Shown here in pieces: positions 1 to 64,000 of a stretch of DNA of 64,000 nt. Source of the stretch: Halichondria panicea (lineage: Eukaryota > Porifera > Demospongiae > Suberitida > Halichondriidae). A model generated the notes under the pieces. It saw only the letters and a program-made list of their open reading frames with translations, had not been told where the DNA came from and searched no databases. A program made the translations under genes and the position numbers. Position 1 is the first letter of the stretch, and each line of letters opens with the position of its first letter. The stretch is from the NCBI RefSeq assembly GCF_963675165.1, contig NC_087377.1, positions 17,154,518-17,218,517 on the forward strand, written 5' to 3'.

Positions 1-1614
1 GCAGAAGCCAGAAGAAGACTGTATTCAATCACTGCTCTGGAGTCAAGGTTGGGTAACATCTCCTTAATGTGTGCTTGAATATTCTTGAGCTTTGTGGGCT
101 GCATACAAGCCACATTGTACCCAATCCTCACAACGGCTGGTCCGGCTGCTGGTGCCAATGAGAAAATCTCATTTATTGCCTCTGTCGACTGGAGATTGTA
201 CTCAAGGTGATGAGGAAACATTACAATTCTTCATCTGCATACCACCCTATATAGAGTGTGGGGGAGCACAGGTGTAGCAACTTAAGGCAATAATTATTAT
301 AGGAAGGCTCTGCATAGCAAGGCGCGCTGACTACATAATTATAACCATGCAATAGTTAGCTTTTATTAAATGCCGATTAGCAACTACGTACGTAAACTGT
401 ATAATACTATAGGTTTATAAGATTATATACCTCTTGTCCATTGAAGCTATAGAGCATCCAAAATGTGCACATTGGCTGTTACTAGAGGAGACACACGACA
501 AGAGCCACTTGACAGTGCATTACCAGTTGTATTACCACCGAAGACTGTCAGCAGGATCTTCATAACTTGCTCTGCCGTGTCAGGGTCGTCAAAACACCAC
601 GGCATACCACCATGAAGCAACTTCCGTAAGAGAGCATCACTGATGGAAGAAAAACGAGCATGTCTGACTCCTAGTGCAGCTAGACAGAGCTCCACACTCT
701 TGGTTTTACCACGGTTTACTTCTCCCACAACCATTGTGACACCAAAACTCCCGTAAGTTGCTTGTAGCTTCTCATAAAACAACGAGGAAGCCACAGAGCC
801 TATAAAAAAGGTAATGGATAACATGCAGTCACATGCTGCAGTTATAGGATGGACATTAATATTAACTAACCTAACACAAAGACAGCAGAGTAGAAATTGC
901 TCTGAGTCAGCTCACGCAGGCCACATAACAGTACATCCAATGGCCTATCAGGAGTAGGGATGGTAGGGGGTGTCTTGTAAAACTGTACCCCGCTTGGAAC
1001 TACTCCTTCTTTCTTGATTACACTCTCGACCCATACGTAAGTGCATTCTCGAAGTGGTATGATCTCACCGTCCTCTTTCACATGGACATAAGGACTGAGA
1101 ACAATAATCTCACTATCAGGCTGCCTTCCTAGTGCAACAATTGCTTTTCTGATTCTTCGAGAATAGTCAGGGTCACTAAAATTATATTTCATTAGATATA
1201 ATGTACATGGATAAATCTCACTTTTCGAAGTCCACAAGCTTGTTCCAGAAGATGTCAGTGAGCTGACTGCTTTTAAGCTTAGACATTAACAATTTCTCGG
1301 GAACAGCACTGCCCAACTCTTTAGCAATGTTAAAGCCTTTTTGGTGGGTTTTATGCCAGGGAAGAAAACAAACCCTATAAAACAGTAAAACACAATTCAT
1401 AGTAATTTAATAGTCACCATGCATGCAATCACTAACCCCTTGTCGTCTGTTCCAGAGGCCTTCACCTCCACAATGAAGCCACTGTAATCTGTGTTGTCAT
1501 CACTTTCAAAAGGTGACGAAACTCTGCAAACAAACTTGAAAGTGAAGTTTGTCAGGGGAGTAAATATGTCGCCTGCTTTCAGGTAGCCAATGGCATTGTT
1601 TTGCTCTGTGAATT
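1..1614 (-). pseudogene. P-loop ATPase-like gene of KDZ pair, copy 1 (partial)
   Basis: Spliced minus-strand gene that runs off the left window edge. Readable exons are about 1437-1614, 1222-1374, 871-1168, 431-799 and 1-234. The first exon encodes a small N-terminal domain that aligns with the start of the copy at 6422-11274. The 431-799 exon holds a Walker A motif (GEVNRGKT) and a Walker-B-like stretch (WCFDD) about 45 residues later. The last visible exon is helical and also matches copy 2. The reading frame breaks near 455, and a TGA lies at the start of the next exon near 230, so this copy is probably dead. An open frame at 1699-2151 may hold an upstream exon, but I could not connect it. 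Function is unknown; its divergent pairing with a KDZ transposase suggests an accessory transposition ATPase (inference). Confidence 0.6.
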
Positions 1615-1645
1615 CTGCACAAAAACAGTCTATAATTGTATACAT

Positions 1646-2379
1646 AATTATATGGTTTTACCAAGGAAATTACATGTAATTGTCACATGCAATTCCTGCT
1701 AATATACATGTTTTGGAAAAATATTTTCACAAAATAGATCTAATATCTCGGCAAAAGGCTGTCTGTTCAGAGACAGGCATGCATGCAAGGTAATGAGGCC
1801 AGTATACAATCTAAAAGTCATTCCAAATGGCTGTACATTCATGCAGTTGACTAACCTGGTAATGAGTGCTCCATGCTTGCCAGAGGTCAACTTGCACTTG
1901 TTTCTTGCTTGTCTGAGGCACACTGACGCTAGATAGCAGCTACTATTGACAGCAAAGACATGATAGACTTCTCTCTTAGATTTACCATGCAGGTCTCCGG
2001 TATGTGGCAAGTCATACACCTCAGTCCACCAATGATAATGCTCATATTTGACCGCAATGACGAAATCAGCGCGCCTTACAGTACTGGAACCATACACTGG
2101 AAGCAGAGTAGAGGACACAAACCACCAGTAACTGGACACCTTGTCCACCAATGATAATGCTTATACTTTACCACAATGGCGCGCCTTACAGTAGGTTATT
2201 GTACTGGAATAGAATATTCTACACAACTAGATCTGGACACCACCTTGACACACCTCACCCACAAAAATCACAATTAATGCTGATTCATCTTGCAACTGCT
2301 AGAATATAGGCTACGGTTCATGCCAAGGTTTAGCTAATCAAAGTTTATAGCATACACAGTCACTTATAGCTACAGAGAT
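1646..2379. other. Spacer between divergent pair, copy 1
   Basis: This is the region between the minus-strand ATPase-like gene and the plus-strand transposase gene. It contains a 150-codon minus-strand open frame (1699-2151) of unknown meaning. A short imperfect direct repeat begins with CCAATGATAATGCT near 2028 and again near 2147; both copies are followed by a GCGCGCC or GGCGCGCC block. The transposase start at 2380 follows an A-rich stretch. No TATA box can be assigned with confidence. Confidence 0.3.
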
Positions 2380-5341
2380 ATGGATGCTAAGAAGAAGAGA
2401 AAACTGCCAAAGAATTTAACTGAAGCATCAAAACAGGCTAGGGCATACCTTATGTCATCAAGCAAGATTACTGAAGCTTGTGAATTGTTCAAGACTATTG
2501 AGCTGCCTGCATCTTCAAAAGACATATCTGAGCATGATATCGCTACGTACCTGGTGGGACGATATGGTATCAACAAGATAGCACGGATATGTTCCGTGCT
2601 TTCTGGATTTCCGAAGACACTAAACACCTTCCATGTATCCAAGTACATAGCAAAAGTCACAGATATGGATGATGCACACTTGCTAGCCTCTTTCATTACG
2701 ATTCATTGTCCACACCTAATAGCCACATTCACATCTAACCATCCATCACCAACTCCGTTAGTTCCTCCAGTGTGTAACTGCTTTGAATGCCAACGTCAAT
2801 TGACTTCAAATCATGACTGTGAAGTAAGTAATAAAATATGCACTTTGGTTTTATAAACTTCTCCAGGTCACCCTTTTCACATTATCTGGTGTGAAGAAAT
2901 TGCCGAAAGTCACTCTTATAGGTGTCAGCCATGTGGTTTGACTTATAACTATGCGATGTGGGGGAGAAAACAAACCTCTGGCTTTCAATACTATCAGAGC
3001 CAGCAAAATTTAATTGAAGTTTATGACACCGTTTTCTTCACTCGGCCTCTCCTAGAATTTCAGTGCTCCCTTGCGTAAGTACATTATGTATAATGCACTG
3101 TATATATATATATAGCGCGGAATTTTGGGTTGACTGCTTACCGGAATCACTCCCATGCAGGTTACGCTTTCTATCTTTGCACCTAACTGCTATATTATAC
3201 CTCAAAAACAGTGAAAATTAAGCCCCTCGGCTATGTATATGGTATTATTATATTATAACAGTCATTGCAATCATTTGCTCCTATCAAGTTTATCACTCCG
3301 CAGGAACCACTCATGGGTTTCCTTCCAGGGTTTTAGTGAAACATACAATGACACTCATTCTCTCAACAAGGACCAAGGTTTTATGCTATAATTATAATTA
3401 TATTAATATATATAAATTCAATTATATACACATGGCTTGCATCCGCATTAATTTTACTTCTTGTTAATTCAGCCATGACAGAAAAGATTGCAGCAGATGC
3501 ATTCTACAATGGAGAGATTGAGAATGAAATTAGGTTTCTTGTACTAGCAACCAATCCTACTTTTTCCCTAAGTCATTTCACCTTCAAACGAGACAGTGAC
3601 AGAGAGGAAACAATGGAAATGATTGAAACAATTCGCTCATGCAGTATATACCCTCACTGTGAAACTGACTGCACTGCTGTTTGCAAGAAAAGAGGAAAGT
3701 TTTTCTACTCATAATAATAATAATAATATATGCTATTATCATTATAATATAGGTTGTGGCACTCTGTGGGTTACTGACGGGATTTGGAAACTTGTTTTTC
3801 CACATTGCATGCACAGACTGAAGGTAAATGCACAAAAATTATCATCCAAGTCCTGCAACATACATTCAGTATTATTATTATTGTCATCGTTCACAGTATG
3901 TTGTGGACCGAATTCCATCAATATCTATGCCAGATGTGTGCACCTATCCGCCAGTGCCTGGAAAAGCTTTTTGTCAGGATCACTGCCAGTATTTGGAGTC
4001 ACAGGTACCACCAGTACCAACAGATCTCAGGAGTTTTTTGAAGCACTGCAAAGTTCAAAATGGTGAAATAATTACAATAATTATACACCATTATACTGAA
4101 TAGTCGTATGCATGATGTGCTACAAAATAATATTACTGCATGTATATATACACTGGAACTTGTATACTATAATTATTAATCCCGTATCACATCCGGTCCA
4201 GTATTATTGCTGATATACTTTGTTGAGTATATAATTATAATTGCTATGTGAACTTTATCCTCAGTCTGAGAGAAAGCAGCTGGTTAATTCAGCATGCTGC
4301 CAATAACTGTATTCGAATAACGGCGGCAGCTGAACATTTTTTAGAGATAATCTTAAAAGATTGTTACTTAAGCTATATATTAGCACTCTTTAACCATGCA
4401 TGCATGTACTCACTAATTATGTGCACCCTGATATAGGAGATGATGTTTCGGTTAACTTTGATGAAGAGAAAACAATAGACACGGTTCTACAAAACACTAC
4501 TTCTGAAATTGAAATAGGAAAATCTGCAGCTATTTCTCAAGGTATATAATATTTAATGTATAGTGTGCGCATAATTATACTATAATCAGGAACCCATGAT
4601 CTACTAGCAACAAACCCATCACTGTTGTCAAAGAGCCTTCATGTTGCCAAACCGATGACAGAGTCTACAGAATGTCGCAAAATTACTGGAAAAGCAAAAC
4701 GTCTCCGGAGGTGGTCGAGGGGACACCAATTTGTTGTGAGAGCAGGAGGCCATATAGAAGCTTGGCAACCATTATACAAGTGAGAACACGCATGCAGTAT
4801 AATGTACTGCACATGCACATAATTATGTGGATGCGTTATTTTATATAATGATATACGTGCAGGTCGGAATCACCAATGCAAGTTTTTTTCATCCTAATCA
4901 AGTGGCTTCAAACGTTGAGTCAACATGCAGACAAACTACCACTTTCTGCCAACTGCTATGTACCTAGCGTATGACAACATGTGCAATGTGAATAGACTGA
5001 AGTTTGCAAGAGCAGCCTTACCATTACTGCCCCCAATGGACAAGGCATGGCTCAATATCGAGAAGATAATTGACACGTTCCACCTTCCCAATCATGTAAA
5101 CCCTGAATGCCATACGCTATATTCTCCTCAAAGGCTCAAAGAAAAGTGCCCTGACGCAAACACACAGGCTGGCGAGCAGACATTTGTCTGGCTTGGTAGA
5201 TTTAAGCATATTCTGTGTGCAATGAATAAGCAGCACCATCTATTTTACCTGCACAGAATGGTTCGAAGGAGGAATGCATACACAGTGAAATGCTATAAAG
5301 CTGGAAAAAACCCATTCTGCCAAGATCCAAACTCTAATTGA
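2380..5341 (+). pseudogene. KDZ-type transposase, copy 1, frameshifted
   Basis: Exons read as 2380-2823, 2867-3074, 3304-3377, 3473-about 3700, 3753-3823, 3897-4062, 4437-4541, 4589-4779 and 4863-5341. A basic N-terminus is followed by a CxC5-like cysteine cluster (CNCFEC, then RCQPCGLTY). A CxC6-like cluster follows (TDGIWKL, then CTYPPVPGKAFCQDHC), then a KDZ-like catalytic region (YDNMC, DTFHLPNHV, AGEQTFVWLGRF). These clusters are known from Kyakuja-Dileera-Zisupton transposases. The frame breaks near 2905 inside the CxC5 cluster and again near 4940 before YDNMC. The donor after 3690 looks damaged. It is likely inactive. I start it at 2380 because this exon is the first that splices in frame. 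Confidence 0.65.
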
Positions 5342-5885
5342 CTCATTCTCCTGCTGAAATGCTATACTTGCATGCATACCTATGTATTCCCTTTAACAAT
5401 CTCTATAGTTCCGTGTAGCAATCATGCAAATGTTCATGCAATGTTTGATGATCAGTGATTCGCTGGTCACTAGTCATGCATGCAATTGGAAGGGATGTTG
5501 CCACAATGGAACGAGCTCCTCTGATGGCTTGAGTGAAAATGAGAGGCAGAATCTTAGCCATCTCTGCCAATTCATTGCCGAGATGTAGGATTGCCCCATT
5601 TGTGTACAAATATTATTTGTCGATGTTGCAGCAGGGCCAAGGACATCACGAGTGGGGTGAAGGATTTTGTGGATTGGACTTTCATACATTCTGCTCAATA
5701 GCCCATCCGCAGCGATGTTTTGGAGGACTCCTTATGTGACGTTTGCATGTGGTCCCAGGAGGTGTTCTCCGGAGATTGGCTGTAGGTGTGGTTCTGATAG
5801 GACGTTACGTTTCTGATCTCGTTGTGAAGTATATAACAATGGGAAACTTCCCTTGGGGCGTGTTGACCATCTATGGTTTGACGAC
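5342..5885. other. No assignable gene
   Basis: No gene could be assigned. Overlapping minus-strand frames at 5403-5700 look mildly protein-like (for example the run NGAILHLGNELAEMAK), but they switch frame and match nothing I recognise. They could be a decayed exon. Confidence 0.3.
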
Positions 5886-6077
5886 GGTTTGATAGAGAAC
5901 TCAGTGTTAAATGAGAAGTGCGAGAGTCGGGCCGGCCGGGTAGGTACGTTGAAACCGAATTCTGACACAGGGAGAGCAGTCGGTTTGATAGAGAACTCAG
6001 TGTTAACTGAGAAGTGCGAGAGTCGGGCCGGCAGGGTAGGTACGTTGAAACCGAATTCTGACACAGGGAGAGCAGTC
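5886..6077. repeat. Tandem duplication of a 96-base unit
   Basis: Two adjacent copies of a 96-base unit (5886-5981 and 5982-6077) begin GGTTTGATAGAGAACTCAGT. They differ at only a few positions, for example GGCCGGCCGGG versus GGCCGGCAGGG. Both strands stay open through the repeat by chance, so the frames there are not taken as genes. Confidence 0.9.
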
Positions 6078-6849
6078 AGGCAGCTTGAGGCACCTTTCTC
6101 CTAGGCTGAGTGTTTGTTTTGGGCTGGTATAGTCATTAGTGTGTACGTACCTAGCTCCAGTTTGTGTGTAATGAAAATTTTCTAACAACTGGCCTTACCT
6201 AAACAGACCACACCCTTAAGCCATCTCAAATCATGCATCAAATGCAAGAGGCAACGTTGGAGTCATTGTCGCACGTGATCCCGTTTCCAATCCCTGTTAA
6301 CTACTCAATCTATGCACAAATCAAACATATTATGCATGTAATTATGACCATAACTGGGTAAATAGATAATAATAGTATACCGTACAGATAGTTTTGGCAT
6401 TATTCGAAAGTTTGGCATTATTCAGTTAATCACGGATAACTTTCCAGCTGGTGGATGACAGCTTGGACATATCCAAACTTGGCTCTCGAAAGGCAGCTCC
6501 TTCAAACCTACACAGGTGTAGTGATACCATCGCCAGCATGAGTCAGCCTCACACCCGACCCACATGCCTTTTCCCTTCTTCGTAAATTTCCCTCCACATT
6601 GCTGGCAGTGTTTCTCGTCTTCTGTATATATACAGTAGCACAAAATATTAATGGGCATGGTGACGTGTGCATGAATAAAATGTTGCTGTTGAGAAAACAA
6701 ATTACTGTGTGCATGACAGTGTATGCATGCATGTGTGCTGCATGATTTTTACTTTCACGCTTGAAAGCAGAGGTACGTTTGCAAAAGCCATTTTTTAGAT
6801 GCTGCTGTCTTGACCAAACCACATGATGGGTGGAGTTGGCTGAAAAAAC

Positions 6850-7015
6850 GCTCTATGAAAAATGCACCTCTCTACAAAATGCATCTCTCTACAAAATTCA
6901 CCTCTCTAAAAAACGCACCTCTGTACAAAACGTCTCTCTGAAAAATGTACCTCTCCAAAAATTGCACCACCTATTTTTTAAAACGCACCTCATAAAAAGC
7001 AGCACCAAAACGCAC
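6850..7015. repeat. Degenerate minisatellite
   Basis: About nine loose repeats of a unit like AAAATGCACCTCTCTAC lie inside an intron of the ATPase/PHD gene. Units vary in length from about 14 to 20 bases. Confidence 0.7.
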
Positions 7016-8713
7016 TAATGCATGCTGGTGGTATAATCATGCATGCATCCTCACATAATTTATATGGACTATGCCGGAAAAGTTACCTGGTATTTTCTTG
7101 AGTTTGATGACCGAGTCAACCACTTCAATAGCTGTGATCTGTTGTTCTGCATGCATAATTTATAATAATGCATTCGAGCTCAACATTGACATATATATAC
7201 TATAATTATTATAGTCCTGTCACCCTATAATGTACATAGTATGCATGTATGTACAGGTATTATTATAATAATTATAGGGACAGTGTCGCATGCAGTTTGG
7301 CCGAAATAGCAAGGTGGCTGCTTTAACAGCCTGCATGCATGCCAATTAATTCGTGCCTAGCGAAACAAAAGGTATAATTATATAGAGAGGTGACCGTAAT
7401 TCAAAGAGCCGAGAGTCTATACCGTATATAGCGCGAAACACATTCTACAAAACGTCCACAAAATGGAACCTCCATTAAAAAATTATTGCTGTTATTTTGC
7501 ACAATCGTGAAAACCCATAATTTATATAGATGCATGCATGCATGTATAATTATAGCTGGTCCCGGCCAACCTATCTCACTTACCAGGGGAGACTTTTTGC
7601 TGCAATTCAAGCATTGGGGGATCCTGATGTGCCCTTTGAGTAATGGATGAAATGGAGGTCTTTTTATCTGCATCATGACGACTGCCCTCAAAATGTTTTT
7701 GTAGCTTTCTCGGTTTAATCTTGTGGCAGATTGGAGAAAATGATTGCTTGAGAGCAGCCACAGAATGTTTGTTAATTGGAGTGCTATAGTAAAAACTCCT
7801 CTTGGTGTTGGCAGAGGTCTCTCTTTTCTCTTCTTTTGAGGAGTAAGTATAGTGAGGAATGCTCAATAACGTCGGACCGTGTAGTAAACTCAACTTCATC
7901 ATTGTCCGATGTAATTGGTGTGATCTGTTGAGAGGTGTGTATAATTCTGCCTCAGAACTTGAAGGTGATCCATTCAAAGAAAGTGAGAGGTGTGGTGTCG
8001 TGCATCGCTTCTTCTTGGGAGACCTACACAACTTGGCAGGAGAATACAATTTTTTCTTCAATGTAACTGCAGCTGTTTGCCTCACATTCCTGCTCTGGTG
8101 AGCCTCACGTGCAGGAGTTTGTTGAGAGGAGGATGCAGGAATTTGTTGAGAGGAGGATGCAGGAGTTTGTTTCAGTTCAGAGGAGGCTATAATTATTATA
8201 TATATAAATGATGACTGCCATGAATTAATTATTTTTGAACATACGGCTTTTAGGAGCGGGGGGGATATTGCCTCATTAATTGAATAAAGAGTTATAGCAT
8301 TTTCCTACATAACCCAATAATTAATTTACCTTTCTCTAGTTTTGCTACTGTGTCGTTGCTGAGAGACGATTTTTGTATCACAAAACTCCGCACGTACACG
8401 TTGTTGGGTGATTTTCTTCCTTTTATTCCCGTCTGCACGTAGGGAAGGTTCACTCCAGGTTTGAGGAATAGCTGTGGAACACTTGGTTTGATACTGCCCC
8501 TGAACAAATTCGTAAGAGCACTCTTAAATGAGGATGACAGGGACTTTCCCATAGATTCATTGTGCTTCCTCAACTGCCCAACGTTGATTGCAAACTGATG
8601 AGAGCTTATATTCCGTACGAAAGTCAACACCTGCATGCATGCAATGCATATACATATAAATTGCATATAATAATTAGTATAAAACTGTTTACAGTATACT
8701 CTTGCATGTTATA

Positions 8714-9133
8714 TGTGACAGGCTCTAGGAAAACCAGACTATTGGAGCAGACTAAAATTTTGGTGATTAATGTACCAAGTGATAGAGCAGAGCATTGCCT
8801 ACACAATGATATGCTTAGTGTTCACATACCTAGTTTCATACCCGAGTTATGCGCGTTGGAAACTCGAAGCCGTAAAATGTAGTATCGAGAAAAACGGCTC
8901 TCAAAGATTGCTTAATTAGGAAAAATAAGGTAATAGCGATAGTTTGGACGAAGCGTTTCGATGGAAAGAGTTGGATTTAGAGCATCAGATTTTACAGAGA
9001 GGTAGTAGAAGGACTGTAGATACTTATACATCAATAACATTTTATTTGAGATTTTATACTGTACGCATAAATTTAGCTGTAGCTCAATACTAAATTCTGC
9101 TCCAATAGTCTGGTTTTCCCAGAGCCTGTCACA
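8714..9133. mobile_element. TA-flanked inverted-repeat element (MITE), 420 bp
   Basis: The ends are near-perfect inverted repeats of about 40 bases beginning TGTGACAGGCTCT and continuing into AAAACCAGACTATTGGAGCA. They are flanked by TA on both sides. No transposase frame lies between them. It sits in an intron of the minus-strand ATPase/PHD gene. TA flanks and short size fit a Tc1/mariner-type non-autonomous element. Confidence 0.75.
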
Positions 9134-11274
9134 TATATAGTTGTTGTTAACTCACAGTGCTGGAAGGCTGCTGTGCAACTGATGAACACAGAACACGCTG
9201 GATGTCTTCTTTTGTTAAGTCTACTTGGGCCTCCATAGGTTCCAGCTGATACTTGGTAATGATTGGAACCATTGTGTTTTCGAAGTACTTCCATATCATT
9301 TCTTCAGCCTCAGGTTTCAGGACGTTTGCAACAGACAGTATCTGCATGTATTATTATAATTATAGCAAACCAACTATACACTGTGTATTGTGGGGGTCTA
9401 TATATACATGAATTATAAGCTTATATAATTATATACGCATTTTCACCTTGAAAGTTGCTCCAAGCAACCAAGAGTAAGAAACGAGAAGGCGATGACAGGT
9501 GTTATCTGGCATTAGATGCTCAACACGGGTAACAATGTGTTTGAAAAAGTTGTCTGCCTCTGGTGATTTGAAGAATTTCCCCATAGATATTACAACACCT
9601 ACAGCTTTCCCAGCTTCCTTTGCCATGATTCGTTTCAACTTTCTGTCAGCATCAACACGTCTTGCTGCTTCAATATGTCCACTTTCCTCAAAAGGAACGA
9701 GAACAGCCCTAGTGATGTATCTATATAATTATAATTAAGACCTCGTATTATTATAGCCGAAATGTTTGAGGCACTTAAATGTCCTTTATCTATATATATA
9801 TATATGAAAACTGGGAAAATCATAATACCTTGGATCCATGCTTGATAAAGCTTGCAGGCAGGTAGTATTCATTGATGTGAGAAACGTAGTTTTCGGGGCA
9901 TCAAAAGAAGTAGTAGTGGCTCTGGTACCTCTATCAAAATGAAAGAGCAGCTTCTCCGATACTTGAGATGGTTGAGACGGGTCATCAATAATCATGCCCA
10001 ATGATGTGAGACTGCCAAACTTGATAGCTTTAACATCTGTGATAGATTTCACCTTGCTGACAGTATCCATTCCAACCAGGGATAAAGCTGCTTCAGCACT
10101 CCGTGTTTTGCCTAGCGAGACGTTCCCAACAGCAATAGCAGCTGGCACTTGAATTCCAATATCCTGCAGGAGAGAATAGTGGACTGCAAGGACTTTTGCT
10201 CCGATCATGAGAGTGGCTGCTGGAATGTTATGTTGGTACACATTCTCCAAAGCTTCCAACAATGAATGGAATTATGATGGATCAAGAGATGCCGGGACAG
10301 TCGATGCCTCTTTTGAGGTAGTAAGACTATGTTTATGTAGTACACTGTCTGAAACGTAGTCCCCGAGCCAAATGAATGGACTAGTTTTTGGATCTACTAG
10401 ATCCCTATCGGCATTCATGTGCACTTGACCGTTGAACACCCAAAGTTCAGAATGTGGTTGCAGACCTACAATCGTTGTGCCACTTGCTTCGTGTAATGGT
10501 GTGGATCTTCAGACTCCGACTTGAGGCAATAGAAATCCTCCAGCTTTTTCATGAGGTAAGCCTCGAGCTGTATATATAATTATGAGCTAATATTAATTAT
10601 ATAGATTGATAGCTTAATCAATAGCTACCATATATATATAGATAAAATCCCTCTAAAAAATCCTGCCAAATCATCAGCAAGACGTTACAATCTTATAACC
10701 TTTGTGGTAAGGATCGTGATGTATACATAACGCAATCTCATAATGTTATCGCAAAATCGCAAAAATTATCATGCATGCTTATATTTTAATATCGGGATTT
10801 GCATGCATGTGTGTAATATATAGTTATACTTACATTGTACATCAAGACACCTAAATATATATCTTTACCTGTGTGTTTGATGCATGAGTGGTGATTGAAG
10901 GATTGTGCACAGAAAATCTTAGTGAGTCAATGAGAGATCGTCTGCCACCTTTGGTCCAATCATTGGGAAAATATCCTTCTCTATAATAATTATTATAGTG
11001 TAATGATGAATATGCTCTATATATATAAATGTGGATGGTGACATCTATTATCAGTAACAACGTACCCGAGAGTAGTTCCATCACTGAAGGTGACTGTGCA
11101 TATATATCTAGACAACGGTCCATCCTCATTCTGAACTCCATACGAAAAGTCAATCTTGAAGTTACTCAATGCCTTGAACGATGAGTCCTTGTACACACCA
11201 AATCTGTTATTTTTTTCAAAGATATCAATGAAATAGTCAACAGTTTGACTTTCACTGTCTGATTCAGAATCCAT

Positions 11275-11603
11275 GGTGGGCCCTATATATCAAGAACTTG
11301 ATGAAAATTAACTTGGCTTGCTAAACAGAGTAGACTTGCAGAGGGATTGGCTTGGATTTACAATGTCCTAATAGGTCTAAGTAAGTCTCTATATATATGC
11401 CTGCCACATGTTATGGAGGAGCTGCTACAGTGATCTCTATAGTGATTTCTATAGCTGCCATGCATGCACACAAAGTGTAATAAACTTTCTGCAGTGCACC
11501 CTCTCTGCACCACTACCGTCGACCTTGACTGTACAGTATGTAGAGTGATGATCCACTAGTCTGTGCATGTATAGATACACTATAGATACATATTGATTCT
11601 GAA
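11275..11603. promoter_or_regulatory. Presumed bidirectional promoter, copy 2 pair
   Basis: A 329-base spacer separates the start of the minus-strand ATPase/PHD gene and the plus-strand transposase gene. The same head-to-head arrangement is seen in copy 1. No individual binding site can be named with confidence. Confidence 0.35.
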
Positions 11604-14581
11604 ATGGCTGCCAGTAAGCGTCCCAGGTATGACCCAAGTGTTGCAGAAGCCACTGCTAAAGTGAAGGTGTCCCAGGCAAAACAAATGGAGAGTCTTACCA
11701 CTGAGATTGTTCCAGCTATTGTCACTGCTGCCAAACAGTTACTCGGTAAAGGAAGTAAAGTGTCCACCGAAACGTTTTGGTTGGCACCTAAAGTTGCACA
11801 GATACTTCTTGTTGCTGACATCGGACTCCAGAAGTGCATGCAACTGATGTATGTTACGAAGAAGGTTCCTGTGAATGTGCCTAACAGGACTAAGGTTGTG
11901 TGCTCACTGATGGATCCTATAGCTACTGCATCCATGAAGACAGATGCAGAGTGTACATAGACATTATTGAAACTTGTGTGGATGCACCTGTGTTTGACAA
12001 CACACATACTAGTGACAGCACTCTGAACCACATTCCCAGGTATGTTATAGGGATTGCGTGCATGCATGTTTATAATTAGCCCGTTCCCAGGCCGAGTTTT
12101 CATATCAAATTGGCATCGCACTACTATATAATTATGGCAATGAGTTGTTTCCACCGGTACAACTTTAATTTGCCGGTTTTAAATTTCCAAAATAGTTATA
12201 TTTAATTGGTATTATCGTTGATGCATATAATTATTAGTTATAATTATTGTATACTCATGTATGCATGCTGACCCAAATCCAAATATGTATGTGCAGGTTT
12301 CTCACTCCTCCCGTTAATAGCTGCATTAATGACAGCTGTCGTATAAGTGGGCATGCAGACTCACTCAACAGTTGTCACCGTATATTCTCTATCTGGTCCT
12401 GAAATTGGTGTCAAGCATGCACTAAAATGTCGAAATTGCAACTACATATATCACTATTCAGCGTATGGTCGGAAAACAAGTACCGGTGAAAAGTTGTACA
12501 ATCAACCTAGAGATTTGGTTGAGGTTTCGGATGTGATCTATTGCGAGAGGGAATTGTACGAACTTTTATGCAGCTTGAGGTATATAAGTTATATATGTGT
12601 ATATTATAACCACACACAGCTTACATTGCTGGGTATCTTTTTCAGGATTCAGCGAATCATACACAGAATTCTCAATGAAATCGTGTAAGCAACAAAATGT
12701 ATATGCAAGCTTGGATGAAAAACAGAAAAGGTATATTTATACTATACTTTATAGTCTTGTCTGCTGCATGCATGCATGATCTGCTGCCTGCATGCTGTGT
12801 ATTTTTATTTACAAAATGCATATTATGATGTTTTCATATACTGCATGTTCTGTCATTGAATTTATATAATTATAGGTTCACCTCATGAATTGACACGCAA
12901 AGCAGTGTCACAAATGTTCTACAATGGAGAGCTTGAGGATGAAGCAAGAAATGGGCACCTCCGTCCTGATGAAATGATAGTCCACTTGAACAGTGACAAG
13001 CTGGAATACATGCAATACATTGTCGAAAAGCAATGCAGCAGTATGTACCAGCATGTCCCTAGAAAAGGGTGCATTGAACGAGGTATGCATGCATAAGAAA
13101 ATGTTGTTCAATTGACCAGTTGCATAATTATAACAGGTTGTGGCAAGTGTTGGTCCATTGATGGCAACTGGAAACTTTGTTTCCCTCACTGCATGTTTCC
13201 TGTCTTGTGTAAAGTCCCTAGTATGCCACTGCTGAACTTTCCAAGTGTATAATAATAATATGCGTTAAGCAGCCCAGAGCAAACAGTGGTTTCTGCATTC
13301 AACATCACTCGAAAGCGGAATCGCTCAGCTATCCAACAGATGTAAGAGGCTTCCTTGGTTACTGCATGTGGAGCGAAGAAATCAGCTGGTATATATAGAT
13401 TGAAGTCCTATAATTATTATATAATTATATACATGCATGCATGGATATATACATGCATGCATGGATGTATATATGCACGTGCTCTATTTATTATGCCCGT
13501 GCTCTATTTATTATGCCCGGCATGCAACTTGCATATATTTATAGACAGTGCAGTGATTCTTCCCAATGAAAATCCGGTACTCACTGATGTCATGGATTCA
13601 GTGTCTGTTCAGCAAGAAAATGAGCACATACAGGAAACCATGCATGGAAGTCATCTCTACCGCTTGCACAGAGGAATCTGACAGTCTATTGAAATCTCAA
13701 GGTTTGTTATGTGCATGCATTGATATGCATATATATATAATACTCTTTTTAACTCCATATTTGCAGGAGTACAAGACTTTGCTCGAGAGTTCCCTTCTGT
13801 TGCTGTAAGCATCTCTAGTTGTGAAGAAGAGTGTGATTCAGTGCAAAAAAGATCTAGGGGAGCGAAAAAAGATTCAGCTGTGGAGTAGAGGACATGTATT
13901 TCTTGTGCGCCCCTGCGGACATATTGAGTTTTGGAGAACAATCTATCGGTAAGTTCATGCTGCATTGCATATAATTATATAATTATACGCATGCTGTTGT
14001 GCTTGATGTTATAAATGCATGCAGGTCTGAATCACCCTCTCAAGTATATTCTTGATTGTGATTGTCTGGCTCTATCAGACTCTGAAGGACGTACCTCCAG
14101 ACAAATGGGGAGAGATTATACTTCACTGAAGTTGCTTATGACAATATGTGCCAGCTTGATAGTCTCCGTGCAGCAAAACAGCCCCTTGCACTGCCAAAAC
14201 CATATGACCTAATGTGGCAGAAAATCACCAAGGTATATATAATTATTATTATTATATATAATTATCATGACATCATTACATATATACATGCATGCATGCA
14301 GGTTATTGATGATTTGCACATTAAAAATCATGTACGAACAGACTGTCACAGACAACATACCATCGTCCCAAGGTTCAAGAAATGAACCCTCTATACTTAA
14401 CCTCATGACAGCAGAGCAAACATTTGCTTGGATTTCCAGATACAAGCGTATTCTGTGTAGCATGAACAAACTTCATCATCAGTTTTTCTTACACAGAATT
14501 GTATACAGGAGAAACAGATATACTGAGTGGTGCATTGACACTGGTAGAAAGGTTCTTCTCCCTGTGAACGTTTCTAAGTAG
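11604..14581 (+). pseudogene. KDZ-type transposase, copy 2, multiply frameshifted
   Basis: It has the same domain order as the copy at 2380-5341, only moderately similar in sequence. The N-terminal exon starts MAASKRPRYD. A CxC5-like cluster follows (CINDSC, then CRNCNYIYHYSAYGRK), then a GFSESY exon. The CxC6-like cluster has GCGKCWSIDGNWKL and GFCIQHH. The catalytic part has AYDNMCQLD, IDDLHIKNHV and AEQTFAWISRYKR and ends at 14581. Frame breaks are seen near 11940, 12370, 12730, 14050 and 14128, so no single product can be made. The two copies diverge strongly, so they are probably separate old insertions or an old duplication. I looked for terminal inverted repeats outside 6422 and 14581 and could not find convincing ones. 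Confidence 0.6.
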
Positions 14582-15659
14582 ATATAATTAATTATTGCAC
14601 ACGGTAATTATGCCGGATATAATAATAAATGCAAGCAGTGATAATTTATGATGTTGACACCACAGTAAAAAATGCGTGCATGACTGAAAGGATGCATGCA
14701 TGCATGCATGGTATAGCTATATATATACATATCTAATTATGTGTATGACTATAATTATATAAATGAGAGTGCATGCATGCATGCATACATGTGTGCAATT
14801 TACCGAGTGCATATGATGTGTCACAACATCCATGCACTTTATAATTCATTATTATAAGTCACATTATTTTGAACACTATAATTATATAGCATGCATGCAT
14901 GTATATTAAATAGCTATATATAATTATAATTATAGTCTCCACATGCATGCAGTCAGATATTATAGTTCAGAGGGTCCTCCACAGCTTCTATATATATATA
15001 CATTGGGGGCAGTATACGCAAAAAACAATGCTGTCAACATAATTATAATTATATAGAAACTGCGTTTAAACAGTTAATACGCAACTTAATCGTTGATACT
15101 CACCGGCACAATGCAGGCATCTTGTAACCAAGACAATCTTCTCAGAGTATTCGTTGTACCTCTCTCTCCCTGTTTGCCATAATCAATCATTTATATATCT
15201 CATGCATTTACATGCAGGTACATTCATTAAAGCGTGTAGAATTTACTGCTTGTGGCTGAGATTATAGATGGACTCAGCAGGAGCGTTTTCTTCCAGTAAT
15301 TTCTCCTTAGCCTAAGGAAATTAATTATTCAATAATTATGTTTAAAAAGTGACGACATACCTGTCTTAGTGCCTTTATCCGTGATAATCTCTTGAACATT
15401 ATGTTACTACATTTTATTGTCTCCACTTTCTTTCCCAAGAGTACTTGCTTTAGAGCTGCAAACTTTGTTGCCTTTGTTTCTTAGATCCGAGTGAATGGTT
15501 GCTGGGTTCAATGGAAACACCAAATGATGGAAGGTAATAACTTAATAACTGATGGAAGGTAATAACATGTACATGAATGTGTGCTGGACAGCCCACTTTG
15601 CGTACGCGTGTACCTTGGAGACGTGTTTGACTATAGAAGTTGGTCCCTTAAAGTACTGC
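14582..15659. other. AT-rich spacer with possible minus-strand exons
   Basis: This is mostly TGCATGCA and ATAATTATA palindromes. On the minus strand two exon-like blocks are visible. One near 15362-15490 encodes a lysine-rich stretch (AALKQVLLGKK) and ends in a good donor. One near 15250-15313 encodes AKEKLLEENAPAESIYN and then a stop. I do not recognise the protein; it may be a gene fragment. Confidence 0.3.
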
Positions 15660-16205
15660 TGATCAAACGAGTGTTGCAAGCGTGCGCTTGCTAATGCCTC
15701 TCGCCATGTTTTTGCTTTCGCTCAACAGTATATTAGAGTGTTATAGAAGAGGTAAATACTTTGCAATGTGCTTTGATTGTTTCACAAGAAAGGGGTGTCC
15801 ACAGTTAATTGATCGTCTTAAATGGCCTGTAGCCAAACAGTGGGAGCAAACCTTTGTCAAAGGCATAGACAGTGATAAGTATTAAAGACAGAATTCAATC
15901 ACAGAAAGTAGTATATCTATAACAAGCAGTCTAAAAAGAGTTATCGAAAAGGTTGGTTTGTCTTAATTACCAGGACCTCAACAAAGAAAATTGATTTCTG
16001 CCAGGATCTGGGGTTCAAAATGAATTCTCTTACACGTAGTATTGAGCGCGCATGCGCATTACATCCAGGAATAAGGGGTGTGTCTGTAAGTTCAAAAAAA
16101 TTAATAATAGCTACTGAGCAGTTACAGCTGGAACAGACACACAGACAGACACACACAGTCAGCTTTACCGTAACCCTCGTGCGGCTACGCCTCGAGGCAT
16201 AACTA
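15660..16205 (-). repeat. Dispersed repeat with ATGCCTC ends, copy 1
   Basis: This reverse-strand copy matches the plus-strand blocks at 27236-28128 and 33508-34328. All copies begin ATGCCTCNAGGCGTAGCC, run into a TG/TCTG-rich stretch and end near GGCGAGAGGCATTAGCA. The terminal ATGCCTC and GAGGCAT form a very short inverted repeat. There is no long reading frame. It is probably a non-autonomous mobile element; this copy is the shortest and most diverged. Confidence 0.6.
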
Positions 16206-16280
16206 CTGCTTTTGAATGCTCAAAACAATAAATCAGTGGGATGCCATCAAATGAAAAATTCCAAAACACCGTTACCGTTA

Positions 16281-16755
16281 CCGTATTCACCTGAATTACC
16301 GGGACACTCTATTCTAAGGGACACTTCGGACTTACGTAATTTTTTTCACTCTATATTAAAGAACAACAGGAAATGTAAATATTTTTAGATGTCCCGATCT
16401 AATTAGAACGAAAAAGAGCATGCCCCTAACGTCAGCTCGATAGACACTCAAAACTCTGGATTCTACTCTCTGGCACCGTAATATGTCACTGACGGTTGAA
16501 GACACCACTTTGTAGACATGGAACCTGCGTACACAGCTTCTAAACTGCACGAAAGATATTTTAGCTACAGAGCTAGCCTCGGCCTGGAATCGAGGCCGTG
16601 TACGTACCTTAAATGGGGAAATATTCGTTCTAATTACTACAGGACACCCTAATACAAGGGACACTTCGACTTTAACGTAATTTTTCTTGCTCTTTCCAAG
16701 GGACACTGCAAGCCGTAATAATTTTTTTGTGTCCCGGTAATTCGGGTGAATACGG
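16281..16755. mobile_element. TA-flanked inverted-repeat element, 475 bp
   Basis: The ends are inverted repeats starting CCGTATTCACC and running through GAATTACCGGGACAC. TA lies directly outside both ends. Inner blocks containing GGGACACTTCG recur in both halves. No transposase is present. Confidence 0.75.
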
Positions 16756-17656
16756 TAACGATACATGTTCTTAACATACTGTCATTACTTACTTTGGTAA
16801 CAATTTGAGTCTGTTCATCGTCCATGCACCTGCACCTGCACCTTGCTCACTGAAGTCCTGGTACTCATAGTACAGTAGAGCTGTGCAGCCCTAGGAGGCA
16901 TTCAACATCATCCACTACTCCATAATTAGGTTGACCGTACCCAGTCCCAGTGCAACTGCTGAAGAATTCGAGGGGTGTGGTTGTGGTTAAATTTAACTTC
17001 CGTTCCTGACATCGAGTGAACAAAGCCAATCCCCTATACGCTCTCTAAGTAATCGAGGCTACTTAAGTACCTCGATTACCAGGCCGCACTAGCTAGTGGG
17101 ATGGTAGCCTCGACTCCAGCCCCTTGAATAGTGGGCCTGGTATTTACTGTTGGCGCGTGGGTGGACAATTAATTTATTATTTACCGTATTTATCTCATTG
17201 AACGTTAAAACAGTATTTTATCTTATTGTGATAAAGAACAGAAAAAAGAAAAAGAGGCTACCTCTCTGTATATACTGTAGACAGAGACAGCTAAGTAAAA
17301 CATCAGCTCTGTAGATTTATTCATTAACTTGAGGCTCGGATCGGATACACACTCAGACGACAAGTTAATCTCATAAGAAATTAGTTAAACCTGTGGGTAA
17401 AAAATAAATGTGGATAAGTACAGTGGCTGTGACGTAACATATAATGTGAGGACTACTTATTGATTTACACAATAGATTTACCATTGAAAGCACTATCCAT
17501 TAATACACACTCAAGCAACAAGTCCGGATACACACTCAAGCAACAAGTCCCTCGGATCGGATACACACAAGTCCCTCGGATTGTAAACACATTCAGGCCA
17601 CACAGTTCTCGGATCAGATACCACGTACTTACTCTGTGACCAATTTTCGGCAAATG

Positions 17657-18005
17657 TCACAACAATACTTCCTTCCAGAGAGAATGGCACTGAACGTCGA
17701 ACAGACACACCAACACTTTGAAGATGGCTTCACTCAGAGAAACAAGAGGAGAAATCACCATCACAACACTTCTTTCAGAGAGAGGTGCACTGGTCCTGTC
17801 AAGCTTCATATCAATCAAGAAAGGGAGTGTCTGGAAAGCAGATGGACTTGCTCTGGGACTTGCCATAGCCGGTCGGTACGGTACCCACATAAACACCAGC
17901 GTACAGACACTTCAACGCCTCCAGCTGCTTGTCTTTCAAGACTAGACCTGGTATTCCAACACAGGATAACGCGTACACGAGAGCAGAAGAGAAGGTAGCA
18001 GCCAT
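17657..18005 (-). pseudogene. RecQ-like helicase N-terminal remnant
   Basis: The minus strand encodes a start followed by LKDKQLEALKCLYAG and PTGYGKS, which resembles the Q-motif region and Walker A of RecQ helicases. In another frame nearby lies SVVMVISPLVSL, which resembles RecQ motif Ia. The two parts are in different frames, and the expected downstream helicase motifs are absent. This is a broken fragment, probably carried by a repeat. Confidence 0.5.
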
Positions 18006-18170
18006 TACACAACTTGGACTAGATTTCTTTTTTCAATGACATCATTATAAATGAAACGGATATCAATGTTTTACAAACTAATGCGGAATAAGAATACTGA
18101 TAAATATACTGCAATTTACGATTACCAAGATTCTTGGTAATTCTGGCGCATGCGTAAACAGTGTATACCA

Positions 18171-18565
18171 CGCTCTCCAAGTGGGGGTCCAGCGGCTGGC
18201 TTCCAATCTCCCCAGCTGCAGGTCTGTGGGTATGACATGCATTCCCCTTGTGGCCGAAACCCTGGGAGGCTTAGCAGAGGACTTCATCTCAACCATCCGT
18301 GATATCGGCCGGTCAATTTGTCTCCGCTCAGGCGCGGACCGAGACTCAGTCACCATTAAACACCTCTTTGGGAGAGTCAGCATAGCCCTTTGGCGAGGGA
18401 ATGCTTCCATGCTCATTCACAGGTCACCAACTCTATCACCTGTGCTTGATGGGCATACCTAAACTTACTATAAATTATGTTTGTTCTTCATATCTTTACT
18501 TTACTTAGATTTTGATTTATATCTGTCTATATACCCGTTAAAAAAAAAAAAAAAAAAAAAAAAAA
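18171..18565 (+). mobile_element. 5'-truncated LINE 3' end with poly(A)
   Basis: A coding tail (to 18462) contains GRSICLRSGADRDSV and LFGRVSIALWRGNASML, like the C-terminal part of reverse-transcriptase polyproteins of animal retrotransposons. It ends in a run of 25 A at 18541-18565. The 8-base word GTATACCA lies directly before it (18163-18170) and after the A run (18566-18573), as expected for a target site duplication. Confidence 0.75.
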
Positions 18566-18644
18566 GTATACCAGGCCGCCTTTCTCAGCGGCTTGGAATC
18601 GAGGCTAGTGGGATGGATAGCCTCGAATCCTTGATTATACAGCC

Positions 18645-19512
18645 ACAGTATTAAATGGCGATCCTATGGCGCGCCGTGTGTTTCAAGAACAATAATGTCT
18701 GCATGTACATAGGCGTGTCCTGGTGTGAATATACCTAGATAGCATGCACGTGCAATGATCGCCTTATGCAGTGATCATGTCTGCACATTAGCCTCGATCC
18801 CAGGCCGAGTTTTCGCTTTTATAACGGTTAGGCAAACAACTGGTTGTTCGCCTAACCGTTATAAAAGCGAAAACTCGGCCTGGGATCGAGGCTAGTCTGC
18901 ACATGCAACCATTAATCTCTGCGTGTGCAGTGATCATGTCTGCACATGCAACCATTAGTCTCTGCAAATACAATTGAGGAGAAATACAATGGTAAATGTA
19001 ATTGTGTAAAGTTCACTGATATAGCTAAAAATTTCATGTCTGTACATGCAGTGATCATGTCTGCACATGCAACCATTAGTCTCTGCGTGTGTAGTGATCA
19101 TCCTTCAACGGAGATAAGCTTCCTTCTTGACTATAAGAGTTCCAGACGAAGTCTTAGGGCTAACAGCTTAAATCACATGCCCTCTGTCATTGTGAAATCT
19201 TTGAAAGAAACCTTTGACAAGGAGTAATAGTTGCATGTGCAGACATGATCACTGCATGTGCACAGACTAATGGTTGCATGTGCAGACATGATCACTGCAT
19301 GTGCACAGACTAATGGTTGCATGTGCAGACATGATCACTGCACACGCAGAGATTAATGGTTGCATGTGCAGACATGATCACTGCATAAGGCGATCATTGC
19401 ACGTGCATGCTATCTAGGTATATTCACACCAGGGCACGCCTATGTACATGCAGACATTGTTATTGAAACACACGGCGCGCCATACGATCCCATGCAACGC
19501 TACTGTTGCATT
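18645..19512. mobile_element. Long inverted-repeat element with internal repeat arrays
   Basis: The left arm (about 18660-18790) and right arm (about 19390-19500) are inverted copies. They share GGCGCGCCGTGTGTTTCAA and the block CTGGTGTGAATATACCTAGA. Inside each arm are direct repeats built on GATCATGTCTGCACATGCAA, inverted between the halves. The centre (18970-19220) is unrelated and contains a frame with the words NGKCNCVKFTDIAKNF and STEISFLLDYKSSRRSL. That could be captured coding sequence. A 106-base foldback element is nested in the left arm. Exact outer ends and target duplication could not be fixed. Confidence 0.6.
18789..18894. mobile_element. 106-bp foldback element with 10-base target duplication
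   Basis: It is almost entirely one palindrome. It starts TAGCCTCGATCCCAGGCC, ends with the complement, and has a short CTGG centre. The 10-base word GTCTGCACAT lies immediately before (18779-18788) and after (18895-18904). It sits inside the left arm of the larger element, so it is a later insertion. A 9-10 base duplication is typical of Mutator-like transposases. Confidence 0.85.
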
Positions 19513-19777
19513 TAAGTGCGTACATAATTCGTGTGCCCATATCATGCCATATCTATCAATGACCGATGGCAGTGAGTAATTTCTAACACTGTACTGTACA
19601 CCAGCCTCCTTCGCAAGTGCAGCCTGGGATCGTGGCCACTGTACACTAACACAGGCTCAGAGTTGTCATCTTCCTATGCAGTCTAGAGTCACTCACTTAG
19701 TTACATTATACCTGTATACTATACAGGTATGACTCAGTATAGTCTACAAAGATGGCTTCCTCAGTGCTTGCACCTCA

Positions 19778-19916
19778 CATGTGATGTGGTTCTGTCTTCA
19801 ACAAAGATATTTGTTATTGCATGTGACAGATATTGTTCTGCTCTGGCATGTATTGTTTTTTCTACTTCAATGCTGTGATCTGAATTAATGAAGATACTGC
19901 CTCTGGATTATTATCA
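19778..19916 (+). promoter_or_regulatory. DK1 upstream region and 5' non-coding exon
   Basis: Two degenerate E-boxes (CATGTG at 19778 and 19820) lie where DK2-DK4 carry CACGTG. A 5' non-coding exon ends at GGATTATTATCA (19916) before a GTGAGTGC donor. The same exon end is found before all four Death-domain genes. It would splice to the acceptor CTCTACAG just before the start codon at 20046. Confidence 0.55.
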
Positions 19917-20045
19917 GTGAGTGCAGACAGACTGTTGACTGTTAATGATTATGGTTTAGATCTTGTCAAGCTAGCTAGGCTAGTCTATACTTTACTAGCA
20001 TTTAATAATGATGTCTTTATCCCACACTCTACAGAGACTCAGAAG

Positions 20046-20430
20046 ATGTCTGACTATCTCACAATAGCAGATCTAAAGAAATTGTATCTCGTCACGTTTG
20101 ATGCTCGAATTAAGTGGCGAAACATCTTGCTTATTCTTGACGTACCCCAGGCTACAATCCACAGCATCGGGAAAGAATGGAGCAACAATCCTGATGACTG
20201 CTATCGTGAGGGTTTGATTAAATGGCTTAATGAAGGAGGGAAGAGCTGGGAAGATATGATGGAGGCATTGTCAAGTCCAATCGTAGGCCACGTTCACATA
20301 GCCAATACCATCGAGAAAGATCATCTACAGTCTACTGATGCAAGCAATCCTACTGATGTGAAGTCAGAGGGTAAGCACTAGTTCAGCACAGGAATGCACA
20401 TCTCATACATGATGTTATATGCTTATTCAC

Positions 20431-20480
<50 letters not shown>

Positions 20481-22816
20481 GTTCTACAGTTGACCAAAAC
20501 CGCCAGAAGATCAACGACGATTTAACTGTTTTCCTGGACAAGCCTCTCGGTAAAGGTGCATTTGGAGCAGTCTTCAAAGGCAGCTACAGGGGCGAGATAT
20601 GTGCAGTCAAAGTGCTGCTTCACGATGCTATGGAGATGCAGGCAAGTATTCCAGTCAGCAAAGACGAAGAAGCTAGCGATGCAATTGATCGTGAGAGTGA
20701 TTTTCTCAAGTCGTTCCAGCACCCAAATGTTGTTCAGTTTTTGTCGACTGCCAAGCACCCCAAATCAGGTGGTACAATCCTCGTTGTTGAGCTGATGGAT
20801 TGCAATCTGAGATCCTATTTCTCCGGCCTTGATGAAGAGTCCCTCACTAGCGAATATGAAATTAGCCTCTCCAAAGACATGGCTTGTGGTCTGGCCTACA
20901 TTCACAGCAAGCAGATTATCCATCGTGACCTCTGTGGTGATAACGTCTTGCTGAAGCTTACACGACCAGTGCCTGTCGCAAAGATATCCGACTTTGGCAT
21001 GTCACGGCTATACGATCCCTCCAAGCTTAGCCACACCCTCACAGCCATTGGTCACCGTATGGGGTATCTACCTCTCGAGGCTATTCGATTGGACAAGGAT
21101 AATTATGATAATAGCTTGGATGTGTTCTCTCTTGGGGCGATTATGATGCAGATTGTTCGCAAGCTGAAGACGATCAAATCTGTGGAAGATCGATCATTCC
21201 ATGTTGCCCAGATACCTCACACACACAGGTTGAGGAAGCTTATCGACAGTTGTTTGCAAGAAGACATGAGGAGGAGACCATCTGCCAGGGACATCTGTGA
21301 GTCAATGATAAGTATATTATGTGTTTTACGTTTCAGCTAACTGTAACCTATAACGAAAAAATCATATCCGTCTATTAATGTTGGTATCGATTTTAGATAC
21401 TTACCTGACAACAAGCTCGGACACAGTGGAGGCAACAAAGAGGGAGTCAAAGGACACTCAACCAGTCAAGAAGGTGCGTACATGTAGTGTGATAATGAGA
21501 TTCCCACAGCAACAATAGTATTGAACCTTAACATGCATGGATGCTGTCTCATGTGTTAAGCCGTAACTACACATTCGTTTGAGTGTGCCTATATATTATG
21601 TACTTCCTTTAGTGAAGATTGTCTCGTTCTGTTGTAGAATTTTCTCTAATGTTATTCACGTCTGTGTTGGATTTCCACCAACGTTCCCCTGTACAGGCTC
21701 ACAGGGAACAAATTAAGCACAAAGATGCTGAGCTGGTCAGGAGAGACGCCATCATTCAACAGCAGAGACAGGTGAGACAAAATACACCATTATATTATTG
21801 CAGAGCTATACTAGAAGCTTTGATCTCTTATAATCGTACTGTACATTCTATTAGACTGGTGGGTATGGCCTCTTAAGCTAATTAGAGAAAGTGATTTAGT
21901 GTGCATGCAATTATTGCTACAAGTAACACTCGCTTGTTAGTAGACACTATCCTAATTACACTCATTCATTATTCAGGGTCCCCCTCCCAGAGAGTTGAGA
22001 CCTCCACTCACTCTGAAATGGAGAAGAGGAAAAGACATGCCAATCAAGATGGGCTACTCGGTACAGAGTGTTGTTATCGGTGACACGGTGTATGTTGGTG
22101 GATGTAGTGCAGGCAATCATCGTGACATGTGTACAGTAATGAAGCTCGAGCAAGATCAATGGACCAAACTACCAGAGTACACTGCCAAGTACTTTGCTAT
22201 GACATCACTCGCTAATCGACTAGTGATGGTGGGAGGAGTTGATCCAAGAAACAACAATTGCACAAATCAACTTGCTGGGTTTGAGTTAAGGAAATGGACT
22301 CATCCGTACCCACCAATGAACATTGCTCGTCTTTGCTCAACAGCTGTTTCTTTCAACAACCACATCATTGTAGCCGGTGGGTGTGATGATAAAGGATATA
22401 CCTCCTCTGTGGAGGTGTTGGACGTGGCATCAAGAAGATGGTACATTGCTCAGTCACTACCTAACCCACGATCATCACTGAAATCGACTCTCATAGGAAA
22501 CACCCTCTACCTAATGGGAGGGGTGGATCACACTGACATGACAACCAAGACAGTGCACCACGTCGACCTCAATGAACTCATTGCAAAATCCCTTTCCAAC
22601 CTGGACACACCCACTCTCTGGCAGACCTTACAGAAAGTACCACTCGTGCGGTCAGCTCCTCTCAGTATTGGGAGGTCACTATTAGCCGTTGGTGGAGCGG
22701 ATGACAGAGGCAACCCAAGTTCATCGATCCACGTCTACCAGCCTGACACCAGGAGGTGGGTGAAAGTGGGAGACCTGCCTACCTCTGCGCACTTAAGGCC
22801 CGGGTCCAGATTTTAA
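20046..22816 (+). CDS. DK1: Death domain - kinase - kelch protein, C-terminus cut
   Basis: Exons: 20046-20370 (Death domain), 20490-21296 (kinase), 21397-21473, 21697-21771 (coiled coil, RRDAIIQQQRQ) and 21977-22816 (kelch). These give about 707 residues. The kinase has a glycine loop (GKGAFGAVFKG), VAIK-type lysine (CAVKVL), HRDLCGDN and DFGMSR, so it looks active. It resembles TKL kinases. The kelch region has repeated GG blade motifs. A 703-bp element at 22783-23485 interrupts the last blade after GDLPT and brings a stop at 22816. The lost end is still present at 23488-23608. I start at 20046 because all paralogues share MSDYLTI; in-frame ATGs further up lie in the 5' intron. Intron 1 holds a long C run followed by a CA repeat. 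The role is inferred: intracellular sensing with Death-domain and kinase signalling. Confidence 0.8.
20430..20478. repeat. C-run plus CA repeat in DK1 intron 1
   Basis: Eighteen C residues are followed by an uninterrupted CA repeat, ending ten bases before the kinase exon acceptor. The same composite occurs in DK2 at about 26756-26793 and DK4 at about 54142-54189. Confidence 0.9.
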
Positions 22817-23485
22817 CACCAAAATTTACACTATGTTCATACTGCTGTATTATTTGCAATATACAGTGTATGCTGCATCAAAATGATCCAAAATGAAGCT
22901 CAATGTTTTCTTTTTCCAAAAAACTAATTAGCTTAATTCAATTATGCTAATTAGTCCCATAAATGATGATGACGTCATGCCACTTTCAGAAAGAGAAGTG
23001 CAAATACGGCGTTGAAGATGCCAAGATCAAGCTTCAAAAACAAGGCTAGATGAACATCTCATAGCTAGGTACTAGTATCCTTGATGGGAAGAGTAGGAGT
23101 TATTGTATTCTTGAGATACACAAAATAGCCTACCTCTAGGGTGGCTGTCAGAGCTAAAGAAGCTAGCATAGCTAAGAAAGTTTTGGACATTTTTACTTCC
23201 CATCAAGGAAACATAATCATAACAACATAATCTATCTTTTGAGGGCCTAAACAGCTACTCTTACCTTGTTTAAGTCCGCCGTATTTGTTGCCAAAGATAA
23301 TCTATAATAGTTCTAGCAGCTAGCTAAGCAAATACATTGACCTTATGACGTCATGTGCAATGAATAACATTAATAAACATTATGAATCTCATTAACACTA
23401 CATGATCTACATGATCTACATAAAATGTAGGCAATGAATAAAATTAATCTTATCAGTGCCTGACCCAGGCCTTAACTGCCCAGAG
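22783..23485. mobile_element. 703-bp inverted-repeat element inside DK1 kelch exon
   Basis: The paralogues read GACCTGCCTACTGCACGATAC without a break. In DK1 this junction is split by 703 bases, flanked by AC on both sides (22781-22782 and 23486-23487). The ends are imperfect inverted repeats (CTCTGCGCACTTAAGGCC versus CTCTGGGCAGTTAAGGCC). The element has no transposase and contains further inverted segments. It introduces an in-frame stop within the first 35 bases. Confidence 0.85.
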
Positions 23486-23487
23486 AC

Positions 23488-23608
23488 TGCACGATACTTC
23501 TGCACATGCTCAGTACTTCCTAGTGGAGAGGTCATTGCAGCCGGAGGACAGACAAAACCGTTTACTTTTATTCAAACTGTTGATTTCTTCTCTATAAGTG
23601 CTAATTAG
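23488..23608 (+). pseudogene. Detached end of DK1 kelch domain
   Basis: It continues exactly where DK1 was cut, reading ARYFCTCSVLPSGEVI, then an AGGQT blade motif, and ends in a stop at 23608. It would be in frame if the element were absent. It has no start of its own and would be translated only if the insertion were spliced out; no obvious GT/AG pair does that. Confidence 0.8.
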
Positions 23609-23896
23609 TTATTTTATTATTGTTTCTCTTTGTAATAATTATTGTGCGTTAAGGATATGAATTTTTTTATCATGTTCTAATTAATTTTAATTGCAACAGA
23701 ATTTCATTACATAGTTAATACGATGGCATGAAGTGGTACATACAAAGTAATATTTAACAGTTAGTTTCTCTTTGCAATCTTGATATTTTATTATCTTGCA
23801 TGTCGGAAAAAAGCTAAGTCCATCAAAATGTATAATTATTATGATGACACGAAGTGGTGTGTACATAAGAATACTATAAAATAATATGTAACAGTC

Positions 23897-24020
23897 TCAT
23901 AACAAGTTCAGGTCCTTGGTTGGGGTCTTGTCCGAGGGTAGGGTGGACGCCTTCTCCCAGAATCCAAAGTCTATCTCCTCTTCCGAGTCAGACAGTGAGG
24001 GGTGGGGCTCGGGAACTGAG
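23897..24020 (-). CDS. Terminal exon of a minus-strand gene, unit 1
   Basis: Behind an acceptor (CCCCTCAG) the minus strand reads PEPHPSLSDSEEEIDFGFWE, then KASTLPSDKTPTKDLNLL and a stop. The same exon follows every kinase-kelch gene in this window. The acidic DSEEEIDFGFW stretch could be a short linear binding motif. I do not recognise the protein. A possible further exon lies near 24243-24300 (RRQEEALRMKVE, coiled-coil-like). It may be only a remnant. Confidence 0.45.
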
Positions 24021-25028
24021 GGGTTAAAGAGTCACATGGTCATAGTCACACTGAGTGGCAGTTTACGTGAGGCCCCTCTCTTTCCTAGCAGCATAGTAGG
24101 CCTAAAGGTGTGTATGTGTGTGGGGGGGGGGGGTCGTACATGATTGTACATTGCACACCTTCAAATAGGACACACTATAGCTGACCTTGAATGACTTTAA
24201 TGGACTCTACAAAGTATGACACAAATGCATTTTCCAGCTAATGTACTCTGTACCTCTACCTTCATTCTCAGTGCCTCTTCTTGTCTCCTCAACACTTGGC
24301 CGGGCTGAAAAATGGCCGCATAACTGGGGGCCGGAAAAGATGAGGGGTGGAAAAATCAAACAATAGTACAAAAGACAAATCAATCAGTCAATCTACAATT
24401 AGAACTAGAGCACTGAAGTGCTACCCTCGGCTGTTGACATAAATAATAAAGATCTATAGAAACCAGAGGAGTGCTATACAATAGTATATATGATCTGGCT
24501 AAGCAGCAAGTAACGGGAGCAATAAAATAAAACTAGACTATAGGCTGAAACTTTTGATAACGAGTTTTAGTAGAACTAATAGTATCTTAGATTATCTACA
24601 GTGAAACAGTATAGCTGTACTCTAGAGGTGGCATAGGTCCGCTATGGAGTCCATTAACCTGACTGTATTCTATAATAATCTCTATAGAGTGACTAGAATA
24701 AGAAAAGCTTCACTACAACTCTACACACTAACTGACGTGACACAACTCACTAGTCGAGCCACTTTGATTTCTTGCTCTTGGACTTAAACAGAGCCGAGTC
24801 AGCACTCATCCTGTGCAACAGAGAAACATTATTATTAATCCAACTAACATTGTTAGTACAAATACACAGTGTTAGTATGTATTAGCCTTTGATTGCATGA
24901 ACACTAATTATCCGCTCATGCAAGCGTGTAATCAGAGACTAATTGCTTGAGCTGCACTGCACCTGTCGAACCTCCTCTGGATACACAGTGTTAGTATGTA
25001 TTAGCCTTTGATTGCATTGCGGGAACAA

Positions 25029-25090
<62 letters not shown>

Positions 25091-25239
25091 CGTTATTTGG
25101 GAGGTAGTTACCATCATGCAAATTCTAACCATGAAAGCGAAATAATACGAAAACGAAACGTCCTAGGATACCTTTAAAAAAGTGTTTTTAAGTGCTAGTT
25201 TTTATATGTTACTTGGTGTGAAGTGTGTGTGTGTGTTAC
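24021..25239 (-). other. Remnants of minus-strand gene exons
   Basis: One clear exon lies at about 24750-24810. It starts after an acceptor with MSADSALFKSKSKKSKWLD and stops. It has a second copy at 57423-57483. The rest is AT-rich spacer with G-runs (24121-24132) and a TG repeat at 25031-25090. These appear to be leftovers of the duplicated unit. Confidence 0.4.
25031..25090. repeat. TG microsatellite
   Basis: This is an uninterrupted TG dinucleotide run of about 58 bases. A shorter copy lies at the equivalent place in unit 2/3 (35396-35430), so it predates the duplication. Confidence 0.95.
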
Positions 25240-25419
25240 CTGGGTATCATGCACAAGGCCAAAGTTAGGGCCCAAGTCACTGGCCTGTAGCTGCTCCACA
25301 CTCTCCCCATCATCACTCTGACTTATCTCTATCTCAAACTGTGAACTGGGTACCACCTCTTCAGTAGCGATAGTAACCGTCTCCACGTCGGTCGGCTCTG
25401 TCCCTACGTGTAGTATCTC
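25240..25419 (-). pseudogene. Possible N-terminal exon of USF-like gene, isolated copy
   Basis: An exon bounded by good splice sites encodes an acidic, Gln/Ser-rich segment (VETVTIATEEVVPSSQFEIE, then SQSDDGESVEQLQ). Its 3' end is duplicated in truncated form near 35565-35600, next to the USF-like copy at 32043-35367. That links it to that gene. No bHLH exon follows in this unit, so it is a stranded fragment. Confidence 0.4.
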
Positions 25420-25553
25420 TGTATTAAAACAGTTTTTAAGTGTTTGCTTTTATGTTACTTGGTGTGAACTCTGTGTGGGTACATACCTGGGTATCATGCA
25501 CAAGACCAAAGTTAGGCCGCACATCATAACCAACTACACATTATACACAAGTA

Positions 25554-25875
25554 CCGTACTTGTTCAATTTAAGGCCACCCTCCAAATATGCGACACCCCT
25601 TGATCTTAGGTAATTTTCTGACCTCTAAAAGTAGCGACTGCTGCGTGTGACAATTTTTTTTTTATGTCGCGTCCTAATAGAGGTCAAACCACAGCCTCGA
25701 TTCCAGGCCGCTAGAAACAATATAATTTTAAGCATCCTATAATCGAGGATAGTAGAGTAACCTCCAATTAGATGCGACCCTCTAAATATGCGACACCAGG
25801 AATTTTTCTAAACCTCCAAAAAGAAATGACCTCTCGCTTTGTAATTTAATATTTAAAATTGTTGAATAAGTACAG
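25554..25875. mobile_element. TA-flanked inverted-repeat element, 322 bp
   Basis: The ends are CCGTACTTGTTCAATTT and its imperfect complement ending AAGTACAG, with TA outside both. The equivalent place in unit 2 (about 31672) reads straight through ACGTACCTTGTTCTTG, which is the empty site. Inner inverted blocks contain ATGCGACACC. Confidence 0.8.
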
Positions 25876-26051
25876 TACCTTGTTAATGTTCTTGATGAAG
25901 GTTTCTCAGTAGTCTAGTCCCTGTCCATGGACTCATGTCTTCAGCCTCCACCAATACAGACAAATAGTTTGACCACTAACTTGCTCAGAGCTTCAAAATT
26001 GACAGCACAATGTCTTCTTCCTCTAGCTAGCTATGGAAGTGAAAGACCAGC

Positions 26052-26211
26052 CACGTGGTTTAGCAATGTTATTGCACGTGACAGCTATTGTTTATTCTGC
26101 AGAGAAAGAGGGAGGGTCTCGTTGTATATAGCTGAGCTAGCTGTTGTCCTGTATTTCTGTATCGTGCCTGGTATCAAGCTGTGAAGATACTGTAGCTCTG
26201 GATTATTATCA
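26052..26211 (+). promoter_or_regulatory. DK2 promoter with paired CACGTG E-boxes
   Basis: CACGTG occurs at 26052-26057 and 26075-26080, 23 bases apart, in the contexts CCACGTGG and GCACGTGAC. They are followed by a 5' non-coding exon that ends GGATTATTATCA at 26211 before GTAAGTGC. The same pair lies upstream of DK3 and DK4. CACGTG is the preferred site of USF-type bHLH-zipper proteins. Confidence 0.65.
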
Positions 26212-26358
26212 GTAAGTGCAGACAGCACTGTTTTATTTTCTGCATATAGATCTACGGTACATGGTTTTGATGATATAATTTGCACACACCAAATATTTAT
26301 ACATAATTACATGTACCTTCATATCATTGCTTATCTTATTCCACACTCTACAGAGAAG

Positions 26359-26762
26359 ATGTCTGACTATCTCACAATAGAAGATCTAGGAGATCTATAC
26401 ATAGCTACGTTTGATGCTCGAATCAAGTGGAGAAACTTCTTGCTTGTTCTTAAAATACCCTCGGATACCATCGACAGCATTGGTACAAAATGGAGAGATG
26501 ATCCTGATGACTGCTATCGTGAGGGTTTGAAAGAATGGCTGAAAGGTGGTGAGAGAAGCTGGGAAGATGTTTTCAAAGCTTTGTCAAGTCCTATTGTGGG
26601 CCACAGTGACATAGCCAGGACCATCGAGAAAGATCGTCTACAGTCTACTGATGCAAGCAATCCTACTGATGTGAAGTCAGAGGGTAAGCACTAGTTCAGC
26701 ACAGGAATCATGCATGATGCTTATATAGTTTGTTAGCTACTATATATAATATTCACCCCCCC

Positions 26763-26795
<33 letters not shown>

Positions 26796-27278
26796 CTATC
26801 TATTTTGATTAATGCCTTGTGCTAACCAAAATTAGAGGTTAATGATTGTTTTGTGCTTGCCACCTATAGAAGAACCACATAGACCCATCCCCATTATCAG
26901 ATACTACCGCCACAAAACCTGGCCCAGACAATACAGGCCTGTACCTTATAATATAAGCCTCCCTCAAGGTCAGATTTAGTTTGCACAAGTACACAGCTAT
27001 GCACAAGCTAAGTTGAAGTATTACAGCAGCCAATATCAAGTCTAAGACAAGTTCTATACTTTATGTCAGCATTACCTCAAATGTGAATATAGCTTACAAT
27101 CAACATAGCCCCAAGTGAATAGCTTACAATAATTATTGAATGCAACAGATGAATGGCCGGGGAGGGTCGGTGCACCGTTAAAGACTCTTTAACCCATTAT
27201 TCTCGACTCTCAAGGTCGGGCATCTGTTTGCCTTTTTATGCCTCGAGGCGTAGCCGCACGAGGGATACGGTAAAGCTG

Positions 27279-27320
<42 letters not shown>

Positions 27321-30300
27321 TGTGTGTCTGTCTGTGTCTGTCTGTTCGTCCGTCTGTTCCAGCTGAAACTGCTCAACGGTTGCAATGCGAGCAATGCGAC
27401 GAAAGCTAACAGCTTCTATAGTCTTCTAGCCACGTTCTCTTGGATTTTGATTCGTGGATTAGCAAACTAAAGCTTCTTTCTCGAGTTATGGCTAGTTTGA
27501 CTCACATTGAAGGCTGTTGCAGTCTCTTCAGAATCTTTCATAGCATCATCTGTCCGCACAAACTTTCTATTCAACATATGAGTTAGCCTTGCACTAAAGC
27601 GCTAGCTTTTTGTTAGCTACAATACTCAGAAAATATCTGTTAAAACAGCTAGCTAGCAGGTAGCCATTTGTGAAATTGGACACACTCTTTAATTATTCCT
27701 GTGGATGTAATGCGCTTGCGCGCTCATTCCCCATGTGTGAGAAAATAATATCCAAGATCCAGATCCAGATCCTCCTGGCAGAATCATCTTTGTCTTGAGG
27801 GTCTGGTAAGCCACAAAACACTACAATATAACAATATAGATAACAATATGCGTGTACACAGGTCTTTTCTTCTTAGATATTATATACACTGAACTACAGA
27901 TCCTGGAAGAATCAATTTTCTTCTTTCTTGAGGTCCTGGTAAGCCACATAATACAATAGATAACAACAATAGATGCATGTAATTAAGTATTTTCTTCTCA
28001 GTGACTTTATATAGATAAGCTAACATAAAATTCATTATAGAAACTAATATAACACTCTAATACTTTTGAGCGAAAGCAAAAACATGGCGAGAGGCATTAG
28101 CACAGCGCCAGCTTGAACACTAGTTTCTACCAGTATGGTTTTTGTGCTTTTTTTTTTTCTATAGTCCCTTAACTATTACTGTAGAGCTTCCCAAAATAAC
28201 GTAGACACACTGTGATAGACTATATGTAAAATACCTTAGATACAGATCGGATTGCATTTATAACTTTGAGCTGTTTCTAATTGTTAGGCTGAGTCAGTAA
28301 TTATGTGTCAGAAAGCCCGATCCCACCCCCTATACTTCTGTATATACCATTCTCAAACACACACACAATATTCCACAGTTGACCAAAACCGCCAGAAGAT
28401 CAACGATGATTTGACTGTTTTCCTAGACGAGCGTCTCGGTAAAGGTGCATTTGGAGCAGTCTTCAAAGGCAGCTACAAGGGCGAGATATGTGCAGTCAAA
28501 GTGCTGCTTCACGATGCTATGGAGATGCAGGCAAGTATTCCAGTCGGCAAAAACGAAGAAGCTAGCGTTGCAATTGATCGTGAAAGTGATTTTCTCAAGT
28601 CGTTCCAGCACCCAAACGTTGTTCAGTTTTTGTCGACTGCCAAGCACCCCAAATCAGGGAGTACAATCCTTGTTGTTGAGCTGATGGATTGCAATTTGAG
28701 ATCCTATTTCTCCAGCCTTGATGAAGAGTCCCTCACTAGCGAATGTGAAATTAACCTCTCCAAAGACATGGCTTGTGGTCTGGCCTACATTCACAGCAAG
28801 CAGATTATCCATCGTGACCTCTGTGGTGATAACATCTTGCTGAAGCTTACACGACCAGTGCCTGTCGCAAAGATATCCGACTTTGGCATGTCGCGGCTAT
28901 ACGATCCCTCCAAGCTTAGCCACACCCTCACAGCCATTGGTCACCGTATGGGGTATCTACCTCTCGAGGCTATTCGATTGGACAAGGATAATTACGATAA
29001 TAGCTTGGATGTGTTCTCTCTTGGGGCGATTATGATGCAGATTGTTTGCAAGCTGAAGACGATCAAATCTGTGGAAGATCGATCATTCCATGTTGCCCAG
29101 ATACCTCACACACACAGGTTGAGGAAGCTTATCGACAGTTGTTTGCAAGAAGACATGAGGAGGAGACCATCTGCCAGGGACATCTGTGAGTCAATGATAA
29201 GTACATTATGTGTTTTACGTTTCAGCTAACTGTAACCCTAACGAAAAAATCATATCCGTCTATTAATGTTGGTATCGATTTTAGATACTTACCTGACAAC
29301 AAGCTCGGACCCAGTGGAGGCAACAAAGAAGGAGTCAAAGGAAACTGAACAAGTCAAGAAGGTGCGTACATGTAGTGTGATAATGAGATTCCCACAGCAA
29401 CAATAGTATTGTACCTTAACATGCATGGATGCTGTCTCATGTGTTAAGTCGTAACTACACATCCGTTTGAGTGTGCCTATAATTATGTACTTCCTTTAGT
29501 GAAGATTGTCGCGTTCTGTTGTAGAATTTCCACTAATGTTATTCATGTCTGTGTTTGATTTCCACCAACGTTCCCCTGTACAGGCACACAGGGAACAGAT
29601 TAAGCACAAAGATGCTGAGCTGGTCAGGAGAGACGCCATCATTCAACAGCAGAGACAGGTGACACAAAATGCACCATTATATTATTGCAGAGCTATAGTA
29701 GAAGCTTTGATCTCTTATAATCGTACTGTACATTCTATTAGACTAGTGGGCGTGGCCTCTTAAGCTAATTAGAGAAAGTGATTGAGTGTGCATGCAATTA
29801 TTGCTACAAGTAACACTCACTTGTTAGTAGACACTATCCTAGTTACACTCATTCATTATTCAGGGTCCCCCTCTCAGAGAGTTGAGACCTTCACTCACTC
29901 TGAAATGGAGAAGCGGAACAGACATGCCAACCGGGATGGGCTACTCGGTACAGAGTGTTGTTATCGGTGACACAATGTATGTTGGTGGAGGTACTGCAGA
30001 CAATGATCGTGACAGGTGTACAGTGATGAAGCTCGAGCAAGATCAATGGACTAAACTACCAGAGTACACTGCCAGGTTCTTTGCTATGACATCACTCGCT
30101 AATCGACTAGTGCTGGTGGGAGGACAGGATCCAAGAAACAAAAAACGCACCAATCAACTTGCAGTGTTTGTGTCAGGGGAATGGACTCACCCGTACCCAC
30201 CAATTAACATTGCTCGTGATTCCTCAACAGCTGTCTCCTTCAACAACCACATCATTGTAGCTGGTGGGCGTGATGATAAAGGATATACCTCCTCTGTGGA

Positions 30301-30772
30301 GGTGTTGGACGTGGCATCAAGAAGATGGTACATTGCTCAGTCACTACCTAACCCACGATCATCACTGAAATCAACTCTCGTAGTAAACACCCTCTACCTA
30401 ATGGGAGGGTACGATCACAGAGTGTATCACGTCAACCTCAATGAACTCATTGCAAAGGCCCTTTCCAACCTGGACATACCCACTATCTGGCAGACCTTAC
30501 AGGAAGTACCACTCGTGTGTTCAGTTCCTCTCAGTATTGGGAGGTCACTATTAGCCATTAGTGGAGCGGATGACAAATTCAAGCCAAGTTCATCGATCCA
30601 CCTCTACCAGCCGGACACCAGGAGGTGGGTGAAAATGGGAGACCTGCCTACTGCACGATACTACTGCACATGCTCAGTACTTCCTAGTGGAGAGGTCATT
30701 GTAGCCGGAGGAGAGACAAATCTGTCAACTTTTGTTCAAACTGTTGATTTCTTCTCTATAAGTGCTGATTAG
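26359..30772 (+). CDS. DK2: Death domain - kinase - coiled coil - kelch protein
   Basis: Exons 26359-26683, 28379-29185, 29285-29361, 29584-29658 and 29864-30772 join in frame to 730 residues. The Death domain is about residues 1-95 (KWRNFLLVLKIP, REGLKEWL, SWEDVFKAL). The TKL-like kinase is about 125-375, with GKGAFGAVFKG, CAVKVL, HRDLCGDN and DFGMSR. A short coiled coil lies near 405-428. Six kelch blades fill 430-730, with blade GG motifs such as LVGGQD, AGGRD, MGGYD and AGGET. One blade has SGAD in place of GG. Blade 4 is six or seven residues shorter than in the paralogues (GGYDHRVYHV). Intron 1 has grown to 1.7 kb because it contains the ATGCCTC repeat copy. Location is probably cytoplasmic: no signal peptide or membrane segment is visible. 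Confidence 0.9.
27236..28128 (+). repeat. Dispersed repeat with ATGCCTC ends, copy 2
   Basis: It lies in intron 1 of DK2 and is nearly identical to 33508-34328. It starts ATGCCTCGAGGCGTAGCC, includes a TG/TCTG tract (27282-27350) and ends near GAGGCATTAGCACAGCGCC. Similarity continues a few bases to CACTAGTTT. No coding frame was found. Confidence 0.7.
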
Positions 30773-30966
30773 TTATTTTGTTAATTGTTTCTCTTTAATT
30801 GTGCGATGAGTTTATAACGATATTGATATTCATTTATAATAATGTTGAAGTTGCAACAGAATTTTATCGCATATAATTATAGTTATTATGATGACATGAA
30901 GTGGTACATACATAATTACATTGCCGGAAAATAGTACAAAAACAGACAAAATAATATTTAACAGTC

Positions 30967-31090
30967 TCATAACAAGTTCAGGTCCTTGGTTGGGGTCTTG
31001 TCCGAGGGTAGGGTGGACGCCTTCTCCCAGAATCCAAAGTCTATCTCCTCTTCCGAGTCAGACAGTGAGGGGTGGGGCTCGGAAACTGAG
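30967..31090 (-). CDS. Terminal exon of a minus-strand gene, unit 2
   Basis: It encodes the same protein as the exon at 23897-24020 (DSEEEIDFGFWEKASTLPSD, then KTPTKDLNLL, stop), with an intact frame and acceptor. It lies tail to tail with DK2. Confidence 0.45.
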
Positions 31091-31313
31091 GGGTTAAAGA
31101 GTCACATGATCATAGTCATACTGAGTGGAAGTTTGAGGGCTTAGGAAGTAAGGGGTGAGAAAATCACATGATAACAGTAGCTATAATTTATACTGGCTAA
31201 AAGCAAAATGGCTCAACTATGATAAAAGGGACACCACACACATCACACGTACTTACATTATGAATACTAGAATAATCGTAAGAGTCAGTTAAAGTGATAC
31301 CTTTTAATTGTGG

Positions 31314-31376
31314 AGGGTGAGAGCTTTGGCACTCTCCAGGAACTTGTCAAAGTCCTCCTCGTCCTGAGTCAGTGTT
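31314..31376 (-). CDS. Small terminal exon, unknown gene
   Basis: An exon after an AG acceptor reads TLTQDEEDFDKFLESAKALT, then LHN and a stop. In unit 3 the matching site (about 39600) keeps only the last bases of the acceptor region, so it is deleted there. About 280 bases further up (31665-31720) lies another exon-like block (PWTGATEEPSSRTR) repeated near 25890 and 35650. The protein is not recognised. Confidence 0.35.
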
Positions 31377-33507
31377 CTGTAGCCAGGATAAACAACACAT
31401 GGACACATTCAAACTGGTAGTGTGATGAAGGGTCTGGTACACGTACTGTACAATGTCATGTACAAATATTGTGAGCTAGTGTTCTCAATTGACACACGTT
31501 TCCCTGTACACACCTAAACTGCATACATTGAAGCATACCTTGTATACAAGTGCATGTACATACAGACTAGTAAGCATGCTAGGTTCCCATTCTGTGTACT
31601 GTACATTCAATAGTACACAGTGGACTCATTGCACTGCATAACTACACATTATACACACGTACCTTGTTCTTGATGAAGGTTCTTCAGTAGCCCCTGTCCA
31701 TGGACCCATGTCTTCAGATTGTCCCTCACTGCACCGCTTATAGGCTGCTCACCCGATACCTCTACGATAATACCAGGCCAACTTTCGAGGAGGTGCGGAT
31801 TGAGATGGAGGCTAGGCCGTACAAAATTATAATGGGCGTGGTTTATATATAAATGGGCGTGGCTATGTTCACAACAAATTTTATTTTATGTTCACTGAAT
31901 AAGACACAAATATCATGTATAAAAACTATGTATACATAATAATACTGACAATGTAGCTATAGTAAGTGAAGGAGAGATTACTAAAAAACACACGTTAAAA
32001 CTAGAACAGTATAAACAGTCCACAATTATAATATACTGTACACTACTGTTGAGAGGATTGGTCCACCGTTTCCATAGACATTGAATCTTGCCCGGGGCTA
32101 CCAGCACTTGAGTTGCTTGTGAGCACATTCTGAGCCAGAATCAGAGTGTTGAGCAGACTAGCAGCAGCCGCGGCAGAGAGACCACCACCACCATCACCAC
32201 CCCCGCCATTGTTGTTGGCTTGTGACAGCATGGAGGATTTCGGTACAGGAGTGGACGGAGAAGTGGTCGTGCTTGCAATGGAGGATAGAGTTTGTACGAG
32301 TGAGCTTAAGAGTGGTGTGTTTGGATTAGAGGCTCCAGTCGGCAGCGATGATTGTAAGAGGGGAGAGAATTGTGACGAAGCTGACAAGTGCATAGGTTGT
32401 GCTTGCGAAGGTGTCAGGCTGGAGACAATGCCACCAAGTTGTTGTAGGGACGAGATAGAACTCGGTGTTTGGTTGTGTGCCAGTAAGGTCAACAGAGGAC
32501 TGTTGGTGAGGTTCTGTGCCAGGGATAGTAGTAGTTGCTGTGCTGCTACATTGTTAGTTTGTTGTGTGGATTGTTGTGGAGGGGAGACAGAAGTGGTCGG
32601 TGGTGAGTGGGTCACTACTGTGTTGAGGAGACTCTGGGCCAGAGGAGAGTTTAGAAGTTGCTGGTTAGGTTGCTTTTGACCAGAGGAGGCAGCTGCATCG
32701 ATTCCAAACTGGATAATCTGTGCTCGAAGAAATGCGTTCTCTTTCTCTAGGACTTGGATTTGGTTTTGAAGCATTGCTAAAGCTTTCTCTGCGATTTTGG
32801 CACTGGCTGTGAGTTGTTCGTTTTGAAACACGAGCTCTTTCAAGTAGTCGACTGTCTTGTCCAGTACCGTTCCCTTGCTGTACACATACTGCAGTCAGGG
32901 AAACATGACGTAAGGGTGAGACATGTACGTGGAGATAACAAAAAAACATACTTAGTTGCTGTTAAAAAATAGCAATTATATTTTATGTGTAACTAACTAC
33001 ATGTGTTATATACGATGGCCTCTGCTGGATTCTATGCTACTACTAACATAACACTGGGCTCTACACTAATGCATGCTTAAAAAAGCTTAGCAATAATATT
33101 AAGAAATTTAGGCTTAAAAAAAACCAAGTTAGTAGTTATTTCGATGGCTTTCAATAGTACTTTAGTATACACATGAACAGACACACACACTCACCCCGAC
33201 AATGGAACCAGTATAGTTGCGTCTTTCTTCTGACAAGCAGGCACTATCTGAGCCAGTATCTTGATGAGCTCGTTGATCCTGTCCCGACGCCAACAACGCT
33301 CAACTGGGCGTGGGAAGAACAACAACAACTGGTAATTATCGTGTTTAGGGCATGTACAATGAAGCTGAGCCAATTGGCAAAATGAATGAACCTTGACCTC
33401 ACACACACACACGTACACCACTGTACAGTATAAAAACCAAGGCATAATTAATAATTAAGAATGCGTTTACAGCATTAGATAGCCTCTACAAAACAAGTTA
33501 TTAGTTA

Positions 33508-34328
33508 TGCCTCTAGGCGTAGCCGCACGAGAGATACGGTAAAGCTGACTGTGTGTCTGTCTGTCTGTGTGTGTATTCCAGCTATAACTGCTCAACTGTT
33601 GCAATGCGACGAAAACTAACAGCTTCTATAGGCTTCTAGCCACATTCTCTTGGATTTTGATTCTTGGATTAGCAAACTAAAGCTTCTTTCTCGAGTTATG
33701 GCTAGTTTGACTCACATTGAAGGCTGTTGCAGTCTCTTCAGAATCTTTCATAGCATCATCTGTCCTCACAAACTTTCTATTCAACATATGAGTTAGCCTT
33801 GCACTAAAGCGCTAGCTTTTTGTTAGCTATATACAATACTCAGAAAATATCTGTTAAAACAGCTAGCTAGCAGTAGCCATTTATCTCTTTGGACACACCC
33901 TTTAATTATTCTTGTGGATGTAATGCGCATGCGCGCTCATTCCCCATGTGTGATATCCAAGATCCAGATCCAGATTCTCCTGGCAGAATCATCTTTGTCT
34001 TGAGGGCCTGGTAAGCCACAAAACACTACCATATAACAATATAGATAACAATATGCATGTACACAGGTCTTTTCTTCTTAGATATTATATACACTGAACT
34101 ACAGATCCTGGAAGAATCAATTTTCTTCTTTCTTGAGGTCCTGGTAAGCCACATAATACAATAAATAACAACAATAGATGCATGTAAATAAGTATTTTCT
34201 TCTCAGTGACTTTATATAGATAAGCTAACTTTAATATAAAATTCATTATAGATAACACTCTAATACTTTTAAGCGAAAGCAAAATCATGGCGAGAGGCAT
34301 TAGCACAGCGCCAGCTTGAACACTAGTT
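33508..34328 (+). repeat. Dispersed repeat with ATGCCTC ends, copy 3
   Basis: It is inserted in an intron of the USF-like gene and is close to 27236-28128. It is absent from the same intron of copy 2 (about 41010), where the flanks read GTTATTAGTTTTGAAAGTGG. That gives a natural empty site. Confidence 0.75.
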
Positions 34329-34556
34329 TTAGAAGTGGCAGATTTGATGTTAAAGCTTCATAACTGTACTTTGTGGGAAATGCTTCTATTTGATTATGAC
34401 CACGTACGTACATGTACATCTGTTGTACACTCTAACTTTCAGTATTGAATTTGCAGCACCTTCATTGTGTGTAGCCTTCCTCTGAGCTTCCCTGTTGGCC
34501 GCCATATCCCCAGACCTGCAAACCAACCACCATAATAACAACACTCCTCACAGTTA

Positions 34557-34739
34557 CCGTATTACTAGAATGTTTACGAGCATAATTATGCGAATTTTTA
34601 AACAATAAAATTGCAAAACCTAATTTTGGGTAAATACACACGATCCTTGCCAGAACGCAATAGTTAGATCGCAAAGGGTTGCCGATTTGGCTGATTCGCA
34701 AAGGTTTTTCACCAACAGCAAAATATTCTAGTAATACGG
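34557..34739. mobile_element. 183-bp TA-flanked inverted-repeat element
   Basis: The ends are CCGTATTACTAGAAT and the exact complement, with TA outside both. An almost identical copy occupies the same intron position in USF-like copy 2 (41250-41433), so it inserted before that gene was duplicated. Confidence 0.85.
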
Positions 34740-35389
34740 TATGTAGCAAGAATGATGCTTTCCCTAACACATACTGTCATACATGTTATGCAGAGGTAGG
34801 CAATCACACGAACTGTGTACTCACAACTGCATTTGAACGATGGGGTCGGCCGTGTGATAATCCATAGTTGATATCCTGCTCATCTTGGGTGCTATAGGTC
34901 GACCCATTGCATGCAGTATCTCAGCACTACTGGATGGTGAGATCATCACATACAGAGGACCTCAACACACACAACAACATAGTAAAAACTGACTATTTTT
35001 CAACACCACTTCCAAGAAACCTTATTTTATAATTATTTTATATCAAACATTAGCAATAATACTCATGGTTCTACATGTAATTAGTATGTACAAGCACTTG
35101 GATAACTTATCGAAGCCTATATATAATTTTGGATTTGCCCCAAAAAATGTATCGTCACACTGATAAATTTGGCCTCCATTACTCACCATTTTGGCCAGAC
35201 TCTGAACCAGAAGAGGTGCTCCTAGTGATGAGGAACTGAGATGAGGGGGTGGTCTGTCCACCTTGCTGCATCTGGATGAGGGCATGGCCTATAGCGTTGA
35301 GGGTGGAGCCATCCTCAGAGATTATGTCAGAGGACAAACCATCATCGCCAGTTAGCGTATGGACTTCCTGTGTGAGTGGGCAGGAACAA

Positions 35390-35431
<42 letters not shown>

Positions 35432-35771
35432 CGTTATTTGGGAGGTAGTTACCATCATGCAAATTCTAACCATGTAATACGAAAGCGAACGAAAACGAAA
35501 CTTCTTAGGAGACCTTGTTTTTAAGTGCTAGCTTTATATGTTACTTGGAACTGTGTGTGCGTGTTACCTGGGTACGGTATCATGCACAAGGCCAAAGTTA
35601 ACTACACATTAATATTAACATGTACCTTGTTCTTGATGAAGGTTCCTCAGTAGTCCCTGTCCATGGACTCATGTCTTCAGCCTCCACCAATACAGACAAA
35701 TAGTTTGACCACTTGCTCAGAGCTTCAAAACTGACTGCACAATTTCTTATCTTCTGTTTCTCTTGAAGCAC

Positions 35772-35925
35772 CACGTGGTTTAGCATTGTATATTGCACGT
35801 GACAGATTATTGTTTATTCTGCAGAGAAAGAGGGCGTGTCTTGTTAGTTGCTTTTTCTGTATTTCTGTATTTCTGTATCAAGCTGTGAAGATACTGTACT
35901 GTACAGAGCCTCTGGATTATTATCA
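35772..35925 (+). promoter_or_regulatory. DK3 promoter with paired CACGTG E-boxes
   Basis: CACGTG lies at 35772-35777 and 35796-35801, 24 bases apart, in the same contexts as in DK2 (CCACGTGG, GCACGTGAC). The 5' non-coding exon ends GGATTATTATCA at 35925 before GTGAGTGC. Confidence 0.65.
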
Positions 35926-36065
35926 GTGAGTGCAGACAGCACTGTTTACTGCATGTACATGATTTAGATGGCATGATATAATTTGCACACACTAATTCTG
36001 ACATAATAAAATTATATAATTATTATACATTCATTGTTTATCTTATTCCACTCTCTACAGAGAAG

Positions 36066-38861
36066 ATGTCTGACTATCTCACAATAGCAGATCTAGGAGA
36101 TCTATACATAGCTACGTTTGATGCTCGAATCAAGTGGCGAAACTTCTTGCTGGTTCTTAAAATACCCTCCGAGACAATCGACAGCATTGGTACGAAATGG
36201 CGAGATGATCCTGATGACTGCTATAGGGAGGGTTTGAAAGAATGGCTGAACTGTGGTAAGAGAAGCTGGGAAGATGTTGTCAAAGCTTTGTCAAGTCCTA
36301 TTGTGGGCCACGTTCACATAGCCAAGACCATTGAGAAAGATCATCCTAGTGCAAGCAATCCTAAAAGAATCAAATTACAGGGTAAGTACCAATGGCACAT
36401 TAATACATGATTATCTTTCAACCTTCTGCACACAATATTTTTTAGATCACCAGTTGATCAACGATGATTTGACTGTTTTCCTAGACGAACCTCTCGGTAA
36501 AGGTGCATTTGGAGCAGTCTTCAAAGGCAGCTACAGGGGCGAGATATGTGCAGTCAAAGTGCTGCTTCACGATGCTATGGAGATGCAGGCAAGTATTCCA
36601 GTCGGCAAAGACGAAGAAGCTAGCGATGCAATTGATCGTGAAAGTGATTTTCTTAAGTCATTCCAGCACCCAAACGTTGTTCAGTTTTTGTCGACTGCCA
36701 AGCACCCCAAATCAGGTAGTACAATCCTTGTTGTTGAGCTGATGGATTGCAGTCTGAGATCCTATTTTTCTAGCCTTGATGAAGAGTCCCTCACTAGCGA
36801 ATGTGAACTTAGCCTTTCCAAAGACATGGCTTGTGGTCTGGCCTACATTCACAGCAAGCAGATTATCCACCGTGACCTCTGTGGTGATAACGTCTTGCTG
36901 AAGCTAACACGACCAGTGCCTGTTGCAAAGATTTCCGACTTTGGCATGTCACGGCTATACGATCCCTCCAAGCTTAGCCACACCCTCACAGCCATTGGTC
37001 ACCGTATGGGGTATCTACCTCTCGAGGCTATTCGATTGGACAAGGATAATTACGATGATAGCCTGGATGTGTTTTCCCTTGGGGTGATTATGGTACAGAT
37101 TGTTTGCAAGCTGAAGACGATCAAATCTGTGGAAGATCGATCATTCCATGTTGCCCAGATACCTCACACACACAGGTTGAGGAAGCTTATCGACAGTTGC
37201 TTGCAAGAAGACATGAGGAGGAGACCATCTGCCAGGGACATCTGTGAGTCAATGATAAGTATATTATGTGTTTTACGTTTTTGCTAACCGTAACCGTAAC
37301 GAAAAGATCATATCCGTCTATTAATGTTGGTATCGATTTTCTTTTACTTTAGATGTGGACCTTACAAGGGGCTTAGACACAGTGGAGGCAACAAAGAGGG
37401 AATCAAAGGACACTCAACCAGTCAAGAAGGTGCGTACATGTAGTGTGATAATGAGATTCCCACAGCAACAATAGTATTGTACCTTAACATGCATGGATGC
37501 TGTCTCATGTGTTAAGCCGTACTACACATCCGTTTGAGTGTGCCTATAATTATGTACTTCCTTTAGCGGAAATTGTTGATTGTTCTTGTTCTATTGTAGA
37601 ATTTCCACTAATGATATTCACGTCTGTGTTTTAGATTTCCACCAACGTTCCCCTGTACAGGCACACAGGGAACAGAGTGAGCACAAAGATGCTGAGCTGG
37701 TCAGGAGAGACGCCATCATTCAACAGCAGAGACAGGTGACACAAAGTGCACCATTATATTATTGCAGAGCTATAGTAGAAGCTTTGATCTCTTATAATCG
37801 TACTGTACATTCTATTAGACTGGTGGGCGTGGCCTCTTAAGCTAATTAGAGAAAGTGATTTAGTGTGCATGCAATTATTGCTACAAGTAACACTCGCTTG
37901 TTAGTAGACACTATCCTAATTACACTCATTCATTATTCAGGGTCCCCCTCCCAGAGAGTTGAGACCTCCACTCACTCTGAAATGGAGAAGAGGAAAAGAA
38001 ATGCCAATCAAGATGGGTAACTCGGTACAGAGTGTTGTTATCGGTGACACGGTGTATGTTGGTGGAGGGTTTGCAGACAATGATCGTGACAGGTGTACAG
38101 CGATGAAGCTCGAGCAAGATCAATGGACCAAACTACCAGAGTACACCGCCAAGTGGTTTGCTATGACATCACTCGCTAATCGACTAGTGCTGGTGGGAGG
38201 ACATGATCCAAGAAACAACAAACGCACCAATCAGCTTGCAGTGTTTGAATCAGGGAAATGGACTCACCCGTACCCACCAATGAACATTGCTCGTTGTTCA
38301 ACAGCTGTCTCCTTCAACAACCACATCATTGTAGCTGGTGGGTGTGATGATAAAGTACGTACCTCCTCTGTGGAGGTGTTGGACGTGGCATCAAGAAGAT
38401 GGTACATTGCTCAGTCACTACCTAACCCACGATCAGAACTGAAATCAACTCTCATAGGAAACACCCTCTACCTAATGGGAGGGTTCGATCACACTGGGAC
38501 AACCAAGACAGTGTACCACGTCGACCTCAATGAACTCATTGCAAAGGCCCATTCGAACCTGGACACACCCACTCTCTGGCAGACCTTACAGGAAGTACCA
38601 CTCGTGCGGTCAGCTCCTCTCAGTATTGGGAGGTCACTATTAGCCGTTGGTGGAACGGACGACAGACACAACCCAAGTTCATCGATCCACCTCTACCAGC
38701 CTGACACCAGGAGGTGGGTGAAAGTGGGAGACCTGCCTACTGCACGATACTTCTGCACATGCTCAGTACTTCCTAGTGAAGAGGTCATTGTAGCCGGAGG
38801 ACAGACAAAACGGTTTACTTATATTCAAACTGTTGATTTATTCTCTATAAGTGCTAATTAG
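36066..38861 (+). CDS. DK3: Death domain - kinase - coiled coil - kelch protein
   Basis: Exons 36066-36381, 36446-37243, 37353-37429, 37661-37735 and 37941-38861 join in frame to 728 residues. The Death domain, kinase motifs (GKGAFGAVFKG, HRDLCGDN, DFGMSR) and six kelch blades are intact. It differs from DK1, DK2 and DK4 in the linker after the Death domain (ASNPKRIKLQG) and lacks the C-run/CA repeat in intron 1, which is only 64 bases. Its linker exon reads VDLTRGLDTVE. Blade pocket residues differ from all others (for example GGHD, PRSEL, GGFD, GGTD). Copies of the same minus-strand exons follow it. Confidence 0.9.
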
Positions 38862-39061
38862 TTATTTTGTTAATTGTTTCTCTTTAATTGTGTGATGAGT
38901 TTATAATGATATTGATATTCTTTTTATTATGTTGAGACAATTAAGTTGCAACAGAATTTTATCGCATATAATTATAGTTATTATGATGACATGAAGTGGT
39001 ACATACATAATTACATTGCCAGAAAATAGTACAAAAACAGACAAAATAATATTTAACAGTC

Positions 39062-39190
39062 TCATAACAAGTTCAGGTCCTTGGTTGGGGTCTTGTCCGA
39101 GGGTAGGGTCGACGCCTTCTCCCAGAATTCAAAGTCTATATCTCCTCTTCCGAGTCAGACAGTGAGGGGTGGGGCTCGGGAACTGAGGGG
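39062..39190 (-). pseudogene. Terminal exon of minus-strand gene, unit 3, frameshifted
   Basis: This is the same exon as 23897-24020, but two extra bases (TATATCTCC instead of TATCTCC on the plus strand) give a stop after SDSEEEI. The exon is dead in this unit. Confidence 0.6.
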
Positions 39191-40098
39191 TTAAAGAGTC
39201 ACATGGTCATAGTCACACTGAGTGGCCAGTTTACGTGAGGCCCCTCTCTTTCTTAGCAGCATAGTAGGCCTAAAGGTGTGTGTGTGTGGGGGGGGGGGGG
39301 GTCGTACATGATTGTACATTGCACACCTTCAAATAGGACACACTATAGCTGACCTTGAATGACTTTAAGGGACTCTACAAAGTATGACACAAATGCATTT
39401 TCCAGCTAATGTACTCTGTACCTCTACCTCCATTCTCAGTGCCTCTTCTTGTCTCCTCAACACTTGGCCGGGCTGCAAAATGGCCGCATAAGTGGAGGCC
39501 GGAAAAGATGAGGGGCGGAAAAATCAAACAATAGTACAGAAGACAAATCGATCAGTCAATCTACAATTAGAACTAGAGCACTGAAGTGCTACCCTCGGCA
39601 GTGTCCTGTAGCCAGGATAAACAACACATGGACACATTCAAACTGGTAGTGTGATGAAGGGTCTGGTACATGTACTGTACAATGTCATGTACAAATATTG
39701 TGAGCTAGTGTTCTCAATTGACACACGTTTCCCTGTACACACCTAAACTGCATACATTGAAGCATACCTTGTATACAAGTGCATGTACATACAGACTAGT
39801 AAGCATGCTAGGTTCCCATTCTTTGTACTGTACATTCAATAGTACACAGTCAACTCATTGCACTGCATAACTACACATTATACACACGTACCTTGTTCTT
39901 GATGAAGGTTCTTCATCAGCAGTTTCATGTTCAGTAGCTAATGGTTAGCGCATGCCCAAGCAGTCTATACTACCAGGCCAACTTTCTAGGAAGTGCGGCT
40001 TGAGATGGAGGCTAGGCTGCACATAATTATAATGGGCGTAGCTATGTTCACAAAATTTTTTTCTAAATTTATTATGCTCTGGTTCAATAACACAAATA

Positions 40099-41205
40099 TC
40101 ATGTATAAAAACTATGTATACATAATAATACTGACAATGTAGCTATAGTAAGTGAAGGGGAGATTCTGGCCAGAGGAGAGTTTAGAAGTTGCTGGTTAGG
40201 TTGCTTCTGACCAGAGGAGGCAGCTCCATCGATTCCGAACTGGATAATCTGTGCTCGAAGAAATGCGTTCTCTTTCTCTAGGACTAGGATTTGGTTCAAA
40301 GCTTTGGTTGATTTCTCTGCGATTTTGGCACTGGCTGTGAGTTGTTCGTTTTGAAACACGAGCTCTTTCAAGTAGTCCACTGTCTTGTCCAGTACCGTTC
40401 CCTTGCTGTACACATACTGAAGCCAGGGAAACATGACGTGAGGGTGAGACATGTACGTGGAGATAACAAAAAAACATGCTTAGTTGCTGTTAAAAAATAG
40501 CAATTTTACTTTATGAGCAACTAACTACATGTGTTATATACGATGAACTCTGCTGGATTCTATGCTACTAGTAACTAACGTAACACTGGGCTCTACACTA
40601 ATGCATGCTTAGCAATAATAGTAATTTTACTCTTTAAAAAAACCAAGTTAGTAGATATTTCGATGGTTTTTCCAATAGTACTTTAGTACACACACTCACC
40701 CCGACAATGGAACCAGCAGTTGCGTCTTTCTTCTGACAAGCAGGCACTATCTGAGCAAGTACCTTAATGAGCTCGTTGATCCTGTCCCGACGCCGACGCT
40801 CAACTGGGCGTGGGAAGAACAACAACAACTGGTAATCATCGTGTTTAGGACATGTACAATGAAGCTGAGCCAATTGGTAAAATGAATGAACCTTGACCTC
40901 ACACACACACACGTACACCTACTGTACAGTATAAAAACCAAGGCATAATTAATAATTAAGATGGACAATAATGCGTTTACAGCATTAGATAGCCTCTACA
41001 CAACAAATAAGTTATTAGTTTTGAAAGTGGCAGATTTGATGTTAAAGCTTCGTAACTGTACTTTGTGGGAAATGCTTCTATTTGATTATGACCACGTACG
41101 TACATGTACATCTGTTGTACACTTCTAACTTTCAGTATTGAATTTGCATCACCTTCATTGTGTGTAGCTTTCCTCTGAGCTTCCCTGTTGGTGGCCATAT
41201 CCCCA
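40099..41205 (-). pseudogene. USF-like bHLH-zipper gene, truncated copy 2
   Basis: Exons are seen at about 41150-41205 (MATNREAQRKATHNE), 40693-40804 (bHLH, VERRRRDRINELIKVLAQIV) and 40099-40421 (zipper). The bHLH is intact and in phase with the zipper exon, unlike copy 1. The zipper reads EKSTKALNQILVLEKEN, one residue shorter than copy 1, which shifts the heptad register. After LLNSPLA the long activation tail is lost and the frame runs into spacer with a stop at 40099. The N-terminal activation exons are missing. If made, it would be a DNA-binding protein without an activation region. Confidence 0.55.
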
Positions 41206-41249
41206 GACCTGCAAACCAACCACCATAATAACAACACTCCTCACAGTTA

Positions 41250-41433
41250 CCGTATTACTAGAATGTTTTACGAGCATAATTATGCGAATTTTTAAACAAT
41301 AAAATTGCAAAACCTAATTTTGGGTAAATACACACGATCCTTGCCAGAACGCAATAGTTAGATCGCAAAGGGTTGCCGATTTGGCTGATTCGCAAAGGTT
41401 TTTCACCAACAGCAAAGTATTCTAGTAATACGG
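41250..41433. mobile_element. TA-flanked inverted-repeat element, copy in unit 3
   Basis: It is the duplicate of 34557-34739, with the same CCGTATTACTAGAAT ends and TA flanks. Confidence 0.85.
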
Positions 41434-41714
41434 TATGCAGGGTTCTGCCTAGGAATTTTGAGAGGTGGCTAAAAATGATGGGGGAAAATTTGCCCATGCA
41501 GGGGGTGTGTACGAGAAGGGGGACACAAATTTGAACAAGCATGTGTTGTAAGCCATGTAAGTATATACAGTATACATCAATAAAAAGTTCCCGTTCCGTT
41601 TCTAAAAACGCACGTATAAACGGTAGCGTTAAACTGGATGCACAACGCGACCAATTTCTCATTATAAATTAAAATGGTGACGTCATCATGAAAAATTGAA
41701 ATTACTTACACAAT

Positions 41715-41952
41715 CAGGGTTCTATCTAGTGGGGAGGGGGCAGGGGGGAAGCTTCCCCCCCAAACTACCCAACTTCCACCCCAAACTATCCAATTTTCCC
41801 CCCAAACCTTCTACCTTATTTGCGTCTCTGGCCATCTAGAATAAAAAATTTTCCGGGGAAGGACCCCTGGACCCCCCTTTCAGCCTACGGCTCGTGCTTT
41901 GCACTCACCGTAGGCTTCCCCCCACAAAATATTTCTTCTAGATAGAACCCTG
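41715..41952. mobile_element. 238-bp nested element with ACAAT duplication
   Basis: Terminal inverted repeats are CAGGGTTCTATCTAG and its complement. ACAAT lies directly before (41710-41714) and after (41953-41957). Long G and C runs lie just inside the ends, so it could fold into a stable hairpin. Confidence 0.8.
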
Positions 41953-42949
41953 ACAATGATACTGTATGATTTGTAGTACAATGAGCTAGCTAGCTAGCTA
42001 GTTATTATAAAGTACACAGTCAGACATACTGGAGAAGAGACGATGGTCTTCAAAAACGGTCATTCCAGGTCACAAATAACTTGCATGGAGGGCAACTTAG
42101 TCTTGGGGCTGATGCAAGACCGAGAACAACTGGGGAAACGGTCCACTGTTGCAAAATAGCATCTATAAGCTAACTAAGAGGATTAAAGCGCTAGACAATC
42201 AGCTATACTGTAGTACACAAGCTAGCTAGCTAGCTAGCTACTGCTACACTGTACGCACGATCACAAGTTAACAAATCTGCTTACTTAGCCTCTACACAGG
42301 CTCTCCTTTTTCTGTTCTCTTTATCACAATCGTTCAATAAGATAAAATACTGTATCATTCGTTCAATGAGATAAAATACAGTATTAATTGGAGGAATAAA
42401 GAAAGAAATAGACGTAGAGTTAGGAAAAAGGAGAGCCTGTATCGGGAAGTCGTGTGAGGGTAGAAGGGTGGTAGAAGGGTGAAAATGAGCGTGGGCATAC
42501 TGAGCTAGAGATGTTGGACTGCCCACGCAGAGGTCTATGACTAATAAAACTTTGCCTGCAGCAAGCTGGACATGGACTTGGAACTGGAAGTTTGCAAGCA
42601 CTATAGCTAGCTATATACCTTAGGCTTAGCTAGATGATCTACTACTACTAGTCTAGATTGTGTGTTTAGATTCTATCACTATTACCTTTTCTTGTGTCTT
42701 TCTACATGCTAGAGTAGAATAGCTTAGTCATCATTATCATATAGCAGGTAGCTACTGCCACCAGAGCTGGCCACGCTGGTTCTCTGATCTGACTTGCAGC
42801 ACAGCTTGGTGGTTGTCTCAGTACAAGTACAGTATAGTACTAGTAGTACAGTCCTTACTCTGAATGCGTGGGAGAATACCACGTCACGATTGTGGGCTAC
42901 ATATCGCCCACGTTCATAAAAATCCTTGTGGATCACGCGATTTCCCAAA

Positions 42950-43060
42950 CCAGGCCTTACTTTTTCTTAACTGTACGCCCATTTCTTTCTTTGCTGCCTC
43001 ACTATGTCTTTTTATGTTTATGGATGAACAGTGACAACAGCAAGAAAAAGTAAGGCCTGG
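42950..43060. mobile_element. 111-bp foldback element
   Basis: Inverted ends CCAGGCCTTACTTTTTCTT and the complement are separated by about 70 unrelated bases. The outside right flank GAACGAGGCTA resembles the end of the foldback at 18789-18894, suggesting one family. Confidence 0.6.
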
Positions 43061-43635
43061 GAACGAGGCTACTGCTTACTCAGCAATTTTTCTGCACATG
43101 CGTGAAAACGGTAGCGTTTTGCATAATTATTACAATGCGTTCAACTATGCGGTTTTTTTTTATGCGTTTAAACCGGAATTGTGCGTTTTACGCAAACGGA
43201 ACGGGAACTTTTTATTGATGGGTACTGTAGCTGAAATAATTATATATGTACATTGTTGTACTTGCATCAGTACAGTATGGTGCTATACTAAGATTTCTTC
43301 ATCACAGGCCGGTGTCACAAGACACTGGCCTCCCCCAGGACAGGAGCTCCGGGGGGGGGTTCCGTCCTTAGGATAAATCCTCCCCCCGGAGTTTCTGTCC
43401 TAGGACAAAAGCTCCTACCCCAGGACCAGAGCTCCCCCATTCTGCGGTGCAGGTGAAAGTCAGTCCACAGGTAATCTGAGAGGACTAGTCTAGGCTACAA
43501 AGTAAACAGCCATAGACAAAGCCTAACTAGATGCAATAGATTCTGTATCTATTATGTTATAGATCTCAATACTCAATATATACAACAATGCAAGAGAAAG
43601 AAGTACAATAAATATAACCAAAAGTGCACAAATCA

Positions 43636-46377
43636 TAAAGTGATGCAACCAGAACAAAACCAATTACCTACTGCAAATTTTGGCACAGCGATAGTGATAC
43701 CACTCACTACATTTGTCACACATGACCATATCCTCAAAAGAGTCCGGTCTCTTGCACATGCAGTATATTGTAATGGCAATGGTTTGTGGTGTTGGTCTTT
43801 TGGGCATCGCTTTCTTTGTGCGAGGGAACCGTGAGAGTTTGCCCTTCTCAAAGCACTTAATGAGATGTGCTCTTATTTTGGCCTCATCAAACACTAGAGA
43901 ATCCACATTATCGTTCATAGCAGCGTGATATGCAGCAGCAATGCTAAATAGTCCGCAGTTGTTAGCACCCTCTTGCTGCTGGAGAGCCACCACAGAAATC
44001 AACAGCCCATTGCATTGAATTAATGGGCTATACACTTGTGCTATCTGGAGCTCAGTACTTGGGGAAAGCGTTCCATTGAAGCAGCTGTCGTACAAATACA
44101 GTTCACCCTTAAACAGAGAAGTGGCAATCCAGTGCTGTCGTTCTTCAACAAAGAAGATTTGCACAGCTGCACGTGTACAAGTAAAATTATCATAATTACA
44201 TAAACGTTGTCTTACCTGGTCCTTGATTATTGGAAACTGGTGGAAATGCCTTTAATTGGGCCAAGAGAGTATTATAGCAGCCTTCAAACTTAAGGAATTG
44301 CATCGATAATAACTGGTGGGCTGCACGCATATGCTTGTCGGAGAGCATACCACCTATTGCACTCAACACTTGTTTGTCAAAGAGGTTTAGATCTAGGGTC
44401 TTCAGCCACATCGTTCCCTATAATCATAATATTATACACAGAAGTCTAAGAATTGTACAAGATATATACACAGCTTATACAGAATATTCTACCAAGAAAA
44501 TAGACATGTTATGATAATTATATATTATTACCTGACTCTTTTGTTTCTTCCTAGGAGGTGACTTGCAAGGATCTTTTGTGTCAAGAGGATGCTTATCACG
44601 CTTATCTTGCTTTTGAGAGGGTAGGTCAGGCTTTTGAGAGGGTAGGTCAGGTTTTTGAGAGGGTACATCAGGCTTTTGAGAAGGTACATCAGGCTTTTGA
44701 GAGGGTAGGTCAGGCATTCGTTTATTCTTAGGAGGTGATTCGACTGGAGAAGAGTGGTTGTCTTCAGAGCCAGGAAGAGTGTTTTCTTCATCGTTGGTTT
44801 CTGTAAAATGTTTTAAGCATAATTATAATTATAGCAAGGAACACGACAGAAGGAGGTTATTGCTAGCCACACTTTACCTGGAGAGTAGTATTCCTTTAGC
44901 AGTACCCCATTGTACACTTTTTCAATACTTTGCCGCTCCCAGACTGCAACTCGTATCTACCCTTGTCAAGGATCTTATGGACAATATATGGACCTTTCCA
45001 GGTGCAGTCCATTTTCCCTCCCATTCGATGAGAATTGGCCATATTCTTTAGCATGACACTGCTGCCAACTGGATAACTCTACGACAAAAATGGCAAAAAA
45101 TAAGCTAAAGTTTGCTATATAAAATAATACCTTCAAAGAGTTATGCTTGTTGTCATACTGCTGCTTCTGTTTTTGCTGTGCAGCAGCAATGTTCTCCTTG
45201 GCATTGAGGTGACAGCGGTCACGAATTTCCATCAACCTTCGGAGAATTCCATCCATGTCTTCTCCGTTTTCTTCATTTTCAGTCTCCTCTCCACTCAATT
45301 GGTCAGCATCTCCTCTATCTTCTATAGCGTCGACACCATCTCGTTGATCCATATCAAAAGTAACAGCTTTCCGCGGGTGGCGATTGAACATTAGGAAAAA
45401 GGGTGTGTACTTTGATGACGCCTACAATCAAAAAATAATATATGCATGCATGATATAATGATTAAAATTTTACCTGTTTTGATATGCGATAGGCATAAAG
45501 AGCAGCAGAGAGATGCTGATCCCAGTCATCAGTACTAGAATTGATTACCTTCTTGAGAGTGTTCACTAGAGTCTGGTTGAAGCGTTCATCAAGGCCATTT
45601 GTTTGTGGGTGGTAAGCACTTGATACGCAGTGCTGTATGTCAGTCAACTGAAAAAGTCGGGTGTTGATTTCGTTGACAAACTCTCTTCCTTGGTCTGATT
45701 GAATCACTTTTGGCCACCCATGCCTGCAAAATGTGTCAAACAGAAATTTTGCTACACCTTCTGCTGATTTTGATGGGAGTGGGGCAGCCTCAGGCCACTT
45801 AGAGAAATAGTCTGAAAGGGTGATAATGTACTTGTTTCCAGAGCTTGTTTCAGGTAGAGGTCCTACCAAGTCAATACCAACTCTGTACCAGACCTTTGTC
45901 ACAGGGATGGGGTGTAGTTCTGCTCTGGGCTTCTGCAGTTGGTGATTCGTTCGTTGGCATTTGTCGCAGTGCTTGCAGAGCTGTATGACGTCAGCATGTA
46001 GGCCTTTCCAGTAGAAATCCTGAGCAACCTACATGCATGAAACAGATATAATTATACTTTATAAGATATGATGATAAATATACCTTTCCATAGGTCTTGT
46101 CTCTCCCAAAATGCATCCCATCCAGTCCATCGTGGCACATGTTTAGTATCCTGCTTTTCTCCTCTTGCTTCACCACAACTCTTCTCATTCTATGCATGCC
46201 AGTGCTGTCCTTCTCAGGCAGGTATAAGCATTGTTGCTGCAGAGCATGTCTTTGAGCTTTGTCTCTTATACTTCTCTTGTCATTAGTGGAAAGCCCGTCT
46301 CTGTATTTCTTCTGGCCAGCATTGCTGGCAGCAGTCTTGTACAGCAGTATGTCCTCATACTCTTGTTGAGTAGCCAT
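43636..46377 (-). pseudogene. Ginger1 transposase: integrase + Ulp1 protease + PHD, two frame breaks
   Basis: Seven exons: 46084-46377, 45474-46028, 45131-45421, 44878-45078, 44532-44800, 44216-44417 and 43636-44166, giving about 780 residues. Domains in order are an HHCC zinc finger (H-H in exon 1, CKHCDKC in exon 2), then a DDE integrase core with D (GIDLVGPL), D (QSDQGREF) and E (LDERFNQTL). A TPFFLMFNR motif and a GPY/F-like module (WKGPYIVHKI) follow. A linker with five PSQKPD repeats leads to a Ulp1-type cysteine protease with H (QHWIA), D (YLYDS) and Q/C (EGANNCG), then a PHD finger (MVMCDKCSEWYHYRC, then WFCSGC). A one-base shift lies in an A run near 44930. A second lies between YHYRC and WFCSGC near 43675. 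The start is the M of MATQQEYED. It would act in the nucleus on its own ends; the protease would be expected to cut SUMO-like tags. Confidence 0.75.
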
Positions 46378-46543
46378 TCTGATTGCTAACAGTCTATACA
46401 TTTCGCATGCACAACTAGTTGGAGCATGCAAGACTATACCAACCCACAATCTTGTTTTCGAACTTTTTGTTATTTCAGTGCACATGCTCTTCCAACCCTA
46501 CTCTTTCCCATTTTTTCACAAAATGTTTTTTGTACTTGTTATA

Positions 46544-47059
46544 CCATAGATTGAAGAGTTAGAGGGATAGGAAACGGTTTGTATCTCGAGTAACATCCGC
46601 GCTACGGTGCGGTTTAATCGAGGCCATCACAACAATATCTATTTCTACACTCAGTGCATAATAAACTACAAGTAACTGTGCTTAGTCCGTGCAACTCACT
46701 TATATTTCAAGGTCTATACCTATTGTAGTAGTCATAACCAGCACGCTTACACGTTACATGTTCCAATAGCTCTAAAACAGCCTTGGGAACATATAACTTT
46801 ATTGGAAAGTCTCTTTTTACTGGGTGTGGTCAGTCATTAGCAAGTACTACACGTGGCTCATGGACTAGGCGTGTTTTAAGTTGCTGAAAGAGATTATGTC
46901 TCGAGGAAACACAGCTTTGGGAGTTACCCGGCAAAAGTGTGCTTAATAGCCTCGTTCATAGGGCGTAGCGCGGATAATTTTCGAGGCTCCACTGCAGATT
47001 CAATGTAAAATCATCACGTGCACCACTCCGTTTCCTATCCCTCTCTCTTCAATCTATGG
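46544..47059. mobile_element. 516-bp inverted-repeat element nested in Ginger1
   Basis: The ends are CCATAGATTGAAGAG and its complement, extending with one or two mismatches to AGGGATAGGAAACGG. TTATA lies directly outside both ends (46539-46543 and 47060-47064). It is inserted between the transposase gene and the right end of the Ginger1 element, so it is younger. Confidence 0.85.
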
Positions 47060-47648
47060 TTATACTAAAGCTTTGACAGGTTTTGACAGGGTACATGTAC
47101 CCGGATGATATATCCTGGGGGTGGGGATTCTGTCCTAAGACGAAACCACCGGGGGGAGGCATTGTCCTAAGACCGCAGGCTCCGGGGGAGAAACTGTCGC
47201 CCGGAGGTTCTATCCTATGACACCGGGTCATAATCAGTACTTGAAAGTGTTAACTGCACCCAGTTGCTCACTCTCTAGCTTGTCTTTTCCTTAGCAGGTG
47301 GTCCAACTCCCTGTTTTAAGGCAGAGTATAGCTAGCTAGCTAGCTGCAGTACTCCTCGAACTCAACAAAGCCATGCTGCAGCTTCAATTAATTCAATTAA
47401 TTGTTCTGGTCATGCAGTAGAGTTCAATTAATAGTTAGCTCTATATAAGGCACATCAAGACAGTAAAACTGGTCAGCAAAGACTAGCAGCTAAACTGGAC
47501 TAGCCAGTACTTGTAGAATGTAAAGCAGTGGTCGGAAAGGCTAAGTGGTGGTCGGAAAATATCTAGTGGTAGTCGCAGCTTACCTAAACGATCACTGTGA
47601 CAGCACAATTACTTCACAATTACTTCTTCTCGGAAGTGAAAGACCAGC

Positions 47649-47712
47649 CACGTGGTTTAGCAATGTTATCGCACGTGACAGCTTTTGTTTATTCTGAGAA
47701 AGAGGGCGGGTC
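47649..47712 (+). promoter_or_regulatory. DK4 promoter E-box pair, separated from its gene
   Basis: CACGTG occurs at 47649-47654 and 47672-47677, 23 bases apart, in the DK2 context. The sequence then matches DK2 up to the CGGGTC at 47707-47712, where the 5.8 kb transposon begins. The match resumes at 53523 with the duplicated CGGGTC. The DK4 5' non-coding exon ends at 53617. Confidence 0.7.
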
Positions 47713-47774
47713 TATGGAACGCCGTTTGCGACAAAATTCAGGCAGAATGTAATTGCGTGTGCATCAAATATAAA

Positions 47775-47950
47775 ATTGATTTTTGAAGATCGATTCTTAA
47801 TAATCGATTTTTTACAGTTGATTTTCGATTATATGTCAACGATCTTTGACAATCGATTTTTAATAATCGATTTTTTACTGTTGATTTTCGATTATACGTC
47901 AACGATCTTTGACAATCGATTTCTGATTATCGATTTTTGCAGTTGATTTT
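47775..47950. repeat. Left subterminal array of ATCGATT words
   Basis: About eight copies of TTGATTTT, ATCGATTTT and similar words occur just inside the left end, some arranged as GATTTTCGATTATATGTCAACG in two near-identical units. They mirror the right-end array at 53285-53470. Such arrays often bind the transposase. Confidence 0.7.
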
Positions 47951-48045
47951 CTAATACCTACACGCGATCTTTCGTCACGTGATTAGGCCTCCCCTTACAC
48001 ACGTGGCACACACACATTGACTTCAAACACGTTGTTCCTTGAGCC

Positions 48046-51000
48046 ATGGCCTCTCGATCTTCTCTGTCTGCTAGCGACATCCAGAAGGCCAAGGAAGCAA
48101 TGGAAGTCCTTGGGCGTCTTGTTGATAGTGCTGGTCCGTCGGGAGCTAGAAATGATCCTTCTACTTCCAGTATTGGAGATGAAACCAAGAAAGGTTTGTG
48201 TTCATCCATAATTGTTTATGGTGTGTCTAGATACTATATGCCTTTTGCAAGGACATATTCTAGTACGAACTGTAAAAATGTGATAAGATTTCTACTCTGT
48301 GTAGTGTGTACTGTACTGGCAGACACATAAACTGCTTTATCTCTGTAGTTGTAGGACTCGCAGATGATGCAATGGATGTGCTTAGAAGAATGAAAGCTGG
48401 TGTGAAGGCTGAGCAAGTCAGGGCCACCAAAAGACAATCCAAACAAGAAGTAACTAAGCTCTTCAATTATGCCACTCCTGCAAAGCGCAAGAAGAAAGTA
48501 AAGGCTTCCACTGAGTGGAAACATAAGTTCTCTTGTTTGGCCTATCGCGGGCAGATACGTATTCCTACTACGGATGTGGAAAAAGATGATCTTTTGCAAG
48601 CAGGGCTAGGTGAAAAAGAGATTTCTTTCCATGACATGAATGCCAGTGCCGAGGAATTTCGAGATATTATCTGTGGAGAGTTCCCTCAATTGAAGAAAGC
48701 GGGAGGTTTTCAACTATGTAAATGCAAACCAAATTCAAGAGAGCTGGAAATACTGTCTACATTTGCTCACGATTGCCCTGGAAACTTGAAACAGAGAGTA
48801 GGCAATGCGAAGACGTACATTCGTCCCCTTCAGAAAGATATGGACCTTAGTGTCGTCTTTAACCTTCCAGATGGGGTATGCTTACATGTATCTGTTTTTT
48901 TTTCGATAAAAGCTATTTGTTTGGTTTCCCACAATGTAACTTATGTAACGTATGCCGGACTAATTTGCTGATTGTGTTCAGTCAGCCTTTGTTAAATCAT
49001 TTGTTTATCATTTGTATTGTGCTGACCGTGTGCTATAATTTCTTAATTGATAGCCTGAGGATGAGTGTCTCACTTGTGGTACCTATTTGCCACTCATGGA
49101 GCTAGAAAATCATGTGAAAGAGTGTGAAAAAGCTTACAGTGATTCCAAGTAAGTTTTTGTTATGGTATATACGTATAAATATTCCCATTGTGTTATCTCA
49201 GACAACAAAAGCAGCCCAAGAATGAGGACAAGGCAAAATGGTGTGTGTGTATGTGCATGTATTTGCTTGTTCGTTTTCTAACAAGCTAATTGTAGTACGT
49301 ACAACACCTGTATCTATAATTATGTACAATGAACCATGTGTGTAGTGAGGTTATTGATGTTGATGAGACAAGTCCATCACCTGTCCTTGAAGTGCATTTT
49401 GTGACCCATGAGAAAAGTCCATCACCTGTCCTCCCTGAAGTGCATTTTGTGACCCATGAGAAAAGTCCATCACCTGACCTCCCTAAAATGCATTTTGTAA
49501 GTCGTACAACTTTTGTGTGCTGCTTACTCAATGTGTTTACTACTTTAGGGCAATCACAATGATATGGAAGAGGAAATGGTGCAGGCTGCCATGCAACAAA
49601 GCTTAACTGCTTCTGATTATACGTGAGTTACGAGTTACATGTGTTGTAGCATGAGTATAAGTGTGTCTACTCACAGTGCTTCTTCACTATTGGGAAAATT
49701 TTTCTCGTGGAAAGTCCAGAAAAATGATCCTCTTTGTCTTGACATTCGGCGGGAATTTGTGGTTTGTGATGCGATACGTGAAGCCAAAAAAAGAAATTCT
49801 CTGTCAATAAGTTAGTGAAAGTAAGTTAGACGAGTGTCTGTTGTTAGGCTCAAGGGTGTGCTACTTCCACAGGTGACGTTTGTTGGGGAAGGAGCAGTAG
49901 ACAGTGGTGGCCCACGAAGAGAGTTTTTTCGCTTGTTGGCGTCAGAAGCTTCAAACACGCTCTTCATTGGAAATGTTACAGCAAAGTTTTTTGTAATGAA
50001 TGCTCAAGCTCTTCAGGTTAGTACGTTGACATGCATTCTCTCTAATGTGAACACCCTTTCTTCTTGTGCACAATGTCATGTATACAATAATTTGTCTGTA
50101 ACTTGTGTATACGTGACCATGTCATAATTAATTGTATAGAGTGAACACTACAAGTTTCTTGGGCAGTATACTGTCATGAGCATATCTCAGGGAGGTTGCG
50201 GCATGCCATTTATGGCTACTCCCGTGTATGAGTACATCTCCACTGGGAAATTGTCAGCGTCAGTCCAAGTGCCACTTCACTGTATTCCAGATCCAACTCT
50301 CAAATTCATTCTTGAAAAGGTTGGTGTATAATTATATAAGTATAAGTACAATGTTTTGTCTTCATAGGGGGTATATGAATGACACCATCTTAATTTACTC
50401 TAAGTGATGTAATTGCTACTTTTGTGTTAATATGCTGTAGGTTGAGGATGCTGAGAATGATACCGAGATACAAGTGACTTGCGCCATTGATGAAGCACAG
50501 AGCATGCTCTTAGAGGCTGGGTTCTCAAAGCCATTCACAAAACTCACACTGGAGGATAAGAGCAATGTATATTCAGTATTGATCAACTACCACTGCATGA
50601 CGAAAGTCAAAGCGGCAATGGACCAGTACATTGATGGGTTGGAGAGTCTTGATGTTCTTGAGTCAGTGCGGAAGGAACCAGGCAAATGGAAAGCATTTTT
50701 TGTCGATGATGGTGTCAAGGTTGATGCTGGTATGTACATACATGCACTAAGCCATTGTATTGACAGTTTTATTATTTATGATACTGCATGGCATGTTCAC
50801 CGCTAGATAATATTTTATTGCTTGTGTTCTGTACAGCATATCTGAAACATGAGCTGGTTTGTCTCTTCTCCGAAGATGGGTCTAGCCGCTTACCAGCTGA
50901 GAAGCAAACATACATTTATTTTGTTGACTTCCTGGATGAATGTGATGGTAAGCTTTGCAGTAATGGGAGGGCAGGGGTGAACCTCCCCCAGCCCAAAATG

Positions 51001-51491
51001 CTCTTCCCCCCCCCCCTCAAAATATTTGAAGAATAACGACGTCGCATTAATTAGTGGTTGATTCTATACTGTCTATAATTAATGATGTGCAATATGTAAC
51101 TAGATCAATCAGCACTTACTAGCACAACAAAAGTGTGCATAGCTAAACATTCTGTGGCATGTGGCACGCTTACCCAAATCTCCCCCCCCCCTTATGATGA
51201 AACCCCGTAATAGTGATGATGTTACTTGTTATTTTTGGTGCAGAGAGCAGTGGCAATGAGTGTTCAGTTCAAGATGTGCTAATCTTTCTGTCAGGGTCCA
51301 GTCGAGTTCCACCAACTGGATTTAACCCAAGACCGAGTGTAATGTTCGTCCATGACCAGCACCGCCCCCTGGCAACTGCCTCAACATGTGAACTTCAAAT
51401 ACGCCTTCCTGTGTGTCATGGAAGCTATGCTACCTTTAAGGACGCTATGATTCTCTCCATGAAATCAAATGATGGTTTTGGTGGGCCATAA
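48046..51491 (+). CDS. HECT-domain E3 ubiquitin ligase carried by transposon
   Basis: Twelve exons: 48046-48193, 48349-48875, 49054-49148, 49202-49240, 49346-49496, 49549-49622, 49677-49810, 49848-50016, 50140-50319, 50441-50729, 50837-50947 and 51244-51491, about 720 residues. The intron before 49848 is only 37 bases. Order: a basic N-terminal region, a small C-C-H-C zinc finger (CLTCGTYLPLMELENHVKEC), and a SUMO-interaction-like motif (VIDVDE). A 16-residue repeat (EVHFVTHEKSPSPVLP) follows, then a ubiquitin-interacting-like helix (EEEMVQAAMQQSL) and a HECT domain. The HECT part has VTFVGEGAVDSGGPRREFF and the presumed catalytic Cys in RLPVCHGSYATF. It resembles the G2E3-like HECT proteins of animals. 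It would transfer ubiquitin to targets, perhaps SUMO-tagged ones. It converges with the transposase gene 240 bases downstream. Confidence 0.75.
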
Positions 51492-51731
51492 GGACAGTAA
51501 ATCATCTCAAGCTATTATGTGTTTTATTCTTCATTTATCACTTGTTCATTGAGTCATTCTTATACCTATTGTTTCAGATTTTGGACACCCTCACTATAAT
51601 TTTTGATGTGAGTGATGTTTGCTAAACAAATTTGTTAATGTTAATTGGGTGCATGATTCCAATTATAGCTCATGCATGAACCATGAACCCAATGGTTAAA
51701 TTCTGGCCTGGCATGATATCTTTAATAATTA

Positions 51732-53209
51732 TTAATGACAGTCACAAATATAAGCTTTTGCTAATGAAAACATACACACAATTCCTTTTTGAGAATTGCA
51801 ATCAATTTGGGCTAGTTCTTGCCTAAGTACATGTTTTTGTTCACTGGATAATAGATCGTCAATGTCTTCAACAACAACTGTTTGGTCTCCGTTGAGTGGT
51901 ACAGGCCCATCAACATCTATCCCATAAGCTTCAGATTCCTGATAGGTATAATAATAAGTATAATAATGTATAAAAAGTGATTGTGGGAAAAACATAAATT
52001 TACACCTACCTCATGCAGTCCACTTAGTGCCTCGTGTTCAGGATTTACTGTTCTTGTTTGCAGCAGACCAGACACCCAAAGTTGCATAGGAGATTTTCCA
52101 TGCTCAGTTCTTAGCCCATGATTGGACCAACCAAGCATAAAGTTGTTCAGTTGGTCTTGAATCACTCCAAGAAATGAGAAATGTAAAGCATAAATGTCGC
52201 GCTCATCCTGTATGTCAAGAAGCCCACAGTCCTCTAAAAAGTAGAACGAATAGTAAAAGAAACTGATACATCCTGAAAAAAGATCTCTCCAAAGCCTTTC
52301 TATTCTCTGATTGTGCACGCTACGACCAGCTATGGCATGCCCAACTCCTCTCTCTTCAACAATATACCGTGCAACCTCAACATTTTCGCCGCCCTTGTCC
52401 ATTCGGATACGCGAGGGCAGCCCAAACTCTGTAACTCCTTGTTCAAATGCTTGGAACATAGTTTCAGCTCTATTGTTTGAAGATACTTTCAAGAACATTA
52501 TGAGGCGGCTAAAACCATCAATACCTCCGTGGATAACGAGTCGCCATCTGATCAACTTATGGTATCCATCAATATGCCACAGGTCATTTGGGGAATCAAC
52601 ATGGTATCTTCGTCGGCGAAGAACACCTCTTGCACGAGACTCCACCCCAAATGGATCAACTCTTCTCAGAGACTCTCTTATTCTTTTACGAGACATTCTC
52701 AAACCTTCACTCTTTAATCTACCATCGACCGATTTCTGACCGCACATGGGGAACATGGACACTATGCGTAAAACCTTTTCATCCAATTCAGCATTGGTAA
52801 TGGATGCGTACATATCACATTGGCGAGGAATATCATATTCCAATAATCGTCTCTCAACAGTTCTTCGACTGCATCCAAAAATAACAGATATATCGTTCAT
52901 CTTAAAGCCACAATCTCTCAAGAATAATAGTCGATCTCTAGCAATCACAATTTTGGGTCTTCCTCTTCTCTGTTCTCTATTTTCTTGCTTATTGCTAAGT
53001 ATCACAAGAATCTCCCATAATGTGCACCTAAGAGTGACTGCTTCATCGTTACTCACCAGATCAAGATAGTTAATGCTCATTTCTAGCATTTCAAGAAGAC
53101 ATTCCTTGGTGTTTTCTCTTGTGCTATCTTCTTCTTCAATGCAATCAAACTTGACTGCTTCCAGAGTAGCTTCACAAAATGTCAGGACACAGTCATATAA
53201 GGTACCCAT
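51732..53209 (-). CDS. DDE integrase-like transposase
   Basis: Two exons, 52011-53209 and 51732-51938, give 468 residues. After an acidic N-terminal region, a helix-turn-helix follows a basic GRPK stretch (LRDCGFKMNDISVIFGCSRR). The catalytic core has D in DLWHIDGYHKL, D in IRMDKGGENV and E in NQRIERLWRD. The words IRWRLVIHGGIDGFSRL are typical of the integrase-core proteins found in cnidarians, fish and sponges. The C-terminal exon is acidic (VVVEDIDDLLSSEQ). The frame is open throughout. The start at 53209 (MGTLYDC) lies close to the right inverted repeat. It would cut and paste the element that carries it. Confidence 0.8.
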
Positions 53210-53284
53210 TGAGCTGAGGTATAATAAGGGACTCAGATCTAGTCATGTGATAATCACTAAGTCATGTGACTTTATATTTCTATC

Positions 53285-53470
53285 TAAAATCGATTATTGA
53301 AATCGATTATCAAAAATCGATTATCAGAAATCGATTATCAAAAATCGATTATCAGAAATCGATTATCAAAAATTGATTATCAAAAATGGATTGTCAAAGA
53401 TCGTTGACGTATAATCGAAAATCAACTGTAAAAAATCGAATCGATCTTCAAAAATCGATTTTATATTGGA
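53285..53470. repeat. Right subterminal array of AATCGATTATC
   Basis: At least seven near-identical units of AATCGATTATCA(A/G)AA in direct tandem are followed by TCGTTGACGTATAATCG, which mirrors the left array. It is denser than the left one. Confidence 0.85.
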
Positions 53471-53740
53471 TGGACACGCCTATCAGATTCTGCCTGAATT
53501 TTGTCGCAAACGGCGTTCCATACGGGTCTTGTTGTAGCTGAGCTAACTGTTGTCCTGTATTTCTGTATTGTGCCTGGTATCAAGCTGTGAAGATACTGTA
53601 GCTCTGGATTATTATCAGTAAGTGCAGACAGCACTGTTGACTGTTTGGTTTAGAGCTAGTCTATAGGCTATATAGCTATGCATACTTTACTAGCATTTTA
53701 TAATTATGTCTCTATCCCACACTCTACAGAGACTCAGAAG

Positions 53741-56584
53741 ATGTCTGACTATCTGACAATAGCAGATCTAAAGAAATTGTACCTCGTCACGTTTGATGCT
53801 CGAATTAAGTGGCGAAACATCTTGCTTATTCTTGACGTACCCTCGGATACCATCGATAGTATTGGTACGAAATGGCGAGACAATCCTGATGAATGCTATC
53901 GTGAGGGTTTGAAAGAATGGCTGAAAGGTGAAGAGAGACGCTGGGAAGATGTTGTCAAAGCTTTGTCCAGTCCCATTGTGGGCCACGTTCACATAGCTAA
54001 TACCATCGAGAAAGATCATCTACAGTCTACTGATGCAAGCAATCCTACTGATGTGAAGTCAGAGGGTAAGCACTAGTTCAACACAGGAATCATACAGTCA
54101 TAATGCTTAGTTCGTTAGCTGCTATATATAATATAATATTCACCCCCCCCCCCCACACACACACATACACACACACACACACACACACAATGTTCTACAG
54201 TTGACCAAGATCACCAGAAGATCGACGATGATTTGACTGTTTCCTTAGACGAACCTCTAGGTAAAGGTGCATTTGGAGCAGTCTTCAAAGGCAGCTACAG
54301 GGGCGAGATATGTGCAGTCAAAGTGCTGCTTCACGATGCTATGGAGATGCAGGCAAGTATTCCAGTCGGCAAAAACGAAGAAGCTAGCAATGCAATTGAT
54401 CGTGAGAGTGATTTTCTCAAGTCGTTCCAGCACCCAAACGTTGTTCAGTTTTTGACGACTGCCAAGCACCCCAAATCAGGGAGTACGATCCTCGTTGTTG
54501 AGCTGATGGATTGCAATTTAAGATCCTATTTCTCTGGCCTTGATGAAGAGTCCCTCACTAGCGAATGTGAAATTAGCCTCTCCAAAGACATGGCTTGTGG
54601 TCTGGCCTACATTCACAGCAAGCAGATTATCCACCGTGACCTCTGTGGCGATAACGTCTTGCTGAAACTTACACGACCAGTGCCTGTCGCAAAGATATCC
54701 GACTTTGGCATGTCACGGCTATACGATCCCTCCAAGCTTAGCCACACCCTCACAGCCATTGGTCACCGTATGGGGTATCTACCTCTCGATGCTATTCGAT
54801 TGGACAAGGATAATTATGATAATAGCTTGGATGTGTTCTCTCTTGGGGCGATTATGATGCAGATTGTTTGCAAGCTGAAGACGATCAAATCTGTGGAAGA
54901 TCGATCATTCCATGTTGCCCAGATCCCTCACACACACAGGTTGAGGAAGCTTATCAACAGTTGTTTGCAAGAAGACATGAGGAGGAGACCATCTGCCAGG
55001 GACATCTGTGAGTTAATTATAATTATGTGTTTTACGTTTCCACTAACTCCTAGCTCTAACAGAAAAATCATTTTATGTTGGTATTGATTTTCTTTTACTT
55101 TAGATGCTTACCTGACAACAAGCTCGGACCGAGTGGAGGAAACAAAGAGGGAGTCAAAGAACACTCAACCAGTCAAGAAGGTGCGTACATGTAGTGTGAT
55201 AATGAGATTCCCACAGCAACAATAGTATTGTACCTTAACATGCATGGATGCTGTCTCATGTGTTAAGCCGTAACTACACATCCGTTTGAGTGTGCCTATA
55301 ATTATGTACTTCCTTTAGTGAAGAATGTCTCGTTCTGTTGTAAAATTTTTTCACCGATGTTCCCCTGTACAGGCACACAGGGAACATAATAAGCACAAAG
55401 ATGCTGAGCTGGTCAGGAGAGACGCCATCATTCAACAGCAGAGACTGGTGAGAAGAAATGCACCATTATAATTATTATTGCAGAGCTATAGTAGAAGCTT
55501 TGATCTCTTATAATCGTACTGTACATTCTATTAGACTGGTGGGCATGGCCTCTTAAGCTAATTAGAGAAAGTGATTTAGTGTGCATGCAATTATTGCTAC
55601 AAGTAACACTCGCTTGTTAGTAGACACTATCCTAATTACATGCACTCATTCATTATTCAGGGTCTCCCTCCCAGAGAGTTGAGACCTCCACTCACTCTGA
55701 AATGGAGAAGAGGAAAAGACATGCCAATCATGATGACCTCTGTAGAGAGTGTTGTTATCGGTGACACGGTGTATGTTGGTGGAGGATTTGCAGACAAGGA
55801 TTTTGACAGGTGTACAGTGATGAAACTCGAGCAAGATGAATGGACCAAACTACCAGAGTACACTGCAAGGTTCTTTGCTATGACATCACTCGCTAATCGA
55901 CTAGTGCTGGTGGGAGGACAGGATCCAAGAACTAAAAAACTCACCAATCAACTTGCAGTGTTTGAGTCAGAGGAATGGCCTCACCCGTACCCACCAATGA
56001 ACATTGCTCGCCATTCCTCAACAGCTGTCTCCTTCAACAACTACATCATTGTAGCTGGTGGGCGTGATGTTAAAGGACGTACCTCCTCTGTCGAGTTGTT
56101 GGACGTGGCATCAAGAAGATGGTACATTGCTCAGTCACTACCTAACCCACGATCAGGACTGAAATCTACTCTCATAGGAAACACCCTCTACTTAATGGGA
56201 GGGTGGGATCACACTGGGAGTGCAACCAAGACAGTGCACCACGTCGACCTCAATGAACTCATTGCAAAGGCCCTTTCCAACCTGGTCACACTCACTCTCT
56301 GGCAGACCTTACAGGAAGTACTACTCGTGTGGTCAGCTCCTCTCAGTATTGGGAGGTCACTATTAGCCGTTGGTGGATCGAACGACAGTTACAAGCCAAG
56401 TTCATCGATCCACCTCTACCAGCCTGACACCAGGAGGTGGGTGAAAGTGGGAGACCTGCCTACTGCACGATACTTCTGCACATGCTCAGTACTTCCTAGT
56501 GGAGAGGTCATTGTAGCCGGAGGACAGACAGATTCATTTCTTTATATTCAAACTGTTCATTTCTTCTCTATAAGCACTAATTAG
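53741..56584 (+). CDS. DK4: Death domain - kinase - coiled coil - kelch protein
   Basis: Exons 53741-54065, 54201-55007, 55104-55180, 55373-55447 and 55661-56584 join in frame to 735 residues. The Death domain is a mosaic: its first half is almost identical to DK1 (LKKLYLVTFD, NILLILDVP) and its second half matches DK2/DK3. Kinase motifs are intact; the activation segment reads LPLDAI instead of LPLEAI. The coiled-coil exon ends IIQQQRL. The first kelch blade lacks one residue (MTSVES) and pocket residues differ (GGWD, LVWS, GGSND). Its promoter E-boxes are displaced 5.8 kb upstream by the IS3EU-like transposon, so expression may be altered. Confidence 0.9.
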
Positions 56585-56784
56585 TTATTTTGTTAATTGC
56601 TTCTCTTTAATTGTGCGATGAGTTTATAACGATATTGATGTTCTTTTTATCATGTTGAGAATATTAAGTTGCAACAGAATTTTATCGCATATAATTATAG
56701 TTATTATGATGACATGAAGTGGTACATACATAATTACATTGCCAGAAAATAGTACAAAAACAGACAAAATAATATTTAACAGTC

Positions 56785-56905
56785 TCATAACAAGTTCAGG
56801 TCCTTGGTTGGGGTCTTGTCCGAGGGTAGGGTGGACGCCTTCTCCCAGAATACAAAGTCTATCTCCTCTTCCGAGTCAGACAGTGAGGGGTGGGGCTCGG
56901 AAACT
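56785..56905 (-). CDS. Terminal exon of a minus-strand gene, unit 4
   Basis: This is the same exon as in units 1 and 2, with an intact frame and FWEKAS and KDLNLL at the end. A single codon change is seen (DFVFWE in place of DFGFWE). Confidence 0.45.
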
Positions 56906-57422
56906 GAGGGGTTAAAGAGTCACATGGTCATAGCTTAGGAAGTAAGGGGTGAGAAAATCACATGACAACAGTAGCTATAATTTACACTGGCTGAAATGCA
57001 AAATGGCTCAACTATGATAAAAGGGACACCACACACAACACTTGTATTGGTATACAATATGTACGTACTTACATGCTGAAGTGCCTACCCACACAATAAT
57101 CAAAGTAATACTCAAAGTGTTATACAATAGTAAGCAGTGTACAATAGTATGTATAATCTGGCTAAGCAAGTAACGGGAGTAATAAAATAAAACTAGACTA
57201 TAGGCTGAAACTTTTAAGAAAAGAGTTTTAGTAGAATCATAGACACGTACTTTATTGCACTACATAATTATACTTCCAGTGAAACAGTAAAACTACTACT
57301 GTACTCTATAATTTATAGAACCCCTATAGAGTGACAAGATTAAGTAGGCACTTGCAAGAAAACGTATGTACAGGTGTATCGATCACTACAACTCTACACA
57401 CTAACTGACGTGACACAACTCA

Positions 57423-57948
57423 CTAGTCGAGCCACTTTGATTTCTTGCTCTTGGACTTAAACAGAGCCGAGTCAGCACTCATCCTGTGCAACAGAGAACA
57501 GTCAGCTACTTAACTTCTTGGGAGACAATAAAGAGAGTGATTGTGCTTTATCATAGCGATATACAGTGTTAGCATGTACCGTAGCAGGTGAGGTGCAACA
57601 TTTCGCGTTTTTCGAGAGCAGAGCAGCTAACGTGAACATTAAAACTGGGATAAAGCTATTGATGGGTGTGGTTTCCTAACATTGAAACGTGAATAATTAT
57701 TAGACCCCATGAACATTAATTTTCTGATAGCCCAAGAGCCGCTATACAGCAAAACTAAGGATTATGATGACTGTTTTACAAAACACTACACGATGACCTT
57801 TACCTAGTATGCTCCAATATAATACTAAGATCTTACCTAACATAACACGTTATAATAACAGTAAGTAAATTACAGGACCTTTACCTAGTATGCTCTAATA
57901 GCGAGAGGTACTTCTCTTTGTACTCATTTTCCCGCTCCTTCTCAAAGT
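57423..57948 (-). CDS. Two exons of an unknown lysine-rich protein
   Basis: One exon at about 57885-57948 reads DFEKERENEYKEKYLSLLEH and looks like a coiled coil. The next at 57423-57483 reads MSADSALFKSKSKKSKWLD and stops. The second exon has a copy at 24750-24810. Whether these exons belong together is inference; their phases were not fully resolved. I do not recognise the protein. Confidence 0.35.
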
Positions 57949-57959
57949 CCTTACGTAAA

Positions 57960-59868
57960 CTTTTACCTCCAGTTTGGTGAAACAAGCAGAAACGAAATTA
58001 TTTTGCTCTTGTAGGACAGAGGCTGAGGACTCGACAGTCGCCTTGTCTCTGTGGCAGGGGTGAGTGAGGGGGCGTGTGTTTGCGTGTGTGCAGAGAAATG
58101 AGGGTAACTAGTAAAATCATAAATTCAATAATAATTATGACATGAAATTATAGAGAGAAATGGAAGGAATACAGATGACCTTAATTACAAACTTGCAGTT
58201 AAGCATGGGCTTATAATCGAGTAAGTGCTAATAATCCAGTTTCTACAGGTACAATAACCAATACTCTATAGCCTTTATAGGAGTACTAAAACAGGGCCAC
58301 ACTAGTTGGTGGCAACATTCCTGTCCTATGAATTGCATTTTATGACGTGTTCAAATAGTTATTCATGGACACAGACACGTAAACGACAAATTAGAACTAA
58401 CAATTAACAAACGCATATAAATAAGCATAATCACAATTTGCAGAACGGAGCTTTGACTCCAACATGGTCTCAGACAAGGCCCAAGGCTACGGCCCAAAGG
58501 GCATGTCAGGCAGAAACATGACTTGTGCATAGACAAATGGCTCTGGCCAAACACAAAAAGTGTGAAAACTCCTAAAGTAGGACACTTCTAGGGGAGTTGT
58601 CCTTTTGGGTACTACAGAGCATTTATAAAGTCCACTGCTAAGCAACAATTATACAACCAACTGAAAATGCATTCTCAATATGCAATAATAATTAGATGTC
58701 CTTTTTGCCAGCTAGTTTCGTAGTTCTGGATGGGGGGATCAATCCCGTACATGTACAATGATAATACTAAGATCATGATGGCAGATTGTTCATGCATGCA
58801 CGAGCTCAAAGACAGATTATTATGGCCTGGGGGTATGCACATTTTGATATTCGAAATTCGGGATAAGCTATTTCACAATTATAATATGATTGCATTTACC
58901 GGAGAAGTGTGGAGGAGGCAGTGACCACTGGAGAGAAGCTTGCTCTCGGAGGTTTGAACTCTTGGGCATTCAGCTTGAACTTGACGTCTTTGCATTGGGG
59001 TTCAGTTTGAACATGGCCCTGAGGAATTGCAAACTCAATACACGTACACATACATGTACTAAACTATGCGTGTTATTTAAATATTGTCCACGCTTATTTT
59101 CCACAATTTGGGCATGAATTTCATATTGATTTAAGCACACCATGCACTATAAAGAAGAAACCGTATATAGCGGGTATATTTCGAGGGTATTAAAAAGGTA
59201 AACTGGCGCGTAGTGTGAGCGACTGGCCAACTGCTTATCAGTCACTCGTCTCAGCGGAATATATGGATCATAATTATGACACTACCAAACATGAATATCA
59301 TTATAGATAATGTGGTTATATTTTGCTATGAGATTTAGCTACTATGGAATGTACTGAATCCCCTGAAGTGAAGTGTAAGTGCGGTTACAATTACAGAGCT
59401 AATATGACGTTGAGCAATCTGATAGGCTGCAATGCTCATTGCAGCTGAGACGAGTGACTGATAGGCAGTTTGCCAGTCCCTCGCGTGCGTAGGCTCCTCT
59501 ACATACATGTACTATTTACTAGTTTACAACAGTTCTTCCGGACCATCCAAATACAATACTTGGGTACAGTGAACATGAAAATGTTGGCAGTAGGTATATC
59601 CTATCAGGCTATTAAATAATAACACTATCACTCACTCATCATCCTGAGTTTGTCATCAGACTTGCATCTTTACGAGCAGCTTCGTCATGTAGGATCATCT
59701 GATTGGCCAGGAACTTGCCCTTCCCACGTACCTCCTCAGCAATGGTCTCTCTCCATGGTCCGGGCTATGTCACTGTGGTCTACAAATTATAGTACTGGAC
59801 AAAGCCTCCACCTAACACTGAGACAATAGTTAGCCAATTGCTCCATGTTCCATGGGGTGCTGGGTGAC
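57960..59868. other. Spacer with scattered minus-strand exon candidates
   Basis: Near 58895-58990 the minus strand reads KDVKFKLNAQEFKPPRASFS, which resembles a PAM2-type motif (LN..EF.P) that binds poly(A)-binding protein. Near 59640-59780 another open stretch contains RGKGKFLANQMILHDEAARK. In a different frame it contains DHSDIARTMERDH, like the end of the Death-domain exon (GHSDIARTIEKD). These could be exons of one minus-strand gene or leftovers of duplication. No complete gene can be drawn. Confidence 0.3.
59203..59492. mobile_element. 290-bp inverted-repeat element
   Basis: Arms of about 50 bases are inverted copies, sharing ATCAGTCACTCGTCTCAGC. No coding frame is present and the target duplication is unclear. 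Just before it (59161) lies CCGTATATAGCG, a word also seen at 7421 and 63407. Confidence 0.65.
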
Positions 59869-59904
59869 CACGTGGTTTGCTGATTCAGCTGTTATTGCAT
59901 GTGA
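59869..59904 (+). promoter_or_regulatory. DK5 upstream E-box with degenerate partner
   Basis: CACGTG occurs at 59869-59874 in the DK2-like context CCACGTGGTTT. The partner at 59899-59904 is CATGTG, as in DK1. Spacing is 30 bases. Confidence 0.5.
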
Positions 59905-59978
59905 TTGGACATTGGAATAGGAAAAAGGGTGTATCTTGTACATCTTGTAGCTAGCTAGCTGAGTCAACTTAACTACCA

Positions 59979-62900
59979 ATGTTTTCTTTGCGAGATGATG
60001 CTGACTTGAGGGAGTTTGTGCTGGAGAATGTGGAGCACTTTGGAGAGGAGAGAGTTCTAGGAACTGGCTCCTATGGCTCTGTTCAAGAGGTCAGTCACTG
60101 CATGCTCTGTTTCTGGGCACTGTCTCTAGTGTATCTGCTAGCTATTCAAGTGTGACTGCCTCCATGCACAGGTGATGATCAATGGTGAGGTGTATGCAGC
60201 CAAGAAGATCCACGAGGTTCTCCTGGAGACAGACGAGCGTGGTGGAGTGGCCAACCTAGCTGGGAACTACCGCAGAGAGTGTCGACTCATGGCTCGCATC
60301 CGTCACCCCAACATCACCCAGTTCATTGGGCTGTGTTTCGTGACTGGCTCTCGACTGCCCCTCCTGGTCATGGAGAGGCTGGACTCAAGTCTGGACGATC
60401 TCCTGGAGTCCACCCCCAACATCCCCCTCTCTGTCACCCAGTACATTCTGGTCTGTGTGGCTCGAGGGCTGCTCCACCTGCATCGTGAGTCCGTGGTCCA
60501 TCGTGATCTCACTGCCAGGAACGTCCTGCTGACGGCATCTCTGAGAGCCAAGATCACAGACTTTGGTAACTCTCGTATCGTGAATCTGGAGCCTGGTCGA
60601 CTGGCCAGGACTCTGACGAGGTTTCCTGGGACACTGGTGTACATGCCGCCTGAGGCCCTCTCTGACAGAGGTCACAGTGTGTACGGACCCAGTCTGGACG
60701 TCTTCTCTTTCGGAGTGCTACAATTGTTTTCACTCACACAAGTATGTGTGTAGTTAATGATATTCATAGGTTAGATTCCTGGTGACCATTCGAATTACCT
60801 TATAAGTATTGTGGTTGTATGTGTTGGGGAGATTCCCCTTTAATATTGTTTGACCTTCAGCAAATGCATTTGTATGTATGATTGTGAAAATACTTGCACT
60901 CGTTTTCTCCATACATACAGACATACATAAAAACAATCATGACAGTCAGTATTCACATGTTCTTCCACTCGTGTCATTGGACTAGGTGTTTCCAGGAGAT
61001 CTCCTTGCCCCCACGTACAGTGACCCCAACAACCCAGACCACCTCCTGGCTCGCTCAGAGTTTGAGCGTCGAGGCACCTACACGGCTCTCCTTGAGAGGA
61101 GTCTGGCGGGTGGACGTGAGCACCCTCTGTTTGGTTTGGTGAGGGAGTGTCTGGCTAACACCCCAGAGAGAAGACCAACCACCGCTGAGCTCCTCTCGTC
61201 TCTGGAGGAGGTGGGGAGGGAGATGGACGGAGGACTGCTCCAGCTGGACATTGCACGAGTGAAGACTGCCAGGACCATCAGGGCAAAGGAGAAGAGGATA
61301 GAGGCTCTACAGGTGAGTCCAGTCCAGTGAGCTAGTGGGTGCAAGGGTCTGACACTGCATGCTGTACTCTGTTCTCAGAGAGAGGTGATCCAGAAGGACA
61401 GGATACTGGAGAGGAAAGATGAGCAACTTGAACAGAGTGTTGCACTACTGGCACAAAAAGACGATCAACTAGATGAAAAAGATGCACTTCTGGCACAAAA
61501 AGATGAGGAAGTAGCGGACAAAGATACTCAGCTTGCTAGACAGCAACAGGTCAGCAGAACCAGTTTATTTTGTTTATTATAAGCTATTTTGTTCAACGAG
61601 CTAGCATGTTGATAACCTTTTTTTCACTTTATACAGATATTGAATAGTGTCTGTGCCACCAAAGATGGTGTGATTGCTGACAAGGACAGACAACTCAGTG
61701 AACAAGAGTCAAGGATCACTGATCTCATTTCCCAGAGAGAGGCTGCTCTAGTTGAGAGGGCCACTCTCTTACAGGTATTATAGTAGTCACCAAATGCACA
61801 CACTCTTATACGCTAGTATTATACTACAATAATGATATTTGTTTGCGTACTCGTAGCTAAGTGTGTCGATGAGATTCCAACAATAGTATTATACCTCAAC
61901 AATTGATGCTATTGTATAAATCATGCTAAGCCGTAACTACACATCCGTTTGAGTGTGCCTATAATTATGTACTTCCTTTAGCGGAAATTGTCTCGTTCTG
62001 TTGTAGAATTTCCACTAATGATATTCACGTCTGTGTTTTAATTCAAAGATTTCCACCAACGTTCCCCTGTACAGGCTCACAGTGAACAGATTATGCACAA
62101 AGATGCTGAGCTGGTCAGGAGAGACGCCATCATTCAACAGCAGAGACAGGTGAGACAAAATGCACCATTATATTATTGCAGAGCTATAGTAGAAGCTTTG
62201 ATCTCTTATAATCGTACTGTACATTCTATTAGACTGGTGGGCGTGGCCTCTTAAGCTAATTAAAGAAAGTGATTTAGTGTGCATGCAATTATTGCTACAA
62301 GTAACACTTGCTTGTTAGTAGACACTATCCTAATTACACTCATTCATTATTCAGGGTCCCCCTCCCAGAGAGTTGAGACCTTCACTCACTCTGAAATGGA
62401 GAAGAGGAAATGACATGCCAATCAAGATGGGTGCCACGGTACAGAGTGTTGTTATCGGTGACACGGTGTATGTTGGTGGAGGGTTTGCAGGCAATGATCG
62501 TGACGCGTGTACAGTGATGAAGCTCGAGCAAGATCAATGGACCAAACTACCAAAGTACACTGCCAAGTACTTCGCTATGACATCACTCGCTAATCGACTA
62601 GTGCTGGTGGGAGGAATTGATGTAAGAAACAACAAACGCACCAATCAGCTTGCAGTGTTTGAGTCAGGGGAATGGACTCACCCGTACCCACCAATGAACA
62701 TTGCTCGTTATTCCTCAACAGCTGTCTCCTTCAACAACCACATCATTGTAGCTGGTGGGCGTGATGATAAAGAAAGCACCTCCTCTGTGGAGGTGTTGGA
62801 CGTGGCATCAAGAAGATGGTACATTGCTCAGTCACTACCTAACCCACGATCAGTACTGAAATCGACTCTCATAGGAAACACCCTCTACCTAATGGGAGGT

Positions 62901-63293
62901 TACGATTACACTGGGATGCCAACCAAGACAGTGTACCACGTCGACCTCGATGAACTAATCGCAAAAGCCCTTTCCCACCAGGACACACCCACTCTCTGGC
63001 AGACCTTACAGGAAGTACCACTCGTGTGGTCAGCTCCTCTCAGTATTGGGAGGTCACTATTAGCCGTTGGTGGACGGGGCGACAGAGGCAACCCAAGTTC
63101 ATCGATCCACCTCTACCAGCCTGACACCAGGAGGTGGGTGAAAGTGGGAGACCTGCCTACTGCACGATATCGCAGCACATGCTCAGTACTTCCTAGTGGA
63201 GAGGTCATTGTAGCCGGAGGACAGACAAAACTAGGAGGATATACAGTTGGTAATTTTGTTCAAACAGTTGATTTCTTTTGTATAAGCGATTAA
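59979..63293 (+). CDS. DK5: kinase - long coiled coil - kelch protein without Death domain
   Basis: Exons 59979-60089, 60172-60741, 60986-61312, 61379-61549, 61637-61774, 62075-62149 and 62355-63293 join in frame to 776 residues. The kinase spans about residues 15-310, with GTGSYGSVQE, YAAKKI, HRDLTARN and DFGNSR. The ARN catalytic loop is tyrosine-kinase-like, unlike HRDLCGDN of DK1-DK4. GC content and codon use are also higher in the kinase exons. Then come about 110 residues of heptad-like coil rich in AQKD and EKD words, the shared RRDAIIQQQRQ coil, and six kelch blades close to those of DK1-DK4. The last blade has an insertion (GGQTKLGGYTVGN). It looks like a different kinase joined to the same coil-kelch cassette. 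Confidence 0.85.
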
Positions 63294-63665
63294 TTAGTCA
63301 TTGTAATATGTTGTGCATTGTTAACAATCTTTTTGAAAAAAGTTTTCTAATTAAGTTCGCATATTTCGTTTATTTCTATTGATTTCTTCTCTATAAGTGC
63401 TAATTACCGTATAGCGCGAAATTTTTAAAGCATTTATAATTATTTTGTGGATAGGCCTCTTTTCGTTGCACAATGTTCGCGGAATGACTGCTTACCGGAA
63501 GCCATGCCTTAAATATTTGCACGTTATAAGCAGGTAAGAGAAAATTAAGTTGCAACAGAATTTTATCGCATATAATTATAGTTATTATGATGACATGAAG
63601 TGGTACATACATAATTACATTGCCAGAAAATAGTACAAAAACAGACAAAATAATATTTAACAGTC

Positions 63666-63790
63666 TCATAACAAGTTCAAGTCCTTGGTTGGGGTCTTGT
63701 CCGAGGGTAGGGTGGACGCCTTCTCCCAGAATACAAAGTCTATCTCCTCTTCCGAGTCAGACAGTGAGGGGTGGGGCTCGGGAACTGAGG
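63666..63790 (-). CDS. Terminal exon of a minus-strand gene, unit 5
   Basis: This is the same exon as in units 1, 2 and 4 (DSEEEIDF, FWEKASTLPS, then a stop) with an intact frame. The window ends inside the following duplicated spacer. Confidence 0.45.
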
Positions 63791-64000
63791 GGTTAAAGAG
63801 TCACATGATCATAGTCACACTGAGTGGCCAGTTTACGTGAGGCCCCTCTCTTTCTTAGCAGCATAGTAGGCTTATCTTTTCCGGCCCCCAGTTATCCTAA
63901 TGGAACTGAGGGGTTAAAGAGTCACACGGTCATAGTCACACTGAGTGGCCTTCTTAGCAGCATAGTACGCCTAAAGGTGTGTGTGTGTGTGTGGGGGGGG

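Follow-up and report, generated by a model that had tools for sequence, protein, structure and literature searches.

A hypervariable Kelch propeller family with kinase and Death-like front ends in the sponge Halichondria panicea

Introduction

The described system closest to the genes considered here is the NWD/HNWD family of Podospora anserina (HET-D, HET-E and HET-R), whose members are NLRs with a WD40 propeller. Two reports (PMC4986451, PMC12222747) describe these proteins as propeller sensors in which the repeat frame is almost fixed and diversifying selection acts on a few codons of each repeat that lie on the interaction surface; members evolve in concert, and related sensors carry different N-terminal domains. 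The Kelch family of the sponge Halichondria panicea resembles them in all these respects (with the qualification that homogenisation is discernible here by medians only, and that the joining of sensor to N-terminal domain is predicted from the genes). In contrast to the fungal proteins, the sponge sensor is a Kelch and not a WD40 propeller, there is no NACHT domain in the scanned exons, the frame is conserved from gene to gene and not from repeat to repeat, the front ends are Death-like and kinase modules in an animal, and at least 127 Kelch exons compare with a ten-member fungal family. On the best reading of this analogy, the sponge family would work like the NWD/HNWD receptors, built from other parts.

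The BTB-Kelch proteins KEAP1, KLHL12 and KLHL20 share the six-bladed Kelch fold, in which the DA and BC loops form the binding face; these loops are described as the substrate-binding surface of KEAP1 and KLHL20 in PMC4668279 and PMC6720452. The scanned front-end exons of the sponge genes differ in lacking BTB/BACK domains and in carrying a kinase or Death-like domain instead of a Cul3 adaptor. The order of a Death-like domain followed by a kinase is also that of IRAK/Pelle, and IRAK4 is among the kinase matches (E 3e-15); however, EGFR (E 6e-23) and LIMK1 (E 1e-17) entries outscore it in what is one query and not a tree, and the sponge Death assignment is sub-threshold. IRAKs are not known to have a Kelch tail. 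Large expanded receptor repertoires in early-branching animals are exemplified by the sponge NLRs, with 126 NACHT+LRR genes given for Dysidea avara in one report (PMC12909245); unlike these, the scanned Kelch-family exons have no NACHT or LRR, and the sensor is a Kelch propeller. The H. panicea genome itself contains at least 102 NACHT matches.

The window loci and their family

The window is a 64,000-nucleotide stretch of contig NC_087377.1 (assembly GCF_963675165.1, positions 17,154,518 to 17,218,517). The original prediction, made from its letters, was of five Kelch genes (DK1 to DK5) whose propellers vary at two equivalent sites per blade on a nearly fixed frame. Five Kelch exons are indeed present (Table 1), but that of DK5 sits behind a different kinase (60142-61330), ~31-37% identical to the DK kinase over the tblastn-aligned parts of the fetched loci. 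The first part of this type-B kinase has 48 genome copies at 84% identity or more; the second open frame, taken alone, has no Pfam match, and the two-open-frame layout recurs in loci L012 and L025. DK1 is without blade 6, its frame departing from the family sequence past 'LPT' in the aligned translations.

Table 1. Features of the five window loci (positions are those of the window)
Feature	Positions	Strand	Remarks
DK1 Death-like exon, ATG to splice donor	20046..20370	+	Pfam Death sub-threshold in family
DK1 kinase exon	20490..21296	+	HRD and DFG motifs
DK1 linker exon	21397..21473	+	pattern-based, DK1 only; open phase and splice sites read
DK1 coiled-coil-like exon	21697..21771	+	by eye
DK1 Kelch exon	21977..22816	+	broken past blade 5
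DK1 piece matching lost Kelch end	23486-23599		~690 bp downstream
DK2 Death-like exon	26359..26683	+	
DK2 kinase exon	28379..29185	+	
DK2 coiled-coil-like exon	29584..29658	+	
DK2 Kelch exon	29864..30772	+	
DK3 Death-like exon	36066..36381	+	
DK3 kinase exon	36475..37243	+	approximate start, no acceptor by pattern; donor 37244
DK3 coiled-coil-like exon	37661..37735	+	
DK3 Kelch exon	37941..38861	+	
DK4 Death-like exon	53741..54065	+	
DK4 kinase exon	54201..55007	+	
DK4 coiled-coil-like exon	55373..55447	+	
DK4 Kelch exon	55661..56584	+	
DK5 type-B kinase, first part	60142..60753	+	open frame, not exon bounds
DK5 type-B kinase region, second open frame	60986..61330	+	open frame, not exon bounds
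DK5 Kelch exon	62355..63293	+	reference numbering, codon 1 = 62352-62354
Hypervariable DA-loop site, blade 1	62433..62435	+	codon 28
DA-loop equivalents, start (codon)	62568 (73), 62709 (120), 62853 (168), 63027 (226), 63171 (274)	+	
Hypervariable residue after GG, blade 2	62616..62618	+	codon 89
After-GG equivalents, start (codon)	62484 (45), 62760 (137), 62901 (184), 63075 (242), 63222 (291)	+	

Five genes are not the unit, since the genome holds at least 127 Kelch exons, 102 of them in one 1.9-Mb cluster and 125 of the 127 free of stops. Three front ends precede the Kelch exon: A, a Death-like domain and a protein kinase; B, a different protein kinase and a coiled coil; and C, a 384-residue domain without a Pfam match up to E 1 or a PDB sequence match up to E 5. 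Among 40 six-kb loci, 22 have front end A, nine B and seven C, with two left without assignment. Pfam Death is matched below cut-off (E 0.037-0.06) in two of four copies of the Death-like exon, which in a profile search matches FADD at E 0.005; its AlphaFold2 model is poor (pLDDT 45). Pfam finds neither BTB/BACK nor NACHT or NB-ARC domains in the scanned exons of the three front ends (exons farther upstream could escape), and membership of the BTB-Kelch (KLHL) adaptors and of the NLR/STAND proteins was rejected on these grounds. A search of a bacterial and archaeal genome collection with patterns suited to close relatives of the DK5 Kelch returned 18 pattern matches and no relative. A COX1 search yielded a single fragment, located on contig C1 and interrupted by two internal TGA codons. 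Front end and Kelch propeller are presumably spliced into a single protein.

The sensor domain is Kelch by Pfam (Kelch_1, E 8e-28), and its AlphaFold2 model is a six-bladed propeller (six strand sets, pLDDT 82, pTM 0.84). This model matches KLHL and KEAP1 Kelch structures; the best Foldseek match (E 2.5e-17) is a Kelch domain, as are nearly all of the 50 matches listed, Kelch-like designs included.

Hypervariable sites and selection

Selection was analysed on the five window copies and 60 further Kelch exons of the same genome, 62 after removal of three identical ones; the 65 were picked out of at least 127 by similarity to DK5 and from the minus-strand half, a non-random sample. Exon ends were masked in DK1, L018, L024, L029, L038, L043 and L059. 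Site-wise rates come from an own FUBAR-type analysis, whose single-tree assumption is violated by recombination, and the sets of 8, 18 and 21 hypervariable sites were picked from the very data on which they were later tested.

The residues that the original prediction listed, one after the GG of a blade and one in a loop, are seen in the aligned translations with small corrections: in blade 5 DK2 has SG-A and not GG-A, and DK4 has a one-residue deletion at the first site (MM-T). In the 62 exons, each of the ten sites named there, and each of the two that correspond to them in blades 1 and 6 (codons 45 and 291), has a posterior of at least 0.99 for a nonsynonymous rate above the synonymous rate; these 12 make up a ring. 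When each third of the exon is given its own tree, the posteriors are 0.976-1.000, ten of the 12 staying at or above 0.99 (184 falls to 0.984 and 226 to 0.976); in a recombination-free neutral simulation on the same tree, 0 of 600 sites reach P > 0.9. The strong nonsynonymous excess that was anticipated at the named sites is therefore found. The whole-exon ratio exceeds 10 at nine of the 12 ring sites. At 184, 226 and 242 the ratio is only 1.7-4.3 (2.4-3.0 for the whole exon), because the synonymous estimate is also high at these sites. Sites 28, 45, 89, 120, 137, 168, 246 and 274 have beta 9-15 and alpha 0.04-0.2. Further hypervariable sites, missed by the first reading, are 47, 52, 72, 141-143, 188-190, 246 and several at 293-303.

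For 18 hypervariable codons together, amino acid change runs at more than 10 times the synonymous rate (beta 10.8, alpha 0.64-0.68 by maximum likelihood). In 31 disjoint closest pairs, pN is 0.475 at these codons vs 0.040 in the rest, and pS is 0.089 vs 0.043. Up to 15 amino acids occur at a site, and the 62 unique copies have 60 combinations. Within the same family, omega is 0.46 for the kinase (22 sequences), 0.34 for the Death-like exon (21) and 1.08 for Kelch (18 of those genes).

On the AlphaFold2 model, all but one of the 26 strongest sites lie within DA and BC loops. Residues with P > 0.99 comprise 34 of 126 in DA/BC loops, two of 44 in opposite loops and three of 130 in strands (DA/BC loops against all others, Fisher 6.6e-10). 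The named sites thus map to DA/BC loops on a single face of the propeller, as had been proposed, with 242 at a predicted strand end. Nonsynonymous excess and location in these loops together make a diversified recognition family, with the selected sites on the face that binds ligand in KEAP1 and KLHL20, a well supported reading.

The frame and the Kelch cassette

The 'nearly fixed frame' of the original prediction holds as likeness (~91% identity) and less so as constraint: pairwise pN/pS of the frame is 0.80-0.93, and maximum likelihood gives beta 0.39-0.41 and alpha 0.46-0.52 (beta/alpha ~0.8). With kappa 4.27, dN/dS is ~1.0 in the opposite loops and 0.67 in the strands, both at the grid edge. 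In dN/dS terms the frame is under little purifying selection, and much of its likeness therefore reflects recent or homogenised ancestry, and not strong purifying selection alone.

Relatedness among Kelch exons is independent of front end. In 40 labelled unique copies (window included; L022 and L042, which have no assigned front end, excluded), identity in the frame amounts to 0.914 within front ends and 0.916 between them, and on the Kelch tree 13 changes of front-end label compare with 14.4 in shuffles (P 0.19). Exchange between genes would explain this independence. Across 37 loci (three identical ones dropped), the median distance in the 240 columns directly before the Kelch exon is 0.000-0.021 and is larger farther upstream; the mean in the same columns is 0.02-0.10. 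At fourfold sites the kinase has a mean distance of 0.10 and the Death-like exon one of 0.22, as against ~0.05 in five of six Kelch segments. Over the last 180 bp before the Kelch exon the mean distance, 0.066, exceeds the frame pS of 0.045, an excess due to some divergent or poorly aligned copies. The signal of a homogenised cassette accordingly holds by medians only.

Alternative explanations

Recurrent selection for amino acid change has to be weighed against three other origins of the pattern. Old balanced variants, kept apart by frequency-dependent selection on a frame that is homogenised by gene conversion (concerted evolution), with little recent substitution, would fit the low median divergence directly upstream of the Kelch exon, as well as the pairs L021/L066 and L049/L052, which differ almost solely in one stretch. 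Such variants should, however, carry linked synonymous changes; synonymous variation at the hypervariable codons is only slightly raised (two-fold in pairwise counts), and adjacent hypervariable sites show little linkage. This explanation is unlikely as a replacement for recurrent substitution, alongside which balanced variants may contribute. Relaxed constraint or pseudogene drift, in which the loops vary because nothing constrains them, is compatible with the frame pN/pS and with the broken Kelch of DK1. Drift has the neutral rate as its ceiling, however, and the hypervariable class exceeds that rate more than 10-fold; the neutral simulation made no false call, nearly all Kelch exons are stop-free, and drift can hardly be the explanation.

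Targeted or local hypermutation (codon- or base-directed, in the manner of a diversity-generating retroelement) would replace selection altogether. It draws on a core of eight sites where one third base prevails after NN in most codons and each amino acid has almost a single codon; maximum likelihood finds no synonymous change at them, and position 3 changes amino acids half as fast as positions 1-2 (2 delta lnL 14.0). The weak linkage of neighbouring hypervariable sites (co-sharing 1.14 at 1-5 codons, seven pairs; 1.42 at 6-14, two pairs) points the same way. The eight were chosen post hoc, however, with the pattern already seen, and among 500 random sets of eight frame sites 5.2% have alpha <=0.1. 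Over all 18 sites the rate at position 3 equals that at positions 1-2 (ratio 1.00, 2 delta lnL 0.01), and by maximum likelihood synonymous change runs at only 1.3-fold the frame rate (two-fold in pairwise counts). Mutagenesis confined to positions 1 and 2 was rejected, its signal being present in the post-hoc subset and absent over the 18 sites. As to the traits of a retroelement, the codon forms need no AAY templates (NNG and NNA sites occur, so variable codons extend beyond those of the AAY type), and position 3 varies freely across the 18 sites, unlike in the post-hoc eight. The site positions, moreover, track protein geometry. Since synonymous rates are at most slightly raised, local hypermutation is an improbable source of the variation.

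A diversified recognition repertoire

The family is probably a germline-encoded, diversified and modular repertoire of recognition receptors with a Kelch sensor. Each gene would encode one of at least three front ends (A, B or C), a short coiled-coil-like linker and a C-terminal six-bladed Kelch propeller, the putative sensor. In each blade, two positions of the ring are predicted to face a ligand pocket, one directly behind GG in the BC loop and the other behind the conserved Arg in the DA loop. Sites farther along the BC loops are predicted to face it as well, and diversifying selection would drive all these positions apart between copies. The Kelch exon with the sequence immediately upstream may constitute a cassette that is swapped among genes with any front end, so that sensors and signalling outputs would be recombined. 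Ligand binding by the propeller would then bring kinases or Death-like domains together and elicit a response. An immune, self-recognition or allorecognition role is suggested by the signalling modules together with the selection pattern.

A hypervariable Kelch receptor family does not appear in titles or abstract openings among the matches listed from the open-access PMC literature. It is conceivable, and is put forward tentatively, that an animal here has a modular receptor system of more than 100 genes apart from NLRs, LRRs and immunoglobulins, in which a hypervariable Kelch cassette recombines among at least three front ends to form a combinatorial repertoire, encoded in the germline, that would recognise microbes or tell self from non-self, and which could be the missing basis of allorecognition in this lineage. 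If the recognition reading is true, the principle of fungal incompatibility (a homogenised propeller with a few hypervariable positions on one face) would have arisen separately in an animal, realised on another fold and tied to kinases and a Death-like domain. The exact residues are named for testing, and in an early-branching animal recognition specificity would have a candidate gene family.

Focused variation in an expanded Kelch family

Translated and aligned, the Kelch exons of DK1-DK5 (the five window genes that carry a Kelch exon) contain the residues that the original prediction listed as changing from copy to copy, with small corrections: DK2 blade 5 reads SG-A, DK4 has a one-residue deletion at the first site, and DK1 lacks blade 6. 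The ten named sites are the residue after the blade GG (BC loop) and the residue after a conserved Arg (DA loop), which we take to be the KEAP1 contact positions; blade-1 and blade-6 equivalents (45 and 291, DK5 codon numbering) complete a ring of twelve.

The DK5 Kelch exon has at least 127 matches (80-91% identity, self excluded) in the 131-Mb, 39-contig genome, a lower bound since 127 of 461 first-look candidates were scored; 125 of the 127 are free of internal stops. They are located on C1, the contig that carries the window at 17.15-17.22 Mb (102 at 15.48-17.39 Mb and 3 at ~11.0 Mb), on C6 (19) and on the small contig C28 (3). The C1 cluster comprises two opposed halves, all minus-strand at 15.48-16.14 Mb and all plus-strand at 16.71-17.39 Mb, with no match listed between them. 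Outside these 127, a small separate group of Kelch matches lies at 692-707 kb of C8. Identical exons are found far apart in the cluster (L013, L014 and L015, at C1 15.825, 16.893 and 17.364 Mb; also L026 and L027), which points to recent duplication or conversion over long distances, or else to duplication in the assembly. Within the window, the receptor genes seem to be interspersed with mobile elements, and the DK1 Kelch exon probably has an insertion and belongs to a broken gene.

Features of the window within and between the receptor genes
Feature	Position	Strand	Description
DK1 Kelch interruption	21974-23599		family sequence ends after blade 5; matching end piece ~690 bp downstream
Transcription-factor-like coding stretch	32043-32894	minus	bHLH-zipper by eye, within receptor cluster
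Second, partial copy of bHLH-zipper-like stretch	40099-40479	minus	by eye
Integrase/transposase-like reading frames	45462-46028 and 51917-53242	minus	by eye

The sample fetched for comparison (40 gene regions of six kb each, plus 20 Kelch exons) is non-random, the first 20 being the best DK5 matches and the remainder coming from the minus-strand half; with the window copies it yields 65 Kelch exons, 62 of them unique, at a mean pairwise nucleotide identity of 0.919. Variation is focused on few sites. Entropy has a median of 0.23 bits across 309 well-occupied alignment columns, but the 65 copies use 15 different amino acids at site 89, 13 at each of sites 45 and 120, and 12 at site 137. Amino-acid identity among 40 labelled copies is ~0.91 in the frame (the remaining Kelch codons) and ~0.23 at 21 hypervariable sites picked from the same data; at a similarly picked list of 18 sites, the 62 unique copies present 60 distinct combinations. 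Pairs with a frame pS above 0.01 diverge by ~0.80 at hypervariable sites, whatever that pS is; the 6 pairs under this value diverge by 0.35. Five extra exons (from C6, C28 and 11.0 Mb) are 85% identical in the frame and 17% at the 18 sites, so that the same sites are variable outside the main cluster too. Exons L065 and L067 differ by 7 synonymous and 9 amino-acid changes, yet have all 18 hypervariable residues in common, and may, to judge by these residues, keep the same specificity.

Position of the variable sites on the propeller

An AlphaFold2 model made from the alignment of the five window proteins (pLDDT 82, pTM 0.84) matches the Kelch domains of NS1-BP, KLHL12, KLHL20 and KEAP1 in Foldseek. 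When residues 13-312 are classed by the strands listed for this model, those with P >0.99 for nonsynonymous excess make up 34 of 126 DA/BC-loop residues, 2 of 44 in the opposite loops and 3 of 130 in strands. The original placement of the variable residues on the binding face is borne out in the model: 25 of the 26 with P >0.99 and beta >5 fall in predicted DA/BC loops, the other (242) at a predicted strand end. According to a review of KEAP1 (PMC4668279), DA and BC loops make up its substrate-binding face (contacts Arg415, Arg483, Ser508, Ser363, Asn382 and Arg380); in PMC6720452, peptide contacts of KLHL20 involve 6 of 6 DA and 5 of 6 BC loops.

Selection or a targeted mutational process

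Site rates come from a self-written FUBAR-type analysis, distinct from HyPhy (MG94-style codon model, fixed FastTree tree, synonymous/nonsynonymous rate grid). The predicted nonsynonymous excess is found at all ten named sites and their blade-1 and blade-6 equivalents (P >=0.99); with a separate tree for each exon third, the twelve have P of 0.976 to 1.000. Simulations, which model no recombination, give 0 of 600 sites above 0.9 under neutrality on the same tree and, for a mixture, recovery of 20/20 fast sites with 0/280 false calls. Across 31 disjoint closest pairs, pN is 0.475 at the 18 sites and 0.040 elsewhere (pS 0.089 vs 0.043). Maximum-likelihood rates are alpha 0.64-0.68 and beta 10.8 for the 18 sites, and 0.46-0.52 and 0.39-0.41 for the frame; as a class, the 18 change amino acid at more than 10 times their synonymous rate, itself ~1.3 times that of the frame. 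(At sites 184, 226 and 242 the whole tree gives ratios of only 2.4-3.0, and segment trees give 1.7-4.3.) Omega is 0.46 for the kinase exon (22 sequences), 0.34 for the Death-like exon (21) and 1.08 for Kelch (18 of those genes). The frame is not under strong purifying selection in dN/dS terms (pairwise 0.80-0.93).

A targeted process that makes these codons vary, instead of selection, would also produce the pattern at eight core sites, picked post hoc, at which maximum likelihood assigns no synonymous change and third-position amino-acid changes are below expectation (2 delta lnL 14.0), but this deficit is gone across all 18 sites (2 delta lnL 0.01). T/C differences among NNY codons number 1 of 8 at hypervariable sites vs 65 of 134 in the frame, a small sample. 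From the codons, the site pattern looks like selection.

One sensor, several front ends

Upstream of Kelch, the 40 fetched regions have front end A (Death-like plus kinase, counted by the kinase rather than the Death-like exon; 22), front end B (a second kinase type and a coiled-coil-like stretch; 9, plus DK5 of the window) or front end C (a 384-residue domain with neither a Pfam nor a PDB match; 7), with 2 left unassigned. Genome-wide, matches to A fill 144 rows, 117 of them at >=74% identity (an exon is sometimes split over two rows); B is present in 48 copies at >=84% (next best, 51%), and 13 full-length copies of C reach >=86%. Pattern search of the four window A genes located splice donors and most acceptors, the DK3 kinase acceptor not being found and the linker exon being found in DK1 only; with predicted splicing, the reading phase by eye stays open from the DK1 exons into a short coiled-coil-like exon preceding Kelch.

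The ~240 residues at the C-terminus of front end C (L048:2643-3794) recur in many places of the genome, mostly at 23-47% identity and with no Pfam match, and are possibly an undescribed domain. Kinase clusters ~46-51% identical to the B kinase (C11 4.4-6.5 Mb, C3 0.88-1.7 Mb) are other expanded families, and one stretch of C15 (683-768 kb) has seven matches at 41-45% identity to the DK kinase.

Kelch relatedness is independent of front end: frame identity is 0.914 within and 0.916 between types, and front-end labels change 13 times on the Kelch tree, vs 14.4 for shuffled labels (P 0.19). In 37 loci, the last 240 columns ahead of the Kelch exon, which cover intron and some of the coiled-coil-like exon, have a median pairwise distance of 0.000-0.021; the median is 0.05-0.10 further up, and then 0.37. 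The corresponding means for these 240 columns lie at 0.02-0.10, and the last-180-bp mean (0.066) exceeds frame pS (0.045) because some copies are strongly different or badly aligned. At fourfold sites, five of the six Kelch segments have a mean distance of 0.047-0.059 and the last one 0.025, against 0.10 for the kinase and 0.22 for the Death-like exon. The low medians and this gradient imply that, in most copies, the Kelch exon and adjoining upstream sequence have a more recent origin than the front ends or are homogenised to a greater degree. Differences within two close pairs (L049/L052 and L021/L066) are almost confined to one stretch and look like exchange events. On this reading, Kelch would be a sensor cassette that moves among genes with different front ends.

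Proposed mode of action

The nearest known way of working is that of the NWD/HNWD proteins of Podospora (PMC4986451 and PMC12222747): their WD40 repeats are homogenised, yet in each repeat four positions that lie on the interaction surface are under diversifying selection, and N-terminal domains differ across members. Membership in that family is rejected; the sensor here is Kelch rather than WD40, and NACHT was not found in the receptor exons scanned (the same genome has at least 102 NACHT matches, which together with its Death-like and kinase expansions and its small size would fit a sponge). PMC6208332 lists genes with Kelch motifs among those that change in two sponges after microbial signals.

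What has been demonstrated is the family, its sites and their loops, the front ends, and front-end independence from Kelch relatedness. On the most likely working, the propeller would bind a variable ligand, this binding would lead, through linker and front end, to clustering and to phosphorylation or Death-type signalling, and the ring sites would be driven by selection for new or rare specificities.
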